60,281 nucleotides of DNA from an uncultured Pirellulaceae bacterium (GTDB lineage: Bacteria; Planctomycetota; Planctomycetia; Pirellulales; Pirellulaceae), in assembly GCA_937941455.1 (NCBI GenBank), contig CALDHM010000004.1:1-60281 (forward strand). The letters are read 5' to 3'. Positions 1 through 60,281 of this stretch are shown here, one piece after another (within the stretch, counting starts at the first letter, position 1; the number at the start of each line of letters is the position of its first letter). The translations under genes were made by a program, and so were the position numbers. Below the pieces are notes generated by a model. It ran no database searches. It saw only the letters and a list, made by a program, of their open reading frames with translations, and was not told the DNA's origin.

Positions 1-666
1 AACGTGCAGTTCAAAGAACGCTCACGGATTCCGGCAGCGAGCAATATCCTGGTGCGAACTAATTCGAGTATTCTGCACCAAGAGCATCAGCCCCACCACG
101 TGACCTTGACGCAGTCGTATTGGATTTCCGATCGCGAAGTCTCGGTCGGGCAATATCTAATGTCTCTTGATGACACGGCCTATCCGGAGGAGTTCAAACC
201 GCCGTTGAGCGGTCGGCAGCGTCCGGACGCGGCAACCAGCCCGACGCCCAATCAACCCGTGCAGCGAGTCAGTTGGAACGACGCGGCACTGTTTTGCAAT
301 TTGCTAAGTTGGTGGCAGGGGAAACGGCCCCATTATCATCAGATGAGACCTGTGGCCGAAGCCACTGCAGATGAAACGGCAGGGGAGAATCGATCGCTGC
401 GATACTCTGATGAGTGGTGGGTCGTCGTCGATCGAGAGGCCGATGGATTTTGTTTGCCGACGGAGGCGCAGTGGAAAATGGCTTGTCGTGCAGGGTCCAA
501 GACGAATTTCTTTTTCGGCGACGACTTCGACTTGTTTCGCTTTTATGGAGTCTTTTCCAGTGCCAAGTTGAACATGTTTTCGCCGCCCCATCATTCGCGA
601 CACGGTCTCATCGAGCAGTCGCTGGACAGGCTCTGCGGCAAGAAGTTTTCGCGAGGCTTTCTGTAA
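1..666 (+). pseudogene. SUMF1/FGE-sulfatase-domain protein, cut by the window edge and truncated by an IS fragment
   Basis: The frame is open from base 1, with a GTG at 4, so the true start probably lies outside the window. The protein carries hallmarks of the formylglycine-generating-enzyme (SUMF1) fold: HHVTLTQSYWISDREVSVGQY near residue 30, PVQRVSWNDAALFCN near 85 and GFCLPTEAQWKMACRAG near 148. Similarity stops at about residue 187 (base 564). From there the frame reads antisense through a transposase fragment to a stop at 664-666. The C-terminal half of the domain, including the region that holds the active-site cysteines in true FGE enzymes, is therefore missing. Many planctomycete SUMF1-domain proteins are not FGE enzymes, so the original role is unknown. 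Confidence 0.75.
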
Positions 667-747
667 GGTTGTGAAGTGGGGTACTGACTTCATCTGGATG
701 GTGGCTGTGTCACGTCCTGCAATCACCCAGGATACTCTGCAAGCCAC
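565..747 (-). mobile_element. Remnant of an IS4/IS5-type transposase gene (N-terminal third)
   Basis: On the minus strand the translation contains VPHFTTLQKASRKLL, then AAEPVQRLLDETVSR, then MGRRKHVQL. I recognise this as the N-proximal part of a transposase family common in planctomycete genomes. Similarity ends abruptly near base 565, exactly where the SUMF1 similarity of the plus-strand gene ends, giving a clean junction. No catalytic DDE region, inverted repeat or complete transposase was found. The upstream limit is uncertain and may extend to about 780. Confidence 0.6.
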
Positions 748-994
748 GGTAATCGAGATTGAGAAAGTTTTTCAGAACCAAACAGGCAAAGAGCAGCCTT
801 TGGGTAATTTTTTCGGGCTGTTCTTATGCGAATAATTGGGGAAAGCTTGTGCGGCGACGCACCAAGCCTCAAATAGTAAATCTTTCGGTGATTTGCTCGT
901 GGTACTCACGGGGCACCAATACGGAGTGTTTTCGCTTATGGTTACCCTTTTTTTATCAGATTTCTATAGAGCCGAATCGACTCCTTACGGCAAC
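667..994. other. Intergenic region without a recognisable gene
   Basis: Apart from the upstream part of the transposase remnant (to about 750-780) I see no coding potential, repeat or RNA gene. The open frame around 759-1097 has no recognisable features and overlaps the end of the lipoprotein gene in antisense. Confidence 0.5.
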
Positions 995-2155
995 TTATAG
1001 GCCGCCGTCACCGTCACCACCTTCATTGGCCTTGTCGCTTTCGTTGGTTTTGTCGTCGTCCTGGGCATTGTCAGAGGCGTTCGACTTATCTGCCTGAGTA
1101 GCGTTTTCGGAGCTTTTGGCCTGACCGTCGTCCTTGGCTTTGGCGTCGCTTCCTTCCTGGGCTTTGTCGTCACCGGAATTTTGCTCGTTTTGTTGTTCGT
1201 TTTTGCCGCGGTTTGCAGGTCGGTTCTGTGTCGCGGCGGCTGCCAACTCGCGCTGCTTCTTGAAGTATTTGTAAATGTTCTTCATCGTCTCGCGATTGTT
1301 CCCCATCTCTTTTTCCCAATAGCTGTTTTCAACCGGGCCGGAGACGGGGGTAATAACAAAGGTCGCGATGCCCAATTGTTTGACGGCTTCGTCGGCTTCG
1401 GGCAGCGGTGTGGCCTCCCAGACGAACACGTCCGGCTTCATTCCCTTCAACTCCTCGAGTTGTTCGGCCGTGGGCATCACCGAGGGTTCCCAGTGGACGT
1501 ATTCGAAATTCAATCCGTAGCGGCGAGCGAGGTAGTGGTAGTTTGGATGGGAGCCGACATACTTCAGATTTTTTACCGTGGACAAGGCTCCTTCGATTCC
1601 CGTGTAGAGATTATCCAAGCGGGTCAAAATTTCGGCGTAATTTTCCTCGATACGTTCCCTTAACTTGGGCTCGATGCGAATCAAGGCCTCTTTGACGGCC
1701 TCGAATTGCGCCTTGGCCAGATCGCCGTCGAACCAAGTGAACCCGAGGATGCCATCGTGTTGATGTTCGGGGCCGTCGCCGTGGCGGTGCGGCACGCCGG
1801 TTTTAATCTCGATCAGTTTGTCTTGGTAGCCCTCCCAAGTCTTGACGACTTTGGCGGTCGGTAAACTCGCCTTTTCGGCCCATTCGGAGACGTTGCCGCC
1901 GTTGAGCAAAATGAGGTCGGCCTGTTGGAACTTCGCGATGTCGCTTGCTGACGGAGACCAATCCTCGGGGACAACTCCCGGTGGCACCGGGAAGACGACT
2001 TCGATGTCGGACCCAAGCAGGCTGTCGCAAAAGTCCTGAAGAATGAACGAGTCGACCGCGACGACTTTCTTTTTCGCGCTGGAAAAGTTTTCATTACAAC
2101 CAACGGCTAACAAGCTCAATAGCGAGAGCCAGGCAACGGCATGTCGACACATCAT
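995..2155 (-). CDS. Metal (Zn/Mn-type) ABC transporter substrate-binding lipoprotein
   Basis: This is a cluster A-I (ZnuA/TroA-like) solute-binding protein, which would present a divalent metal to an ABC permease that is not in this window. The N-terminus is a lipoprotein signal ending LLAVGC, so it should be tethered to a membrane. A His-rich stretch (PHRHGDGPEHQHDG) sits where ZnuA proteins carry their mobile metal-binding loop. SHPNYHYLARRYGL and the later DVFVWEATPLPEADE segment fit the two-lobed fold. The last roughly 85 residues are a low-complexity Asp/Lys/Asn/Ser/Gln tail that is unusual for the family. A TTG lies four codons upstream, but the ATG at 2155 has GGAGA five bases before it and is preferred. 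The metal specificity is inferred. Confidence 0.8.
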   Translation of the reverse strand: MMCRHAVAWLSLLSLLAVGCNENFSSAKKKVVAVDSFILQDFCDSLLGSDIEVVFPVPPGVVPEDWSPSASDIAKFQQADLILLNGGNVSEWAEKASLPTAKVVKTWEGYQDKLIEIKTGVPHRHGDGPEHQHDGILGFTWFDGDLAKAQFEAVKEALIRIEPKLRERIEENYAEILTRLDNLYTGIEGALSTVKNLKYVGSHPNYHYLARRYGLNFEYVHWEPSVMPTAEQLEELKGMKPDVFVWEATPLPEADEAVKQLGIATFVITPVSGPVENSYWEKEMGNNRETMKNIYKYFKKQRELAAAATQNRPANRGKNEQQNEQNSGDDKAQEGSDAKAKDDGQAKSSENATQADKSNASDNAQDDDKTNESDKANEGGDGDGGL

Positions 2156-2201
2156 CTTTTCTCCCAATCAGCAAAAATTTTGAACGTCTCCCACGCACCA
2201 A

Positions 2202-2230
2202 ATTATCGCTGATAGACGGCGAATTGTCAC
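2202..2230 (-). promoter_or_regulatory. Candidate sigma-70-type promoter of the metal-binding lipoprotein gene
   Basis: Read on the minus strand, GTGACA (2225-2230) and GATAAT (2202-2207) are separated by exactly 17 bases and lie about 45 bases upstream of the chosen start. This is a good match to -35/-10 consensus. I see no convincing Zur-type palindrome next to it. Confidence 0.45.
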
Positions 2231-2430
2231 TAGGCCCAAAGCGAAGCAGTGGCTATGGGTTCCTGAGCGTGGATCCGATTGGCAAGCGGTGCTGCGGTGT
2301 GTAGCCGCCGGTTTGGGAGGAGTTCGATCTGAGGTGAAGACGCAAGGTTCCTTTTGGGAACAGTGGGTAGTCCAAGTTGAATTTTCTTCAATGTCGATTA
2401 CTTCTCCGAAGGAACACATTCGGCGTTTAT

Positions 2431-2480
2431 CCTCCCCTCAGCCTCGCTGCGCTCGGCCTCGACCCTCCCGGTGGGAGGGT
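2431..2480. repeat. Dispersed GC-rich repeat with terminal hairpin
   Basis: CAGCCTCGCTGCGCTCGGCC at 2439-2458 recurs in reverse orientation at 59880-59899 with one mismatch. It is followed by a perfect 8-bp stem, ACCCTCCC (2462-2469) and GGGAGGGT (2473-2480), then a short T run at 2487-2491. The hairpin could terminate plus-strand transcripts, but the conserved flank suggests a mobile or REP-like intergenic repeat of a type I associate with planctomycetes. The rest of 2231-2624 holds no gene that I can see. Confidence 0.55.
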
Positions 2481-2624
2481 AGTAGATTTTTCGCTGGCTG
2501 GCACGTTTGAACTCTGTCCGGCCCGTTTGATGTTGGTCGCCTTAACTCGCTGGCTGGCCCGATGGATGTTGCGACTCAATTAATCGGTATCCACTTGATC
2601 GCCTTCGCGAAGCGGCGCTGCAAT

Positions 2625-3431
2625 TCAAAGTACGGCGGTATTCGAAAGATAACCGAGCCCGAGCAAAATCAGCAAAAACACGCCGAGGGCGATGCGGTAG
2701 TAACCGAACAGGCGGAAACCATGACGTTGCAAAAAGCCGATGAAGAACTTGATGGCCAACATAGCCACGACGAAGGCTACGACATTACCAACCGCGAATA
2801 GCCACAAATCATCGGCGCTGAGTTGGCGAAATCCCTTGACCAGTTTGAACGCGGTCGCGGCGGCCATCGTGGGAACAGCAAGGAAAAAAGAAAACTCCGC
2901 GGCCGATTTTCGATCGAGCGATTGTTGCATCCCGCCGATGATGCTGGCCGCACTGCGGCTGGTTCCAGGGATCATCGCCAGGCATTGCCAGCAGCCGACC
3001 AAGAATGCTTGGCGATTCGACATGTCGTTGACCTCCCGAATTTGAGGCTTTTGGAACAGGCGATCGATGAACAGCAAGATCACGCCACCGATAATCAGTG
3101 CCAGGGCGACGGTAAATACGCTTTCGAGCATCGCATCGATCCGCTTGGCCAGCAAAAACCCCAGCACCACCGCCGGCACAACACCAAGGATCAGCTTGAT
3201 AAAAAACTGCCAATTCTTTTCGCGCAGAGGGTCGACGAACCGCCGCCAGTAAAGGACGACGACGGCGAGGATGGCACCGAGTTGGATCCCCACGGTAAAC
3301 AGCTTGGTGAAATCATCGTCGGGAATTCTCAAAAACTTGCCGGCTATGATCATGTGTCCCGTAGAGGACACAGGCAAGAACTCGGTTAATCCTTCGACGA
3401 TGGCAATCACGATAGCTTCGACGAGAGTCAT
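2625..3431 (-). CDS. uppP: Undecaprenyl-diphosphatase (BacA/UppP family)
   Basis: This inner-membrane phosphatase recycles undecaprenyl pyrophosphate to the monophosphate carrier used for envelope polysaccharide synthesis. The start at 3431 gives MTLVEAIVIAIVEGLTEFLP, followed by VSSTGHMI, the family N-terminal active-site motif. The second motif, PGTSRSAAS with following residues, lies mid-protein. Several hydrophobic helices span the 268 residues, a normal length. An open frame continues 157 codons upstream, but that part lacks family similarity, so I reject the longer start. The gene stands alone, divergent from leuC. Confidence 0.93.
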   Translation of the reverse strand: MTLVEAIVIAIVEGLTEFLPVSSTGHMIIAGKFLRIPDDDFTKLFTVGIQLGAILAVVVLYWRRFVDPLREKNWQFFIKLILGVVPAVVLGFLLAKRIDAMLESVFTVALALIIGGVILLFIDRLFQKPQIREVNDMSNRQAFLVGCWQCLAMIPGTSRSAASIIGGMQQSLDRKSAAEFSFFLAVPTMAAATAFKLVKGFRQLSADDLWLFAVGNVVAFVVAMLAIKFFIGFLQRHGFRLFGYYRIALGVFLLILLGLGYLSNTAVL

Positions 3432-3701
3432 GGGCGTCAGATGTTCTCCGTTGGCTGAGGCGAACCGCGGTCGGGAGCCGCGGACTGTCATTTTGCCTGG
3501 TTTGGCCATAAAATAGTATTGCAAAATAGCTGCAATCGCCGTGGCCTGCCTGAAAATGCCGCATTGGCATTCAGGCCAGGTCGCGTCCGTTGTAGCCCGT
3601 GCGACCGACCAGCGGCTCGATGAGATCGCGTGACTTTTCATCGTGCGAACGGCCATCGCAAGGTAATTTTTTGCCAGCACCCTTTGACTTGCTCGGAAAT
3701 C

Positions 3702-5117
3702 ATGAACACCAACTTGCCGAAAACCATGTTCGAGAAGATTTGGGAGGCCCATCAGGTCTACCAACCCTCGCCGAACCAATCGCTGCTGTATATCGATTTG
3801 CATCTCGTGCACGAAGTGACGAGTCCGCAGGCCTTCGAAGGGCTTCGCTTGGCAGGCCGTCGAGTGAGGCGCACCGACTTGACCGTGGCGACCCCCGACC
3901 ACAATGTGCCGACGACCAATCGCAGTCTACCGATTGCCGATCCGATCTCGCGTCAACAAGTCGAGACCTTGCGAGCCAACTGCAAGGAATTCGGGATTCG
4001 ACTGTACGATCTCGATAGCATCAATCAGGGAATCGTGCACGTGATTGGGCCGGAACTTGGATTCACCCAGCCCGGCATGACAATCGTCTGCGGCGACTCG
4101 CACACGGCTACCCATGGGGCCTTCGGCGCGCTCGCTTTCGGAATTGGAACATCCGAAGTGGAGCATGTCCTGGCAACGCAGACCTTGATTCAGTCCAAGC
4201 CGAAGACTTGCGAACTGCGAATCGAAGGTCGCCTCGGCCGCGGCGTCACGGCGAAGGATCTAATTCTGTACTTGATTGGCCGGCTGACGACCTCGGGGGG
4301 GACGGGCTATGTGCTAGAGTACACCGGCTCGACCATCCGCGGGCTGACCATGGAGGAACGCATGACAATTTGCAACATGTCGATCGAGGCGGGAGCGCGG
4401 GCCGGCATGATCGCTCCCGACCAAACCACGTACGACTACCTACGCGGCCGCCCCTTTGCGCCGAAAAATTTCGACATGGCGGTCGAACGCTGGCGAAGGC
4501 TGCCGACCGATCCTGGGGCGAAATATGACCGAGTCGAGTTGTTCGACGCGGCCGACATCGAGCCGCAGGTTACTTGGGGCACCAACCCGGGCCAAGTCAT
4601 CAGCATTAACGACCCGATCCCCGCGCCCAGCGACTTCACGGACCCCGTTGATCAACAGTCGGCCGAGTCGGCATTGAAGTACATGGACCTTCGCCCTGGC
4701 ATGCGTCTGACCGACACTCCGATCGATCGGGTCTTCATCGGGTCGTGCACCAACTCGCGAATCGAGGATCTGCGGGAGGCGGCGGCAGCGGTCAAGGGGA
4801 AACGGGTTCACGAACGTGTCCATGCAATGGTGGTGCCGGGCAGCGGCTTGGTCAAGCAGCAAGCCGAGGCTGAGGGGTTGGATCGAATCTTTATCGAGGC
4901 CGGCTTCGAGTGGCGGGAGGCCGGATGCAGCATGTGCCTTGGCATGAACCCCGATCAAATTTCGGCCGGGCAACGCTGTGCGTCAACCAGCAACCGCAAC
5001 TTCGAGGGGCGACAAGGCCGCGGGGGACGCACGCATTTGGTGTCCCCCACCATGGCGGCCGCGGCCGCGATTAAGGGGCGATTTGTCGATATTCGCGATT
5101 GGGATTTTGCATCATGA
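3702..5117 (+). CDS. leuC: 3-isopropylmalate dehydratase, large subunit
   Basis: With LeuD this protein isomerises 2- to 3-isopropylmalate in leucine biosynthesis. It is an aconitase-family protein of 471 residues. [13 protein letters not shown] at the start, [21 protein letters not shown], and [21 protein letters not shown] are family signatures. [15 protein letters not shown] and [13 protein letters not shown] carry the three cysteines that bind the [4Fe-4S] cluster. The ATG at 3702 is chosen because it aligns with the usual LeuC N-terminus; the frame is open further upstream. leuD follows after 60 bases, so the two are likely one transcript. Confidence 0.95.
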
Positions 5118-5177
5118 TGCGGCGATCCCGTCGACGGATCGCCCTTGTTCTTCGAGATAGGTTTACGAGAAAGTATC

Positions 5178-5780
5178 ATGCAACCATTTACGAAACATAC
5201 GGGGCTGGTCGCAGCCATGGATCGCTCGAACGTCGACACCGACCAGATCATCCCCAAGCAATTTTTGAAGCGGATCGAGCGAACTGGCTTCGGCCAATTT
5301 CTCTTTTACGATTGGCGGTTCGATACCAAAGGCCAGCCCAACCCCGATTTTGAACTTAACCGGCCCGAGTTCGCTGGTGCGACCCTGCTGCTGGCGCGGC
5401 AGAACTTTGGCAATGGCTCGAGTCGCGAACATGCGGTGTGGGCGTTGTTGGATTACGGCTTCCGCGCGGTCATCGCCCAGTCGTTCGCAGATATCTTCTA
5501 CAACAACTGTTTCAAAAACGGAGTGCTGCCTGTCGTGCTCGCCGAGCATGAAATCGAGCATCTCCATCGGCAAGTCGCCGCTCGGCCCGGTTACCAAATG
5601 ACCGTTGACCTGGAACAACTGGTGGTACACGACGACTCGGGGTTTTCCGCTGAATTCGCGGTTGATGAATTCCGCCGCGATTGCCTGCTGCGGGGTCTCG
5701 ATGATATCGGGTTGACGCTTGAGCATGTCAATGAAATCGCTGCTTACGAAGCGCGAAGAGAAAAAGAATGGATCCCTTGA
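5178..5780 (+). CDS. leuD: 3-isopropylmalate dehydratase, small subunit
   Basis: This is the swivel-domain partner of LeuC, 200 residues and a normal length. Signatures are [20 protein letters not shown] and [16 protein letters not shown] near the N-terminus, and [20 protein letters not shown], which contributes to the active site. The ATG at 5178 begins MQPFTKHTG, matching typical LeuD starts. An earlier in-frame TTG is ignored. The 3' end overlaps the start of the next open frame by 13 bases, suggesting translational coupling to an unrelated-looking protein. Confidence 0.95.
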
Positions 5781-6931
5781 TGATCTTCGGACTGCAGGGG
5801 CCTGTTGATTGTCGATCTGGTGGCGGAGGCAAGCAGGTCGCTGATGGCTATCGCAGACAACGGCAGCCCCGCACGAGGTTTGATCGTCGCCGAAACGGCG
5901 CGCTTGTCGGCAACCTTCTGCTGGTCATCACCGGTTGGTATCAACTCGCCGCCATTGGCCAAGACGCGCCGCTTGCCATCGAGCGGATTGCAGAAAATTT
6001 GCGTGACCCTTTTGGAATCGCTATTCAGCCGGATTCGGAGTCGATATTCGTCGCCGAGCGGGGGGGGTATCAGATCATTCGCTTACTCGGCGATCAGGTT
6101 GAGCCGGTGATTCAAGGTTTTCGCGCGGACGGCCCACGGCGAGAATTGGTTGGTCCGTTGCTCTTCGTTGATGCCAGCACCCTCGTCGTGCTTTGCAAAT
6201 CGATGCCGGAGGGGGAAGACGAATACTTCGTGTTTAGCGCCGTGCCGAAAAACCCCGGACGTAAAATAGGTGCCGGCGCCGCTCAGAAGTATCGAATCGG
6301 GCGGCGGGTTGCAAAGGAATTGCTGAGCGAGTTGGCCGATTTAACGGCATCAGGTTTGTCGATCTTTATCGCCGGGGCGAACCTCGACGGTGAGCCTGGA
6401 TTAGGCAAAGGCTCGCTTGCGGAATCCCGCATTCAAAAGATCGAGCCGCTACGTCTGGCCAATATCAATCCAGCGTGGGGGCGGCCCACGGCGATTGCCG
6501 ATTCCTCGCGTGGTCATTTGACCTTGGCTGTCGCTTCGAAAAACGGCGAGAAGGATTCATGTTGGCTAACCTTCTGGGATGACGACGGGAATTGTCTGGG
6601 TGAGTCTCCGCTGGCTGCCGCCGAGATTCGAGGGCTGGCATATCACCCCGATGGGGGGCGATTATTCGGTATCGGCCGAATCGACGACCGGGGTCAGCCT
6701 GCGTTATTACATATCATCGCCTCGCCCGTCGGTAGGAATGTTCGAGCGGTGAAGGTCGTAGAACTCAGCGATCCCCGAGCGATGGTGTTTACGAAATCGG
6801 GGGATTTGCTGCTAGCCAACAGCCGCGTGGCGACGTCCGAAACCGAGGCGACAACGTCCGGCGAAATTCTGAGAATTTCGGGGCTCGACCAGTCGAATCC
6901 GTCATGGCTTACGCCGGTCACAGGTCGATAA
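5768..6931 (+). CDS. Secreted or membrane-anchored beta-propeller-like protein of unknown function
   Basis: This protein of up to 387 residues overlaps the end of leuD. After an Arg-rich start comes one hydrophobic stretch ([17 protein letters not shown]), which looks like a signal peptide or anchor. The body contains strand-turn repeats such as [36 protein letters not shown] and [16 protein letters not shown], typical of NHL/SMP-30/WD-like propellers. No catalytic motif was recognised. The start is uncertain: the ATG at 5768 gives a 47-residue pre-hydrophobic segment, and the ATG at 5780 is an alternative. Its position after leuCD probably reflects read-through, not a role in leucine synthesis. 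Confidence 0.6.
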
Positions 6932-7462
6932 TTTCTGCGAAATGCTTCAAAATTGGCGGATTTATCGAGGATTTGAGGTTCGATGGGTCTTTGGCGGCAT
7001 GGCGACGGACTGCGGATCAGTGCGGGCCAAGAGCCTATCCTGAAACGAACCCTCGCTGACGCTTCGGGCTGACGCGTGCGATCGACTCTACAACTCTGGA
7101 CTGAAGAGCGGGATCGAAGTCATGGAAAACCGCAAGATAGGGGAAAAAGTCAAAATGCTGTTTAGGAAGCCGATTCCAGCTTCCCCCTTCAAGGGTGGAA
7201 CCGATCCGTGTATCGAGGGAGAGGACGTAGGTTTTTAGCTTAGGAATTGGGCGAAAATTTTGAAATTTTGCATAGAAATCGCTCAAAATGACATTACCCC
7301 GCGGCGTGCTCGGGGTTTACAAACAAAACGGGTGCACGAAAAAGAGAGATGAGCAAAAGCCGAGCCTCATCGATCGGATCGGCCAGAGAGAGCGCTGGTC
7401 CCTGATCAGGGCCAAATCGACACAGAAACGACGTAACAGATTTTTTTTGAACGAGGAATAAC
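6932..7462. other. Intergenic region with one dispersed repeat
   Basis: This 531-base gap holds a repeat copy at 7029-7070. A minus-strand open frame (7035-7286) reads through the repeat and ends in a sequence I recall as a translated repeat in planctomycete annotations (ARVSPKRQRGF), so I do not call it a gene. No promoter stood out for the following gene. Confidence 0.5.
7029..7070 (+). repeat. Dispersed intergenic repeat, copy 1
   Basis: AAGAGCCTATCC at the start, then a variable spacer and CCCTCGCTGACGCTTC plus GGCT. A near-identical copy lies at 40764-40804, and a related copy with the second half inverted lies at 51994-52064. All are intergenic. Confidence 0.65.
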
Positions 7463-8203
7463 ATGATTTCCCTACGTGTGTTAACGGTCGCCGTTTGCAC
7501 TTTTTTGATTTTCCAAGCGGCTGCGATTGCCCAGCCCCCGGGGGGCCGAGGTTTTGGTGGAGGGCCTGGCGGAATGCGGATGATAGGGGGAGGTATGGGA
7601 CCGGCCTTCCTCCTGATGAACGAGAAAGTTCGGGAGGAGCTGGAACTGGTGGATAGCCAGATTCGGGAACTGGAAGAACTGCAACAGAAAATGGGCGAAA
7701 AGATGCAGGAGCTTTTCCGAGACATGCGGAACTCTGGCGGTGATATGCGGCAAGCCTTTGAAGAACTCCGCCCCAAAATGGAAGAAATGACCAAGGACCT
7801 CGAGCAAGACATCGACGAGATTCTGACCCCCGATCAACGGCGACGCTTCAAACAACTCTATAATCAAACGCGCATTCGCGGATTTGGCGGCGTTGGCCAA
7901 GGCTTGCTCGACAATGACGAGATCAAAAAAGAGCTGAAAATCACAAGCGAGCAAGAAGATAAGCTGCGTGAGGAAGTCAAAAAGGCGCAAGAATTCCTGA
8001 ACGAGGAAACAGCTAAACTGCGGAAAAAAGCCATGGAACGCATTCTCGGGGTGTTGACGGCCGAGCAACGCAAAAAGTACGAGGAGATGATTGGCGAGGA
8101 ATTTGACTTCGGCCAACCTCAATTCGGTGGCCCATTTGGCGGCAACAACCGCGGCGGTAATCGCGGCGGTGGAAACCGTGGTGGCGGTCGCAGTGACTTC
8201 TAG
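7463..8203 (+). CDS. Secreted Gly-rich, helical Spy/CpxP-like protein
   Basis: The 246-residue protein starts with a signal peptide (MISLRVLTVAVC... ending AIAQ) preceded by GAGGAATAAC, a good ribosome-binding site. Next comes a Gly/Met-rich segment, then long charged helices with coiled-coil character (residues about 50-110 and 150-210). It ends in an Asn/Gly/Arg-rich tail with repeated GGNRGG. Two LTxxQ-like motifs (ILTPDQRRRF and VLTAEQRKKY) are the signature seen in Spy/CpxP periplasmic chaperones and in many planctomycete proteins of this kind. It stands alone and is closed by a strong terminator. Function beyond possible envelope stress or chaperone activity is inference. Confidence 0.75.
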   Translation: MISLRVLTVAVCTFLIFQAAAIAQPPGGRGFGGGPGGMRMIGGGMGPAFLLMNEKVREELELVDSQIRELEELQQKMGEKMQELFRDMRNSGGDMRQAFEELRPKMEEMTKDLEQDIDEILTPDQRRRFKQLYNQTRIRGFGGVGQGLLDNDEIKKELKITSEQEDKLREEVKKAQEFLNEETAKLRKKAMERILGVLTAEQRKKYEEMIGEEFDFGQPQFGGPFGGNNRGGNRGGGNRGGGRSDF

Positions 8204-8248
8204 CCTGCAAATTGTTCGTTGATCGACAAAACTTCTCCAAAAAAACGG

Positions 8249-8284
8249 AAAACCGGGCGGTCGTAAAGCCGCTCGGTTTTTTTT
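8249..8284 (+). terminator. Rho-independent terminator after the Spy-like gene
   Basis: A 12-bp stem with a single G-U pair, AAAACCGGGCGG (8249-8260) with CCGCTCGGTTTT (8269-8280), has an 8-base loop and continues into T to 8284. It lies 45 bases after the stop codon. Confidence 0.88.
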
Positions 8285-8728
8285 ACATCTGGTCCTCACC
8301 GCTGCTGGGAACGACGCGATTTCGAGATCGTCCATCGTTCAAAAACCAAGCGTTGTCTTACACGGAGGTTCTGTTCCCAAATGATTAGCTGAAGCCTTGA
8401 AACGTTGGGAATTCGCGAGAACCGAGGACTAGCAAACTGTGGCTGACGGGTTTGGGAACAGATCCCGGATTGATTCTCAAGCCTGGGGGTGGGCTCGCCC
8501 ATGCAAAAACGAGATTTTACTGAGTTGTTGCAAAAACTGCGATTTTTTTGGCGGGGAATTATTTCCGAAATGTTAAAAAAATTTTTTTGATTCGCCGAAA
8601 CCGTCACCCATTCGGGTGGTTCAATTTCTTGTGGGCCCGGAACCCCACAAGAAACGCACCTGCAGATCAAGTGACGCATCCCACTCCTCACCCCATCGAG
8701 GTGCGTTTCTTGTAGGGTTCCCATCATC
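8285..8728. other. Long intergenic region before the secretion operon
   Basis: This gap of about 440 bases has no convincing gene. The minus-strand open frame 8296-8727 lacks any recognisable feature and runs through the inverted repeats described separately. There is an A/T-rich patch at 8567-8590. Confidence 0.5.
8625..8721. repeat. Three-armed inverted repeat able to form two alternative hairpins
   Basis: Arm A (TTTCTTGTGGG, 8625-8635) pairs perfectly over 11 bases with the middle arm at 8644-8654, leaving an 8-base loop. The middle arm, extended to 8639-8661, also pairs with a distal arm at 8699-8721 over 22 of 23 positions. The two pairings are mutually exclusive. The distal arm overlaps the -35 side of the candidate promoter for the secretion operon. 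It may be a MITE-like or REP-like repeat or a regulatory site. Confidence 0.7.
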
Positions 8729-8734
8729 TATAAT
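8707..8734 (+). promoter_or_regulatory. Candidate promoter of the type II secretion-like operon
   Basis: A perfect TATAAT (8729-8734) is preceded after 16 bases by a poor -35 (TTCTTG, 8707-8712) that lies inside the distal arm of the inverted repeat. It is 140 bases upstream of gspE. Confidence 0.35.
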
Positions 8735-8873
8735 GCTGGTGGATGCGTCGTCAATCTATACCTGCTCGGGGGCTGTACCGTTTTGATTTTTTAAGCTTTT
8801 CGGTCTGTATTGCGCGGTAACGAGGTAGCGATGTGTCCTCGCGGTTTACGGATTCGAAAACGAGTAAAACCAA

Positions 8874-10562
8874 ATGGACATCGGCCAAATTCTCGCCAAA
8901 CGCAAATTGCTTTCGGAGCAGCATCTCGAGTCGATCCGAGAATCCGGCAAGGGGTTTTTCCAGTGGATACTGCAGCAACCGGAACTTGACCGCCCTGCGA
9001 TCTTGGCGGCCATTTCTGAAGAATTGGGGCTCCCGTACATCGATTTGACCGAGGCAAAGGTCGATCTGAGTCTCCTGAATGATTTTCCGCAAAAAATCAT
9101 CTATCGCGAGTCGTTGTTTCCGGTCGCTCGGCAGAATGGCTCTCTCGTCGTAGCCACCGGCGATCCGTTCAATCTTTTTCCACTCGACGAAATCAGCGCC
9201 CTGACTGGTTTGCACGTCAAACCGGTGCTGGCCGATCAAGCGGAAATCGCTCGGCTGATCAAGACTCATTTGGGGATGGCCAGTGAGACCATCGAGGGCC
9301 TGATTCAGCAAAAGGCGGAAGAAGGTGTCGAGCTGCTCGAAGATATCGAGACCGATGGCAGCGAGCTTAGCGAGCAAGCTCAAGAGGCCAGCGTCGTTCG
9401 ATTGGTCAACGAAATCTTACTTGAGGCCGTCGAAATGCGAGCCAGCGACGTGCACATCGAGTCGCAAGCCAGTGGGGTTGTCGTCCGCTACCGCATCGAC
9501 GGCATTTTGCATCCGCAACCGATTCCGCCGGAAATCAATCACTTCCAGTCTGCCATCATCAGCCGCCTGAAGATCATGGCTCGCCTGAATATCGCCGAGA
9601 AACGATTGCCGCAAGACGGCCGGATCAAAATCAAAGTCCGTGGGCGAGAAATCGACATTCGTCTTTCGGTGATTCCGATGATCCACGGCGAGGGGCTGGT
9701 CATGCGTATCCTCGATAAAGGGGCGATGACGTTCGACCTGCGGAATCTCGGCATGGACGAGTCAACGTATCGCCCGTTCCGCGAATTGATCGACTTGCCG
9801 CACGGGATCATTCTGGTCACTGGGCCTACGGGTTCCGGAAAAACGACGACGCTCTATAGTTCGTTGTTGGAAATCAATAGTCCGGACACCAAAATCATCA
9901 CCACTGAGGACCCGGTCGAGTACCAACTCGAAGGGATCAACCAAATCCAGGTGCATCCGAAGATTGGTTTGACCTTCGCGGCGTCGCTGCGCAGTATTTT
10001 GCGGCATGACCCTGACGTCGTTCTGGTGGGAGAAATTCGCGATTTGGAAACTGCAGAAAACGCAATCCAGGCTTCGTTGACTGGACATCTCGTGTTCAGC
10101 ACCCTGCACACCAACGATGCTCCCAGTGCGTTTTCTCGGATGGTGGATATGGGGGTCGAGCCCTTTTTGGTTGCCAGCACGGTCGAGGCGGTGATGGCGC
10201 AGCGGCTGGTGCGACGGTTGTGCCCCAAGTGCAAGGTCCCCTATCGACCGACCGAGGGAGAAGTCCCGAAAGACTTCCCGTGGGATCGGTTGGGGGACGG
10301 TGTTCTGTATCGTGAAAAGGGGTGTCGCGAGTGCCGCGAGGTGGGCTATCGCGGTCGGCTTGGTATCTACGAACTGCTGATCACGACAGAAAAAGTTCGT
10401 GAGCTGGCACAAGCTCGCGCGAGCTCTTGGGAAATCAAGAAAGCCGCGGTCAGCGAGGGGATGAAGACGCTGCGCGATGACGGGTGGCTCAAGGCCATCG
10501 CGGGCTTGACATCGGTCGAGGAAGTCGTGCGAATCACTAAAAGCGACCGCGGCATCGTCTAG
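8874..10562 (+). CDS. gspE: Type II secretion/type IV pilus assembly ATPase (GspE/PilB family)
   Basis: This cytoplasmic hexameric motor powers pseudopilus assembly. The 562-residue protein has an N-terminal T2SSE_N (MshEN-like) domain to about residue 130 and then the ATPase core. Walker A (GPTGSGKT) lies at 317-324, followed by the Asp box (TTEDPVEYQLEGINQIQV), the Walker B region (DPDVVLVGEIRD) and the His box (TGHLVFSTLHTNDA). CPKCK and CREC form the C-terminal zinc-binding motif of GspE. There is no strong ribosome-binding site before the ATG. It is the first gene of a nine-gene plus-strand run. Confidence 0.95.
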   Translation: MDIGQILAKRKLLSEQHLESIRESGKGFFQWILQQPELDRPAILAAISEELGLPYIDLTEAKVDLSLLNDFPQKIIYRESLFPVARQNGSLVVATGDPFNLFPLDEISALTGLHVKPVLADQAEIARLIKTHLGMASETIEGLIQQKAEEGVELLEDIETDGSELSEQAQEASVVRLVNEILLEAVEMRASDVHIESQASGVVVRYRIDGILHPQPIPPEINHFQSAIISRLKIMARLNIAEKRLPQDGRIKIKVRGREIDIRLSVIPMIHGEGLVMRILDKGAMTFDLRNLGMDESTYRPFRELIDLPHGIILVTGPTGSGKTTTLYSSLLEINSPDTKIITTEDPVEYQLEGINQIQVHPKIGLTFAASLRSILRHDPDVVLVGEIRDLETAENAIQASLTGHLVFSTLHTNDAPSAFSRMVDMGVEPFLVASTVEAVMAQRLVRRLCPKCKVPYRPTEGEVPKDFPWDRLGDGVLYREKGCRECREVGYRGRLGIYELLITTEKVRELAQARASSWEIKKAAVSEGMKTLRDDGWLKAIAGLTSVEEVVRITKSDRGIV

Positions 10563-10576
10563 GGAGCACGTCAGCG

Positions 10577-11785
10577 ATGCCGAACTACAACTTTGTCGCC
10601 CGCGATCGCCAAGGTCAAAAGATCACTGGAACCCTGACTGCCGCCACGGAACGGGATGTGATCAATATCCTGACGGGCCGTGCGTTGTTCCCGATCGCTG
10701 TGGATGCTGAGCGGCCATCGGCCGCCGTTTCGCTGGGTGGTCGTGTCAGTCAGCAGCGGATGGCGACGTTCTACAGTCAACTCGCGTCGCTTCTAAAAAA
10801 TGGTGTTCCCCTACTGCGAGCCCTGGCGATTCTCCGCGAGCAGTCATCCAGCCAGGCCCTCCGGAACGCGCTCGACGATGTCATTGCCAAAGTCGAGGAC
10901 GGGGAAACGCTGGGCAATGCCTTTTCGCGCCATCCGAAGATTTTCAATGAAATGGCCGTCAACATGACGCGAGCTGGTGGCGAGGGGGGGTTCCTGGATG
11001 AAGTGCTCGAGCGGATCGCTCTGTTCACCGAGCAACAAACGGAGCTGAAATCGCGGACGATCGGAGCCTTGATTTACCCCGCGGTGTTGGCCACGGCGGG
11101 TTCGCTGGTGGTAGCCCTGCTCCTCATCTTTGTCGTTCCCCGTTTCGATGAAATGTTCAACGAGTTGCGGCGTCAAGGCCAACTCCCCTACGCCACCGAT
11201 TTGTTGCTGGCCTTCAGCAAGTGGCTGAATCAGTACTGGTGGATCATTTTGGCCGTTTTAGCGATACTTTTTGTGATTTTGCGGGTTCAATTCAATACAC
11301 CTGCGGGCCGGGTGCTGGCCGACCGGATCAAATTGCGGCTACCCCTATTTGGGGGTATTTTTCAAAATTTGGCGGTTGCCCGTTTTTGTCGGATTTTGGG
11401 AACACTTCTGAAAAACGGCGTGCCGATTTTGAAGTCGCTGGACATCAGTCGCGAGGCCGCCGGCAACAAGGTGTTGTCCGAGGCGATCGCTGGAGCGACC
11501 GAGAATATTACGGCGGGCCAGTCCCTTTCGGAACCGCTGGCTCGTTCGGGAAAGTTTCCCAAGAATGTCACCGAGATGATCGCCGTGGCCGAGGAGTCGA
11601 ATACGCTCGACTCGGTCTTGGTGGGAATCGCGACGGACGTTGAAAAGGAAACCACGAAACGGCTCGAGCTGATGGTAAAACTGCTGGAGCCGATGTTGTT
11701 GCTCGTCATGGCTGCGATTGTCTTATTCGTCGTAATGGCGCTCCTGTTGCCCATCATGAAAATGAGCAGTGCCCTGCGAGGCTAA
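10577..11785 (+). CDS. gspF: Type II secretion inner-membrane platform protein GspF
   Basis: This polytopic protein anchors the GspE ATPase. Its 402 residues hold two homologous T2SSF domains: the first around residues 60-180 (YSQLASLLKNGVPLLRALAI, then GEGGFLDEVLERIA) and the second around 260-385 (FCRILGTLLKNGVPILKSLD and related). Hydrophobic segments lie near 170-190, 210-235 and 370-395, as in GspF/PilC. GGAG upstream of the ATG supports the start, and it follows gspE by 14 bases. Confidence 0.95.
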   Translation: MPNYNFVARDRQGQKITGTLTAATERDVINILTGRALFPIAVDAERPSAAVSLGGRVSQQRMATFYSQLASLLKNGVPLLRALAILREQSSSQALRNALDDVIAKVEDGETLGNAFSRHPKIFNEMAVNMTRAGGEGGFLDEVLERIALFTEQQTELKSRTIGALIYPAVLATAGSLVVALLLIFVVPRFDEMFNELRRQGQLPYATDLLLAFSKWLNQYWWIILAVLAILFVILRVQFNTPAGRVLADRIKLRLPLFGGIFQNLAVARFCRILGTLLKNGVPILKSLDISREAAGNKVLSEAIAGATENITAGQSLSEPLARSGKFPKNVTEMIAVAEESNTLDSVLVGIATDVEKETTKRLELMVKLLEPMLLLVMAAIVLFVVMALLLPIMKMSSALRG

Positions 11786-11861
11786 CGTAACTTTTGAAAC
11801 CTAGATGTGTCGCCGGGGGTCAAAATTGGGAGTCACCGGAGATTTTAACTGGAGAATAACA

Positions 11862-12296
11862 ATGTCAAAGACTCGTCACCGTCGCTTTCGTCGGAACCGC
11901 CGCGGCTTCACCCTGCTCGAACTGATCTTGGTAATGGCCATTCTCGTCTTGCTCTCCTCGCTGGCCGTCGTCGGGGTGATGCAGATCCAACGCAATTCAC
12001 AGAGCGATGCTGCTTTGACACAAATCGCCACGCTGAAGCAGAGCTGCCGAATGTTTAAGCTGAATGTCGGGCGTTACCCCAGCCAATTAGGTGACTTGGT
12101 GGCACTTCCCTCGGGATTGACGCAACAGCAATGGCGAGGGCCGTACCTGCAAGACGGTCGGGTCCCGGTCGATCCATGGGGCAACCCGTTCAACTATTCC
12201 GCCGACGAGATGAATGACATCGTGACGATCACATCCAACGGTCCTGACGGCCAAATGGGAACCGCCGACGATATCGGTGCGATGCCGGCTAGATAG
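11862..12296 (+). CDS. gspG: Major pseudopilin GspG
   Basis: The 144-residue protein has a basic leader and a prepilin peptidase site, RRG/FTLLELILVMAILVLLSS, followed by the long N-terminal pilin helix. The C-terminal part, with DGRVPVDPWGNPFNY and SNGPDGQMGTADDIG, matches GspG, including the calcium-binding loop typical of that subunit. The ATG at 11862 follows GGAGAATAACA and is chosen over an upstream in-frame ATG at 11805 that would give an overlong leader. It is the main structural subunit of the pseudopilus. Confidence 0.93.
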   Translation: MSKTRHRRFRRNRRGFTLLELILVMAILVLLSSLAVVGVMQIQRNSQSDAALTQIATLKQSCRMFKLNVGRYPSQLGDLVALPSGLTQQQWRGPYLQDGRVPVDPWGNPFNYSADEMNDIVTITSNGPDGQMGTADDIGAMPAR

Positions 12297-12401
12297 AGCT
12301 CGTCAAGCGTCATCCGCCGTCGAGGCGGTTCGAGCCCAAGGAGTAATTTCGGCCAAAGCTGCGCGAGCGGATTTGGTCATTTTTTTTGGAATCGCAAGTG
12401 T

Positions 12402-13085
12402 GTGAAACTCATGTCGTCCCTACCCTTCAATAGAACCGCTGCAAGGAGACCAGCCGCTTGGCTTGCCATTGGGGGCTCACGGCGTGCTCTCAAGGGCTGC
12501 TCAAGGGGTGACACTTGGCGGGGGCCGAAGGTCGGATTTACGTTGCTCGAACTAATTTTGGTGCTAGGAATTTTGATTCTCGTCGCCAGTATGTCGTCCC
12601 CTACCTTGCTGCGGGCCGTGGCGGGGCAAGGTTTGGATAAGGGCTGCGATATGGTCCGGTCTGAGATGGCCCGGGCGCGGGTGCGGGCTATTCGCACGGG
12701 CAAAGTCCAAGCGTTGCTTTTTGCGCCCGGGGGTAATCGGATGATCGTGCAAGATTTTGATCGTCTGGTCAGCGATCCCCGCGTGATGTCGATGAGCCAA
12801 GCGGACTTCGATGCGAGCACGCCGGTGATGAGTGACGACAGCGTGTTGCCGCGTAACGTCCGTTTCGCTGCCGCCGACGCCATCGCCAATTTTCGCTCCG
12901 AATTCGAAACGCGCGCTGCGGGAGGACAAGCGAATAGCAGCGTTCGCCCCGTCTTGTTTTATCCTGATGGAACATCGCAAGAGGCACGTGTGATCCTGGT
13001 CAATGAGCGCGGTGAATTGCGGCAGGTCGTGCTGCGTGGCTTGACGGGGACCTCGCGGGTTTCACCTCTTCAGGAGGGCCGCTGA
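12402..13085 (+). CDS. gspH: Minor pseudopilin, GspH-like
   Basis: The 227-residue protein has a prepilin signature KVG/FTLLELILVLGILILVAS and a globular C-terminus rich in strands. The leader is unusually long, about 44 residues from the GTG at 12402 or 41 from the ATG at 12411; GspH leaders are normally under 15. A start closer to the cleavage site is possible, but I see no ATG/GTG with a clear ribosome-binding site. It lies between gspG and gspI, as in T2SS operons, and overlaps gspI by one base. Confidence 0.8.
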   Translation: MKLMSSLPFNRTAARRPAAWLAIGGSRRALKGCSRGDTWRGPKVGFTLLELILVLGILILVASMSSPTLLRAVAGQGLDKGCDMVRSEMARARVRAIRTGKVQALLFAPGGNRMIVQDFDRLVSDPRVMSMSQADFDASTPVMSDDSVLPRNVRFAAADAIANFRSEFETRAAGGQANSSVRPVLFYPDGTSQEARVILVNERGELRQVVLRGLTGTSRVSPLQEGR

Positions 13086-13495
13086 TGCCACGACGTACCT
13101 CGCGATCGGGGCCAGAGCGGTGCGGGTTGTCGCTGCTGGAGGTGGTTCTGGCGATTGCCATTCTCGGCATCGCCATGGTCGCGATCGTTGAATTGCTGAA
13201 CATCGGCTACCGCGCTGCGATTTCTAGCCGCTTGCGAACCGAGGCGGCTCTGTTATGCGACTCGAAAATGGCGGAGGTGGCCGCAGGCGTTTTACCCGTT
13301 CAAGGGGCGAGTCTGACGACGTTGCCCGAGAATCCGAAATGGAATTATTCGATCGATGTGCAACCCTCCTCGCAGTTGGGGTTGTTGACCGTCACTGTGA
13401 CTGTGCGACAGGCGACCGATGCCGCAGTCCCCATTTCGATGTCGGTCGTCCGCTTGATGCCGGACCCCGATTTCGATCCCAGCGAAGGAGATTAG
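13085..13495 (+). CDS. gspI: Minor pseudopilin, GspI-like
   Basis: The 136-residue protein has a prepilin-type N-terminus, RCG/LSLLEVVLAIAILGIAMV, and a short C-terminal domain, the usual size for GspI. The start ATG overlaps the stop of gspH in TGATG, indicating translational coupling. With the GspJ- and GspK-like proteins it would form the pseudopilus tip. Confidence 0.82.
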   Translation: MPRRTSRSGPERCGLSLLEVVLAIAILGIAMVAIVELLNIGYRAAISSRLRTEAALLCDSKMAEVAAGVLPVQGASLTTLPENPKWNYSIDVQPSSQLGLLTVTVTVRQATDAAVPISMSVVRLMPDPDFDPSEGD

Positions 13496-13498
13496 GCG

Positions 13499-14428
13499 AT
13501 GCGTTCCCTACATACCCAACGTTGGCGAGCGGCCTATACACTGCTTGAGATTCTGTTGGCCCTCGCGTTGTCGGTAGTGATCGTTGGTTCCATCACGACT
13601 GCCATCGGGGTGTTTTTGATGAATCTCAATCGACATCAACGATCGCTAGAGCAAAAACAGGTTGTTCGCAGTGTTCTGCTGATGTTCGCCACCGATTTGC
13701 GGGCGGGCCTGCAATACAAGGCGATCGATGTGTCCGGTCTGCAAAACCTCGGGGCGTCCCAAGTTCTGTCGGGAATATTGCCTGGCATGGGAGGGGGGGC
13801 GGCGGGAGAGGCGACGGACGAATCGGCCCAGACGGATTCGGCGTCCGAAGCGAGTACCGAAACGGAAGAGACGGAGGACACCGCCGAGTATCGCCCGACG
13901 CTCATCGGCGACCGCTTCAGCGTGTCGATCGACATCAGCCGTTTGCCGCGACTCGACGAATACCATGCTTTGTTGTCTGGCTCAGTGACCGACTCACAGA
14001 CTGCTGCGGACATCAAAACCGTTTCTTACTTCATCTCGTCTAATCCTCCACTGCCGAATTTGGCCATCGAATTCGAGCCGCGCGTTTCGGCCTTGGGCGG
14101 GTTGTATCGCCGACAGGTCGATCGAGCGGTCGCTGCCTACGCGGGAGACGCAGCGGGAGCTGTCGCCGTAGATCAGTTCGCCAAATTGTTGGCGCCGGAA
14201 ATCATCGAACTGCAATTTCGTTACTTCGATGGTTCGTCCTGGCAGACGTCTTGGAATTCCGTAGAGTCCGGCGGCTTTCCTCTTGCCGTCGAGATCACCG
14301 TGATTTTCGATCCCAATCGCACGGTGCTCGATCGGCAACTGTCGTTCAATGATTTGCTGGACTTGGAAACTTACCGCATGGTGGTGCACTTGCCGATGGC
14401 GGAGATTCCCGTGGAGGCTGCGAAATGA
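13499..14428 (+). CDS. gspJ: Minor pseudopilin, GspJ-like, with an acidic Ser/Thr-rich insert
   Basis: The N-terminus has a pilin helix (YTLLEILLALALSVVIVGS), but the residue before the expected cleavage site is Ala, not Gly, which would be atypical for a prepilin peptidase substrate. At 309 residues it is longer than typical GspJ (about 200). Part of the excess is a low-complexity insert around residues 105-125 rich in Glu, Thr and Ser. The C-terminal domain (EIIELQFRYFDGSSWQTSW) matches GspJ. It overlaps gspK by ATGA. Confidence 0.8.
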   Translation: MRSLHTQRWRAAYTLLEILLALALSVVIVGSITTAIGVFLMNLNRHQRSLEQKQVVRSVLLMFATDLRAGLQYKAIDVSGLQNLGASQVLSGILPGMGGGAAGEATDESAQTDSASEASTETEETEDTAEYRPTLIGDRFSVSIDISRLPRLDEYHALLSGSVTDSQTAADIKTVSYFISSNPPLPNLAIEFEPRVSALGGLYRRQVDRAVAAYAGDAAGAVAVDQFAKLLAPEIIELQFRYFDGSSWQTSWNSVESGGFPLAVEITVIFDPNRTVLDRQLSFNDLLDLETYRMVVHLPMAEIPVEAAK

Positions 14429-15987
14429 AATCGCGCCGCCGCATGAGCCAACCGCGCTCTGGATTCTTGTTGTTGATCGTGTTGGTAGTGATCGTGCTAT
14501 TGAGCCTCGCGGCCTACACCTTTACGAGTTTGATGATCTCGGAAGACTCTTCGTCGCGATTGCTGGGGAGGCAAGTGCAAACCAAATACCTGGTGGACTC
14601 GGGAGTTGATTATGCCCGTTTGTACCTGTCGGGGGATCGAGCGACCATTCGTGAAAAAGGGGGGCTGTGGGACAATCCGGGCGAGCGGGGGTTCCGAGGA
14701 GTCATGGTCGGGGTCGATCCTAATAATCCCGAGTTGATCGGACGATTCACGATCGTTGCGCCGGGCATGGACAATACGGGGATCCCTAGCGGATTTCGCT
14801 ACGGACTCGTCGATGAGTCCACCAAGATCAATCTCAACACACTCCCCTTTGTCGACAATTGGTATCCGGGGGGGGCTCGGCAATTGTTGATGACGCTGCC
14901 GCTAATGACCGAGGAAATTGCTGACGCGATCATCGACTTTATCGATGCCGATGATGAAACCCGCGAGTACGGTTGCGAATCGAGCTATTACTCCGGTCAA
15001 AACCCCGGATACCGAGCGAAAAACGGACCGCTCGACAGTTTGGACGAGTTGCTGCTTATTCGTGGCGTTACTCCCGAGTTGCTGTTTGGTGCTGATTGGA
15101 ACCGAAATGGCGTCATCGATAATCAGGAATTGGGAGATGCCAGCGGGCTCGATGCGGACATGCTGCTCGGGTGGGCAAACTATCTGACCTTGTTCAGCAA
15201 GGAAAGCAATTTGAACTCGGAGCGTTTGCGGCGAGTCAATTTGAATAATCCGGATCTGGAGCAACTGTATACGGACCTGCGGAGCAGCTTCAACCAGGAG
15301 TGGTCCAAGTTCATCGTGCAGTACCGGATCAATGGTCCGTTTTCACCGAACGAACAAGAAATCGCGAACGCCGTCCGAGCCAGTGTCCCCTTCGATCTCG
15401 ATACTTCGAAAGAGGCAGCCTACACGTTCACGCAAATTTTGGATTTGGTCGACGCTTACACGACAGCTCCCGACCCGGAGAATCCAGAGAAAACTCTGGT
15501 GCTTCGCTCGCCGATCGCTACTCTGACCTTGGGAATCGATTTGCCGATTTTGATGAGCAGCGCAACCACGTTCGAGGGGGATACGATTCCCGGTCGAATC
15601 AACATCATGCAGGCCCCTAAGCTAATTCTGGCTGGTGTTCCCGGTATGACCGAAGAGGCTTTGGAAAGGATCCTTGAGGTCCGCGAATTCGAGCTTGACG
15701 ACCCTGGCGGTACCGACCTGAACCGGCAGTTCGAGACCTGGATTTTGGTCGAGGGGATCGTGGATTTAACGACAATGCGTACAATGCTGCCGTTTCTTTG
15801 TGCTCGAGGATCGGTTTATCAAGCAGAAGTGGTCGGATTTTTCGATGATGGTATAGGAACTGGCCGGGCAGAAGCCATAATTGACACGACAGCCCTGCCG
15901 ATCCCACGCATTCTGTTTTGGCGCGACAAAAGTCACCTGCAGAGCGGTTACTCGCTGGACGTGCTGGGTGTCGGGATGAGAAGGTAA
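14425..15987 (+). CDS. gspK: Pseudopilus tip protein, GspK-like
   Basis: The 520-residue protein starts with a basic leader and a hydrophobic helix (SGFLLLIVLVVIVLLSLAAY) lacking the +5 Glu, as is usual for GspK. The periplasmic part contains DESTKINLNTLPF and later ILEVREFELDDPGG, the SAM-like and helix-hairpin elements of GspK. An EF-hand-like loop, DWNRNGVIDNQE, lies near residue 230 and may bind calcium. GspK is usually about 320 residues; the added length is common in planctomycete homologues as far as I recall. Confidence 0.85.
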   Translation: MKSRRRMSQPRSGFLLLIVLVVIVLLSLAAYTFTSLMISEDSSSRLLGRQVQTKYLVDSGVDYARLYLSGDRATIREKGGLWDNPGERGFRGVMVGVDPNNPELIGRFTIVAPGMDNTGIPSGFRYGLVDESTKINLNTLPFVDNWYPGGARQLLMTLPLMTEEIADAIIDFIDADDETREYGCESSYYSGQNPGYRAKNGPLDSLDELLLIRGVTPELLFGADWNRNGVIDNQELGDASGLDADMLLGWANYLTLFSKESNLNSERLRRVNLNNPDLEQLYTDLRSSFNQEWSKFIVQYRINGPFSPNEQEIANAVRASVPFDLDTSKEAAYTFTQILDLVDAYTTAPDPENPEKTLVLRSPIATLTLGIDLPILMSSATTFEGDTIPGRINIMQAPKLILAGVPGMTEEALERILEVREFELDDPGGTDLNRQFETWILVEGIVDLTTMRTMLPFLCARGSVYQAEVVGFFDDGIGTGRAEAIIDTTALPIPRILFWRDKSHLQSGYSLDVLGVGMRR

Positions 15988-15991
15988 AACG

Positions 15992-17551
15992 ATGGCCAAA
16001 CGAGTTGTTTTAGAAATTGATGATGCCCTGATACGGGGTGCCGAAGTCGTCTATGCGGCCTCATCGGCGAAGATTGTCGGGTGTTTTACGATCCCGCTGG
16101 CCGAAGGGGTCCCGTTGAGCAGTCAAGCCGAAACCGTTCGGCAGGCTTTGCAACAACAGGGCTTGGCCAAGGCGGACGCGGACGTGATCGTCAGCCGCCG
16201 CGCGGTCGAGATTCGGGAGATGACCGCGCCCCCGGTACCGAACAACGAATTGCCCGAACTGCTCAAATTCGTGGCTCGCAACGAATTCGCGTCGTTTACC
16301 GATCAATGGCCATTCGATTTCGTACCCTATTCAGAGGATGAAACGGTCGAGCGCAAGGTCTTGGCGACAGCGCTGCGGTCGACGGTGTTTGCCGAAATCA
16401 TGAAACTCGCCGAGGAAGCGGGCCTTCGCGTGCGGCGTTTGCTGCTGCGTCCGTTTTGCCAAGCGGCTGCGATCGAGCGGCATGTCTTGCCTGCGGGCAT
16501 CACGTTGTTCGCCCAGCGCGTCAACAAGAGCCTCGATATCCTCATCCTGCGTGACGGTCTGATTCGTTCCACCCGGACGGTGCTGTTGGCGGGCCACGAC
16601 ACGCAAGAATTGGATCGAGAGGCGATTGCGGAGATCGAACGCACGGCGATCCTCGCGCCACAATCACTTGCCGCCGAAGCCTTGGATCGGATCGTGTTGC
16701 TCGGGTCGATCGGTAACCCAGCGACGCGAGGAAAACTGGAACGTCTCGGCCAGGTGCAAGTACTTTCGGTCGGCGAACTGTCCGTAGCGAATGTCACCTT
16801 GCCACGTGAGCGTCCCGAGTTGCTCGAACAAGCGACGGCCCTGATCGGTGCCGCGGGGTCTCTACTCGACACTCGCCGCCGACAAATCGATTTCATCAAC
16901 CCCCGTCGCCCCGAAGTCAAGCGTATCGACAAGAAGCGTTTGGTCTTGTGGTCGGCTGCTGCTGCGGCCCTCGTCTTATTGCTGGCGGGTTTTGGCTGGT
17001 ACCTGGTAGCTCAAGAAAAACGGGCCATTGCGCGATTAACCGAGGAGTTGAATTCCCTCAAGGCGGTAACCGAGCCTGCGAATCAACCGAGTGCGGCCCA
17101 GCGGATCGCTGAGGTTGCAGTGGTCGATGTCTGGATGGCCGAAAATGTCGATTGGCTCGAAGAGTTCGCCCAGTTGAGTCAGCGTCTGGAAACCGGGGAC
17201 GATGTGGTACTCAATTCCATCAATTCGCGAATCGGCAAGGAGACGGTTACCAGCCCCGGTGCCGATCGCCAGTCGATCGCGTCGATCTCGCTTACGGGGA
17301 ATGTCAAATCACTGGTTGCCAAAGCGGCGGTCGAGAAAAGCCTGGCCGAGCGTCCGTATCAGGTCGAGCCCTTCAAATTGAGCATCGACAGTAATAACTC
17401 GGAATACCCGAACAAAATCGAGGGCCAAATCACCAAAGCACTTGATGTCGCGGCGACGACACGTGCGATCCAGGATCGAATCATCCAAAAGGCTATAGAA
17501 AGCCTGCCGAAGGAAACCCCGACGTCACAGACCGCCGAACTTCCCAAATGA
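15992..17551 (+). CDS. GspL/PilM-PilN-like assembly protein
   Basis: The 519-residue protein has an actin-like (PilM/GspL cytoplasmic) N-terminal part, seen in VVLEIDDALIRGAEVVYA and the Ala-rich hinge segments. A single transmembrane helix follows around residues 328-345 (VLWSAAAAALVLLLAGFGWYL). The C-terminal part is periplasmic and PilN-like, with a coiled-coil stretch (LTEELNSLKAV). It probably links the GspE motor to the periplasmic parts of the machine. It starts four bases after gspK, and the next gene has the matching PilO/GspM topology, which supports the assignment. Confidence 0.75.
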   Translation: MAKRVVLEIDDALIRGAEVVYAASSAKIVGCFTIPLAEGVPLSSQAETVRQALQQQGLAKADADVIVSRRAVEIREMTAPPVPNNELPELLKFVARNEFASFTDQWPFDFVPYSEDETVERKVLATALRSTVFAEIMKLAEEAGLRVRRLLLRPFCQAAAIERHVLPAGITLFAQRVNKSLDILILRDGLIRSTRTVLLAGHDTQELDREAIAEIERTAILAPQSLAAEALDRIVLLGSIGNPATRGKLERLGQVQVLSVGELSVANVTLPRERPELLEQATALIGAAGSLLDTRRRQIDFINPRRPEVKRIDKKRLVLWSAAAAALVLLLAGFGWYLVAQEKRAIARLTEELNSLKAVTEPANQPSAAQRIAEVAVVDVWMAENVDWLEEFAQLSQRLETGDDVVLNSINSRIGKETVTSPGADRQSIASISLTGNVKSLVAKAAVEKSLAERPYQVEPFKLSIDSNNSEYPNKIEGQITKALDVAATTRAIQDRIIQKAIESLPKETPTSQTAELPK

Positions 17552-17585
17552 TTGCCAAGCACTTGCCCGGAAGAGAGCCAACCCG

Positions 17586-18965
17586 ATGTTCCAAAATCTG
17601 ACACCTCGAGAGAAAAAACTTGCGATGCTCGTCGGCGGGCTTTTGCCGCTGGCGCTCATCTTCTGGATTGGCAGCTCGGTCAGCAATTACTATTTCGATT
17701 TGCGAAACAAGAAACGGCAACTGCTGACGCAAGTGCAAGACCAGCAACATAGTATCGACCAAATGATGTTGGCTCAGAAACGGCGGCTGTATTACGTCGG
17801 GTTGAGCGCTCCGGTCGACGCCCAATCGCGCAACGAGTATCAGAATTGGCTGACAGGGGAACTCGAACGAGCCCAGCTGAAATATGATGCTGTCTCGCCA
17901 AACAAATCCAGCAACACGCTGACTGCCGGTGACGGGCGAAAAATGGTTCCGGTAGCGGAGGAATTTACTTACAAGGTCAACGCTCGCGGCACGTTGCCCC
18001 AGATTGTCGCCTTTCTCGAGCGTTTCTACAGTCTCGAAATTTTGCATCGCATCAAGTCGATGGAAATCAAAAAGATCGCCAGCCGGGAAGAGGAACGCTT
18101 GCTGCGGCTCGATCTTGAGGTGCAACTGCTGCGATTGGTCGATGCTCCCAGTAGCCGCGAATTTCTCGCCGCCATAGAAGCGTCGAATGAGCAGGCTCGG
18201 CAATATGTGAAATCGATCGTTACCCGCGATTTCTTCGGCCCGGCTAATTCACCGCCACGTGTCGCTACCTCTTCCGAAAGTTTTCGAGTCCCTCTTGGCC
18301 GCGATTGGACCGACGTCAGATTTAAGGTTGACGCCAAGGACGACAATCCGAACGACCTGTTGAAATTCGAACTCTTGGAATCGAATTTGCCCGGCGTTGA
18401 ATTGATTCAGCATCATCCCGAGGCCAAATCTGCGGAGGTTGTGGCCTCGGACGTTCGGCCGGGGAGCTACCGCCTCAAAGTCGCTGTGACCGACTCGGGT
18501 ATTCCGCAGAAAACGACCCAAAAAACGATCACGATCGATGTCGAAAAAGAACGCGAGCGCGAGACACGTCAGCCTCCTCCGAAGTTCCAATACGCCACGA
18601 CCACCTTTTTGACGGGCCGCTCCGGCGATGTCTTATTTGTCAACAACAAGGCGGACAAAAACGGACTGAAGCATGTCAAAATCGGCGAGTCATTCGAATT
18701 GGACGATGCGACCTGGACTCTGATCTCGATTGACGGACGCACGGTAGTGCTCGAACGCAAGTCGAAGACCGGCACGGAACGCCTGACCTATCGGCTCGGT
18801 TCGACACTCGACAAGCCGATCGAAAAGAGCACGTCGAGCACCGCGACGAGTGCTCTTGAAGACAAAAGCGAAAGCAAGCAATCCGACGAAACCAGCGACC
18901 GGGACAGCACCGATAGCCGGTCGGACGGGGATCAAAAATCGGACGGCGGATCCCTGTCGAATTGA
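17586..18965 (+). CDS. GspM/PilO-like protein with a cadherin-like C-terminal extension
   Basis: The 459-residue protein has a short cytoplasmic start, one transmembrane helix (residues about 12-30), a coiled coil (RNKKRQLLTQVQDQQHSIDQ) and a ferredoxin-like PilO/GspM domain to about residue 200. It then has an immunoglobulin/cadherin-like region (FKVDAKDDNPNDLLKFELLE and YRLKVAVTDSGIPQ). The tail is low complexity, rich in Ser/Asp/Lys. GspM is normally about 160 residues, so the second half is an addition. It is the last gene of the operon; no secretin (gspD), gspC or prepilin peptidase follows. Confidence 0.7.
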   Translation: MFQNLTPREKKLAMLVGGLLPLALIFWIGSSVSNYYFDLRNKKRQLLTQVQDQQHSIDQMMLAQKRRLYYVGLSAPVDAQSRNEYQNWLTGELERAQLKYDAVSPNKSSNTLTAGDGRKMVPVAEEFTYKVNARGTLPQIVAFLERFYSLEILHRIKSMEIKKIASREEERLLRLDLEVQLLRLVDAPSSREFLAAIEASNEQARQYVKSIVTRDFFGPANSPPRVATSSESFRVPLGRDWTDVRFKVDAKDDNPNDLLKFELLESNLPGVELIQHHPEAKSAEVVASDVRPGSYRLKVAVTDSGIPQKTTQKTITIDVEKERERETRQPPPKFQYATTTFLTGRSGDVLFVNNKADKNGLKHVKIGESFELDDATWTLISIDGRTVVLERKSKTGTERLTYRLGSTLDKPIEKSTSSTATSALEDKSESKQSDETSDRDSTDSRSDGDQKSDGGSLSN

Positions 18966-19182
18966 GAGTCTATTCCAAAGCAACTCCTCGCTTGCCCTTC
19001 GTGCCGAAGTCGGGCCGCCGGCGGAAGGTCTTTCGACGGCTCTTGCTGGCAAGGCCGACGATCCTCGCTTACGCTGCGGGCTAAGGCCCGCGGTTTTGGG
19101 ATCGGCTTTGAATCGGTTCTCGATCGATGGCTAGCACGGCGGAAGGCTCCCGCAGCGGTTGCCGCTTAGGACGAGTGGCGAT
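18966..19182. repeat. Convergent intergenic region with repeat-like sequence and a short hairpin
   Basis: Between two convergent genes, CCTCGCTTACGCTGCGGGCT (19063-19082) resembles the dispersed repeat found at 7029 and 40764. A perfect 6-bp hairpin, GCGGGC (19076-19081) and GCCCGC (19086-19091), is followed by GGTTTTGGG and could act as a weak terminator for the secretion operon. Confidence 0.45.
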
Positions 19183-20604
19183 TTACTTTTCAGGCTTGGC
19201 TCGAATTGGCTGCCGTTGCTCGATGATGGCCAGGTCATCTCGATAGCCTGGCACCGCTGTTGGGTCATCCTTGGTTGCTCGTTGAATCGCCTCTGATATT
19301 TTCGCTTTGGCCTCGTCATACTGCTGCTGATTGGCCAGCGCTGCCGCCAGGACCTGATAGGACTTCGGGTCGTCGTTGCTGATCTCCATCAATTTGCGAG
19401 CGGTCTTCAGGGCGAGTTCACCATCGCGCAGGGAGTCCTTTGGGCACGTCGCATGGAACCAAGCGATTCCCGCCAGGGCTTCCGGCGACTCGGGGGCCAA
19501 CTCCAGGGATTTTTGGTAATCAGCCAGCGCGCGTTGCCACTGGCCACTGCGGAAATAGGTGTTGCCCCGATTGAAATAGACGAGCGGCGAGTCCGGCTGC
19601 AATTCCAGGGCCTTGGCGAAGTTCTGCAAAGCCGCCTCGTAATCCCCTTGGCTCGTCAGAACAATCCCACGATTCATATAGGGGGGGCCGAACTGCGGAT
19701 TCAGCTCGATTGCGCGATCGAAATCCGCGCGGGCGAGATCCGGTTTCTTTTGTTTGTAATGGATCCAACCGCGGGAATTGAAGGCAATCGCGTCCTGCGG
19801 GTTGAGTTCAACCGCGCGATCCGCAGACTCCAGCGCCCGCGGCAGGTTATTCAATTCCAAATACACATGGCTCCGGCCAATGAACAATTCGGGGATTCGC
19901 GGGTTGAGCTTTTCAGCTGCAGAATAGCTGGCAAGCGCCGATTCAATTTCTTGATTGGCGTGCTGAGCGTGGCCGAGGTTGATATAGTACCAGGGCTCGT
20001 TCGACTTGAGCTCGATCGCTTTCTTGAAATCGGCGATCGCCTTGGGATGATCCTGTAAGGCATAGTAAACCAACCCGCGGTTGTGGTAGGCGTGCACATA
20101 ATTCGGCTCGGCACGAATCGCTTCGGAGAACATGCCGATCGACTCGCGCAGGTTGCCGCGAGCTCGCAGAGCCCGGCCGAAATTGTTCAGAATGACTGCT
20201 GAATTGGGGTTGATCTTGCGGGCTCTGTCAAAATCGACCAGGGCTTCATCAAATCGCCCCAGTTCGAAGCGAATGACGCCCCGAGTCACTAGGGCGTTCA
20301 CGTCTTGGGGATTACTTGCGAGGGTCTTGCTGTAACGCTCTTCAGCCGCTTCTAGGGTCAATGCAATCCGCCTCGGAAACCAGCCCCGCACACCCTCGGC
20401 GTGATACCACTCAGTTCCGCGAACCGACTCGATTCCATTAAGTCGATAAATTTCTCCGGCACTCACGTTCCCTGTGATCTTGTCAACGATTTTCGTTTGA
20501 TAGTTTTCGATAACGACGATGGAGTCGCCGACTTTTTGCCCAAAAATTGCAGGGGTGACTATCATCATCGCAAGTAGCGACGCCGCGGAAAGAAGTTTGT
20601 TCAT
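19183..20604 (-). CDS. Secreted TPR-repeat protein with an N-terminal SH3-like segment
   Basis: The 473-residue protein has a signal peptide (MNKLLSAASLLAMMIVTPAIFG). A short SH3-like stretch follows (VGDSIVVIENYQTKIVD... GVRGWFPRR), and then eight to nine consecutive 34-residue TPR units from about residue 90 to 400, such as NPNSAVILNNFGRALRARGN and NPQFGPPYMNRGIVLTSQGD. It is probably a periplasmic protein-interaction scaffold; no catalytic domain is seen. The start at 20604 is chosen because it opens the signal peptide; 22 further upstream codons are open but implausible. It lies downstream of mnmE on the same strand, 170 bases away. Confidence 0.82.
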   Translation of the reverse strand: MNKLLSAASLLAMMIVTPAIFGQKVGDSIVVIENYQTKIVDKITGNVSAGEIYRLNGIESVRGTEWYHAEGVRGWFPRRIALTLEAAEERYSKTLASNPQDVNALVTRGVIRFELGRFDEALVDFDRARKINPNSAVILNNFGRALRARGNLRESIGMFSEAIRAEPNYVHAYHNRGLVYYALQDHPKAIADFKKAIELKSNEPWYYINLGHAQHANQEIESALASYSAAEKLNPRIPELFIGRSHVYLELNNLPRALESADRAVELNPQDAIAFNSRGWIHYKQKKPDLARADFDRAIELNPQFGPPYMNRGIVLTSQGDYEAALQNFAKALELQPDSPLVYFNRGNTYFRSGQWQRALADYQKSLELAPESPEALAGIAWFHATCPKDSLRDGELALKTARKLMEISNDDPKSYQVLAAALANQQQYDEAKAKISEAIQRATKDDPTAVPGYRDDLAIIEQRQPIRAKPEK

Positions 20605-20775
20605 AGGGTGATCTGGAGAGTGAGAAAGACAGCAACGATTCATGAGTGAGCACCCAAGCAAACGGCTCAAATCCGACAGGGCGAACGATTCACGACATGC
20701 CGATCATTTTATTTGGAAGCTGATTAATTGCCAAAGCGGTGCGACGCATTCGATTCTTTCCAAGGGACAGCCAAG

Positions 20776-22236
20776 CTATTTGCCGATGCAAAACCGGCTG
20801 AACAGCCGATCGAGAATTTCCTCGTTGTGGACCGCTCCTGTCAGCTCTCCCAAGGCGTGCAGGGCCAATCGTATATCGGCCGCAACCATTTCATCGCCCG
20901 CTTGGTTCGTCACGCTGTCGAGTGCCGACTGCAACGATCGTAGCGCTTGTTCTATGCCCTCGGCACAACGTATCCCCAGAATGCTCGCCGAGGGAGATTC
21001 CGCCTGGCGTTTCGTCAGAATCTCCAAAACGCAATCCAAAAGCTCTGGGCAGCCAATCCCAGTTTTTGCGCTGACAGCGATTGGCCCATGGAGCGGTACC
21101 GCATTTTTCAAAAGCCTGCGCAAGCTATCGACATAGGCTTTGCCAACACCCTGCAGGATAGTTTCAGGGAACAACAAGTCTGCCTTGGTGAACGCAACAA
21201 CGATGGGCACGGCAGAGTCGGCGAACCATGCCGCGACTTCGGCGGGCTCTGGGGGATCGGACGGTTCAACGCAGCAAACGGCGATATCTGCGCAACGTCG
21301 CGCGCGAGCCGTTTGTCGAGTCATCGAGCGATCGATTTCGTCGGTCGTTGATTCGCGGCGAGAGAGAGCGGCGTCGAGGACCGATCCGACGCCCGCCGTG
21401 TCGATGATTTCCAAAGCAATGTCGCGATGTTGGACGGTGCCCTGTAAATAATCGCGGGTGGTACCGGGTTCCGAGGAAACAATGGCGAGCGTTCGTCCCG
21501 CGAGGCGATTCAACAAACTGCTTTTTCCGGCATTTGGCCGACCGATTAAAACGACTTGCGGCAAGACCCGCGAGTCGCCGCGGCTCTCGAGTTGTTCGCG
21601 GATTTTTTGCAACTGATCGATGGCCTCGATGATGGTTGCCGCGACGGTGCAAGGCTGTACAAACGCGATATCTTCATCGACGAAATCGAGACCCGCTTCG
21701 ATGTCGGCGACAAGGTCGACCAGGTGTGCGCGGATTTGGGATAACGGATGCGCTAAACCGCCAGCTAGTTGTTCCAGTGCGAACTGAAATTGCGATTCAT
21801 TCTGAGCGTCGATGGCGGCGATGACCGCTTCGGCTTGTGTCAGGTCGATACGGCCACTCAGGAAGGCTCGTAGCGTAAATTCCCCCGGCCGCGCGGCGCG
21901 CGCACCGGTTTGGAACAGAGACTGCAGAATCAACTCCAACAAAGGTGGTGAACCAATCGTGTGCACTTCGGCCGTCGGCTGTCGCGTGTAGGAGACCGCC
22001 GTGGGCCAGTATAAAACTTCTGCCGGCACGGTATGCCCTGTCGCAAGCCGGAAATCGGCAGCAAAGCGACAAGGGCGTTGTCGACTCGCGCCGCCTGTGC
22101 CGATTCCCGGTCCCGGCAAAACTTGATTCAGACATTCGGCCACGCGAGGTCCGGAAATCCTCACGATACCGCGGGGGGCACTACCTGGCGCCGAGGCAAT
22201 GGCGGCAATCGTATCGTGGAGGGTCAGGTCAAGCAT
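20776..22236 (-). CDS. mnmE: tRNA uridine-5-carboxymethylaminomethyl modification GTPase MnmE
   Basis: With MnmG this protein modifies the wobble uridine of certain tRNAs. The 486-residue protein has the tetrahydrofolate-binding N-terminal domain (HDTIAAIASAPGSAPRGIVR), the helical domain, and an inserted G domain. The G domain shows G1 GRPNAGKSS, G2 PGTTRD, G3 DTAG and G4 TKAD. The C-terminus is FCIGK, with the conserved cysteine. It starts five bases after the yidC stop, and the yidC-mnmE order is conserved across bacteria. Confidence 0.96.
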   Translation of the reverse strand: MLDLTLHDTIAAIASAPGSAPRGIVRISGPRVAECLNQVLPGPGIGTGGASRQRPCRFAADFRLATGHTVPAEVLYWPTAVSYTRQPTAEVHTIGSPPLLELILQSLFQTGARAARPGEFTLRAFLSGRIDLTQAEAVIAAIDAQNESQFQFALEQLAGGLAHPLSQIRAHLVDLVADIEAGLDFVDEDIAFVQPCTVAATIIEAIDQLQKIREQLESRGDSRVLPQVVLIGRPNAGKSSLLNRLAGRTLAIVSSEPGTTRDYLQGTVQHRDIALEIIDTAGVGSVLDAALSRRESTTDEIDRSMTRQTARARRCADIAVCCVEPSDPPEPAEVAAWFADSAVPIVVAFTKADLLFPETILQGVGKAYVDSLRRLLKNAVPLHGPIAVSAKTGIGCPELLDCVLEILTKRQAESPSASILGIRCAEGIEQALRSLQSALDSVTNQAGDEMVAADIRLALHALGELTGAVHNEEILDRLFSRFCIGK

Positions 22237-22241
22237 CGACG

Positions 22242-24776
22242 TTAGCGTTTACGGTCGCGCTGTTTGCGGCGACGTTCGCGAATTTCGCGTTCTTTTTCCG
22301 GAGAAATAATCGTCGAGTTCTTCTTCTGCGCCGCGTCCAGTGCCTCGCGGAGTTTATCGAAAAAGCCGCCGCTGTTGCCCGTGTCGGTCGCAGGGCTTTT
22401 GTCGCGCCTTTCGCGAGGAGAAGGCTTCGGCTCGTAGGTTACTGTGTTGCCCCGGCTGGAGAATCCCGATTGGATCTCCTTGACGCGCTCCTCCGACAGC
22501 GTCGGTTTGGGCAGCAACTTCCGTTCGATGATCCCCCACAGACTGGACGTGATGAAATAGATGCACAAACCCGCGGGAACTTTGAAGAACAATACACCCA
22601 TGAACACCATCATGTAGGTCATGATCTTTTGGGTGATTCGTTGCTGTTCATCCGTCGGTGGCGGCATGAACATTTTCTGTTGGACAAGAAACAACGCAAT
22701 GGTGATCAGCGGCAAGATGTTGAAGTAAGGGCCCAGCCAGCCCGTTTCATTTCCCAAGAAGGACCACAAATAGTCTTTCCAGTAAAACAATTTGTCGGGA
22801 GCGGCCAGATTCGAGCACCAAGATACCCCTGGGATCAACGGTTGGTCACGCAACGCGATGTCAACCGACAGCCCCTTGTACAATCCAATCAAAACGGGAA
22901 TCTGCAGGAAGGCCGGCAAGCAACCGGCGGCGGGATTGTACTTGTATTTGCGGAACAATTCGCGTTGAGCCAAGCCCCGTTTTTCGAGGTCGTCCTTGTA
23001 CTTCTCCGCGATCGCTTTCAACTCCGGCGCAAACAATTGCATCATTTGGGCGTTCATCGCGGCCTTGCGACTGAGCGGATAAATCGCCAAGCGGACGATC
23101 ACTGTCAACAAAACGATTGCCAGGCCATAGCTAGTTTTGAAGGTCAACCAATACAAGGCGGACAACAACCAGCAGAGCAACTGCGAAAACCAACCGAACC
23201 AACCAAATACCCGCGTATTTTCCAGACCGTACTTTTCAAGTAAGGCCGTCTTTTTCGGCCCGGCGAAAATTTCGAATTGTTGCCGATATTCGCCACCAGC
23301 TGGAATCTGCAGTTGATCGAACATCACGAAGGAGCAGTCGACCTGACGAGCGTATCGCGCGTTGGCTTGCGTGATGGGGGTCGACGCAGCGTAGGCGATG
23401 GCACTGTAGCAGTGATATTCCGCCTCGGAATTGGTCGCAGCCTTGGCGGGCAACAGCGACAGATTGAAGTATTGAGTGTCGACACTCAGGAAATTCAATT
23501 GATTGCGCCGCGGATCAGCGCCTTGATGGGCCGGCGGGTCGATGATGAATTGCACGCGACTTGATTTCAGCGTGTCGTCCACAATCTGCGGACAGCCTTT
23601 GAACTTGAAACTGTTGCTCGCCGTCGAACTGATGATGTCCCTGGCTCCGGCGATATAGAATAGTGCAGTGGTCGATCCGTGAATCTTGTTTTGATACCAC
23701 CATCCCTCGGTCGTGGCGCCGGTTGGGCCATTAATTTCAAGGCCGATTTCGCACGGCGATTGACTTTGTTCGACCATGACGATCACCTCGAACTTCAGAT
23801 CAAAGCTGCGATCCGTCAGATCATGGATTTGTTGCTCGGTGAGGATGGGTAACGCGAACCGCTTGATCATCCGAATCGGCCCGGGCAATTCGAATTGCTG
23901 CGCTGTCTCTGGGGAAACTTCGTAGTGGAAATCGAGAACTTCGAATCCGTTCTCAGTTCGTCGCTCGTACGTCCACTCGCCATCCAGCATGCGCGGATCG
24001 AGCGGCACCCATTCCTTTTCCGACTTGATCGCTCGCAATTGCGTGCGGAAGCTCGGCGGGCTGGCGATTCCCGGCCCTACAAAGTCGACCTCGCGAGCGA
24101 GCATCTCCAGCGGTTGATCCGAGAGGGTGACTTCGGCGACTTGCGGCTCGGCAGCTTGACCATCGACCGGCCGAAGGAACTCGATGCGGACCTTTTGACC
24201 TGTTTTCGTTTTTCGCAACTGCTGCCGAAAATCGGCAGAGGATACTACCGGGACATCATCGAACGTGCGAATGATGTCCCCCGTGCGGATTCCAGCCGTG
24301 GCCGCGGGAGTCCCCTCGCCCGCACAACCAACCCGCAGGCCTCCCGAGGTGGGAGTCAACTCGAGTTGCCCAATGTAGCCACCAAAATGCTCGAGGTCGC
24401 GGTAGACATAATTTCCGCGGCGATCGCGAGCGTTGAGTTCGAGGCGCACGAGCGTCGCCCCCTTGGTGCTGAAGGTCGCCAGGTAGCGATGCTTCCCCTC
24501 TCGATCGAGCGAACCTAGCGTGACCAATTGCTCGGGCGGCGGTTGATTGGCAACCATCGCGGTTGCACCGTCGGCGGATTGGACCGCGACGTTCGTCTGC
24601 TCCTCGATCATTGGCTGTGGCGTGGCCGAATCGGCCGACGCTTCGCCCGCGGCAGCGTCCTGCGGGGGCCATCCAGCGGCAGATGCGGTTGCTACCTCGC
24701 CGAAACTCATCAAAATAGTCAAAAGTAGGCAGCCGACAACACGGAGAGGCGGGATCGATACAGATTTCGTATACAT
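22242..24776 (-). CDS. yidC: Membrane protein insertase YidC with an extra PDZ-like region
   Basis: YidC inserts and folds inner-membrane proteins. The 844-residue protein has an N-terminal membrane segment, a large periplasmic region and the conserved C-terminal insertase core from about residue 545 (TSYGLAIVLLTVIVRLAIYP, AGCLPAFLQIPVLIGLYKGL). A basic tail ends RRRKQRDRKR. It is much longer than the roughly 550 residues of proteobacterial YidC. Residues about 133-220 look like a PDZ domain (YIGQLELTPTSGGLRVG, AGIRTGDIIRTFDDVPV). It is directly upstream of mnmE and probably co-transcribed; rnpA and rpmH, the usual neighbours, were not seen. Confidence 0.93.
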   Translation of the reverse strand: MYTKSVSIPPLRVVGCLLLTILMSFGEVATASAAGWPPQDAAAGEASADSATPQPMIEEQTNVAVQSADGATAMVANQPPPEQLVTLGSLDREGKHRYLATFSTKGATLVRLELNARDRRGNYVYRDLEHFGGYIGQLELTPTSGGLRVGCAGEGTPAATAGIRTGDIIRTFDDVPVVSSADFRQQLRKTKTGQKVRIEFLRPVDGQAAEPQVAEVTLSDQPLEMLAREVDFVGPGIASPPSFRTQLRAIKSEKEWVPLDPRMLDGEWTYERRTENGFEVLDFHYEVSPETAQQFELPGPIRMIKRFALPILTEQQIHDLTDRSFDLKFEVIVMVEQSQSPCEIGLEINGPTGATTEGWWYQNKIHGSTTALFYIAGARDIISSTASNSFKFKGCPQIVDDTLKSSRVQFIIDPPAHQGADPRRNQLNFLSVDTQYFNLSLLPAKAATNSEAEYHCYSAIAYAASTPITQANARYARQVDCSFVMFDQLQIPAGGEYRQQFEIFAGPKKTALLEKYGLENTRVFGWFGWFSQLLCWLLSALYWLTFKTSYGLAIVLLTVIVRLAIYPLSRKAAMNAQMMQLFAPELKAIAEKYKDDLEKRGLAQRELFRKYKYNPAAGCLPAFLQIPVLIGLYKGLSVDIALRDQPLIPGVSWCSNLAAPDKLFYWKDYLWSFLGNETGWLGPYFNILPLITIALFLVQQKMFMPPPTDEQQRITQKIMTYMMVFMGVLFFKVPAGLCIYFITSSLWGIIERKLLPKPTLSEERVKEIQSGFSSRGNTVTYEPKPSPRERRDKSPATDTGNSGGFFDKLREALDAAQKKNSTIISPEKEREIRERRRKQRDRKR

Positions 24777-25040
24777 CAGGAGTCAGAAGCCGCGACTATT
24801 GAGGGTGCAACACGATCTCTCATTGTCGCCAATCACAGGCATTTGCAAAGGGCATTTCGCCGCATTTCCCCGAAATTCCTCTGCCGAATCGCCCGGGAAT
24901 CCGGCAAGGATTCAAACTGGTTTGCTGAAACGGTCGATGACCAAGAGTCTGTCAGCGCGGCGTTTTAAGATCGCCATTATTCACCCAGAGAGCCTCATTC
25001 CGCCGATCCATGGCATCGCGCCGCAGACCTCAGCCGCCGG
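24777..25040. other. Intergenic region upstream of yidC
   Basis: I see no rpmH or rnpA, no RNA gene and no clear promoter here. The genes on both sides are on the minus strand. Confidence 0.4.
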
Positions 25041-25802
25041 CTATTTCCCTTCCAGCAATCGTTTCCCAAAAAATTCATCCAATTCGGCAATTGCCAAGAT
25101 CTTTTCGCAAGCCGCCTGAACATTATACGGGACACGATGAAAGCGGATGGCGTTATCCTGCAGAGTCACATAGCAGCTGCGCGGGTCGCCGTCGCGGGGT
25201 TGCCCTACACTGCCGACATTCACCATCAGCTTCCGTTCACCTAACTCGTAAACCCCGCCGATTTCATCCGGGGAATAAAAACGGCAATTCTCGGTGAAGA
25301 TGCCGGGCACATGTGTATGCCCTTGGAAGCAGTACCGTTGAATGAACGAAAAGATTCGTTCGATCTTGCGTTGATTGTAAATATCCTCAGGAAAGACGTA
25401 TTCATTCAGCGGGCTGCGCGGCGAGCCATGCACGAACATGAAGTTCCCCGCGCGGTGGGTGCGGGGCAGTCGGACCAGGAACTCCCAACGTTCTTTTACT
25501 TCCGGTTGGTTGATGTCCTCCAATTGCCGACGCGTCCAAAAGATCGCCCTCTCAGCACCGCTACTGAATCCATCGGGGTCGAAAAGAGCGCCGTTGTCGT
25601 GGTTCCCCAGCAAGCACAGTTGAAAGCCACGGCAGCGATCGACGCATTCCCGCGGATTGGCGCCGTAGCCGACGATGTCCCCCAAGCAATAGATAGTGCC
25701 GATGTTCCGGGAGTGGATGTCGTGCAGCACCGCATCGAGGGCTTCGAGGTTACCGTGAATATCGCTGATGATGGCGATCGGTTGTGCAAACGATGGATTC
25801 AT
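25041..25802 (-). CDS. Calcineurin-like metallophosphatase (second of a tandem pair)
   Basis: This is a member of the YfcE/MJ0936-like metallophosphoesterases. Motifs in order are SDIHGN, LGDIVGYG, GNHDNG, FVHGSP and the metal-binding GHTH followed by VNVGSVGQPRDGDPRSCYV. All dimetal ligands are present. It is about 253 residues. It starts at the ATG at 25802; a GTG at 25814 is an alternative, and neither has an ideally spaced ribosome-binding site. It is 33 bases downstream of a close paralogue on the same strand, so it arose by tandem duplication. The substrate is unknown. Confidence 0.85.
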   Translation of the reverse strand: MNPSFAQPIAIISDIHGNLEALDAVLHDIHSRNIGTIYCLGDIVGYGANPRECVDRCRGFQLCLLGNHDNGALFDPDGFSSGAERAIFWTRRQLEDINQPEVKERWEFLVRLPRTHRAGNFMFVHGSPRSPLNEYVFPEDIYNQRKIERIFSFIQRYCFQGHTHVPGIFTENCRFYSPDEIGGVYELGERKLMVNVGSVGQPRDGDPRSCYVTLQDNAIRFHRVPYNVQAACEKILAIAELDEFFGKRLLEGK

Positions 25803-25835
25803 CTCAGCTGCCACGTCCTCAAATTGCCCGATCGA

Positions 25836-26594
25836 CTAACGACCTGTAATTAAGCGTTCCCCGAGCATGTTGTCCAGTTCAGGACAATCCAAAATCTTTT
25901 TGCGAGTCTTCTGAACGTCGTACTCGATTCGATGAAAGGCTATCGAATTCAAATCGAAATCGATGACCATATAGCAGGCACGTGGGTCTTCATCCCGCGG
26001 TTGCCCGACGCTGCCGACGTTGATCATCAGTTTTTCGTCCCCGAGGGGGTAAACGCTCCCGAAACTATCGGGGCTCAAGAACTTTCCTCCCTCAGTGAAA
26101 ATTCCTGGGATATGGGTATGTCCCTGAAAGCAGTACTTCTCCACCCGCTGAAACAGCGCCTGCATGCGAGCGGCCTCGTAGATGTGTTCCGGAAACACGT
26201 ACTCGTTGGTCGGGTCGCGCGGGCTGCCGTGCACGAACAAAAATGTTCCTTCGTCGTGCCTCCGCGGCAGCTCGCCGAGGAAGTCCCAGCGACCATCGGA
26301 AATTTCCATGTTGCGGCGATCGTTCTCCAGCTGAGCTCGCGTCCACATGATGGCCCGCAACGCGACCGGATTGAATCCCGGTGGATCGAATAAGGCAGCC
26401 TGATCGTGATTGCCGAGGATCGTCAAATCGGCAACTTTCATGATTGTGTCCAGGCAATACAGCGGGTCGGGACCGTAGCCGATGATGTCCCCGAGACAGA
26501 AAATCTGGTCGATCGACTGGCTGCGAATATGCCCCAGGACGGCGTCCAGTGCTTCCGCATTACTGTGGATATCGCTGATCAGAGCACGTTTCAC
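25836..26594 (-). CDS. Calcineurin-like metallophosphatase (first of a tandem pair)
   Basis: This 252-residue protein shares nearly the same motif series as its downstream neighbour: SDIHSN, LGDIIGYGPDP, GNHDQAALFDPPGF, FVHGSPRDPTNEYVFPE, GHTHIPGIF and INVGSVGQPRDEDPRACY. All metal-binding residues are conserved. Identity with the neighbour looks high in the core and lower in the C-terminal 30 residues. The gene is divergent from tsaB. The substrate is not predictable; related enzymes hydrolyse phosphodiesters or nucleotides. Confidence 0.86.
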   Translation of the reverse strand: MKRALISDIHSNAEALDAVLGHIRSQSIDQIFCLGDIIGYGPDPLYCLDTIMKVADLTILGNHDQAALFDPPGFNPVALRAIMWTRAQLENDRRNMEISDGRWDFLGELPRRHDEGTFLFVHGSPRDPTNEYVFPEHIYEAARMQALFQRVEKYCFQGHTHIPGIFTEGGKFLSPDSFGSVYPLGDEKLMINVGSVGQPRDEDPRACYMVIDFDLNSIAFHRIEYDVQKTRKKILDCPELDNMLGERLITGR

Positions 26595-26983
26595 CGCTCA
26601 GAATACCTTTCCTGGGAATGACGACCTGCGGCCGTGGGGGGAACAAGTGCCGGGGGATTCCGAATCGAACGAGGCCATTACGTATGGACCGTAAAACAAT
26701 TGGAGGTACCGTCTCGCGCCCACAAAAACTTTCGATCGTCTGGTGCAGCAAGAGGGATCACCCATGGTGGTTTGGTTCGGTAAACTGAATCGTATTCTAA
26801 AAAGTCTGTTACAGCGCCTGATTTATCGTCGATTTTGATCACGAAAACTGCGGGTTACCAAGTGGCAATCACCCTGCAAGTTTCGCTGACCGCCCCGCAT
26901 GGGTACGGGAGAATGACGATGAAAACAATGGCATAAGTTTAAAAACCGTGGGCCAATCTTGCAATCTTCCGTAATCCAAAAAT
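26595..26983. other. Divergent intergenic region without a recognised element
   Basis: The 389 bases between two divergent genes must contain both promoters. I found no strong consensus promoter, hairpin or repeat. Short open frames here have no recognisable product. Confidence 0.4.
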
Positions 26984-27751
26984 ATGACAAACTCCCGGCA
27001 ATCGTCAGAAGTCTCTCCAGCGGATGATTCGTCTCCCGCAACCAGCGGTAGAAATCTGCGGATCGTGGCGGTGGAGTCGTCGAGCAAACACCTCAACGTG
27101 GCGCTGGGGATCGGCGGCAAAATTGTGTTGCATGAGCCCCTGGCCTCGTCCGGAGAAAAAACAACGTCTTCCGCACTCACCCCCTTGTTACAGCGGGCAG
27201 TTCAAACCGCTGGCATTCTACCGCGCGAAGTCGATATCATCGCGGTGACGATCGGCCCGGGGTCCTTCACCAGTTTGCGGATTGGATGCATGACCGCCAA
27301 AACTTGGGCCTATGCAACCGGGTGCCGAATCGTGGCCATCCCTACCCACGAACTGATCGCTCGCCAGAATTCGAAAGATGCCATGCAACGCGGCTGCTCC
27401 CGGTTGTGGGTGTTGACCGACGCCCAGCGGAAACAGTTGTTTGCTACGCTGTACCAACTGACGGCATCGGGGATAGACGACCTGCGAGCGATTCGAGTTA
27501 CGTCGATCCTCGAGCCTGCAGCACTGCGCGACTTGATGGAAGCCGATGATCTGGTGGCTGGCGAAGGAGTCCGCATGAGCGGCGCAGATATGTCACGCTG
27601 GACCGATCCAGCAGATTGGAGTCCGCGCGCTGAGGATTTGATCGAATTGGCTGCCGAAAAAGCTCGACGGCAGGAATTCGCCGATTTATGGACACTTAAA
27701 CCGTTTTATCTGCGCCCCAGCGCTGCCGAAGAAAAGTGGATGCCGCATTGA
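26984..27751 (+). CDS. tsaB: tRNA threonylcarbamoyladenosine biosynthesis protein TsaB
   Basis: TsaB is the inactive ASKHA-fold partner of TsaD in making t6A37 of tRNAs. The core starts LRIVAVESSSKHLNVALG and has TIGPGSFTSLRIGCMTAKTW, the most conserved TsaB block. The 255 residues include an N-terminal Ser-rich extension of about 24 residues not usual for the family. The ATG at 26984 is the only good start in the frame. It stands alone, without tsaE or rimI next to it. Confidence 0.88.
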   Translation: MTNSRQSSEVSPADDSSPATSGRNLRIVAVESSSKHLNVALGIGGKIVLHEPLASSGEKTTSSALTPLLQRAVQTAGILPREVDIIAVTIGPGSFTSLRIGCMTAKTWAYATGCRIVAIPTHELIARQNSKDAMQRGCSRLWVLTDAQRKQLFATLYQLTASGIDDLRAIRVTSILEPAALRDLMEADDLVAGEGVRMSGADMSRWTDPADWSPRAEDLIELAAEKARRQEFADLWTLKPFYLRPSAAEEKWMPH

Positions 27752-28254
27752 AAGGTTTGTTCCACGCCTACGCTGCTCGCGGATCTGTTTTCTTACAGAG
27801 GCACAGAGATTTAGGAGAGGCGAGATCGGGAAGTTGATGATCGCAATGGAATCATCGTTGCAACCAGCAAACTGTCACGTTCCTATCCGTATTTCACGCT
27901 CCGATTCATTCCTCGTTCCGCGCCCCTTTCTGCCTTCTTTGCCCCGCCTTTTCTCCGAGTCTCTGTGTCTCCGTGAGAGCCTTAACTAGAGAATCCAGCG
28001 ACCCACCGGAGCCGGCGCAGATCCCGCCAACTTCGGGGGCTCGTCTAATGTCCCACCGGCGACTGCGGGCGTTGATTACGATTCAAACGAGTAGCCTCCG
28101 GTCCATGAACGATAGTGAGAAATCAAAATACTTTCCGCTTCAATCCGTCGAATTGAATGACAAGGTCAGTTTTTTGCGGTACAAAAAAGTCGCGGTCGAG
28201 TTTCGTCTGACATGATTCGATGATCTGTCCGACTAGAAGTTGTAAAACTGCGTT
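27752..28254. repeat. Intergenic region with CAGAG/CTCTG-type repeat remnants
   Basis: CAGAGGCACAGAGATT near 27796 and CGAGTCTCTGTGTCTCCGTGAG near 27956 are opposite-facing copies of a motif I recall as a widespread low-complexity intergenic repeat in planctomycetes and other environmental bacteria. No gene is supported; the open frame at 27973-28215 has no features. Confidence 0.4.
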
Positions 28255-28752
28255 ATGAAGCGAATTCCGGCCAATCTCAATTCCTTGACATTCTCGATCA
28301 AACACCTTTTTTTGTTGGCGGCGATGGCCGGCGGATTTCTCGCTTGTTTTCGCTGGTCAGCGCCGCTGGCTATGCTCCTGATGCTCATCCTAGGTCCCGC
28401 GGTCATCCGAGCTATGATGACGTTTGAGCAGCAACAGCGGGCAGGGAATTCCTTGAACCAACGCCAACAAGTCGTTGTGCTGGCAGCCTCGGCAGCGATC
28501 GTCTGCCTGGCTTACGTCGCCGCGGTAGCCGGATTCATTCTGACGACGTTGCTGTTCGGGGGCTGTGCGGCTCTGTTCGGCGTCGGCGTCGGCCTGGGGG
28601 ATGTCTGGTTCGATTCGTTCGTTTTCGGATCTTTGGCGGGCATGACCCTGGGCATGGCGGGAGCTTTTGTCGCCGCAGGGGGGTGCCTGTTACGGACTTG
28701 GACCTACCCTGATTCGATCATCGCTCCCACCCGGCGAACGATCGATCCGTGA
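28255..28752 (+). CDS. Small multi-pass membrane protein of unknown function
   Basis: The 165-residue protein has hydrophobic segments near residues 16-32, 36-52, 73-105 and 120-145, suggesting four transmembrane helices. The last is Gly/Ala-rich (GSLAGMTLGMAGAFVAAGG). No family motif was recognised. The gene lies alone between tsaB and the convergent sulfotransferase gene. Confidence 0.6.
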   Translation: MKRIPANLNSLTFSIKHLFLLAAMAGGFLACFRWSAPLAMLLMLILGPAVIRAMMTFEQQQRAGNSLNQRQQVVVLAASAAIVCLAYVAAVAGFILTTLLFGGCAALFGVGVGLGDVWFDSFVFGSLAGMTLGMAGAFVAAGGCLLRTWTYPDSIIAPTRRTIDP

Positions 28753-28837
28753 TCGGGCTCGGGGTGCGGCGTAAGGCTCAATGCTCGCCGAATTCAGTCA
28801 GGCATTTCTTGCACACGCTCTCGACGCAAACGCGGCG

Positions 28838-29686
28838 TCACCAGTTCAGGTCGCGTTCGTAACCTTGGCGGATCAATTCCTCGCCGGCGATCGCTTTGAA
28901 TTGAGCTTTGACCCGGTCCGTGAAATATTTGATCCAGTCCCCCGCCTGACCCTTCCGTAAAAACTGATCGGGGTTCTCCGTGGCGAATCCCGGCTTTAGT
29001 TCCCCTTCGATCGGCGGAGCGCGTTGCGGGTCGACCTCCAAGAACTCGAACAGCTCGTCGGTGATGGTTTGAGTTGAGCGGTGGAGTTCCTCATACTTCA
29101 CGAAGCGGATCTTAAGCTTGGTCTGGGTTTCCGCCACGCGGCGATCTTGTTCAAGCTGGTCGACCCACCAACGCGCGGTCGTCTCGACCAGTTCGGCATT
29201 CTCCAGCAACTTGTCCGGGTTTTCCTTGAAGAACCATTTGTTGGCTTGAAATTCGCGGAGCGTCGCCGCTGCCGTTTTCGAGCGTTTGAATAGTTGCGTG
29301 TAGCTCGGCGAGTTGAACAAATGGAATGCGCGGCTGACCAGAATATCCCTGCCGTCACGAATGATGACGATATGCGGATCGGGCAAGACGATCGGCGCGA
29401 TCGTGTGCGGAGTCCGATCGCCAATCACTTGGGCTTGCGGATCCGAGAGCGCCGTCATCGTCCGGCGAATCGCACTCCGCAAGTGCTTGAGCGTTTCACG
29501 CTGGGCATCGTCGGTTTGCGTCTGCATCATCAACGGTGACCGCTCGAACACGGGCTTTAGCAAAAGTTCCCAATGATATTCCCCCTTGCACGACACATCC
29601 GGATGGCGGTCTAACAACCCTCCCAACCAGTTCGTGCCGGACTTCATAAAGCCGCGCAGACAAAAAAAACGCTTTTTTGTTTTCAT
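28838..29686 (-). CDS. Sulfotransferase-family protein
   Basis: This 282-residue protein would transfer sulfate from PAPS to a hydroxyl or amine. The PAPS 5'-phosphosulfate loop is visible as LRGFMKSGTNWLGGLLDRHP, and the 3'-phosphate motif as HIVIIRDGRDILVSRAFHL. The C-terminal part with KYEELH and LRKGQAGDWIKYFT matches the family. The ATG at 29686 overlaps the TGA of the upstream pseudouridine synthase gene in ATGA, so it is translationally coupled. The acceptor is unknown; planctomycetes have many such enzymes for carbohydrate or lipid sulfation. Confidence 0.85.
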   Translation of the reverse strand: MKTKKRFFCLRGFMKSGTNWLGGLLDRHPDVSCKGEYHWELLLKPVFERSPLMMQTQTDDAQRETLKHLRSAIRRTMTALSDPQAQVIGDRTPHTIAPIVLPDPHIVIIRDGRDILVSRAFHLFNSPSYTQLFKRSKTAAATLREFQANKWFFKENPDKLLENAELVETTARWWVDQLEQDRRVAETQTKLKIRFVKYEELHRSTQTITDELFEFLEVDPQRAPPIEGELKPGFATENPDQFLRKGQAGDWIKYFTDRVKAQFKAIAGEELIRQGYERDLNW

Positions 29687-30393
29687 AAATCGACTTCCAA
29701 CCTGTCGAGGAGTTGCGGCGCTGCCTGCCGCCAATAGGCGGGCAAAGCCGCCGAGAACTGCACCCGTTCACCGCGGCGATGATCGAAGAACGAAAGGATT
29801 CGCGAGTGTAAACCGATGACGCGTGCCCGCAGATCGTCGGTTTGCGGGCCGAAGTCACGTTGCGAACCATACAACTCGTCGCCGGCAATCGCGCAACCAT
29901 GGGCCGCACATTGGACACGAATTTGGTGCGTTCGACCAGTCTCCAGTTCAATCCGCAGCAAGGCCTCCCCCTCCGCGACAGCCAGCACCTGATAATGCAG
30001 AATCGCTTCCTGTGCCTCGGGGTGATCGGGGGGTACGATTTCGGATCGCGGCTCGTCGGGAACTTTCCGCATGGTGTCAATCCAAGTCCCAGCGGCTTGC
30101 TCGGGCTCACCGGACACTAGCGCCCAATACTCCTTTTTGACCTCGCGCGACTGGAATTGTTCCCCGAGGCGCTGGGTGGTTTTCGGGCGTCTCCCGAATA
30201 CCATGACCCCGGAGACCGGGCGGTCAAGCCGATGGGGGACGCCGACATAGGAACGATTTTCTCCCGTCAACTTGGCCTGCCACTGTCGCAGACGCAGTTC
30301 CAAACTGTCGATCCCCGGCGGGGCTTGAGTCAACAGACCGCCCAGCTTATTGACGATCCAGTAATCCGGGCTTTCTGCAATCAATTCGATCAT
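29683..30393 (-). CDS. RluA/RsuA-type pseudouridine synthase
   Basis: The 236-residue protein has the RluA catalytic motif GVPHRLDRPVSGVMVFG, with the essential Asp, and the later RIELETGRTHQIRVQ and GDELYG blocks. The N-terminus (MIELIAESPDYWIVNKLGGLLTQAP) begins directly with the catalytic domain and lacks an S4 domain, as in the RluA/TruC subgroup. The ATG at 30393 is preferred because it lies just after the stop of the upstream gene and fits the family; an ATG at 30423 is possible. The target may be rRNA or tRNA. Confidence 0.85.
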   Translation of the reverse strand: MIELIAESPDYWIVNKLGGLLTQAPPGIDSLELRLRQWQAKLTGENRSYVGVPHRLDRPVSGVMVFGRRPKTTQRLGEQFQSREVKKEYWALVSGEPEQAAGTWIDTMRKVPDEPRSEIVPPDHPEAQEAILHYQVLAVAEGEALLRIELETGRTHQIRVQCAAHGCAIAGDELYGSQRDFGPQTDDLRARVIGLHSRILSFFDHRRGERVQFSAALPAYWRQAAPQLLDRLEVDL

Positions 30394-30398
30394 CTCGC

Positions 30399-31106
30399 TC
30401 AAACGATAATCCTGGAGATCCATAGCCCGGCGGTTGCGAGAACGAGAAAGGCGATGATCGATGCCAGTTGCAAACGCCCTTGGTACATGCCGCGTGTTGC
30501 CCGATTGATGCGAAGAAAGATCGAAAACACCAGCAAACCGCAAATCACGGTCCAACTCATGATGGAGGCGAGAACCAGCCGATTTCGCAGCAGGCGCAGC
30601 CGCCACAATTCCTCGGAAAATTTGACATGCGCGAAGCCTTGATACTGCAGTGGCGGTTGTTTCGTCAAGTCCTGATCGGCGACGGGGGCTGATGCAGAGC
30701 GAACGGCCAGAACTTCGTAATGCCCGGGCACGACGGCGTTTTTCTTCAGAAATTCGATCGCCCCCACGATCTCCTTCAGCCGCGCGTTTTCCAAATAATT
30801 CGAAAAGAACACGGTCGCCGCCTCGGCAATCGCGCGATCGAGTTCCGCCTCCGCCTCGAGCCGATTCGCACAGGCCTTCGTCTGCAGCGACAAGTTCTGC
30901 GGGTACGACATTTCCTCGACTGCTTCCAGCCACCATGCCGGTGTTGGTGGCAATTCGGGATTCGCCTTATCGCCCGTGGACGCTGTTGCGGAATCTCCGT
31001 TCTCTTGCGCGAGCGTGCCGGGGGAAAGGAGCCAAGCCATGATGCCGTAGCCCGCGGACATCAACAAACAGATCACGGTGAATTGTCGAACCATGCTGCG
31101 AATCAT
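30399..31106 (-). CDS. Membrane protein of unknown function in the kinase operon
   Basis: The 235-residue protein has an N-terminal hydrophobic segment (residues 10-33), a soluble and mostly helical middle, and two C-terminal transmembrane helices (about 178-200 and 212-232). The segment with LKEIVGAIEFLKKN and VPGHYEVLAVRS has no recognised domain. Its ATG overlaps the kinase stop codon in ATGA, and its own stop precedes the pseudouridine synthase start by a few bases. A partner or substrate role for the kinase is possible but unproven. Confidence 0.65.
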   Translation of the reverse strand: MIRSMVRQFTVICLLMSAGYGIMAWLLSPGTLAQENGDSATASTGDKANPELPPTPAWWLEAVEEMSYPQNLSLQTKACANRLEAEAELDRAIAEAATVFFSNYLENARLKEIVGAIEFLKKNAVVPGHYEVLAVRSASAPVADQDLTKQPPLQYQGFAHVKFSEELWRLRLLRNRLVLASIMSWTVICGLLVFSIFLRINRATRGMYQGRLQLASIIAFLVLATAGLWISRIIV

Positions 31107-33082
31107 CCGTTAGCCGTGCGACTGTGAAGGACGGTGATTCCGGCGTTGGATTCATCGATCGACAGCAGCGGCGCGGACAGCTGCGACGACACATGGATGA
31201 TAAGGGCCACGGTCGCGCATAGCGGTGGGCTCAGCCGACAAGCGTCCGCCAGCAAAGCTCCGATCATCATCGCCAATACGAATCGCCAAATACTGATTCG
31301 CGTGCTCCGCGTCGGATGGACCCACAAATTCAAGGATGATAAACCAAACCAAATTGTGAAGAACATCAACAACGAAATCATCAACGAGGTCGTCGGCATC
31401 TGGCTAACGCCGACCACGAGCTCGCTCTCCGGGCGATCGAGGAAAAAGGCCGAGGCGATGCCGAAACTTACCAGGCCCAGCGAAAAGCCCGCGATCATCA
31501 AGATCACCAGCCGCATCCAAAAGTCGACCGATCGCAACTCCCAAGATTTGCCGACGACCAAAATGGCCCAACTCCCCAACGTCGTCGTGGCCGCCAGCCA
31601 GAAATAAATCGCGCCGGTCTCGTAGGAGAGGCCCCACATGGTGCCTTTGAACGCCAAGCCGATGAAGCTAAAGAGACAGCAAGCAAAGGCGGCCACCAGC
31701 AGCGACGTGGTCAATTCGATCAGCCAACTTTCGCTCGAACGCAATCGCAAGAAATCCTGCAATCGTGCATCGGGCAGAGACGACCGGGTCTGCGTCGTTT
31801 GCAAATCATGGGCGTGGTCGGGAAGGAGCCAGCTGCGGACGAGGTAGTAAACCAAGTACAGCAGACCGATGATCAACGCCAGCGGGATCAGCCAGGCAGA
31901 ATTCAGGATCAGCACGATCGAGCAGACGATGGCCAAGCCGACCTTGAAGGGTACGGAGATATCGGAACGATGCCACCACTGCACAGCACCGTCCCAACCA
32001 CCGCGAACGGCGGCTGCGATCGGCTCGGGGCGCGACGGAGCCTTGCCCCCGCCGCTGATGATGATGCCCTCCTGGAGCAGGTTTCGGCCGGCCACTGTCG
32101 TTTGGTTTGATGGGGAAACCGCGATCGAAATTTCCTCGACTTTGTCATTGCCGATGTACAAGACGGTCTTTGTCGAGTGTCCTTCACGCGTGCCGGCCAT
32201 GGTGGGACTGCCCGTCGATGGCGCCTCGTTCCACGCATCGGCGACGGTGCTGACTGGTGGACGGAACTGCGCCATCAGCGGGCCCTGACATTCGGGCCAA
32301 GGCAGCTTTGCCAACAGTTCACCCACCGAAGAAAAACGTTCCGCCGGATCCTTCCGCAAGGCGCCGGCTATCGCCTCGTGATAAAGGGGGGGGATCGGCC
32401 GCAGGTCGACATCGGCCGTCAAGTGCTTCATAATGATCTCATGAGCACTTTCGCCGTCGAACGGCAAGTGACCGCACAGCATCTCGTACAGGATCACTCC
32501 CAGCGCGTAAACGTCGATTTCCCGACCGTAGATTCCCTTGCCGATTTCGGGGGCCATGTAGTGGAAGGTGCCAACACTTTCGGTCTGCGCACTCCGCTTG
32601 CTGGCGGAAATGAATTTTGAGAGCCCATAATCACCGATCTTGACGATCTGCTGATCGATGTCGAAGAAAATGTTTCCCGGCTTGAGATCTCGGTGGACAA
32701 GCCCTTGGCGATGCAGATAGTTCACACCGCTGGCCATCGCCAGGAACCATTGCTTGATTTCACGCTCGGGCATCCCATGAGGATACTGCTCGAGTTTCTC
32801 GCGCAGATTGAAGCCCGGCACGTATTCCATGACGACCCAGCTCTCGCCGAGGTCATTTGTACGGATATCCCACAGGCTGATCAGGTTAATATGCTTAAGG
32901 TTCAGGCACTGGCGGGCACCGCGCAGTTCCACGTCGAGGTTCCGCTGGATCCGCTTGATGGCTACTTCTTTGCCGGCATCGCTGATCGCGAAGTAAACCT
33001 CGCCGAAGCCACCCATGCCGAGCCCCCGTTTAATGGTGAAGCCCTCGAGTGGCTGGGCACCGCTGGGATAGGTGAACCGCAT
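31103..33082 (-). CDS. Membrane-bound Ser/Thr protein kinase, planctomycete type
   Basis: The 659-residue Hanks-type kinase has its domain at residues about 14-270. The Gly loop is GLGMGGFGEVYFA, the ATP Lys is in VAIKRI, the catalytic loop is HRDLKPGN, and DYG stands in place of DFG; VGTFHYMAPE is the activation-segment end. After a linker, the C-terminal half has about six transmembrane helices (residues 400-640). The start at 33082 (MRFTYPSG) is chosen because planctomycete relatives, as I recall them, begin there. An ATG at 33292 and other upstream starts stay open but encode a non-conserved stretch. It heads a four-gene coupled operon. Confidence 0.88.
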   Translation of the reverse strand: MRFTYPSGAQPLEGFTIKRGLGMGGFGEVYFAISDAGKEVAIKRIQRNLDVELRGARQCLNLKHINLISLWDIRTNDLGESWVVMEYVPGFNLREKLEQYPHGMPEREIKQWFLAMASGVNYLHRQGLVHRDLKPGNIFFDIDQQIVKIGDYGLSKFISASKRSAQTESVGTFHYMAPEIGKGIYGREIDVYALGVILYEMLCGHLPFDGESAHEIIMKHLTADVDLRPIPPLYHEAIAGALRKDPAERFSSVGELLAKLPWPECQGPLMAQFRPPVSTVADAWNEAPSTGSPTMAGTREGHSTKTVLYIGNDKVEEISIAVSPSNQTTVAGRNLLQEGIIISGGGKAPSRPEPIAAAVRGGWDGAVQWWHRSDISVPFKVGLAIVCSIVLILNSAWLIPLALIIGLLYLVYYLVRSWLLPDHAHDLQTTQTRSSLPDARLQDFLRLRSSESWLIELTTSLLVAAFACCLFSFIGLAFKGTMWGLSYETGAIYFWLAATTTLGSWAILVVGKSWELRSVDFWMRLVILMIAGFSLGLVSFGIASAFFLDRPESELVVGVSQMPTTSLMISLLMFFTIWFGLSSLNLWVHPTRSTRISIWRFVLAMMIGALLADACRLSPPLCATVALIIHVSSQLSAPLLSIDESNAGITVLHSRTANG

Positions 33083-33647
33083 GCCGCATTTTACCCCGCG
33101 AGTGGCGGCCCCCCCTTGGTGCTGGTCCGTTGCGTTTGGGTCAAACTCGTTATTGGCCACCAAATGTTCACCCACCTCTGCACGATCTAGCAAAGTCGCG
33201 CGGCTCACCGCGCCGCGCCGAAAAGAATCGCCCACCGCGGGCAGCTCCTCCCTCCCATTACCCTCATTGTACCTGCGGAGTTCCCGATTCATCAATGTAA
33301 TCCGATACCGTGAACCTGTGATATCATGGCCTGACAAGCCGGCGCATTCGCAGTGAAAAGGCTAAGCTTCATCATTCGATGGGTAATTGTTCCCAACTCC
33401 AAGCGGTCTGATCGGGGCGCACCGGCATTTTCGATTGAAATGCACCGCCAAAGGGGCGATCGGGTACGGCATTTTCAATCAGAATGGACTCTCCTGGGAA
33501 CTCGTCTGGAACATTTCCATCGACATTGCATCGCGCTCGAGAGTTCGCGCCAAGCGACAGAAAGAGTTCGCTCGGCCAATTTCGATCTTGCGGCCATTCC
33601 GAAAAAAAAAGAGTTTAAAATCGGCGAATCTACAGCGAATTTCACCT
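33083..33647. other. Divergent intergenic region between the kinase and hypF
   Basis: About 565 bases separate the two divergent genes. The frame of hypF is open back to 33387, but that translation has no acylphosphatase similarity. The opposite kinase frame also stays open to 33337. I see an A-rich run at 33600-33609 just upstream of hypF but no clear promoter or repeat. Confidence 0.4.
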
Positions 33648-36062
33648 ATGCAACCCATCCGGCGGCGAATCGAGATCGAGGGCGTTATTCAGGGGGTCGG
33701 ATTTCGTCCCCTGGTGTGGCGGTTGGCCACGGAGCTGAATTTGACGGGCTGGATCGCCAACGGCCCTGCGGGGGTCGAGGTCGAGCTACAAGGCTCGGAG
33801 CCGAACTTGCGATGCTTTCTCGAGCGGCTGGGAACCGAACTCCCTCCCCAAGCCTCGATTGCCCGGTTAGACCAAACGGAAATCGCGCCGGTCGCTGGCG
33901 AATCCGGTTTCGAGATTCGCGCCAGTGCCAGCGGCAGCGTAAGGCAGGCGGTGGTGCCCCCTGACCTGGCTCTGTGCGCCGATTGCGAGCGCGAATTGTT
34001 CGACCCGCAGGACCGGCGCTACCAGTATCCCTTCATCAATTGCACCCACTGCGGACCTCGGTTTACGATCTTGCTCGACCTGCCCTACGACCGGCACCAG
34101 ACAACGATGGGCAGATTCATCATGTGCTCGAGTTGCCAAGCGGAATACGACGGACCGCGCGATCGGCGCTTCCACGCGCAGCCGAACGCTTGCAGCACCT
34201 GCGGCCCGCATGTCTGGTTCGTGCGCCGCGAGGAGCTGGCAAACCTACCGGCGGATGCCCTCGACGAATCGTGCCAAGAGTTAGATGCTCGCGGGGTTGC
34301 CCGTGGACAAGAAGCCATCCAACAGAGTCGCGCGGCGATCGAGCGTGGCGAGATCGTCGCGATCAAAGGGGTGGGGGGCTTCCACCTCGCCTGCGATGCA
34401 CGAAATCAGCAAGCCGTGCAGGAGCTGCGCAAGCGCAAGAGGCGACATGCCAAACCGCTGGCGATCATGGTGGCCGACCTCGACACGGCCCGGCATCTGG
34501 CGGAGATCACCGGGCAAGAATCAGAGTGGCTCACCTCGCCGCAGCGGCCGATCGTTCTGGTGCGGAAGCGCGAGCCTGGTCCGCTGGCGGCGGGGATCGC
34601 CCCGGACAATCCGCAGCTGGGAATCATGTTGGCCTATTCTCCGCTGCATCGGCTGCTGATCCAGCCGGGCGACGTCTGGGTGATGACCTCGGGCAACCTG
34701 TCCGAGGAGCCGATCTGCCGGACCAACGCCGAGGCTCGCGAGCGGTTGTCGCCAATCGCCGATGCGTTCCTCGTTCACAATCGTCCAATCGCCGCCGTGT
34801 GCGACGACTCCGTCATCCGTGGATCGGACGGCCGGCCAATTCCGATTCGCCGCTCGCGTGGCTTTTGTCCGTTGCCGATTCCGATCCGCACCGCGCGATG
34901 CGACGTTCCGCTGCCGAGCGTGCTGGCGGTCGGCGGCGAACTGAAAGCGGCGGTCTGTCTAACGGTCGGCGAGCAGGCGATCATGGGGCAGCATATCGGT
35001 GATACGGCGAATCTTGAAACGCTGGAGGCGTTGCAACGATCCGTCGAGCATCTCGTTCGCTTGTACGGCGTCGCGCCGCAAGCCTTTGTCGTCGACGCTC
35101 ATCCCGGTTACCTGTCGGCCGAGTGGGGAAGGCGGCAGGCGACGCGGTGGGGCATCCCTGTCCACGCGGTCCAACACCATCACGCCCACGCGGCTGCCAT
35201 CGCCTGCGAGCATGGTTTACTGGACGAAGCGATCATCGCCGTCGTGTTCGACGGAACGGGCTACGGAACGGATGGAGCCATCTGGGGTGGGGAGTGGCTG
35301 ATCGTGTCGGCAACACGTTGCGAGCGATTCGCTCACTTGGCTTACACGCCGCTTCCAGGCGGTGATGCGAGCATTGAATGTCCGGCCAGGACGGCTCTGG
35401 CGCAGCTATTTCACTACGGATTGCCCTGGGCGGAGGGATTGGTTCCCGTCGGTTGGTTCCCGTCGCAGGAGTTGCGCTTGTTGGCCCAACAACTCGAGCG
35501 GAACGTGCACTGCGTGCCGACGAGCAGTATGGGACGATTGTTCGACGCGGTGGCATCGCTGTGCGGGCTGAAGCAGCGTGTCCACTACGAGGCCGAGGCG
35601 GCCAGCCTGCTGGAATTTCAAGCGTCGCAAGCGCTCGAGCACGGGAAGCAGCCTGTTGAACCCTACCCCGTTGATCTGCGCTCCGGCACAGGCTGGCAGT
35701 GGAATCACGGCCCGGCGCTGGAGGCAATCGTCGCGGATTGCCAAAGCGGCACGCCGCGGCCGCTGATCGCCGCTAAATTTCATCGCACGGTCGCGGTGGC
35801 GACTCGCGAGCTTTGCGAACAGGCGCGGGCAGCGCGGGGGATCGATCGAGTGGGGTTAACAGGGGGCGTATTCCAAAATGTGTTGCTGCGCGACCTGGTC
35901 ATCGGTGAGCTGGACAGGGCTGGCTTCCGCGTGTTGACCCACGCTTGCGTCCCGCCGAACGATGGCGGTTTGGCGCTCGGGCAAGCGGTTATCGGCCAGC
36001 GACTGGTCGCTGGTGCCACGGCGGCCAGGATTGGCACGGCCGGGGAGGGGGGCGTTACTTGA
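33648..36062 (+). CDS. hypF: [NiFe]-hydrogenase maturation carbamoyltransferase HypF
   Basis: HypF makes the carbamoyl-AMP that becomes the cyanide ligands of the active-site iron. The 804-residue protein has an acylphosphatase domain (RIEIEGVIQGVGFRPLVWRL), then paired zinc fingers (CADCERE, NCTHCGPRF, CSSCQAEY, CSTCGPH). A YrdC/Sua5-like domain follows (IKGVGGFHLACDA, KRRHAKPLAIMV), and last a Kae1-like domain (HHHAHAAAIACEHG, VFDGTGYGTDGAIWGG). The start at 33648 opens directly into the acylphosphatase domain. Its 3' end overlaps the convergent response-regulator gene by 8 bases. The rest of the hyp genes lie in the same island. Confidence 0.96.
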   Translation: MQPIRRRIEIEGVIQGVGFRPLVWRLATELNLTGWIANGPAGVEVELQGSEPNLRCFLERLGTELPPQASIARLDQTEIAPVAGESGFEIRASASGSVRQAVVPPDLALCADCERELFDPQDRRYQYPFINCTHCGPRFTILLDLPYDRHQTTMGRFIMCSSCQAEYDGPRDRRFHAQPNACSTCGPHVWFVRREELANLPADALDESCQELDARGVARGQEAIQQSRAAIERGEIVAIKGVGGFHLACDARNQQAVQELRKRKRRHAKPLAIMVADLDTARHLAEITGQESEWLTSPQRPIVLVRKREPGPLAAGIAPDNPQLGIMLAYSPLHRLLIQPGDVWVMTSGNLSEEPICRTNAEARERLSPIADAFLVHNRPIAAVCDDSVIRGSDGRPIPIRRSRGFCPLPIPIRTARCDVPLPSVLAVGGELKAAVCLTVGEQAIMGQHIGDTANLETLEALQRSVEHLVRLYGVAPQAFVVDAHPGYLSAEWGRRQATRWGIPVHAVQHHHAHAAAIACEHGLLDEAIIAVVFDGTGYGTDGAIWGGEWLIVSATRCERFAHLAYTPLPGGDASIECPARTALAQLFHYGLPWAEGLVPVGWFPSQELRLLAQQLERNVHCVPTSSMGRLFDAVASLCGLKQRVHYEAEAASLLEFQASQALEHGKQPVEPYPVDLRSGTGWQWNHGPALEAIVADCQSGTPRPLIAAKFHRTVAVATRELCEQARAARGIDRVGLTGGVFQNVLLRDLVIGELDRAGFRVLTHACVPPNDGGLALGQAVIGQRLVAGATAARIGTAGEGGVT

Positions 36063-36681
36063 TCGTGATTAAGCCGCGGTTCAAGGCCGCGTGGATCAGT
36101 TCGACGCGGTTGTGCACATTCAATTTCCGCATCAGATTCGCACGGTGCCGAACGGCCGTGTTGGGGCTGATTTGCAGCAGTTCTGCGATTTCTGGAGTCG
36201 ACAGGCCGTCGGAGATCAGCTTCAGCACCTCCAGCTCTCGGGATGTGAGCGTTGTTTCTTCGGCCTGGCATTCGCGAAGACCGCTGGCATCGATCAATTC
36301 GCTGATGTAGGTGCAGCCCGCCATGACTGCATCGATGGCTCGAAACAGCTCGTCGTCGAGAGCGTGTTTCAGCAGATAGCCATTGGCTCCGGCCTTGATC
36401 GCTCGCACGACGAACTGGACATCGTCATACATCGACAATATGAGAATCTTGAATTTCGCTTCCTGGTCCCGCAGCATTTGGATCAGCTCGATCCCACCAA
36501 GCCGCGGCATGGCCAAATCGGCGACAAGCAGATCGCAGGGGATAGTTTTCAGTTTTTCCAGCGCGTCGTAGCCATTGATCGCCTCGGCGACGACTTCGAA
36601 GCGGCCCTCTTGATTCAAGATGGCCGCTAGTCCACTGCGTACCAAGTTGTGATCGTCCGCCAGGGCAATCCGCAGTTTCAT
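36055..36681 (-). CDS. LuxR/NarL-type response regulator
   Basis: The 208-residue protein has a receiver domain with acidic pair DD at 9-10 and phospho-acceptor Asp 55 (LLVADLAMPR), and a LuxR/GerE DNA-binding domain at about 143-205 (TLTSRELEVLKLISDGLSTP). The ATG at 36681 overlaps the stop of the histidine kinase gene in ATGA, so the pair is coupled. It is likely a transcriptional regulator of the island or of energy metabolism, but its targets are not visible from sequence. Confidence 0.9.
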   Translation of the reverse strand: MKLRIALADDHNLVRSGLAAILNQEGRFEVVAEAINGYDALEKLKTIPCDLLVADLAMPRLGGIELIQMLRDQEAKFKILILSMYDDVQFVVRAIKAGANGYLLKHALDDELFRAIDAVMAGCTYISELIDASGLRECQAEETTLTSRELEVLKLISDGLSTPEIAELLQISPNTAVRHRANLMRKLNVHNRVELIHAALNRGLITIK

Positions 36682-38477
36682 GGGGTCGGCCCTTTTCGCG
36701 TGGGCAAGTGATCGATGCGGATGCAAGTGCCTTGCCCGATTTTCGACGTGATCGAGATGGATGCCCCTAGCATCATGACACGTTCTTGGATACCGACCAG
36801 GCCCAGACCGGCGTGCACGGCCGCGGTGTCGAAGCCGCAGCCGTTATCGAGGATCTCGAGGGAGGGGCCGCTGGATTGCTCGTGCAGCCGAATGAGAACC
36901 TGTGTCGCGGCGGCATGTTTGACGATATTCGTAAGTCCCTCCTGAATGATTCGGTACAAGGTCGTTTCGGCCTCCTCGGATAAACCTCGCTGGTTCTGGA
37001 TCTCTAGCTGGATCTTCAAGTGAAACTGCCGGCAAAACTCATCGACAAGTTGCCGCAGCGTGGCCTCGAATCCCAGTTCATCGAGCGTTGGCGGCCGCAG
37101 CCGTTTGGCCAAGCCACTCAAGCGGACCGCCGCTTCGTTGACTTGTTCACGCAACACGTTCAAATCATCGACCGCCGAGCCATTTTCGGCCGGGAGCCGC
37201 TTGCTCAACAGTTGGAGACGCAATTTCAGTCCGATCAGCACTTGGCCCGCCTCGTCGTGCAATTCCCGAGCGATGTGCCGCCGCTCCTCTTCGAGCCGCC
37301 GGACGTGAGCCGCCGACAGTTTTTTGATCTGCTCATTCTTTTGTTCGAGTGATTTGACCAGGCGCGCGTTCTCAATCGCGACCGCTGCCGTATTTCCCAA
37401 CGATTCGAGCAGAGCTGCCTCCTGCCAGGTAAATTCCGGCTTGCCACCGACGCGAAAGAATTTGAAAAAGCCGAGCACGTTTTGCTGAGCATTCTTGATC
37501 GGGATGCAAATGCACGGACCGGGTTGGAAGCGGCGTTTGATCTCCTGGTCGGCCAATTCGCTTTCGGAGTAGTTGCTGACCAGCAGGGGGAATTTGGTTT
37601 CGAGCACGGTGCCAGCCACGCCTTGAAACGCCCGCCAACGCCGCTCGAATGGATACCACTGGCCGCCGAACAAAAAACTTTCCGACTCCATTACCGTTCC
37701 TTGATCCTGGCCGATGACCAGCCCGGCAGCCCCGCCATCGGCATCCACGAAGCCCGCGGCGTTGATGACCAGTTGCCTGACCAACTCTTTGGGCTGCATG
37801 TGCCGGTTGACGGCCGCATTGAAGGAGAGGAGCATCTCCATGGACTTGCTCCAATCGATCATGCGATGAAACAATCGGGAACGATCGATGGCCGCGGTGG
37901 CGACCCGCGCCAGGGCAACCGCCAACTCGAGATCTGATTCGGTGAAGACGCCGCCCAGACGCTTTTGCCGGCACTCAAGCAGCCCGAGCAACCGATTCTG
38001 CGTACCGAGCAACGGTACCAGCATTACCTGGTGCCCCGCATCGGCCGCGGCTCGAGACTGACGCACCAGTTTAGGCTCTGGCCGCTGCATCAGGTCGAGC
38101 ACCTCGCGGGGTACCGGTTGATCGGCCAGCCGGTTTTGCTGCACAGGCGGATACCAACCGGCGCGCTCGATCTTGCTCTCGTCGACCCAATAACCGACGG
38201 TCCATTCGGCGCCCGCGATTCGGGCAGCATGTTCGGCCAACAGTTGGAACAGTTTTCGCGAGTCCAATTCCCAAGCGAAAGCTTGCGCCGCGGCCGACAG
38301 GCAAGGCACGTGCTGACGCGAATTCCCGTGCAGTTGGCTGAACGATCGCTGCGTCGCTTCGAGTGGCCTGAGCACTCGCGTTGATTCGAGATCCTCGCTT
38401 ACGGGTTTCTCCGGTTGAATTGGCGAGGATTGGCCAAGCTGCGAATCGTCGCTCCGCGTGGCGTTGCTGATTTTCAT
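36678..38477 (-). CDS. Cytoplasmic GAF-domain sensor histidine kinase (NarL/DesK-class partner)
   Basis: The 599-residue protein has two GAF-like regions at about residues 65-205 and 215-385, a HisKA_3 dimerisation domain with phospho-acceptor His 407 (RHIARELHDEAGQVL), and a HATPase domain (ILDNGCGFD, GLGLVGIQERV). There is no membrane helix or signal peptide, so it senses an internal cue. The second GAF contains a single Pro-Cys-Ile-Cys element (PGPCICIP) that could bind a ligand or be redox-active, which is speculative. It lies 33 bases after hypB on the same strand and couples to the response regulator. Confidence 0.88.
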   Translation of the reverse strand: MKISNATRSDDSQLGQSSPIQPEKPVSEDLESTRVLRPLEATQRSFSQLHGNSRQHVPCLSAAAQAFAWELDSRKLFQLLAEHAARIAGAEWTVGYWVDESKIERAGWYPPVQQNRLADQPVPREVLDLMQRPEPKLVRQSRAAADAGHQVMLVPLLGTQNRLLGLLECRQKRLGGVFTESDLELAVALARVATAAIDRSRLFHRMIDWSKSMEMLLSFNAAVNRHMQPKELVRQLVINAAGFVDADGGAAGLVIGQDQGTVMESESFLFGGQWYPFERRWRAFQGVAGTVLETKFPLLVSNYSESELADQEIKRRFQPGPCICIPIKNAQQNVLGFFKFFRVGGKPEFTWQEAALLESLGNTAAVAIENARLVKSLEQKNEQIKKLSAAHVRRLEEERRHIARELHDEAGQVLIGLKLRLQLLSKRLPAENGSAVDDLNVLREQVNEAAVRLSGLAKRLRPPTLDELGFEATLRQLVDEFCRQFHLKIQLEIQNQRGLSEEAETTLYRIIQEGLTNIVKHAAATQVLIRLHEQSSGPSLEILDNGCGFDTAAVHAGLGLVGIQERVMMLGASISITSKIGQGTCIRIDHLPTRKGPTP

Positions 38478-38510
38478 CTCGGCACTCGAACCAAATAATG
38501 AAATTGACCC

Positions 38511-39182
38511 TTAGTTCATCATCCGCTCGCGCATTTGCCGCAGGTAATCGAGCCACACATCCAAACCGATCCCGCGTTTGGCCGAGGTCTCGATCACGCG
38601 GATTCCCGGGCGGATCGCGGCCAAATTATCCAACGCAGCGGAGCGGTCAAATTCGCAGGCCTCTGCCAAGTCGATTTTGGTGATCACCGCGACGTCGGCC
38701 GTATTGAACAGGTTGGGATATTTCAGCGGCTTGTCCTCCCCTTCCGTAACCGACAGCAACGCCACTCGCACCGACTCTCCCAAGTCCCAACTGCTAGGGC
38801 AAACCAGGTTGCCCACATTTTCAATGAACAAATACTCGAGCGAACCGAGATCCCAATCGGCGATGTGCCGCTGCACCATGTCCGCCTCCAGGTGGCACAT
38901 GCCATGGGTCATGATTTGGCGCACCGTGGCGCCGCTCTGCGCCAGGCGCCGCGCGTCGTTGTCGGTTTCCAAGTCGCCGACCACGGCAGCCGCGGGCCAG
39001 CCTGCTTCGACCATGCGGCGGAGGGTTTCTTGCAGCAAGGCCGTCTTGCCGGTCCCCGGGCTGGAAACGAGGTTGACCACCAGCACACCCAAGCGTTGAA
39101 ACTCGGCCCGCATAGCCCGGGCTAGCTCGTCATTTTTCTTGAGGATCTTCGTGCGAACTTCGAGAATGCGTGGTTCGATCAT
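38511..39182 (-). CDS. hypB: Hydrogenase nickel-insertion GTPase HypB (short form)
   Basis: HypB delivers nickel to the hydrogenase large subunit together with HypA. The 223-residue protein is a SIMIBI GTPase with Walker A SSPGTGKTALL, VVGDLETDNDARR, the dimer-interface metal site GMCHLEADM, NVGNLVCPSSWDLGE and the TKIDLAEA guanine-specificity motif. The N-terminal CCxxCGC or His-rich nickel-storage segment of many HypB proteins is absent. It overlaps hypA in ATGA. Confidence 0.95.
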   Translation of the reverse strand: MIEPRILEVRTKILKKNDELARAMRAEFQRLGVLVVNLVSSPGTGKTALLQETLRRMVEAGWPAAAVVGDLETDNDARRLAQSGATVRQIMTHGMCHLEADMVQRHIADWDLGSLEYLFIENVGNLVCPSSWDLGESVRVALLSVTEGEDKPLKYPNLFNTADVAVITKIDLAEACEFDRSAALDNLAAIRPGIRVIETSAKRGIGLDVWLDYLRQMRERMMN

Positions 39183-39592
39183 GGGCTGGTTCTCGCTCGA
39201 GCCTCTGCGGTGACCATATGCGAAGTAGGTGTGTTTACGGAATGTCCTTCGTCAACCACTTCGATCGATTCGACATCGAGTTCCCTCCCCTGGCGAAGGT
39301 CGGCTGTGCGAGTCCCGCACGCGGGGCAGGTGAAACTTTGGATGCCAGGTAATTCCCGAAGCGCTTCGCAATTGGGACAAAATACAACGATCGGCAGTTC
39401 GTCAATCAGCAATTTCGCGCCGGCCAGCGGCGTGTCAGCGGTGATCAAATCGAAGCTGAAATAAAGAGAATCGCGGTGAACGCAACTAAGCGCTCCAATC
39501 CGCAGGCGAATCGAACGAACCCGCTCGGTGGGGGATGTCAATTGCTGTTTGGCGATTTCAACAATACTGTGGGCGATCGACAATTCGTGCAT
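39179..39592 (-). CDS. hypA: Hydrogenase nickel metallochaperone HypA
   Basis: The 137-residue protein begins MHELSIA, with the nickel-binding His 2, and contains the zinc finger CPNC and CPAC pair about 30 residues apart. The C-terminal roughly 20 residues (HSVNTPTSHMVTAEA) extend beyond the usual 113-118 residues. It is translationally coupled to hypB. Confidence 0.94.
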   Translation of the reverse strand: MHELSIAHSIVEIAKQQLTSPTERVRSIRLRIGALSCVHRDSLYFSFDLITADTPLAGAKLLIDELPIVVFCPNCEALRELPGIQSFTCPACGTRTADLRQGRELDVESIEVVDEGHSVNTPTSHMVTAEARARTSP

Positions 39593-39625
39593 GAGTTTGC
39601 TCGCAAGCAGCCCGAGTTTTGCCGT

Positions 39626-39654
39626 ATTATCGTCCGTCCAAGGCTTGAAAACAA
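39626..39654 (-). promoter_or_regulatory. Candidate sigma-70-type promoter of hypA-hypB
   Basis: Read on the minus strand, TTGTTT (39649-39654) and GATAAT (39626-39631) are 17 bases apart, placing a start site about 25-30 bases upstream of hypA. This would give hypAB and the two-component genes a promoter independent of the DUF1641 gene. Confidence 0.4.
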
Positions 39655-39812
39655 TCCACTATGCGGGGCCAACGGGTGTTTTTTATAAGACAGTTTATTT
39701 TTCCTCGTTTCGCCGCGATGGGCTGCGGGAGAGACTTTTTGTTGATGCAGCGAGCGACGTTCAGCCTCATAACTCTCCGGCGTCGGCACGGCGGCCCCCC
39801 AGCAAGCTGGGC

Positions 39813-40664
39813 TCAGCGCAGATGCCGCGCGAACGCTTTGGCGAAGGCCACAAGAAATCCAAACGACTTTTGCACGTCAGGGTCGCGACTGGCCTTGAGC
39901 ATTCCCCACAGACCGCCGATCGGTTGAGGATTCCCCGCGCGAACTTCTTCAAACGTGTCAACCATTTTTTTGCCGAGATCCCCAAGGGTGCTGACAACCT
40001 TTTTGTCGAGCATCCCCGAATCGACCATGCCTACCCCGGCGTTGATGATTTTGTTCATTTTGTCCCCCATCAAATCGGATTCGAGCAATTGGTCCCCCAA
40101 TTCCTTGAGTTTGGGGAGGGATTGAAGAGAAGTGGTGATTTGGTCGATCGAGATATCGCTTTTCCCTCGCTTCAGGTCAGCGACGATGGCCGTGACGTTT
40201 TCGACGATCGAGTCCCCGCGCTGCAAAAATCCGTCGAGGGACTCCAACAGGAAGGCCGCCAAGGGGAGCTTATCCAACAATTGATTGAGAGTTTGCAGCG
40301 TGGCCGGATCGGTGAGCCGCTCGAGGAGCCGAGATTTTTCCAATTCATCGACGTTGATGGCCTGAGACGCCCGCGCGAGTCGGGTTCCTGTTTCGATCAG
40401 TTCGGGGGCCTGTTCGACCAGGGAACCGATCGCACCTCCGGCCTCAGCGGCTTTCAAATCATGCACTGTTCCCGCAACGGATTCGACGATCACCTCACCA
40501 CGCGAGATGAAACCCTCGAAGGCTTCGACAGCGAAATTGATCGAATCCATATGATCGAGCAGGCGCGAAATGCCTGAGACGACCTGCGGATCCTGCAACC
40601 TTTCTTGTATCGCCTGCCAACCGTCCAGTTTGCCGTTGTTTGCAAAGCCATTCGATCCCGTCAT
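39813..40664 (-). CDS. DUF1641-like helical protein beside the hydrogenase genes
   Basis: The 283-residue protein is almost entirely helical. It contains two similar halves, each with a LLDKLPLAAFLLESLDGFLQ-like element: residues about 35-75 (LLDHMDSINFAVEAFEGFIS) and about 125-160. It ends in a conserved-looking GLWGMLKASRDPDVQKSFGF. This pattern fits the DUF1641 family, often found near formate dehydrogenases and hydrogenases. There is no signal peptide. It points away from hhyS, upstream of hypA in the same orientation. Function is unknown; a link to redox-enzyme assembly or electron transfer is inference. Confidence 0.7.
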   Translation of the reverse strand: MTGSNGFANNGKLDGWQAIQERLQDPQVVSGISRLLDHMDSINFAVEAFEGFISRGEVIVESVAGTVHDLKAAEAGGAIGSLVEQAPELIETGTRLARASQAINVDELEKSRLLERLTDPATLQTLNQLLDKLPLAAFLLESLDGFLQRGDSIVENVTAIVADLKRGKSDISIDQITTSLQSLPKLKELGDQLLESDLMGDKMNKIINAGVGMVDSGMLDKKVVSTLGDLGKKMVDTFEEVRAGNPQPIGGLWGMLKASRDPDVQKSFGFLVAFAKAFARHLR

Positions 40665-41274
40665 CGTTTCACCTCACGCCATAATTTGGTGCTGTCAATC
40701 CAAGCGATAGAATTTTTGCCGCCGATTTGGGCGGCTCCTGCTATGCCTTGCCTGGCTCGCAATAAGAGCCTATCCCAAACCAACCCTCGCTGACGCTTCA
40801 GGCTACGGATGCGGGCGGTTTCGGGATCGGCCATGAGTCCTTCCAGTTACTGCGGCGGGCGAGGATCTGCACCGCCTTCCACCTCGCCTGCGCCTGCCGT
40901 TTTAGGGAGGAACAGTCTCAATTGCCTCCACGAGCGATGCCGATCAGAACATCCCCGACCCTTGGCATTTCGAATCGGAGGCGACGCACCGGCCACGATT
41001 TTTTACGGAAGCAACCGAGAGAGTGCCGCTCGTCCGATTTCGCCAAACCAAAGTTCTTTGGAGTTCACGCCGCGCTAGTTTCCCAGAAAGAATTTTTGCT
41101 GCCAATGATATGAACATGTTATTGAATCCAAATCTTCCGCCGTCGATATTTGTGCAGCATCCGAAGACTTACCCGAGTTGCGACCGCGACGGCACCTAGC
41201 AGTTGGCCAGGGTAAATTTTTGCGACTGCATTCAACATGCCACATATGCGCAGCAAGACAAAGGAGATTGGACC
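40665..41274. other. Divergent regulatory region between DUF1641 and hhyS
   Basis: The 610-base gap carries dispersed repeat copy 2 (40764-40804). The part nearest hhyS (41090-41270) is A/T-richer and should hold the structural-gene promoter, but no -35/-10 pair or NtrC-type box was convincing. The open frame 40809-41078 shows no features. Confidence 0.5.
40764..40804 (+). repeat. Dispersed intergenic repeat, copy 2
   Basis: AAGAGCCTATCC, a short variable part, then CCCTCGCTGACGCTTCA and GGCT; nearly identical to the copy at 7029-7070 over its whole length. Confidence 0.65.
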
Positions 41275-42246
41275 ATGGCCACATTGCTTTGGCTGCAGGG
41301 CGGTGCCTGCAGCGGAAATACGATGTCCTTCCTCAATGCTGAGGAGCCGAGCGCTTGCGATTTGGTGACCGATTTCGGAATTGAAGTGCTGTGGCACCCT
41401 TCGCTCGGCGTGCAAATGGGTGATCCGGTCAAACAGATGCTGCGGGACATCGCCAGCGGGAAGCGTCCGCTCGATATTTTCGTCTTCGAAGGAACGGTGA
41501 TTCTCGGCCCCAACGGCAGCGGGCGCTTCAATATGTTCGCCGATCGCCCCATGAAGGATTGGGTGATCGAGTTGGCGTCGCAGGCGAACGCCGTCGTGGC
41601 GCTGGGCGATTGTGCTTGCTGGGGAGGAATTCCAGCGAACGCGCCGAATCCGAGCGACAGTGTCGGACTGCAATTCCTCAAACGAAAGCACGGTGGTTTT
41701 CTCGGCCCCGATTTCAAGTCGAAATGGGGGCTGCCGGTCATCAATATTCCCGGTTGCCCCTGCCATCCGGACTGGGTGACCCAGATTCTGGTGGCGATCG
41801 CCAGCGGACGAGCAGGGGATATCGCACTAGACGATTTGCAACGTCCGCAAACCTTCTTCAAGACGTTCACGCAAACCGGCTGCACCCGCGTTCAGTTCTT
41901 CGAGTACAAGCAGTCGACCATGGAGTTCGGGCAGGGGACTCGAACGGGATGCCTGTTCTATGAATTTGGCTGCCGCGGCCCGATGACTCATTCACCGTGC
42001 AATCGAATCCTGTGGAATCGGCAGTCGTCCAAAACGCGAGCCGGCATGCCTTGCACTGGGTGTACTGAACCCGAGTTTCCGTTTTACGATCTGGCGCCGG
42101 GTACGGTCTTCAAGACTCAGAAGATTGGTGGCGTCATTCCGAAAGACGTTCCGGAAGGAACGGATCATGTGACCTACATGGCCCATGCTGCAGCGGCTCG
42201 CGTGGCCGCGCCCCAATGGTCCAAAGAAGATTTGTTCGTCGTTTGA
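41275..42246 (+). CDS. hhyS: Group 1h-like (high-affinity, actinobacterial-type) [NiFe]-hydrogenase small subunit
   Basis: The 323-residue protein carries the iron-sulfur relay from the active site. It begins MATLLWLQGGACSGNTMSF with no Tat signal, so the enzyme should face the cytoplasm. Where other families have a proximal-cluster CxxC, this has C12-S-G-N15. The R. eutropha actinobacterial-type enzyme binds its proximal cluster by three Cys and one Asp, and this protein fits that group. GDCACWGG, NIPGCPCHPDW, RTGCLFYEFGCRGPM and GMPCTGCTEPEFPF supply the remaining ligands. The ATG at 41275 follows AAGGAGATTGGACC, a strong ribosome-binding site. Sequence recall places it in group 1h (formerly group 5). 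Confidence 0.92.
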   Translation: MATLLWLQGGACSGNTMSFLNAEEPSACDLVTDFGIEVLWHPSLGVQMGDPVKQMLRDIASGKRPLDIFVFEGTVILGPNGSGRFNMFADRPMKDWVIELASQANAVVALGDCACWGGIPANAPNPSDSVGLQFLKRKHGGFLGPDFKSKWGLPVINIPGCPCHPDWVTQILVAIASGRAGDIALDDLQRPQTFFKTFTQTGCTRVQFFEYKQSTMEFGQGTRTGCLFYEFGCRGPMTHSPCNRILWNRQSSKTRAGMPCTGCTEPEFPFYDLAPGTVFKTQKIGGVIPKDVPEGTDHVTYMAHAAAARVAAPQWSKEDLFVV

Positions 42247-42372
42247 TCGTAGCGTTTGCTCTCGGAGTCCGCGGCGGTCCCCAGGAGTCTAGTCGGCTGC
42301 CGTAATTCCATCGGGCAACAAAATTCCGCTCATTCTTGTTCCATCTGAAATTTCATCACGAAGAGGATCGCC

Positions 42373-43989
42373 ATGTCCGTAGCCACTGCAACCCCCATGC
42401 GAATCAGTCCGCTCGGTCGCGTCGAGGGGGACTTGGATTTGCGTATCGAAGTCACTGATCGTGTAGTGACTAATGCCTGGACCGAGGCCAGCATGTTTCG
42501 CGGTTTCGAGATCATCCTGAAGGGCAAGGATCCGCAGGCTGGCTTGATTGTCACGCCGCGGATTTGCGGCATCTGCGGCGGGAGCCATCTATTTAAGGCT
42601 TGTTACGCATTGGATACCGCTTGGAAGACCCACGTGCCCCGCAACGCGACCCTCGTGCGGAACATTGCGCAATGCTGCGAGACGCTGCAGTCGATTCCCC
42701 GTTGGTTCTACGCTCTGTTCGCGATCGATTTGACCCATCCGAACTATGCGAAGGCTCCCGAATATGACGAGGTCGTCAAGCGATTCTCGCCATTTGTCGG
42801 CACCTCGTACGAGCGTGGGGTGACGCTGTCCTGCAAGCCGGTCGAGGTGTACGCGATTTTCGGCGGGCAATGGCCCCACTCCAGCTTTATGATCCCCGGC
42901 GGCGTGATGTGCGCTCCGAACCTGTCGGACGTCACCCGCTCGATTGCCATCCTTGATTACTGGAAACGAGAATGGCTGGAAAAACAATGGCTGGGTTGCT
43001 CGATCGATCGCTGGATGGAGAACAAGACCTGGGATGATGTCTGGAAATGGGCCGATGAAAACGACGCGCAGCGAAAATCCGACTGCGGTTTGTTTTTGCG
43101 GTTCGCAAAAGCGATTGGCATGGACAAATACGGTCAAGGCTGCGGAAAATTCCTGGCCACGGGGACCTACTTCAATCCCGATCTGTACGATCGGCCGACG
43201 ATCGAGGGGCGCAATGCGGCGCTGATCAATCGAGCCGGGGTGTACGATGGCAAGGATTTTCATGACTTCGATCATTTGAATGTTCGCGAGTCGACGGCCC
43301 ACTCCTTTTTTAAAGGGGACACCTATTTGCATCCGTGGGAGGGCAAGACCGAGCCGATCGATCCCGCCGAAGGCCACAAGCAAGGCAAATACAGTTGGGC
43401 GAAATCACCCCGGTACGAGATTCCGGGCGTCGGGCCCGTTCCCCTCGAGGCTGGGCCCTTGTCGAGGCAGGTCATCGCTGGACGGCCCGGTGCGGCACCC
43501 CACCAAGATTACGACCCGCTGTTCCTGGATGCCATCAAGAAGGTTGGTCCCAGCGTGCTGGTCCGAGTGATGGCTCGCATGCACGAGGCGTGCAAGTATT
43601 ACAAACTCGCCCAAAAATGGCTGAGCGAACTCGACCTGCACGATCGGTTCTACAATAAACCGGAGGAACTGAAATCGGGCAAAGGGTTCGGTTCGACCGA
43701 GGCGGCTCGCGGCTCCCTATCCGACTGGATTGTCATCGAAAACGGCAAGATCGAAAATTATCAAGTCGTGACGCCAACGGCTTGGAACATCGGGCCGCAG
43801 GATGGTCGCCAAGTCCACGGACCGATGGAGCAATCTTTCATCGGGGCCACGATCACCGACCCGACAGATCCGATCGAGATGGGGCATGTCGCGCGATCGT
43901 TCGACTCGTGCTTGGTCTGCACCGTTCACACGTACGACGGAAAGACCGGCAAGGAACTGGCGCGATTCCGCATCGGCGAATTGGGTTGA
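42373..43989 (+). CDS. hhyL: Group 1h-like [NiFe]-hydrogenase large subunit
   Basis: The 538-residue catalytic subunit has the L1 motif RICGICGGSH (Cys 65 and 68) and the L2 motif DSCLVCTVH (Cys 513 and 516, His 519), which together bind Ni and Fe(CN)2CO. A 19-residue tail after His 519 would be removed by the maturation endopeptidase. DSC in place of the usual DPC in L2 agrees with the group 1h type as I recall it. GAGGATCGCC precedes the ATG. It lies 126 bases after hhyS and is presumed to oxidise H2 at low, even atmospheric, concentrations in the presence of oxygen. Confidence 0.93.
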   Translation: MSVATATPMRISPLGRVEGDLDLRIEVTDRVVTNAWTEASMFRGFEIILKGKDPQAGLIVTPRICGICGGSHLFKACYALDTAWKTHVPRNATLVRNIAQCCETLQSIPRWFYALFAIDLTHPNYAKAPEYDEVVKRFSPFVGTSYERGVTLSCKPVEVYAIFGGQWPHSSFMIPGGVMCAPNLSDVTRSIAILDYWKREWLEKQWLGCSIDRWMENKTWDDVWKWADENDAQRKSDCGLFLRFAKAIGMDKYGQGCGKFLATGTYFNPDLYDRPTIEGRNAALINRAGVYDGKDFHDFDHLNVRESTAHSFFKGDTYLHPWEGKTEPIDPAEGHKQGKYSWAKSPRYEIPGVGPVPLEAGPLSRQVIAGRPGAAPHQDYDPLFLDAIKKVGPSVLVRVMARMHEACKYYKLAQKWLSELDLHDRFYNKPEELKSGKGFGSTEAARGSLSDWIVIENGKIENYQVVTPTAWNIGPQDGRQVHGPMEQSFIGATITDPTDPIEMGHVARSFDSCLVCTVHTYDGKTGKELARFRIGELG

Positions 43990-44153
43990 CCCGCGTCCGC
44001 AAATCCGCAGCGGGGGCTGCAGCCGAAGGCGAGGGAGAACGGCAAGGCCCTGTCGTCGCCTGCCGCAGTCGTCGCCTTCCGCTGGGGTTGAACGAGGGGA
44101 ATCAAACAACATCGAGTCAAGCCGCTTTCCTGGTTGAACAGCTGACAGAAATC

Positions 44154-45059
44154 ATGACCTGCGTACACACCGATTCGCAAAAGTCACCTGAGCCGATCGA
44201 CGTGGCGACTGGCCAGCTGCGGGCTGACGTCACGACGCTCATCATCGGCTGCGGCAACCTGCTCCGCGGCGATGACGCGGCGGGACCGGTGCTGATTCGC
44301 CGCATGTGGGATCGCGGTCTGCCACTGGGGGTCCGTTGCGCTGATGGTGGCACCGGTGGCATGGACGTGGCGTTTCAGATGCGGGGCGTAGAGCATGTGA
44401 TTCTGATCGACGCCTGCCAGTCGGGGTCGGAACCTGGGTCGCTGTTCGAAGTCCCTGGCCAAGAGCTCGAGAACTTGCCCCCCCTCGCGGGTTTGAACCT
44501 GCATGCATTTCGCTGGGATCACGCTTTGGCGTTCGGCCGTTGGCTGCTCAAGGATGAATACCCGCAGCGGATCACCGTTTACCTTATCGAGGGATCGTCG
44601 TTCGAAATCGGCCAGCCGCTGTCTCCGGCTGTGGACCGCGCGGTCGATGCCTTGGTGGACCGGTTGTTCCGCTTGCTCGACCCGTTGACCATTTCCATCG
44701 AAATCGATGACGCCGGTTATCTGCGGATCAGTGGTTGCGATGCCGCTCGTTTTTTCCCTGAAGACACCGTGGTGCCGCTTCGCAAAAATGGCCGACTCTA
44801 CTTACTGCCGACGCGTGGTGCGGCGGCGGGGGGCATGATTCTCAAACAGCGGAATCTTTCGGGGGATCGTAGCCTGCTGGTCAGCGAGATCTTTGGATTC
44901 CACCCGCCCAGTGGCCGCTTCGTCGCGCGGTGGGATCAGCAACTCGGCGGCTTGGCGGTCCAGGTCCCCGATGAACAGGACTCATCGTGTATGCCGCAGA
45001 CGGCCCAACCCCGCTCCCAATCGTCTACGGTCTCCTCGGCAAGTACGGATGAAAGTTGA
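44154..45059 (+). CDS. Hydrogenase maturation endopeptidase fused to an unknown C-terminal domain
   Basis: Residues 24-175 are a HupD/HyaD-type protease that trims the large-subunit tail after nickel insertion: IGCGNLLRGDDAAGPVLIRR, GGTGGMDVAFQM and HVILIDACQSG hold the usual metal-binding acidic residues, and His 118 or 123 may be the third ligand. The remaining roughly 120 residues (SIEIDDAGYLRISGCDAARFF onward) form an extra, strand-rich domain not found in stand-alone proteases, which are about 160 residues. It follows hhyL by 164 bases. The ATG at 44154 is chosen; upstream open codons have no similarity. The stop overlaps the next gene in TGATG. Confidence 0.85.
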   Translation: MTCVHTDSQKSPEPIDVATGQLRADVTTLIIGCGNLLRGDDAAGPVLIRRMWDRGLPLGVRCADGGTGGMDVAFQMRGVEHVILIDACQSGSEPGSLFEVPGQELENLPPLAGLNLHAFRWDHALAFGRWLLKDEYPQRITVYLIEGSSFEIGQPLSPAVDRAVDALVDRLFRLLDPLTISIEIDDAGYLRISGCDAARFFPEDTVVPLRKNGRLYLLPTRGAAAGGMILKQRNLSGDRSLLVSEIFGFHPPSGRFVARWDQQLGGLAVQVPDEQDSSCMPQTAQPRSQSSTVSSASTDES

Positions 45060-46399
45060 TGACCAAACTGGCTGTCCAATCCGATCCCTGTTTAGCCGCC
45101 TGTCCGCAGCCGATCGGTATTTTCGGCGGATACGCCACCCACTTGTTGCTTCCGACCATTCCGTCGATCGACGCATCCAGCCAACAAGAGACCATCGCGA
45201 ATCTGATGAGGGGGGGGCTAGATCCGGAGCGATGGCCCGAGGCATGGCAGTTCTTCGCTGCGGCTGCTCGAGGCGATCGTGAGCGGGCGTGGGAACTGAT
45301 TCGCTTACGAAGTTTGCCCTCTGGCGATCTGAGCGATATCGATTGCTACAACCAGTTTGCCTTGCGGCCGACTGCGGACGAATACCGACGGCTCAGCCAA
45401 ATCTTTGTCGGTCCGCTGCTGATGCTGCTAGACGCGACGGCGTACGCGCTGGGTGTCGCGGATCGCCCGCCGGTCGCCGATTCGATGGGGCTGACTGAGT
45501 TGCGTCCGGAGCTCGCAGCCTGGATTTGGGCGACCTTGGCTTCAGCCGATATCGAGTCCGGCCAATTTGCAGCGGCGCGCGAGAAGTTGCTGCACGGGGC
45601 AGAGCTTGCAGGCTCGACGTCCCATGTGTTGGCGGCTCAGCTCCGATCCCAGGCGGCAGGCATTGGGCATTATCAGTTGGCCTTGCCGCTGACGGTCGTC
45701 AAGCAGGACTACGAAGCGGCGATCCGTCTGGCCGAGGGTTGTCGCCTGCCCGGCTTCATGGCCGAGCTGTGGACTCAGCTAGGCATGTTGTGGCAGGCCG
45801 CGGCCGAGAATTCTCGCGCTGCCATGCTGGAGGCGGTGCGGGCCTATCAGACTGCCGTCCACGAGTTGGGGGATCCCACCAGCCATCCGCGGTTGTATGC
45901 CGAACTGCAGAACAATTTGGGATTGGCGTACCTGGTGCTTTCCCGAGCGGAAACCGGAGATCGCCTGCGGTATGGGATTGCCATTCAGTCGTTTCGCAAG
46001 GCCTTGGAGTTCGTAACGCTCGAGTCCGACGGTGAGCTGTGGTCGCGTATAAGCATGAATTTGGCCAGCGCTCTGCAATATGCGCCGTCGAGTCACCCAG
46101 CTGAAAACTTGGTGCAAGCTGTCGAAATCTACGAGCAGGTGCTCGGATATCGAACGAAGGCCCGCGATCCCGTGGCCCATGCTTTGGTGCTCCTCAACCA
46201 AGCCAATGCGTTGGCTCATCTGGGGATCTTCAAGCCTGCGTTAGAAAAGGCCTCGGAGGCTTATAAATTATTCCATTGGCATGAGCAAACCGATGCCGCG
46301 CAAACCGCTCGCGAACTGGTCGAGCGGGTGAATGACCATTTGTCGGCCGATCAGCGCACGTCGGACAATCAAGGATTCGCACCGCATGGCGCTCTATGA
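45059..46399 (+). CDS. TPR-like helical protein of the hydrogenase operon
   Basis: The 446-residue protein has no signal peptide. From about residue 150 it shows helical repeats of TPR type, such as ELRPELAAWIWATLASADIE, HPRLYAELQNNLGLAYLVLS and DPVAHALVLLNQANALAHLG. The first 90 residues lack recognisable repeats. Its start overlaps the protease stop, and it overlaps the next gene by 14 bases, so it is in the core hydrogenase transcript. Group 1h clusters in other phyla also carry a TPR-type gene in this position as I recall, suggesting a scaffold role in assembly or complex formation. Confidence 0.78.
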   Translation: MTKLAVQSDPCLAACPQPIGIFGGYATHLLLPTIPSIDASSQQETIANLMRGGLDPERWPEAWQFFAAAARGDRERAWELIRLRSLPSGDLSDIDCYNQFALRPTADEYRRLSQIFVGPLLMLLDATAYALGVADRPPVADSMGLTELRPELAAWIWATLASADIESGQFAAAREKLLHGAELAGSTSHVLAAQLRSQAAGIGHYQLALPLTVVKQDYEAAIRLAEGCRLPGFMAELWTQLGMLWQAAAENSRAAMLEAVRAYQTAVHELGDPTSHPRLYAELQNNLGLAYLVLSRAETGDRLRYGIAIQSFRKALEFVTLESDGELWSRISMNLASALQYAPSSHPAENLVQAVEIYEQVLGYRTKARDPVAHALVLLNQANALAHLGIFKPALEKASEAYKLFHWHEQTDAAQTARELVERVNDHLSADQRTSDNQGFAPHGAL

Positions 46400-46769
46400 A
46401 CGGCAACAGTTCGACTTCTTACTGCAGACCGCCGTCGAAAGGTTCGTCGAACGGTTGGAACAGCGATTTCGCGGTCCGAGCCCGGCCCGCGAGCATTTGC
46501 AACTCGACCCCGAGGGGGAAGGGGTCTGGCTGTCGAAGTTTACTGCTGCGGTCTTCGAGGACTTTCTGCTCAACAATGTCGATGGTGCCTGCTTCGTCCT
46601 GCGGGCGCTGCCTCGTCAACCGGTCGAGTTGGCGACAGCGCCGCCACCAAGCGTGGAAGACCACTTGATCGACCTCGCTCAGCGATCTTTCACGAGGTTG
46701 CTCCGGGCGAAGTCGCTGGAATTGCTCGAGCAGCACGCGGGCTACGAACCGGTTCAAACTGAAGGGTAA
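46386..46769 (+). CDS. Small protein of unknown function in the hydrogenase operon
   Basis: The 127-residue protein begins MALYERQQFDFLLQTAVERF and is mostly helical, with a Pro-rich centre (APPPSVEDHLIDLAQRSF). There is no membrane segment, cysteine cluster or recognised domain. It overlaps the TPR gene by 14 bases and is 8 bases before the NifU-Rieske gene, so it is certainly co-expressed. It may be a chaperone or a small partner of the iron-sulfur protein; no evidence decides. Confidence 0.7.
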   Translation: MALYERQQFDFLLQTAVERFVERLEQRFRGPSPAREHLQLDPEGEGVWLSKFTAAVFEDFLLNNVDGACFVLRALPRQPVELATAPPPSVEDHLIDLAQRSFTRLLRAKSLELLEQHAGYEPVQTEG

Positions 46770-46777
46770 ACGACGCG

Positions 46778-47722
46778 ATGAACGGCAATGAAAACAGGAC
46801 ATCCGCCGACCTCCCATCGCACGAGACAGAGGCTCCGGCCACCGCTGCTGCGGCCTCGTCGACTCCGCAGTTGACGGTCGACGATCTCGAAGTTCTGGCG
46901 CGGCGGGTCGACGATGCGATGTCCGAGGTCACGGCGATGCCCGCCGAGTACCGTGCCAAGGCGACTGCGCTCAAATCGGCCATCGAGGAGTTCCACAAGG
47001 TTGGTTTGACCCACATCGTGAAGACGCTCAAGAATGATCCAGGCGGCAAGGAGATCCTATTCCGCCTAGTGGATGAACCCGCGGTTTTCACCCTCTTCTC
47101 GATGCATGGACTGGTGCGCGCCGATTTGCGGACTCAGGTGCAGCGTGTGATCGACATGGTGCGCCCCTACCTCGAATCGCACGGCGGTAATGTGGAGTTG
47201 GTCGAACTTCGTGGCAAGACCGTGCTGGTCCGCTTGTTGGGAAATTGCAATGGATGCTCCCTGTCCCAAGTGACCCTCAAAAACACAGTCGAGGAGACGC
47301 TAAGGCAACATCTGCCCGAAATCGAGGGAGTCGAGGTGGTACCCAACGGCGCAGCGGCCACCGAGAATTTGGTGCAAATTCAAGTTGCAAAGGACCCCGA
47401 TGCGGCAGCCGGTTGGATTCGCGGCCCGCAGTTGGGCGATCTACCGCCGAATCGTCCCTCAGCGTTCGACGCCGAGGGGATTTCTATTCTGCTGCTCCCC
47501 ACCCGCGGCGGATGGCGGGCCTATCGTAACGCCTGCGCTCATCAAGGTCTTCCGCTCGACGCGGGGATGCTGGATGCCGATCAAGGGTCGTTGACCTGCC
47601 CCTGGCACGGCTTTCAGTTCGACGCCGAATCGGGAGAGTGCTTCAGTGCACCCCAGTGCCAGCTCGAACCGTTCCCTTTGCGAATTTCCGAAAATCACAT
47701 TTGGGTCCGACCAGTAAGTTAA
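46778..47722 (+). CDS. hhyE: NifU-Rieske two-domain iron-sulfur protein (HhyE/HucE-like)
   Basis: The 314-residue protein has a helical N-terminal part to about 120, a NifU C-terminal-type domain with the CxxC of VRLLGNCNGCSLSQ (Cys 157 and 160), and a Rieske domain with CAH (Cys 253, His 255) and CPWHG (Cys 274, His 277). Proteins of this make-up are encoded with the Huc and Hhy hydrogenases of mycobacteria, where they are linked to hydrogen-dependent electron transfer. It probably carries electrons from the hydrogenase to the respiratory chain, or helps in cluster assembly. It sits between an unknown small gene and the NHL gene. Confidence 0.87.
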   Translation: MNGNENRTSADLPSHETEAPATAAAASSTPQLTVDDLEVLARRVDDAMSEVTAMPAEYRAKATALKSAIEEFHKVGLTHIVKTLKNDPGGKEILFRLVDEPAVFTLFSMHGLVRADLRTQVQRVIDMVRPYLESHGGNVELVELRGKTVLVRLLGNCNGCSLSQVTLKNTVEETLRQHLPEIEGVEVVPNGAAATENLVQIQVAKDPDAAAGWIRGPQLGDLPPNRPSAFDAEGISILLLPTRGGWRAYRNACAHQGLPLDAGMLDADQGSLTCPWHGFQFDAESGECFSAPQCQLEPFPLRISENHIWVRPVS

Positions 47723-47729
47723 CAACGCC

Positions 47730-49040
47730 ATGACCACTCGCGACGCTCTCAAACGATCCGATACCGATCGGCCTGAAGTGCTGATCCAGGTGACGCTGTC
47801 GCGACCGCGTGGTGCATTCGTGCCACCGGGTGAAGCAAGGGGCAACGAATCGCGATCGGTAAGGAGCGAGGGATCACGGTCCGCTAGGCCAGTCGTTTGG
47901 CTGGGAGCGTACTCTTCCGGCGGCTTGGCATTGCCCCCCGCTCAGCCGACTCGGCGGCAAATGTACGCTCCGCGCGGCGTGTGGCTCGACGATCAGCGGT
48001 TAATCGTCTGCGACACCGGAAATCATCGCGTCCTCATCTGGCATGACCTGCCGCACAGCGACGGTCAACCAGCCGATGTCGTGCTCGGGCAACGGGACTT
48101 CGAATCGGAAGGGCCCGGCTGCGGCAGCGGCGATCCTCGCCGCGGAATGTACCTACCTACCGGGGTCATCGTCGTCGATGGTCGCTTGTTGGTAGCCGAC
48201 GCTTGGCATCATCGAATTTTGGTCTGGCGAGAAGTTTCCAAGCGGTCCGCCACGCCTGCCGACTATGCGATCGGTCAAGCGTCGTTGGACGAGGCGGCTC
48301 CCAATCGAGGTCGGGGGCAGGCGAATTTGGATTCGCTCTACTGGCCCTACGGTTTGGCTTACATCGATGGTATGCTCTGGGTGACCGATACTGGGAACCG
48401 TCGCGTGCTGGGCTGGTTCGGATTGCCCGATGGGGATCGCCCGGCCGATGTCTGCCTTGGGCAACCCGACGGACACAGCTCGGACGAAAACCGGGGTGGC
48501 CCGCCGCGGGCCGATTCATTTCGCTGGCCACATGATGTGACGGGGGATGGGACGTGCCTGTGGGTCGCCGACGCAGGGAACCATCGCGTGCTGGGGTGGC
48601 GTGGGCCCGTGCACCAGGATCGACCTGCGGACTATCTGCTCGGACAGCCCGAGATGACGGAAGCCGTAGAATGGCCCTACGCCGAACAAAGCGAGCGGCG
48701 GTTGCGATTTCCCTATGCGATCTCGAAAATGGGGGATGTCTTGGCCGTAGCCGATACGGCCAACAATCGAATTCTGCTGTGGGATTCGCCGCCGGAAGAG
48801 AATCGGTTTGCCGCGGCGAGCCATGTGTTGGGGCAGCTCGATTTTCAAAGCTTTGGCGAAAATCGTTGGACGGCTGTCGCCCGCGATACCCTGTGCTGGC
48901 CCTACGGTCTGTGCTTGCACCGAGACCGACTGGCCATCGCCGATTCGGGGAACAACCGAGTGATGATCTGGGATGTGTCCGCGGTCACGGCCGATTCAGA
49001 CGATCTCACACTGAAATCGATGGCAGATTCAATGAGGTGA
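47730..49040 (+). CDS. NHL-repeat beta-propeller protein of the hydrogenase operon
   Basis: The 436-residue protein has six NHL-type repeats from about residue 75, each with a D-(S/T/A)-(G/A/W)-N/H-(N/H/R)-R-(V/I) core (VCDTGNHRVLIW, VADAWHHRILVW, VTDTGNRRVLGW, VADAGNHRVLGW, VADTANNRILLW, IADSGNNRVMIW). Most are followed by PADYxLGQP-like linkers. The first 70 residues are variable, and no signal peptide is evident, so it should be cytoplasmic. NHL proteins are known companions of group 1h hydrogenases. It starts 7 bases after hhyE. Its role may be a docking platform at the membrane or for the enzyme complex. Confidence 0.85.
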   Translation: MTTRDALKRSDTDRPEVLIQVTLSRPRGAFVPPGEARGNESRSVRSEGSRSARPVVWLGAYSSGGLALPPAQPTRRQMYAPRGVWLDDQRLIVCDTGNHRVLIWHDLPHSDGQPADVVLGQRDFESEGPGCGSGDPRRGMYLPTGVIVVDGRLLVADAWHHRILVWREVSKRSATPADYAIGQASLDEAAPNRGRGQANLDSLYWPYGLAYIDGMLWVTDTGNRRVLGWFGLPDGDRPADVCLGQPDGHSSDENRGGPPRADSFRWPHDVTGDGTCLWVADAGNHRVLGWRGPVHQDRPADYLLGQPEMTEAVEWPYAEQSERRLRFPYAISKMGDVLAVADTANNRILLWDSPPEENRFAAASHVLGQLDFQSFGENRWTAVARDTLCWPYGLCLHRDRLAIADSGNNRVMIWDVSAVTADSDDLTLKSMADSMR

Positions 49041-49045
49041 AAGCG

Positions 49046-49396
49046 ATGTGTTTAGCGGTTCCTGGTCAAGTCCAATCGATCTACGAGACTCAAGGCACGC
49101 GGATGGGGATTGTCAATTTTGGAGGGGTCGAAAAGGAGGTCTGCCTGGCCTATCTGCCCGACATTCAAGTCGGCGATTACACGATCGTCCATGTCGGCTT
49201 TGCCATCAGCCGCCTGGATGAGGAATCGGCGCGGAAGACCTTGGAGACCTTTGCCCAACTCGGCTTGCTGGACGAAGAGTTGGAGGAACTTCGTGCGACC
49301 GATTCCGCAGCAAGTTCGTCAGCCATGGACGAGAATGCCGCGGCTACCACGGACGGCGATCATGGTTCAATCCGTCAGGGAGGCGTGCCGCGATGA
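49046..49396 (+). CDS. hypC: Hydrogenase maturation chaperone HypC
   Basis: HypC carries the Fe(CN)2CO unit with HypD and guides it to the large subunit. The 116-residue protein begins MCLAVPGQV with the essential Cys 2, and has [31 protein letters not shown], all split here by normal family features. A tail of about 30 residues after the usual end is Ala/Asp-rich. The ATG at 49046 lies 5 bases after the NHL stop; the same frame is open upstream but non-coding. It overlaps hypD in ATGA. Confidence 0.95.
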
Positions 49397-50502
49397 AGTA
49401 CTTGGACGAATTTCGCGACGGTGAACAAGCTCGGCGACTGGCGGACGAAATCGCGCGGATCACGACCCGGCCTTGGTCGATCATGGAGGTGTGCGGCGGC
49501 CAAACCCACTCGATTATCCGCAACGGCATCGATCAGATTTTGCCCGTCGGGGTGGAAATGATTCACGGTCCCGGTTGCCCCGTGTGCGTCACGCCGTTGG
49601 GGGTGATCGACAAAGCGCTCGCAATCGCCGCGCGGCCGGAAGTGATCTTCTGTTCCTTCGGCGATATGCTGCGAGTGCCTGGTTCTCGCGACGACTTGTT
49701 GCGGGTCAAAGGGGCCGGCGGAGATGTCCGCGTCGTCTACTCGCCGCTGGATGCCTTGCGCTTGGCTAGGGAAAACCCCGATCGCCAAGTGGTCTTTCTG
49801 GCCATTGGTTTTGAAACGACAGCTCCGGCCAATGCGATGGCTGTGAAGTTGGCCAAACAGGAAGGAATTCGCAACTTTTCAGCCTTGGTCTCCCACGTGC
49901 TTGTCCCACCCGCGATCGAAGCCATCGTGCGGTCGCCAGGCAATCGCGTTCACGCTTTTTTAGCGGCCGGTCATGTGTGCAGCGTGATGGGATACCACCA
50001 ATATCATATTTTGGCCGAGACCTACCACGTTCCTATCGTGGTGACAGGTTTCGAGCCTCTGGATTTGCTCGAGGGAATTCGTCGAGTTATCTGGCAACTT
50101 GAACATGGCGAGTCGCGGGTCGAAAACGCCTACGAGCGGGTCGTCACCGAGGCGGGGAATGTGGCAGCCCAGGCGACCATCGCCGAGGTCTTCGAGGTAA
50201 CAAATCGCGGTTGGCGCGGTATCGGTGTCATTCCCTACAGCGGCTGGAAACTGCGCGAGGAGTATGCGGAATTCGACGCCGAGCGACGCTTCGACGTCAG
50301 CCAGATCAACGCGGCGGAATCGCCAATTTGCCGTGCGGGAGAGGTGCTGCAAGGAGCCATCAAGCCGAATCAGTGCGCGGCGTTTGGCAAGCAGTGTACT
50401 CCGAGGCACCCGCTCGGGGCCACGATGGTCTCCAGCGAAGGTGCCTGCGCCGCCTACTATCACTACGGCCGCTTCGTCGAGCTGCAGGGAACGAAAGGAT
50501 AG
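49393..50502 (+). CDS. hypD: Hydrogenase Fe-cyanide assembly protein HypD
   Basis: The 369-residue protein has [31 protein letters not shown] and [10 protein letters not shown], and C-terminal cysteines ([31 protein letters not shown]) for the [4Fe-4S] cluster. Length and motif order are standard. It is coupled to hypC and precedes hypE by 3 bases. It forms, with HypC, the scaffold on which CN and CO ligands are attached to iron. Confidence 0.97.
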
Positions 50503-50505
50503 CCC

Positions 50506-51651
50506 ATGCCAGAGATCTCGTCCCAGCCGTTCACAAGCCCCCGAGCGGACCTCTCAGCGAGCGATGCCGGAGCGGAGAAGTCGATTTCCAGTTCGGCTCG
50601 AGGGCCCGATCCCAGCCAGCTCAGTTGCCCAAGGCCGCTGGCCGATCACCCACATATCGTGCTCGGTCATGGAGGGGGGGGGAAGCTATCGGCGGAATTG
50701 ATCGAACAGATCTTTCTGCCCCGCTTCGGGGCACCCAGTGATCATCCGCTTGGGGATTCGACCGTCGTTGCGTTGCCTGCTGGGCGTATCGCGGTCTCGA
50801 CCGATTCATTCGTCGTGCGGCCGCTGTTCTTTCCCGGAGGCAGTATCGGTGATCTGGCCGTCAACGGAACGGTCAACGACCTGGCGGCCAGCGGAGCTCA
50901 GCCTCTCTACCTGACCGCTAGCTTCATTCTCGAAGAAGGCCTGCCCTTGGACGATCTCGTCCGGATCGTGGAGGACATGGCTCGGGCGGCCCGCAACGCC
51001 GGTGTACGAATCATTGCGGGGGACACGAAGGTCGTCGAACGCGGGCACGGCGACGGCTGCTACATCACGACAACCGGAGTCGGCATCGTTCCCGATGGCT
51101 GCGATATCCGTTTGGACCGCGCCCAGGTGGGGGATGTAGTGCTGATCAGCGGTACCGTTGGAGACCACGGCATGGCGGTGATGAGCCGCCGCGAGGGTCT
51201 GGAGTTTTCCGGTCCGCTGGCCAGCGATACGGCCAGTTTATCAGGGTTGGTCCAAGCCCTCCTGGCCGTCTGCCCTGACGTGCATGTCCTTCGCGACCCT
51301 ACTCGCGGCGGCTTGGCCATGACGCTGAACGAAATCGCCCAAGCCGCGCGGTGCGGCATCGAAATCATCCAAGCCGCCGTACCGATCGATCCGATTGTGC
51401 AGTCGGCCTGCGAATTCCTGGGGCTTGATCCGCTGTTGGTTGCCAACGAGGGAAAAATCGTAGCAGTCGTCCCTGCCGCTACCGCGGAGCAAGCCCTGAA
51501 CGCCCTGCGGCGTCATCCTCTCGGGCAGCGTGCTGCAATGATCGGTCAGGTCATCGCCGATCCCAATCACCTTGTCGTCGCGCGGACGGCGGTCGGCACC
51601 CGCCGCGTTGTCCCCATGCCGATCGGGGAACAGTTGCCCCGAATTTGTTGA
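50506..51651 (+). CDS. hypE: Hydrogenase cyanide-synthesis protein HypE
   Basis: HypE dehydrates the carbamoyl group that HypF places on its C-terminal cysteine. The protein ends PRIC, with the required terminal Cys. HIVLGHGGGGKLSAELIEQ begins the core, and DTKVVERGHGDGCYITTTGVG and DPTRGGLAMTLNEIAQ follow. An extra 45-residue Ser/Pro-rich N-terminal stretch precedes the core if the ATG at 50506 is used. The frame and spacing to hypD support that start. Confidence 0.96.
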   Translation: MPEISSQPFTSPRADLSASDAGAEKSISSSARGPDPSQLSCPRPLADHPHIVLGHGGGGKLSAELIEQIFLPRFGAPSDHPLGDSTVVALPAGRIAVSTDSFVVRPLFFPGGSIGDLAVNGTVNDLAASGAQPLYLTASFILEEGLPLDDLVRIVEDMARAARNAGVRIIAGDTKVVERGHGDGCYITTTGVGIVPDGCDIRLDRAQVGDVVLISGTVGDHGMAVMSRREGLEFSGPLASDTASLSGLVQALLAVCPDVHVLRDPTRGGLAMTLNEIAQAARCGIEIIQAAVPIDPIVQSACEFLGLDPLLVANEGKIVAVVPAATAEQALNALRRHPLGQRAAMIGQVIADPNHLVVARTAVGTRRVVPMPIGEQLPRIC

Positions 51652-51694
51652 TAAACTTAATCGTGGATTTTTCTACTTGCGAAAGGCTTTCTCT

Positions 51695-51922
51695 ATGCTG
51701 CGTTTGCTAACTGTCGGTTGTTTGGTTTTGATCTCCCCCTTGGCGGCTCTGGCCCATGAGGGGCATGGCAAGCCTGGCGAGGGGCACACGGCCCAACACT
51801 ACTTGCTGGAACCGATCCACCTACCGCTGGCTGTGTTGGTAGCAGCCATCGTTGTGATTTCGGCCTTGCTGCTTCGACGCTACTTCAAACGAACCCGGCC
51901 CGTAAACTCCCAAGCCAGTTGA
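51695..51922 (+). CDS. Small membrane protein with a His-rich N-terminal motif
   Basis: The 75-residue protein has a signal-like N-terminus (MLRLLTVGCLVLISPLAALA) directly followed by HEGHGKPGEGH, then one transmembrane helix (LPLAVLVAAIVVISALLL) and a basic tail (RRYFKRTRP). The four histidines could bind a metal. The gene starts 43 bases after hypE, with AAAGG about 9 bases upstream, and is the last on the strand. It may anchor or supply the hydrogenase, but that is inferred from position only. The longer frame starting inside hypE is not used. Confidence 0.65.
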   Translation: MLRLLTVGCLVLISPLAALAHEGHGKPGEGHTAQHYLLEPIHLPLAVLVAAIVVISALLLRRYFKRTRPVNSQAS

Positions 51923-51993
51923 TCGCGTAGTTCCCGATCGACGCTTGCCGACGGTTGATTGTTGATCGTCGAATTCGTCTTACTCTTCCAATT

Positions 51994-52064
51994 AGAGCCT
52001 ATCCCAAAACCTACAGCAGCTGTAACCCGAAACGTAAGTGAGGGCTGGCTTTTGGATAGGCTCT
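51994..52064. repeat. Dispersed repeat, copy 3, with palindromic ends
   Basis: AGAGCCTATCCCAAAA (51994-52009) and TTTTGGATAGGCTCT (52050-52064) form a 15-bp inverted repeat with one bulged base. The interior contains, in reverse, a sequence related to the CCCTCGCTGACGCTTCGGG core of copies 1 and 2. It lies between convergent genes. Confidence 0.65.
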
Positions 52065-52216
52065 GAGGTGCGCTCGTGCAGGACGTTGCGTCGATTGATT
52101 TTCACCTTTCCAGCGCCCCGTTGCCCGCGAGAATCTTGTCGCGAAATTTCCCGATGCGCAGGAATGGCCGGAGTCACTTCGAATCGGGTTGGGAACGCCT
52201 TTGTTGCCGAGCTCGC

Positions 52217-54154
52217 TTACGCCGCTCGGCGAACGTTGGCGGCCGAAGGCGTTTCGGCGAATAACTCCTGTTGCAAAATTTCCAAAACGTCTCGGTCGGC
52301 CCAGTAATAGAGGTGCCCGCGTAAGCCGACGGCGTGATTCGTATACTTGTTGTGCTCGGGCAGTTCCGAAAAGTCGATTTGGGTCCCCACGAAATCATCG
52401 CGACGGTAGATGTTGATCCAACGATCGACTCGCGATACCAGCGGTTGCCAGCGAGGATCGGAGAGTTTCGGATACATGTGCCCGAAATAGTGCTGGTATA
52501 AATGGCTGAAGGGAGAGCCCATCGTTACCAATTGCACTTTCGAAAAGGCGTTGTTCAGCCACGCCAGCCCCGGATCATTCAAGGTCTCGATCGCAATCAT
52601 GGTGCCCTGACTGTGGCTGACGATGGTCAACCGGGGCCGCGATTGCATGTGATCTCGAAAATAGGCCAAGGTCTTCTTAACGCGAACATGCACAGCATCT
52701 CGACGTTCGAAGTACAGCGTCCCATTACAAATCGTTTCACCATCAATACTAAACTCGTCACCATCGACAGCATCGTCGAGTCGTGTGGGGCGGTAAAAGA
52801 AATGATTCATCACATCCAGCACAATGTCGAGAATCGGCCGCAAATGCTGGAAGGCCATCATCACGACCACCCCGGCAGGCAACAACAAGTTCACGGCATG
52901 ATTGGCCTCCGCCATCAAGCGGCCGCCCCAAATCTGATCATAAGAATAACCCAAATATTGCCAAAACCCGACGCGCGCTGCCATGAATACGCCGATAAAC
53001 AATGCACAACCCATCGCAAATTGCAGTCCCGGGTGGACAATCAAGCGGGGCGGGGTCCGATCTTCTTGGATCCGCTGTTTTACACGAATCACGCGCCATC
53101 GGGCATAATTGAGCACAACCAACGCGGCCGCCCCGATGACCACCAGCGCCATCACGACCTGGACTCCCAAAATCGGAATCGCTTGGGTGAACAGCGAATT
53201 GAACTCGGAGAGATCGAGCATCCGCTCCAGGGACTTCGCCGCGGTTACCCAAATCATGGGAAGGGCCAATCCCCAAAAGCCGACCGCCAACGAGGGGAGT
53301 AAGAACGCGACGTTGAGCGCCGTGCGATGAATACCCGGCGTCAAGCGGGCCGCCATCCAACTCAAGCCCAGCGCTAACACCAGGAGCATTTGCGTCGACC
53401 ACAGGAATGCCAACATCGTAACCAGGATGCCGCAGTGCCAAGTCAATTCTTGATCAACATTGCCGCCAAACCGGGCATCGGGAAAAAATGGATTGATCAA
53501 AAAGGGTTTCAAAAAAGCCAAGCCGGAGACGAACGCCGCAACCGATTGAAACCAAAACCAAAATTGGCGAGACTCGAACACGCGAGCTAGTTGGTAGCCG
53601 ATGTTACCCACCAGCAGCGCTGCTGCCACCGAAATCGTCAGCACGACTTGGGTCCAGCCAACGCCTGCTGCATTCGGCCAGTTCAAACGATGGACCGTCA
53701 ACACAATCGCAAACCAGGCCAGAAAACCAGTCAGCGCGAGAATGGGACCGTGCACGAGGCTGGTACACCAAACGCCCAACTGGCGAACGCAACTCGCTGC
53801 GAATCCAGGCTGGCTGGCCGCGACGAATGCGATGTACCGCAAGCCGAATAGCACCTCGACAACACCGATGATCGCTCCGAGGATCCCCTTCCGCACGCGG
53901 GACAGATCTCCCCAATAGACTTCGGCGAAATCGATGCGCCGACCATTGACCCGAGCCTGCCGCAAGTGGCTAGCGAACGTGCCGACTTGAGTGCGACTGG
54001 TGTTGCGATCGTTCAGCCAGAGGACTTGTGGATTTTCGACCAAGGGCGTCCCGTAGGCGGCCAACGATCGCGCGAACAAGCTCAAAGTCTCCCCCGGTTC
54101 GGGGTCACCGACTCCGTGAACAACCAAGACGACATCGTGAGCTTCGGGTTCCAT
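52217..54154 (-). CDS. Large membrane protein with an alpha/beta-hydrolase fold split by a multi-pass insertion
   Basis: The 645-residue protein starts with a hydrolase-like strand and oxyanion loop (VVLVVHGVGDPEPGE, residues 7-21). Eight to ten transmembrane helices follow between about residues 90 and 455. The hydrolase fold then returns with a nucleophile elbow, IVSHSQGT (Ser 515). Plausible later acid and base are Asp 575-580 (RRDDFVGTQ) and the His of NHAVGLRGHLYYW near 600. No signal peptide is seen. The organisation is unusual; lipase or thioesterase activity at the membrane is inference. It is transcribed away from the hydrogenase genes and is 335 bases beyond the suf operon terminator region. 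Confidence 0.7.
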   Translation of the reverse strand: MEPEAHDVVLVVHGVGDPEPGETLSLFARSLAAYGTPLVENPQVLWLNDRNTSRTQVGTFASHLRQARVNGRRIDFAEVYWGDLSRVRKGILGAIIGVVEVLFGLRYIAFVAASQPGFAASCVRQLGVWCTSLVHGPILALTGFLAWFAIVLTVHRLNWPNAAGVGWTQVVLTISVAAALLVGNIGYQLARVFESRQFWFWFQSVAAFVSGLAFLKPFLINPFFPDARFGGNVDQELTWHCGILVTMLAFLWSTQMLLVLALGLSWMAARLTPGIHRTALNVAFLLPSLAVGFWGLALPMIWVTAAKSLERMLDLSEFNSLFTQAIPILGVQVVMALVVIGAAALVVLNYARWRVIRVKQRIQEDRTPPRLIVHPGLQFAMGCALFIGVFMAARVGFWQYLGYSYDQIWGGRLMAEANHAVNLLLPAGVVVMMAFQHLRPILDIVLDVMNHFFYRPTRLDDAVDGDEFSIDGETICNGTLYFERRDAVHVRVKKTLAYFRDHMQSRPRLTIVSHSQGTMIAIETLNDPGLAWLNNAFSKVQLVTMGSPFSHLYQHYFGHMYPKLSDPRWQPLVSRVDRWINIYRRDDFVGTQIDFSELPEHNKYTNHAVGLRGHLYYWADRDVLEILQQELFAETPSAANVRRAA

Positions 54155-54489
54155 CCGTAGAACTTTTTTCTCAAATAAAGCGAATCGTGTTCAGCGAATC
54201 GCGGGCAACAGCGCGGATCGTCCTCGGCCCCATCGACTTGGAATAAATTGACCAGATGAGACCCGCCGCGCCGTAAAGCGCTAGGGCAAGGCGATCTGCC
54301 GAATTTTCGCGGGCGGTACTATAGAGAAACCGCGAAGATGAGCAAGTGCTATCGAGACCGATGCTGGCAGCCCGGCGAAAAATCAGCCCAAATCTGTCGG
54401 GCTGTCTGAGTCCTGGCCTTCCGCTACCGCTTTGCTAGCACAATATTGCGTTGCGAGCCGAATCCCGTTCAGCCTCGCGTAGAATTCGC
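54155..54489. other. Intergenic region between sufT and the hydrolase-like gene
   Basis: Apart from the terminator at 54378-54404, I see no gene or repeat. The promoter of the hydrolase-like gene must lie here, but no clear consensus was found. Confidence 0.5.
54378..54404 (-). terminator. Rho-independent terminator of the suf operon
   Basis: Read on the minus strand, CAGCCC and GGGCTG form a perfect 6-bp stem with a 9-base loop (54384-54404), followed by ATTTTT. It lies 85 bases after the sufT stop codon. Confidence 0.65.
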
Positions 54490-54813
54490 TCAGAAGATGC
54501 CGAGTTGATCGCGAGCCGCCTCAGTCATGCGGTCCTGAGTCCACGGCGGATCCATTACGACCTTGACGTCCACCTGTTTGACTCCCGGCAACTCGCCAAC
54601 GAATTGCTTGCTTTGGCTCACCAACTGCGGGCCCGCTGGGCACATGGGACTGGTCAGCGTCATCTCGATTTTCACATCGTATTCCTCGGGTGCACCCGGG
54701 CGGGGAATCACATCCACGACATAGACCAAGCCCAAATCAACGATGTTGACGAATAGTTCCGGGTCGATCACTTTTTTGAGCACTTCGCGAACTTGATCTT
54801 CGTGCAATGGCAT
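54490..54813 (-). CDS. sufT: SufT-type (DUF59/MIP18) iron-sulfur assembly factor
   Basis: The 107-residue protein is a DUF59/PaaD-like domain: VIDPELFVNIVDLGLVYVVD, MTLTSPMCPAGPQLV with the conserved cysteine, and a C-terminal DPPWTQDRMTEAARDQLG. SufT aids [Fe-S] delivery to target proteins. It is the last suf gene, 16 bases after the Rieske ferredoxin gene. PaaD-type domains differ in partners; the suf neighbours decide the assignment. Confidence 0.9.
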   Translation of the reverse strand: MPLHEDQVREVLKKVIDPELFVNIVDLGLVYVVDVIPRPGAPEEYDVKIEMTLTSPMCPAGPQLVSQSKQFVGELPGVKQVDVKVVMDPPWTQDRMTEAARDQLGIF

Positions 54814-54829
54814 GGGACAGTCTCAACGA

Positions 54830-55141
54830 TTAGTTCAGTTTGACCAAAACGTTTTCGTCGACCACTCGGCACTCATGGACCTGCGTCGGCCGAAAGGCGG
54901 GCATGCACAATGCCGCTCCGGTACGAATATCGAACCGAGCGCCGTGCCGGGGGCACTCGATTTCGAAGCCTTGGTGCGAGCCATCGGCCAGCGTCCCGCC
55001 GTCATGGGTGCATATGTCGTCGATGCAAAAGTATTGATCGCCGATGCGGAATAGCAGAACCAGCCTGTCCGCGATCTCGACCAAAGTTTTCTCGCCATCG
55101 GCCAGGTCACCGTGCCGGATTGCAACTTGAAATTCGGACAT
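54830..55141 (-). CDS. Rieske-type ferredoxin of the suf operon
   Basis: The 103-residue protein carries the [2Fe-2S] ligands CTHDGG (Cys and His) and CPRHGARF in the spacing of oxygenase-type Rieske ferredoxins. It is small, with no other domain. It lies 33 bases after sufD and 16 before sufT, so it is co-transcribed. It may supply electrons to cluster assembly or be a client; a dioxygenase partner is not present here. Confidence 0.88.
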   Translation of the reverse strand: MSEFQVAIRHGDLADGEKTLVEIADRLVLLFRIGDQYFCIDDICTHDGGTLADGSHQGFEIECPRHGARFDIRTGAALCMPAFRPTQVHECRVVDENVLVKLN

Positions 55142-55174
55142 GCCGTAGTCACCAAGCTCAGAATCTCGAAACGA

Positions 55175-56491
55175 CTATTCGTACTCGCGGACCCGGCGGC
55201 TGATCGCCCGCCCGAGGGCTTCACGCACGGATTCGATCGTAATCCGATCGAAAACCTGTTGGAAGAAGCCGGTCACGATCATCTGAATGGCTTCTTGGCG
55301 GGTGAAGCCGCGAGCGCGAGAGTAGAAGATCAGTTCTTCGTCTACGCGGCCACTGGTGCTGCCGTGGGTGCAACGCACGTCATCAGCCTCGATCTCCAAG
55401 CCCGGAATCGAATCGGCGCGGGCGGAATCGCTGAGCAGCAAGTTATCGTTTCGCTGATAACCATCCGTTTTTTGTGCACCCGGATCGACCTTGATCATGC
55501 CCCGCCAAACGGTGCGCGAGTTGTCTTGCAAAGCGGCTTTGTAGAGGAAATCGCTCCGGCAATGCGGCGCGGTGTGCCGCTGCAGCGTGTGATAGGACAG
55601 ATGCTGTTTTCCTTCGGTGAACATCACGCCGTTGACTTGCGACGATGCTCCAGGGCCAACCAATTCGACGTGCTGGTTGACCTTTGACAGTCGCGATCCC
55701 AACGCCCCGACCGTCCATTGCAGCGACCCATCGCGGTGCACGACGGCTTTTTGGTGCCCGAATTGCCAGACTCCCTGGCCGAGATCTTGCAAATTCACAT
55801 ACCGCAGGTGAGCGCCGGGGCCGATGATCATCTCGATTCCGCCACAGTGGAAACCGCCGGGGGCCGAATTGGTCGCACTCGGTACGCTGCACGACTCGGC
55901 CAGCAATGTCGCCTCGGCCCCTTCCTCGAGAATCACCAGCGTGTGGCTGAGATCAGCACTGCCGTCGGACAAAGCGAGCAGGGCGTGGAGCGGCTGTTTC
56001 ATCGCGACGCCGCGAGGCACATACAGCAGGGAACCGGACGACCAGAACGCGGCATGCAAAGCCGCGAAACGGTCAGCCGCCATGTTGTAGGTTTTGGTCA
56101 TCAAATGCGGACGAATAACATCGGGGTATTCAGTGACCAACTGCATTAGCGGGCCGAACAAGACGCCGCGTTCAGCCCACTGCGGTTCCAATTCGCACAC
56201 ACGCGGCATCGAGTCGAGGGTGACAAGGCGGCCACCGAGATCGACCCCTTCGCTCAGGGTGCCACTGGGGAACGAATCGCTGCTGCCCGCTACCAAGGCA
56301 TACTGGTCGAGCTTGAACGCCCTAATGTCCGTCCGCATCCATTCCTCGTCGCGATGGTTCGGCCACGACAGACACTCGAAATGTTGCCAAGCCTCCCGGC
56401 GAAGGTCCTGTAGCCACTCGGGCTGCTCCAGTAAGTCCATCAAGGCGTCGAAGCCCTGCCGATTAAAGGCGATTTTTTGGAGAGTTTCCAT
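55175..56491 (-). CDS. sufD: Fe-S cluster assembly protein SufD
   Basis: The 438-residue protein is a SufB/SufD family member with the beta-helix core (GALGSRLSKVNQHVELVGPG, RHTAPHCRSDFLYKAALQDN). The C-terminal helical part carries HGSTSGRVDEELIFYSRARG. It lacks the long N-terminal insert and SufB-type Cys/His pattern. SufD partners SufB and SufC in the SufBC2D scaffold. It lies 91 bases after sufB. Confidence 0.93.
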   Translation of the reverse strand: METLQKIAFNRQGFDALMDLLEQPEWLQDLRREAWQHFECLSWPNHRDEEWMRTDIRAFKLDQYALVAGSSDSFPSGTLSEGVDLGGRLVTLDSMPRVCELEPQWAERGVLFGPLMQLVTEYPDVIRPHLMTKTYNMAADRFAALHAAFWSSGSLLYVPRGVAMKQPLHALLALSDGSADLSHTLVILEEGAEATLLAESCSVPSATNSAPGGFHCGGIEMIIGPGAHLRYVNLQDLGQGVWQFGHQKAVVHRDGSLQWTVGALGSRLSKVNQHVELVGPGASSQVNGVMFTEGKQHLSYHTLQRHTAPHCRSDFLYKAALQDNSRTVWRGMIKVDPGAQKTDGYQRNDNLLLSDSARADSIPGLEIEADDVRCTHGSTSGRVDEELIFYSRARGFTRQEAIQMIVTGFFQQVFDRITIESVREALGRAISRRVREYE

Positions 56492-56582
56492 TTTGTTCGT
56501 TGCTTCAGAATTCGATGAGTCAATTCAGTTCAGATCGATGTTGCAGGCGATGGCCGCAGAGGGCCGCGAGCCGATTGGCGCT

Positions 56583-57998
56583 TTAGCCAACCGAGCCTTC
56601 CATTTGCAACTGGATCAGCCGATTGAGTTCAACGGCATACTCCATGGGCAGCTCCTTGACGAGCGGCTCGATGAAGCCATTGACAATCATCGTACTCGCC
56701 TCGGCCTCGGTCAGTCCCCGACTCATGAGATAGAACAGCTGCTCCTCGCCGATCCGCGAGACACTGGCCTCATGACCTATTGAAACATCTTGCTCGGCGA
56801 TTTCGATATAAGGATAGGTATCGCTACGACTGGCTGGGTCGAGAATCAACGCGTCGCACACCACATTACACTTGGCGTTTCTGGCCCCGCGTTCGACCTT
56901 CGCCAGACCGCGGTAACTGCTGCGCCCACCATTTTTGGAAATCGATTTGGAAATGATCTGTCCCGTTGTGTTCGAAGCAGCATGCACCAGTTTCGCCCCG
57001 GCGTCTTGGTGCTGGCCCTTGCCCGCGAAGGCGATCGACAGGATTTCGCCCCGGGCACCAGGCTCCAGCATGTATACCGCCGGGTATTTCATGGTTAACT
57101 GGCTCCCCAGGTTTCCATCGACCCACTCCATCACGGCGTCTTGGTAGGCAAAGGCCCGCTTGGTGACCAGGTTGTAGATGTTATTGGCCCAGTTTTGAAT
57201 CGTCGTGTAGCGGCAGCGCCCGTTCCGTTTGACGATGACCTCAACGACGGCCGAATGAAGGCTTTCGCTGGAATACATCGGAGCCGTGCAGCCCTCGACG
57301 TAGTGGACATGTGCCCCCTCGTCGACGATGATCAGAGTCCGTTCGAACTGCCCCATATTCTCTTCATTGATGCGGAAGTAAGCCTGTAAGGGGAATTCGA
57401 TTTTGACTCCTTTCGGCACATAAATGAAGGAACCGCCGGACCATACCGCCGAGTTGAGGGCCGCGAATTTATTGTCTCCCGGCGGAATCACCGTACCAAA
57501 GTACTGCCGCAGCAGATCGGCGTGCTCACGAACTGCGGTATCGGTGTCGGTAAAGATCACTCCTTTTTTAACGAGATCTTCCTTGAGCGATCCGTAGACC
57601 ACTTCACTCTCGAACTGCGCCTTGACGCCCGCAAGGTATTTTCGCTCAGCTTCGGGGATCCCCAACTTCTCGAAGGTCTCTTTGATTTCTTCGGGCACGT
57701 CGTCCCAGGTGCGTCCTTGCTTGTTCGTCGGCTTGAGGTAGTAGTAGATATCCTGGAAATCGAGCTCGATATTCCCCCCCCACTTCGGCATTGGTTTGGC
57801 CTCGAAGATCTCCAAGGCTTTGAGGCGGAAGTCCCGCATCCAGCCGGGCTCATTCTTCATTTCGGAAATTTGTGCAACGATCTCGCGATCCAAGCCCTTG
57901 CGAGCTTTGAATACCGCCTTAGCATCGGTGCGAAAATCGTACTTGTTGATTTCGCCGATCGCGTCGTGTTCGGATTCGAGCATGATGTCGATTGCCAT
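56583..57998 (-). CDS. sufB: Fe-S cluster assembly scaffold protein SufB
   Basis: The 471-residue scaffold has the signature blocks [40 protein letters not shown], and [20 protein letters not shown], including the conserved cysteines. [20 protein letters not shown] closes the core. AAGGATTG precedes the ATG. With SufC and SufD it assembles [Fe-S] clusters. No sufS or sufU/sufE is present in the window, so the sulfur donor must be encoded elsewhere. Confidence 0.96.
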
Positions 57999-58139
57999 AA
58001 TTCAATCCTTATGATTTTAGTGTTGGTTCATTCCGTGCGTGTTGCTCTGTTGCCCCGTGGGATCGCTTCGACTCGTTGGCTGGACACAGGTACTTAGTTT
58101 GCGAGCCCAGTTCTGCCAGCCAATGAACGCCAAAGTGTG

Positions 58140-58967
58140 TCAGGTCTCCGCTAGTTGAGGCTGTTCGACCTCATTGTTGCGATCGTTCAACTCCGAAGCT
58201 TCCGGGTGATCGCGGCGAACCCGATCGTAGCCCTTGGTGTGCAATTCAGCGGCCAACTCAGGACCGCCTGTTTCCACGATGCGGCCGCCTAGGATGACAT
58301 GAGTAAATTGCGGCGGGTTATGTTCGAGCAACTTGTCATGGTGCGTGATGATTAGCAGTCCCATGCGTTCGCCACCGATCTCGGCGATACTCTGGCTGGC
58401 CAAGCGGACAGCATCAGCATCGAGCCCGGAATCCGTTTCGTCGAGGATCGCGAATTTGGGCTGCAGCATCGCAAGTTGGAGTATCTCGGCTCGCTTCATT
58501 TCCCCACCGCTAAAACCGTCATTGACGTAGCGACGGGCAAAGTCCGGATCCATGCGGAGTTGCGACATCTTCTCCTTCAGTTCGGCACGGAACTCTCGCA
58601 TCGGGATCAGTTCCTCTCCCTCCTTGCGCTGCGGATTGCGAACATTGGTCGTCGCGTGGCGCAAAAAATCCGCCAACTTGACGCCGGGAATCGCAATCGG
58701 CCGCTGGAAGGCATAAAAAATCCCAGCTCGGGCTCGCTCATCAGCTTCCATTTCCAGAATGTTTTCGCCGTTCAGCAAAATTTCGCCGGCAGTGACTTCG
58801 TAATTCGGATGGCCCATGATCACCAATCCGAGGGTGCTCTTCCCCGAACCGTTGGGGCCCATCAACGCATGCGTCTCGCCACGGCGGATCGTCAAATTGA
58901 CGCCCCGCAGAATCGGTCTCCCCTCGATCTCGACATGCAAGTCGCGAATTTCCAAGGTGTCTGTCAT
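58140..58967 (-). CDS. sufC: Fe-S cluster assembly ATPase SufC
   Basis: The 275-residue ABC-type ATPase has Walker A GPNGSGKST, a Q-loop (FQRPIAIPGV), signature FSGGEMKRAEI and Walker B FAILDETDSGLD. It lacks membrane helices, as is usual for SufC. The C-terminal roughly 25 residues (HPEASELNDRNNEVEQPQ) extend slightly beyond the usual end. It is the first structural suf gene, 83 bases after sufR and 141 before sufB. Confidence 0.96.
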   Translation of the reverse strand: MTDTLEIRDLHVEIEGRPILRGVNLTIRRGETHALMGPNGSGKSTLGLVIMGHPNYEVTAGEILLNGENILEMEADERARAGIFYAFQRPIAIPGVKLADFLRHATTNVRNPQRKEGEELIPMREFRAELKEKMSQLRMDPDFARRYVNDGFSGGEMKRAEILQLAMLQPKFAILDETDSGLDADAVRLASQSIAEIGGERMGLLIITHHDKLLEHNPPQFTHVILGGRIVETGGPELAAELHTKGYDRVRRDHPEASELNDRNNEVEQPQLAET

Positions 58968-59050
58968 GATGTGAGTGTCCTATTCGCTGGATGTTGGTAG
59001 TTTCAAAGGTCTAATTCATTCGCCGATTCGTCGGCGGGCTATCGATTGAT

Positions 59051-59695
59051 TCAGTTCGTGTTTTCTGTCGCAAACGCAAAGGTGCAACAACCTTCGGCCG
59101 AATGGCAACGGCATTCGGTGAGTCGAACTGGTCGTCCAAGCATTTGCGAAAACATGGTTTTTTCGACGTCGCAGATTTGATGTTGATCAGGACCGGAAAT
59201 TCCCGGATAGGGACAACCGCTTATCTTCAGCACAGGAAGCTCGCCGTCGCTCGGCGTTTCAACAGCGGCAGTGATCTGGTTGTCCCGCAGTAACCGCGCG
59301 AGCGACAGCAGCCGCTCGTGGTCGGTTTTACCCGTCAAACTTAGTTGCCATTGCTCAGCCAGCCGTCGGCTGATTCGGTCGAGGAGTTGACTTAGAATTG
59401 CTTTATCCTCAATTTGCAAAATCTCGGACCACAAAACCTTGGCCAACGCCGTGAGATTGTTGCCAAGAAATTCCTGCCCCGCCGCGGTCAGCGCGTAGAC
59501 AAACGCCGGTCTGCCCCGAGTTTGACGAATTTCCTCCCGAAAAACCGCACCGGCGGCAATCAAGCGGTCCAGACGCTGCCTGACGGCCGTCGCAGTGACT
59601 CCCAAAGCGGCCGCCAACTCGTCGACGGACATTTTTCGCCCACGCTGAAGGGTCTCGAGCAGTCCTCGGTCTGATTTTTCGATGATCCGATTCAT
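59051..59695 (-). CDS. sufR: SufR-like iron-sulfur transcriptional regulator
   Basis: The 214-residue protein has an N-terminal winged helix-turn-helix (SVDELAAALGVTATAVRQRL) and a C-terminal sensory part with cysteines in ISGCPYPG, HQICDVEK and TECRCHSAEGCCTF. This resembles SufR, an [Fe-S]-binding repressor of suf genes in cyanobacteria and mycobacteria. Its place at the head of the suf operon supports autoregulation. Some related regulators (ArsR/DeoR-like) share the fold, but the cysteine pattern favours SufR. Confidence 0.85.
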   Translation of the reverse strand: MNRIIEKSDRGLLETLQRGRKMSVDELAAALGVTATAVRQRLDRLIAAGAVFREEIRQTRGRPAFVYALTAAGQEFLGNNLTALAKVLWSEILQIEDKAILSQLLDRISRRLAEQWQLSLTGKTDHERLLSLARLLRDNQITAAVETPSDGELPVLKISGCPYPGISGPDQHQICDVEKTMFSQMLGRPVRLTECRCHSAEGCCTFAFATENTN

Positions 59696-59745
59696 CGGGA
59701 AAACGTGGAAAAAAGCCAGAAATACCGTGCCCGCCTATGTGCTAT

Positions 59746-59785
59746 CCGATGCATCGGCCATTATTTAACATTTTTTACAGTAAAA
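59746..59785 (-). promoter_or_regulatory. Candidate SufR operator region upstream of the suf operon
   Basis: Two palindromes lie 50-90 bases upstream of sufR: CCGATGCATCGG (59746-59757), perfect over 12 bases, and TTTTAC-A-GTAAAA (59773-59785), perfect over 6+6 with one central base. The intervening region is A/T-rich and probably contains the promoter. Neither matches the published cyanobacterial or mycobacterial SufR boxes as I recall them, so operator function is inferred from position and symmetry. Confidence 0.45.
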
Positions 59786-59879
59786 TATGCGAAAAAGAAA
59801 GGGGGTGGAGAAAAGAATTTCGAAATTTTTGTGGAACAGTGGATAAAACCAAATTCCACCTCGTTTTCGGCAGAGTCAA

Positions 59880-59899
59880 GGCCGAGCGAAGCGAGGCTG
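59880..59899 (+). repeat. Short dispersed repeat, second copy of the 2439-2458 element
   Basis: GGCCGAGCGAAGCGAGGCTG matches the reverse complement of 2439-2458 at 19 of 20 positions. It lies between sufR and the IS remnant, without the hairpin seen in the first copy. Confidence 0.55.
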
Positions 59900-59922
59900 G
59901 GAAAAGGAGCTGAAAGGACTCT

Positions 59923-60281
59923 TTAGAAAAGCATGCCGCACCAAAGGATCATGATGTTGTGCGTGAGAACAATGAGTCGCAGTTCTCTGGTTTGTGACCA
60001 GTAAGTTCGTCCTCGGACATGATTGCCCTGACGGCGTTTGATCATCGAGACCGTAGTTTCAACCTGGGCTCAGAGCCTGTAGCTATCTTGGTCGAATCGA
60101 GTCCGCATGGGCCTCCTGTATCTGCCTCGCGCCGGTTGATCGGTGGGTCTGCCATGCTTCGCGGGAATGATCGTTCTGGCACCGATGACTTGTCTCGCAA
60201 ATTCGTGGTTGGATTCTGAATCATATGCCGCATCTGCAACCAACAATTTGACGCCAACACGACGGCGGGTTTGTGCTAACA
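59923..60281 (-). pseudogene. IS4/IS5-type transposase gene, C-terminal part, with internal stop
   Basis: Read on the minus strand the frame is open from the window edge (60279 downward) and gives KLLVADAAYDSESNHEFARQ, RTIIPAKHGRPTDQPARGR, then a TGA stop at 60070-60072. It continues in the same frame with AQVETTVSMIKRRQGNH, RTYWSQTRELRLIVLTHNIM to the natural stop at 59923-59925. The DDE-type transposase pattern, including the late Glu of VETTVSMIKRR, is clear. The in-frame stop, where relatives have a basic or polar residue, marks it as inactive unless it is suppressed. The N-terminal part lies outside the window. Confidence 0.82.

Follow-up and report, generated by a model that had tools for sequence, protein, structure and literature searches.

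A Huc-type group 2a [NiFe]-hydrogenase predicted from a Pirellulaceae genome, with a doubled docking module in HucM

Introduction

An uncultured Pirellulaceae bacterium (GenBank assembly GCA_937941455.1, contig CALDHM010000004.1) carries a [NiFe]-hydrogenase locus, which raises the question of what kind of enzyme is encoded there and whether it might take part in the oxidation of atmospheric H2, a process described as globally significant. An earlier note on this DNA had proposed a group 1h hydrogenase and a life partly on trace H2, perhaps during starvation. We analyzed the whole stretch of 60,281 nucleotides, in the following called the window.

Results and Discussion

Gene content of the locus

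By ORF analysis and profile searches, all features named in the earlier note were recovered at their positions within 33648-51922, a span bordered by hypF and by the stop of an ORF for a small protein with hydrophobic stretches (Table 1). The planctomycete origin was supported as well, since the closest named relatives among the best 80 of 418 loci were MAGs of Pirellulaceae. Because only these 80 loci of the genome scan were kept, closer relatives dominate the taxon sample; Cyanobacteria were not sampled. All of hypA-F reside within the span. HypF, B, C, D and E scored above the NCBIfam cut-offs and HypA just below, and by these matches the whole maturation set for Huc is encoded at the locus. 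The linked NifU-Rieske and NHL genes were verified by Pfam domains, whereas the TPR label found no such support (no Pfam match at E<=0.01); proteins at the equivalent position are annotated as TPR in Thermus and Sulfobacillus. The span also contains a DUF1641 (hucM) gene and a histidine kinase/response regulator pair, which the earlier note did not mention. They are conserved in other genomes and are therefore not chance ORFs.

Table 1. Features of the predicted huc locus (positions in the window)
Feature	Position	Strand	Evidence
hypF, carbamoyltransferase for NiFe cofactor	33648..36062	+	TIGR00143 762 bits, above cut-off
NarL/LuxR-type response regulator, candidate huc regulator	36055..36726	-	Pfam Response_reg and GerE; kinase partner
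GAF-GAF-HisKA_3-HATPase histidine kinase, candidate huc sensor	36678..38477	-	Pfam
hypB	38511..39182	-	TIGR00073 248 bits, above cut-off
hypA	39179..39592	-	TIGR00100 86.2 bits, cut-off 88.1; adjoins hypB
hucM, DUF1641 scaffold, two tandem docking modules and stalk	39813..40664	-	PDB 7uus_Q match; PF07849
610-base intergenic region, divergent hucM/hucS; presumed promoter region	40665..41274	.	coordinates
hucS, small subunit	41275..42246	+	616 bits to HucS 7uur_D, residues 2-323
hucL, catalytic large subunit	42373..43989	+	869 bits to HucL 7uus_A, residues 9-519
HucL maturation protease with C-terminal extension	44154..45059	+	TIGR00072 126 bits, above cut-off; start codon
TPR-like protein of huc clusters	45059..46399	+	position conserved; counterparts annotated TPR
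small conserved huc-cluster protein	46386..46769	+	position kept in many loci; no family match
hucE, NifU and Rieske protein	46778..47722	+	Pfam NifU 1e-24, Rieske 6.7e-16; CNGC, CAH, CPWH motifs
NHL-repeat protein	47730..49040	+	Pfam NHL 5.1e-23
hypC	49046..49396	+	TIGR00074 75.6 bits, above cut-off; start supported by comparison of loci
hypD	49393..50502	+	TIGR00075 484 bits, above cut-off
hypE	50506..51651	+	TIGR02124 428 bits, above cut-off
small protein, hydrophobic stretches, HEGHG motif	51695..51922	+	probably membrane-bound (by eye)

The catalytic subunits are of the Huc type

As described before, the small subunit, which starts with MATLLWLQGGACSGN, contains CSGN and by eye lacks a twin-arginine leader, while the large subunit harbors RICGICGGSH and DSCLVCTVH. 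The latter also possesses a C-terminal tail. Tat leaders are absent from both group 1h and group 2a hydrogenases, HofGK included. Among solved hydrogenases, HucL and HucS of Mycobacterium smegmatis (group 2a) gave by far the highest scores (869 and 616 bits) and aligned end to end with the planctomycete subunits; the next best kinds reached 223 and 115 bits, respectively. The group 1h enzyme HofGK of Cupriavidus necator (PDB 5AA5), which shares the [NiFe] family, yielded only 115 bits for HofG and 98 bits for HofK. This affinity to group 2a is the very outcome that the earlier note had named as speaking against its group 1h assignment, which was thus given up. The neighboring genes taken for marks of group 1h, Rieske, NHL, TPR and NifU, are neighbors of huc in the huc clusters compared. 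A group 1h (Hhy-type) hydrogenase, with which the missing Tat leader common to both classes and the trace-H2 oxidation described for M. smegmatis enzymes of both classes would agree, has next to no probability in view of the bit scores and of the huc neighbors HucM, NifU-Rieske, TPR and NHL, and is on these sequence grounds in effect refuted.

We concluded from the sequences that the enzyme is a Huc-type [NiFe]-hydrogenase and belongs to group 2a: HucL of M. smegmatis, and not HofG/HofK, is nearest, HucS contains CSGN and the quinone-site residues, hucE and the NHL gene are linked, and HucM is present. The planctomycete Huc belongs to an already known kind of enzyme, the doubled HucM scaffold being a variant feature. 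Rieske and NHL genes are named as features of group 2a clusters in the section of PMC7784904 on these clusters, and TPR, NifU and NHL genes belong to the huc-type cluster described in PMC12976888. The former source, in its list of group 2a bearers, included one planctomycete already in 2020, and no literature on planctomycete group 1h hydrogenases (Pirellula) was found by our search. A tree comprising group 2a rows and an outgroup of planctomycete rows without assigned class, but no known 1h row, placed the window with Pirellulaceae rows among those of group 2a. It was calculated by a quick method with SH-aLRT support only, leaving out L012 (an outgroup-type row), the repeat copies L001, L002, L007, L008, L014-L017 and L019, and the split copy L020, L021. 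Branches of the outgroup (39-42% identity) were very long, one reaching a length of 10; the root is unsure and therefore also the direction in which HucM modules were gained or lost.

HucM contains two docking modules

The product of the DUF1641 gene beside hucS matched HucM (PDB 7uus_Q) with E=2.4e-15 and is, to judge from this homology, HucM, the quinone-tube scaffold. Its modules comprise residues about 20-71 and 113-165, followed by the stalk (about 170-283); they scored 71 and 79 bits in a module scan, whose frame begins three residues upstream so that its numbering is 3 higher than that of the protein. With 283 residues and two modules, the protein departs from the M. smegmatis type (one module and stalk, about 188 residues; 188 in M. 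smegmatis itself), still being a HucM homologue. When the profile of the two-module proteins (window and 37 of 41 others) was compared with that of the one-module proteins (21 of 23), the second module and the stalk aligned with a probability of 100 and E=4.2e-42.

Modules were counted in 67 HucM proteins, omitting matches shorter than 150 residues (L018, L085). One module was found in 23 proteins (21 of them actinobacterial), two in 42 and three in 2, which were identical; HucM of Bryobacter has three. At 15 of the 80 loci, hucM was absent or the contig ended before it, cases that were scored together. A search for hucM in four huc-bearing planctomycete genomes among the nearest (L023, L026, L027, L031) gave no match in any of them. 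Thus, members of the family can do without HucM. The plasmid huc clusters of Runella, Bradyrhizobium and Sphingopyxis did not contain hucM in the stretch examined, either.

The Huc particle of M. smegmatis consists of 8 HucS, 8 HucL and 4 HucM, and the HucM stalk has been described there as modelled as a four-chain tube. This 8:8:4 assembly cannot simply be transferred to the planctomycete Huc, whose doubled module hints at a differently built complex. Most likely, both modules dock HucSL lobes, whether two or four HucM chains are involved. Two chains would leave the size unchanged, as 2 x 2 modules provide four docking sites like the four chains of M. smegmatis. The consensus kept in both modules (mean identity within one protein 48%) is consistent with this arrangement, but the stalk is about as long as that of one-module proteins (median 121 versus 110 residues), which in M. 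smegmatis is modelled as the four-chain tube, and a three-module HucM does not divide into four; we hold two chains for possible, though rather unlikely. Similarly doubtful is the explanation that one module no longer docks HucSL and merely lengthens or stiffens the stalk. Across loci, module 2 is indeed less conserved than module 1 (mean identity 41% versus 47%), yet each module keeps the common core with L and R positions invariant or nearly so, and in an AlphaFold model of modest confidence (mean pLDDT 71, pTM 0.32) the helix pattern repeats once per module. A fold search with this model returned only low-scoring chains (best E=0.69) and no meaningful match, HucM chains included.

Docking by both modules could, as an unlikely extension, mean that HucM is a modular rack, in which the modules per chain set the tiers of HucSL on one four-chain menaquinone tube. 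In that case, particles of up to 16 HucSL would form on the two-module proteins of Planctomycetota, Acidobacteriota, Gemmatimonadota and Chloroflexota, Huc would be free or coupled in another way in a sub-clade that no longer has HucM, and the M. smegmatis particle would be one build among several. All solved Huc chains that were matched originate from the work on M. smegmatis. If doubled HucM is common outside Actinobacteria, the stoichiometry and the quinone tube described for M. smegmatis should be re-examined in other organisms, for which the number of modules offers a natural series.

A kinase/regulator pair adjoins huc

The GAF-GAF kinase and NarL-type regulator adjoining huc recur in four phyla. 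To count them, two loci were set aside for want of a hucS match above 300 bits, and a further 17 of the remaining 78 because they had less than 5.5 kb before hucS; the pair was missing from 36 of the 61 left. In 12 genomes chosen by hand and not at random, full-length relatives of the kinase occurred in all four bearing huc (the own genome included) and in none of eight huc-less relatives, three of which gave matches to the kinase core only. Most likely, the pair controls huc expression. It is a concrete candidate for this function in several phyla; for M. smegmatis, a direct regulator of huc was stated in 2026 to be not yet identified. Our literature search for a two-component regulator of group 2a enzymes retrieved a matched term that in one case meant GylR.

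Kinases near huc at ten mycobacterial loci gave 92-112 bits, had the regulator first and lay 1.3-8.6 kb upstream of hucS, and were therefore not counted as the same pair, nor were two pairs of Pyrinomonadaceae (kinases 100 and 103 bits). A haem-sensing kinase was considered and rejected: in 28 aligned sequences, including the window and omitting L030 (a near copy of L029), no Cys was 90% conserved and the sole His so conserved was H407 in the kinase core. We therefore do not propose a ligand.

Trace H2 as a probable substrate

HucS of the window possesses the quinone-site residues K212, Y229 and Y301, conserved in 78, 76 and 78 of 78 aligned HucS (75 of the 80 loci plus the window, L013 and L018). 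The genome further encodes MqnC of the menaquinone pathway (498 bits, above cut-off), two COX1 proteins (haem-copper oxidase subunits) and a second hydrogenase, group 3b-like with sulfhydrogenase-like subunits. We consider it very probable that the locus is best explained by a Huc-type group 2a enzyme with a full maturation set, which passes electrons from trace H2 to menaquinone and uses HucM as scaffold. By homology, HucSL would split H2 at the very low concentration in air, and electrons would travel along the HucS clusters until they reach menaquinone at a site close to Y229, K212 and Y301. HucM would join the HucSL lobes, with menaquinone traveling from the membrane through its hydrophobic helical tube and being reoxidized by the respiratory chain. 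For the planctomycete Huc, we infer activity, affinity, quinone reduction and assembly from such comparisons.

The use of trace H2 postulated in the earlier note thus stays plausible on other grounds, namely the kept quinone-site residues and the homology to Huc, which does oxidize trace H2, while the group 1h grounds fail. It is improbable that the enzyme, though Huc-like by descent, works mainly on higher local H2 instead of air, e.g., by recycling H2 from the group 3b-like hydrogenase. The second hydrogenase itself and the description of cyanobacterial group 2a enzymes as recyclers of nitrogenase H2 would fit, whereas purified Huc of M. smegmatis is described to consume H2 to about 40 ppbv. 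Moreover, group 2a enzymes reportedly take up H2 below the atmospheric level in three unlike species, those of Gemmatimonas, Chloroflexus and Acidithiobacillus. This sub-atmospheric uptake is given in the relevant section of PMC7784904 as inferred from the three species. Trace-H2 oxidation through Huc remains our reading. Its proposed role in starvation is less secure, because PMC7784904 and PMC12976888 associate group 2a enzymes with growth and with the passage into dormancy, and less with long-term persistence. With group 2a in place of 1h, the physiology to be expected moves away from persistence and toward growth on mixed substrates.

Comparison with other huc clusters

Huc of M. smegmatis (PDB 7utd, 7uur, 7uus; PMC10017518) shares HucL and HucS over their whole length, the quinone-site residues and HucM with the planctomycete; the accessory genes of the latter were found at other mycobacterial loci. 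Unlike in M. smegmatis, hucM, hypA, hypB and the kinase and regulator genes diverge from hucS, and none of the 20 actinobacterial loci with enough flank has a kinase pair of this similarity. Group 2a loci of Acidobacteriota, Gemmatimonadota and Chloroflexota (HucL 68-84% identical, among the best 80 of 418 loci) resemble it further: where HucM is present, it has two modules at 32 of 35 loci, and the kinase pair occurs at 20 of the 33 loci whose flank suffices. However, hucM, hypA and hypB are usually on the hucS strand. Nearly the same order as in the planctomycete (DUF1641, hypA, hypB, small, large, protease, hypothetical, TPR, hypothetical, NifU, NHL, hypC, D, E) is given for Parageobacillus thermoglucosidasius (Bacillota) in the cluster description of PMC12976888, which does not name the kinase pair. 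Five of 36 plasmid records were examined. Those of Sulfobacillus acidophilus and Thermus thermophilus have mostly the same genes, in Sulfobacillus likewise with hucM-hypA-hypB divergent from hucS, but a one-module HucM, and the kinase/regulator was unmatched in the stretch examined. More distant is the archaeal Hys of Acidianus (group 2e), likened here by description only: the relevant part of PMC11018855 reports small and large subunits about 45% identical to HucSL and a HucM-like HysM proposed from models.

It is doubtful whether the small protein encoded downstream of hypE belongs to the huc cluster; its single relative among the scanned loci also follows hypE, in L022 (E=1.8e-6).

The hydrogenase and its gene block

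The [NiFe]-hydrogenase of the window is surrounded by a single divergent gene block (see table), in which every motif named in the earlier note was recovered. The assignment to group 1h made in that note was not borne out, the outcome being one that the note itself had named as its refutation. Upon comparison with all solved structures, the large subunit scored 869 bits with Mycobacterium smegmatis HucL (residues 9-519), versus 223 bits for the next kind and 115 bits for HofG, the large subunit in PDB 5AA5, which we take to be the group 1h enzyme of Cupriavidus necator. The small subunit gave 616 bits with HucS, 115 bits with the next kind and 98 bits with HofK. In PMC10017518, the C. necator enzyme is classified as group 1h. 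Since the HucL and HucS scores far exceed those of HofG and HofK, the match scores place the enzyme in group 2a (Huc). Rieske, NHL and maturation genes are described in PMC7784904 as frequent neighbours of group 2a genes, and one Planctomycetota genome is among the bearers counted there; thus, the cluster is a further planctomycete member of this known group and overall an ordinary Huc cluster. The same paper concluded that the class takes up sub-atmospheric H2 and supports mixotrophic growth (PMC7784904). At the level of the class, the proposed life on trace H2 therefore remains plausible, while the suggested link to starvation is less secure, the class being tied to mixotrophic growth.

Genes and features of the window and of further loci
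Feature	Location	Position	Strand
hypF, hucS, hucL, protease, TPR-like, small conserved protein, NifU-Rieske, NHL, hypC, hypD, hypE, small hydrophobic protein	window	33648-51922	+
hucM, hypA, hypB, histidine kinase, response regulator	window	inside 33648-51922	-
HucS residue 163	window	41761-41763	
Small hydrophobic protein with HEGHG, 3' of hypE	window	51695-51922	
Ser/Thr protein kinase adjoining hypF	window	31103-33337	
Second [NiFe] hydrogenase, four subunits	L005 (own genome, contig C5)	4028-8288	
Three-module HucM	L029 + L030 (Bryobacter)	4262-5431	

The quinone-binding residues reported for HucS, Lys212, Tyr229 and Tyr301 (PMC10017518), occur in the window protein at identical numbers and were kept in 78, 76 and 78 of 78 aligned HucS sequences, respectively. 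Cys12 and Asn15 of the CSGN motif were found in 77 of the 78 rows, the other having a gap. His169 of HucL, taken as the counterpart of M. smegmatis His166, lies inside a conserved WPHSSF stretch. HucS residue 163 is a Cys (PGCPC); 62 of the 78 sequences have Ala and seven have Cys at this position. Among the scanned loci, the small hydrophobic protein has one relative, likewise following hypE, in L022, and the C-terminal half of the Ser/Thr protein kinase is hydrophobic.

The source genome (4.04 Mb, estimated completeness 96%), of which the window forms one contig, encodes two haem-copper oxidase subunits and MqnC of the futalosine menaquinone route (498 bits, above the cut-off; a second match with 342 bits fell below it). 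The subunits of its second hydrogenase resemble NAD(P)-linked sulfhydrogenases, all matches being below the NCBIfam cut-offs; by class, this enzyme is presumably group 3b-like.

A scaffold with two docking modules

The DUF1641 protein adjoining hucS matched HucM (7uus_Q, 2.4e-15; ordered 60-residue piece 7utd_Q, 3.7e-9). The M. smegmatis HucM binds four HucS2L2 lobes through a cage made of residues 20-79, and its residues 80-189 were modelled as a four-chain tube reaching the membrane (PMC10017518). Whereas the M. smegmatis protein has one cage module, the window HucM (283 residues) has two, scoring 71 and 79 bits against the module profile. They are 42% identical to one another, spaced by about 93 residues and followed by the stalk region. 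By profile-profile alignment, one-module HucM matched the second module plus stalk of the two-module form (E=4.2e-42), and therefore the extra module is the N-terminal one. An AlphaFold model (mean pLDDT 71, pTM 0.32, too low for an arrangement) displayed a helix-helix-long-helix pattern twice, at 15-73 and 113-166.

Among the best 80 of 418 loci from the genome scan, 40 had two modules; of these, 19 belong to Chloroflexota, eight to Acidobacteriota, six to Planctomycetota, five to Gemmatimonadota and one to Altimarinota, and one is unnamed. A single module was present in 23 (Actinomycetota 21, Chloroflexota 1, Bacillota 1) and three modules in two; in 15, HucM was missing or cut. The two three-module proteins, both from Bryobacter, are identical and thus represent one case. 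Together with the window and L013, the scanned loci yielded 67 HucM proteins. The linkers between modules comprised 37-59 residues in the two-module form. The stalk had a median length of 110 residues in proteins with one module, 121 with two and 116 with three. A whole-genome search gave five planctomycete HucM proteins, all with two modules; two of these proteins repeat L022 and L025. Of five plasmid clusters, those of Thermus and Sulfobacillus had one-module HucM; in the cluster stretches examined of Runella, Bradyrhizobium and Sphingopyxis, HucM was not found. On the HucL tree, at least five changes of module number were needed, the root being uncertain.

HucM was not found anywhere in four of four planctomycete genomes near the window in the HucL tree (L023, L026, L027, L031), which are metagenome assemblies, so that absence is not proof; it was found in all three other planctomycete genomes searched alongside. 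In three of the four, the expected place of hucM, the hypA-hucS interval, lay on the contig, yet contained no hucM. The three checked (L023, L026, L031) retained the HucS quinone-site residues. A second HucM-like (DUF1641-region) protein, remote from huc, was encoded on contig C133 of genome G419 (L108); its docking-module match was weak and partial (13.9 bits), and it may serve some other enzyme as an adapter.

Provided that HucSL docks on both modules, four HucM chains could bear two tiers, resulting in a larger particle, or two chains could replace four in the same particle. We slightly favour the tiers, because the stalk is nearly constant in length and a three-module form exists. One module may also be silent. 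We found no earlier description of a doubled HucM scaffold; no mention of repeated modules was seen in the main-text passages on HucM that were consulted, and a supplement could hold one.

A candidate regulator of huc

The histidine kinase of the block contains GAF, HisKA_3 and HATPase domains, with GAF matches at 75-199 and again at about 230-369, and its partner is a NarL-type regulator. Close pairs (kinase at least 300 bits, regulator at least 170) were counted in the 61 loci whose sequence extended 5.5 kb or more ahead of hucS. They were present in Planctomycetota (5/7), Acidobacteriota (8/10, including two near-identical Bryobacter), Gemmatimonadota (5/5) and Chloroflexota (7/18), and were not found in Actinomycetota (0/20) or the unnamed locus (0/1). 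Among 12 hand-chosen genomes, the full-length kinase occurred in all four huc bearers (G000, G344, G419, G467) and in none of eight lacking huc, of which three gave kinase-core matches only (77-107 bits) and five nothing at E<=1e-20. Many huc bearers without the pair count against a link, e.g., the hucM-less L026 with 8.6 kb examined before hucS. In M. smegmatis, GylR influences huc without binding its promoter, and direct regulators were called unidentified (PMC13098282). Because the pair is linked to huc and co-occurs with it, we infer that it controls huc, making it a testable candidate.

Distribution and descent of huc

HucL matches at E<=1e-60 were obtained in four of 199 family genomes, the window's own included; the four congeners listed had none. 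A phylum sample of 392 genomes gave six such matches, the only close ones being the window itself and G344 (85%); the remaining four were 36-42% identical and, as far as identity tells, lie outside group 2a. Hydrogenase large subunits with 36-42% identity were noted in L009-L012 from other planctomycetes, with one internal stop listed in each of L011 (TAA) and L012 (TGA).

Both the genome scan and the HucL tree revealed Pirellulaceae MAGs as the closest named relatives of the window. Nine of the 11 scanned planctomycete loci grouped with the window, L013 and L018 (12 rows, support 98), nested in a clade with Acidobacteriota and Gemmatimonadota that includes Gemmata L034 (28 rows, support 98). 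The planctomycete locus L066 stood apart, among Chloroflexota rows. This pattern of nesting suggests that huc moved between phyla by transfer.
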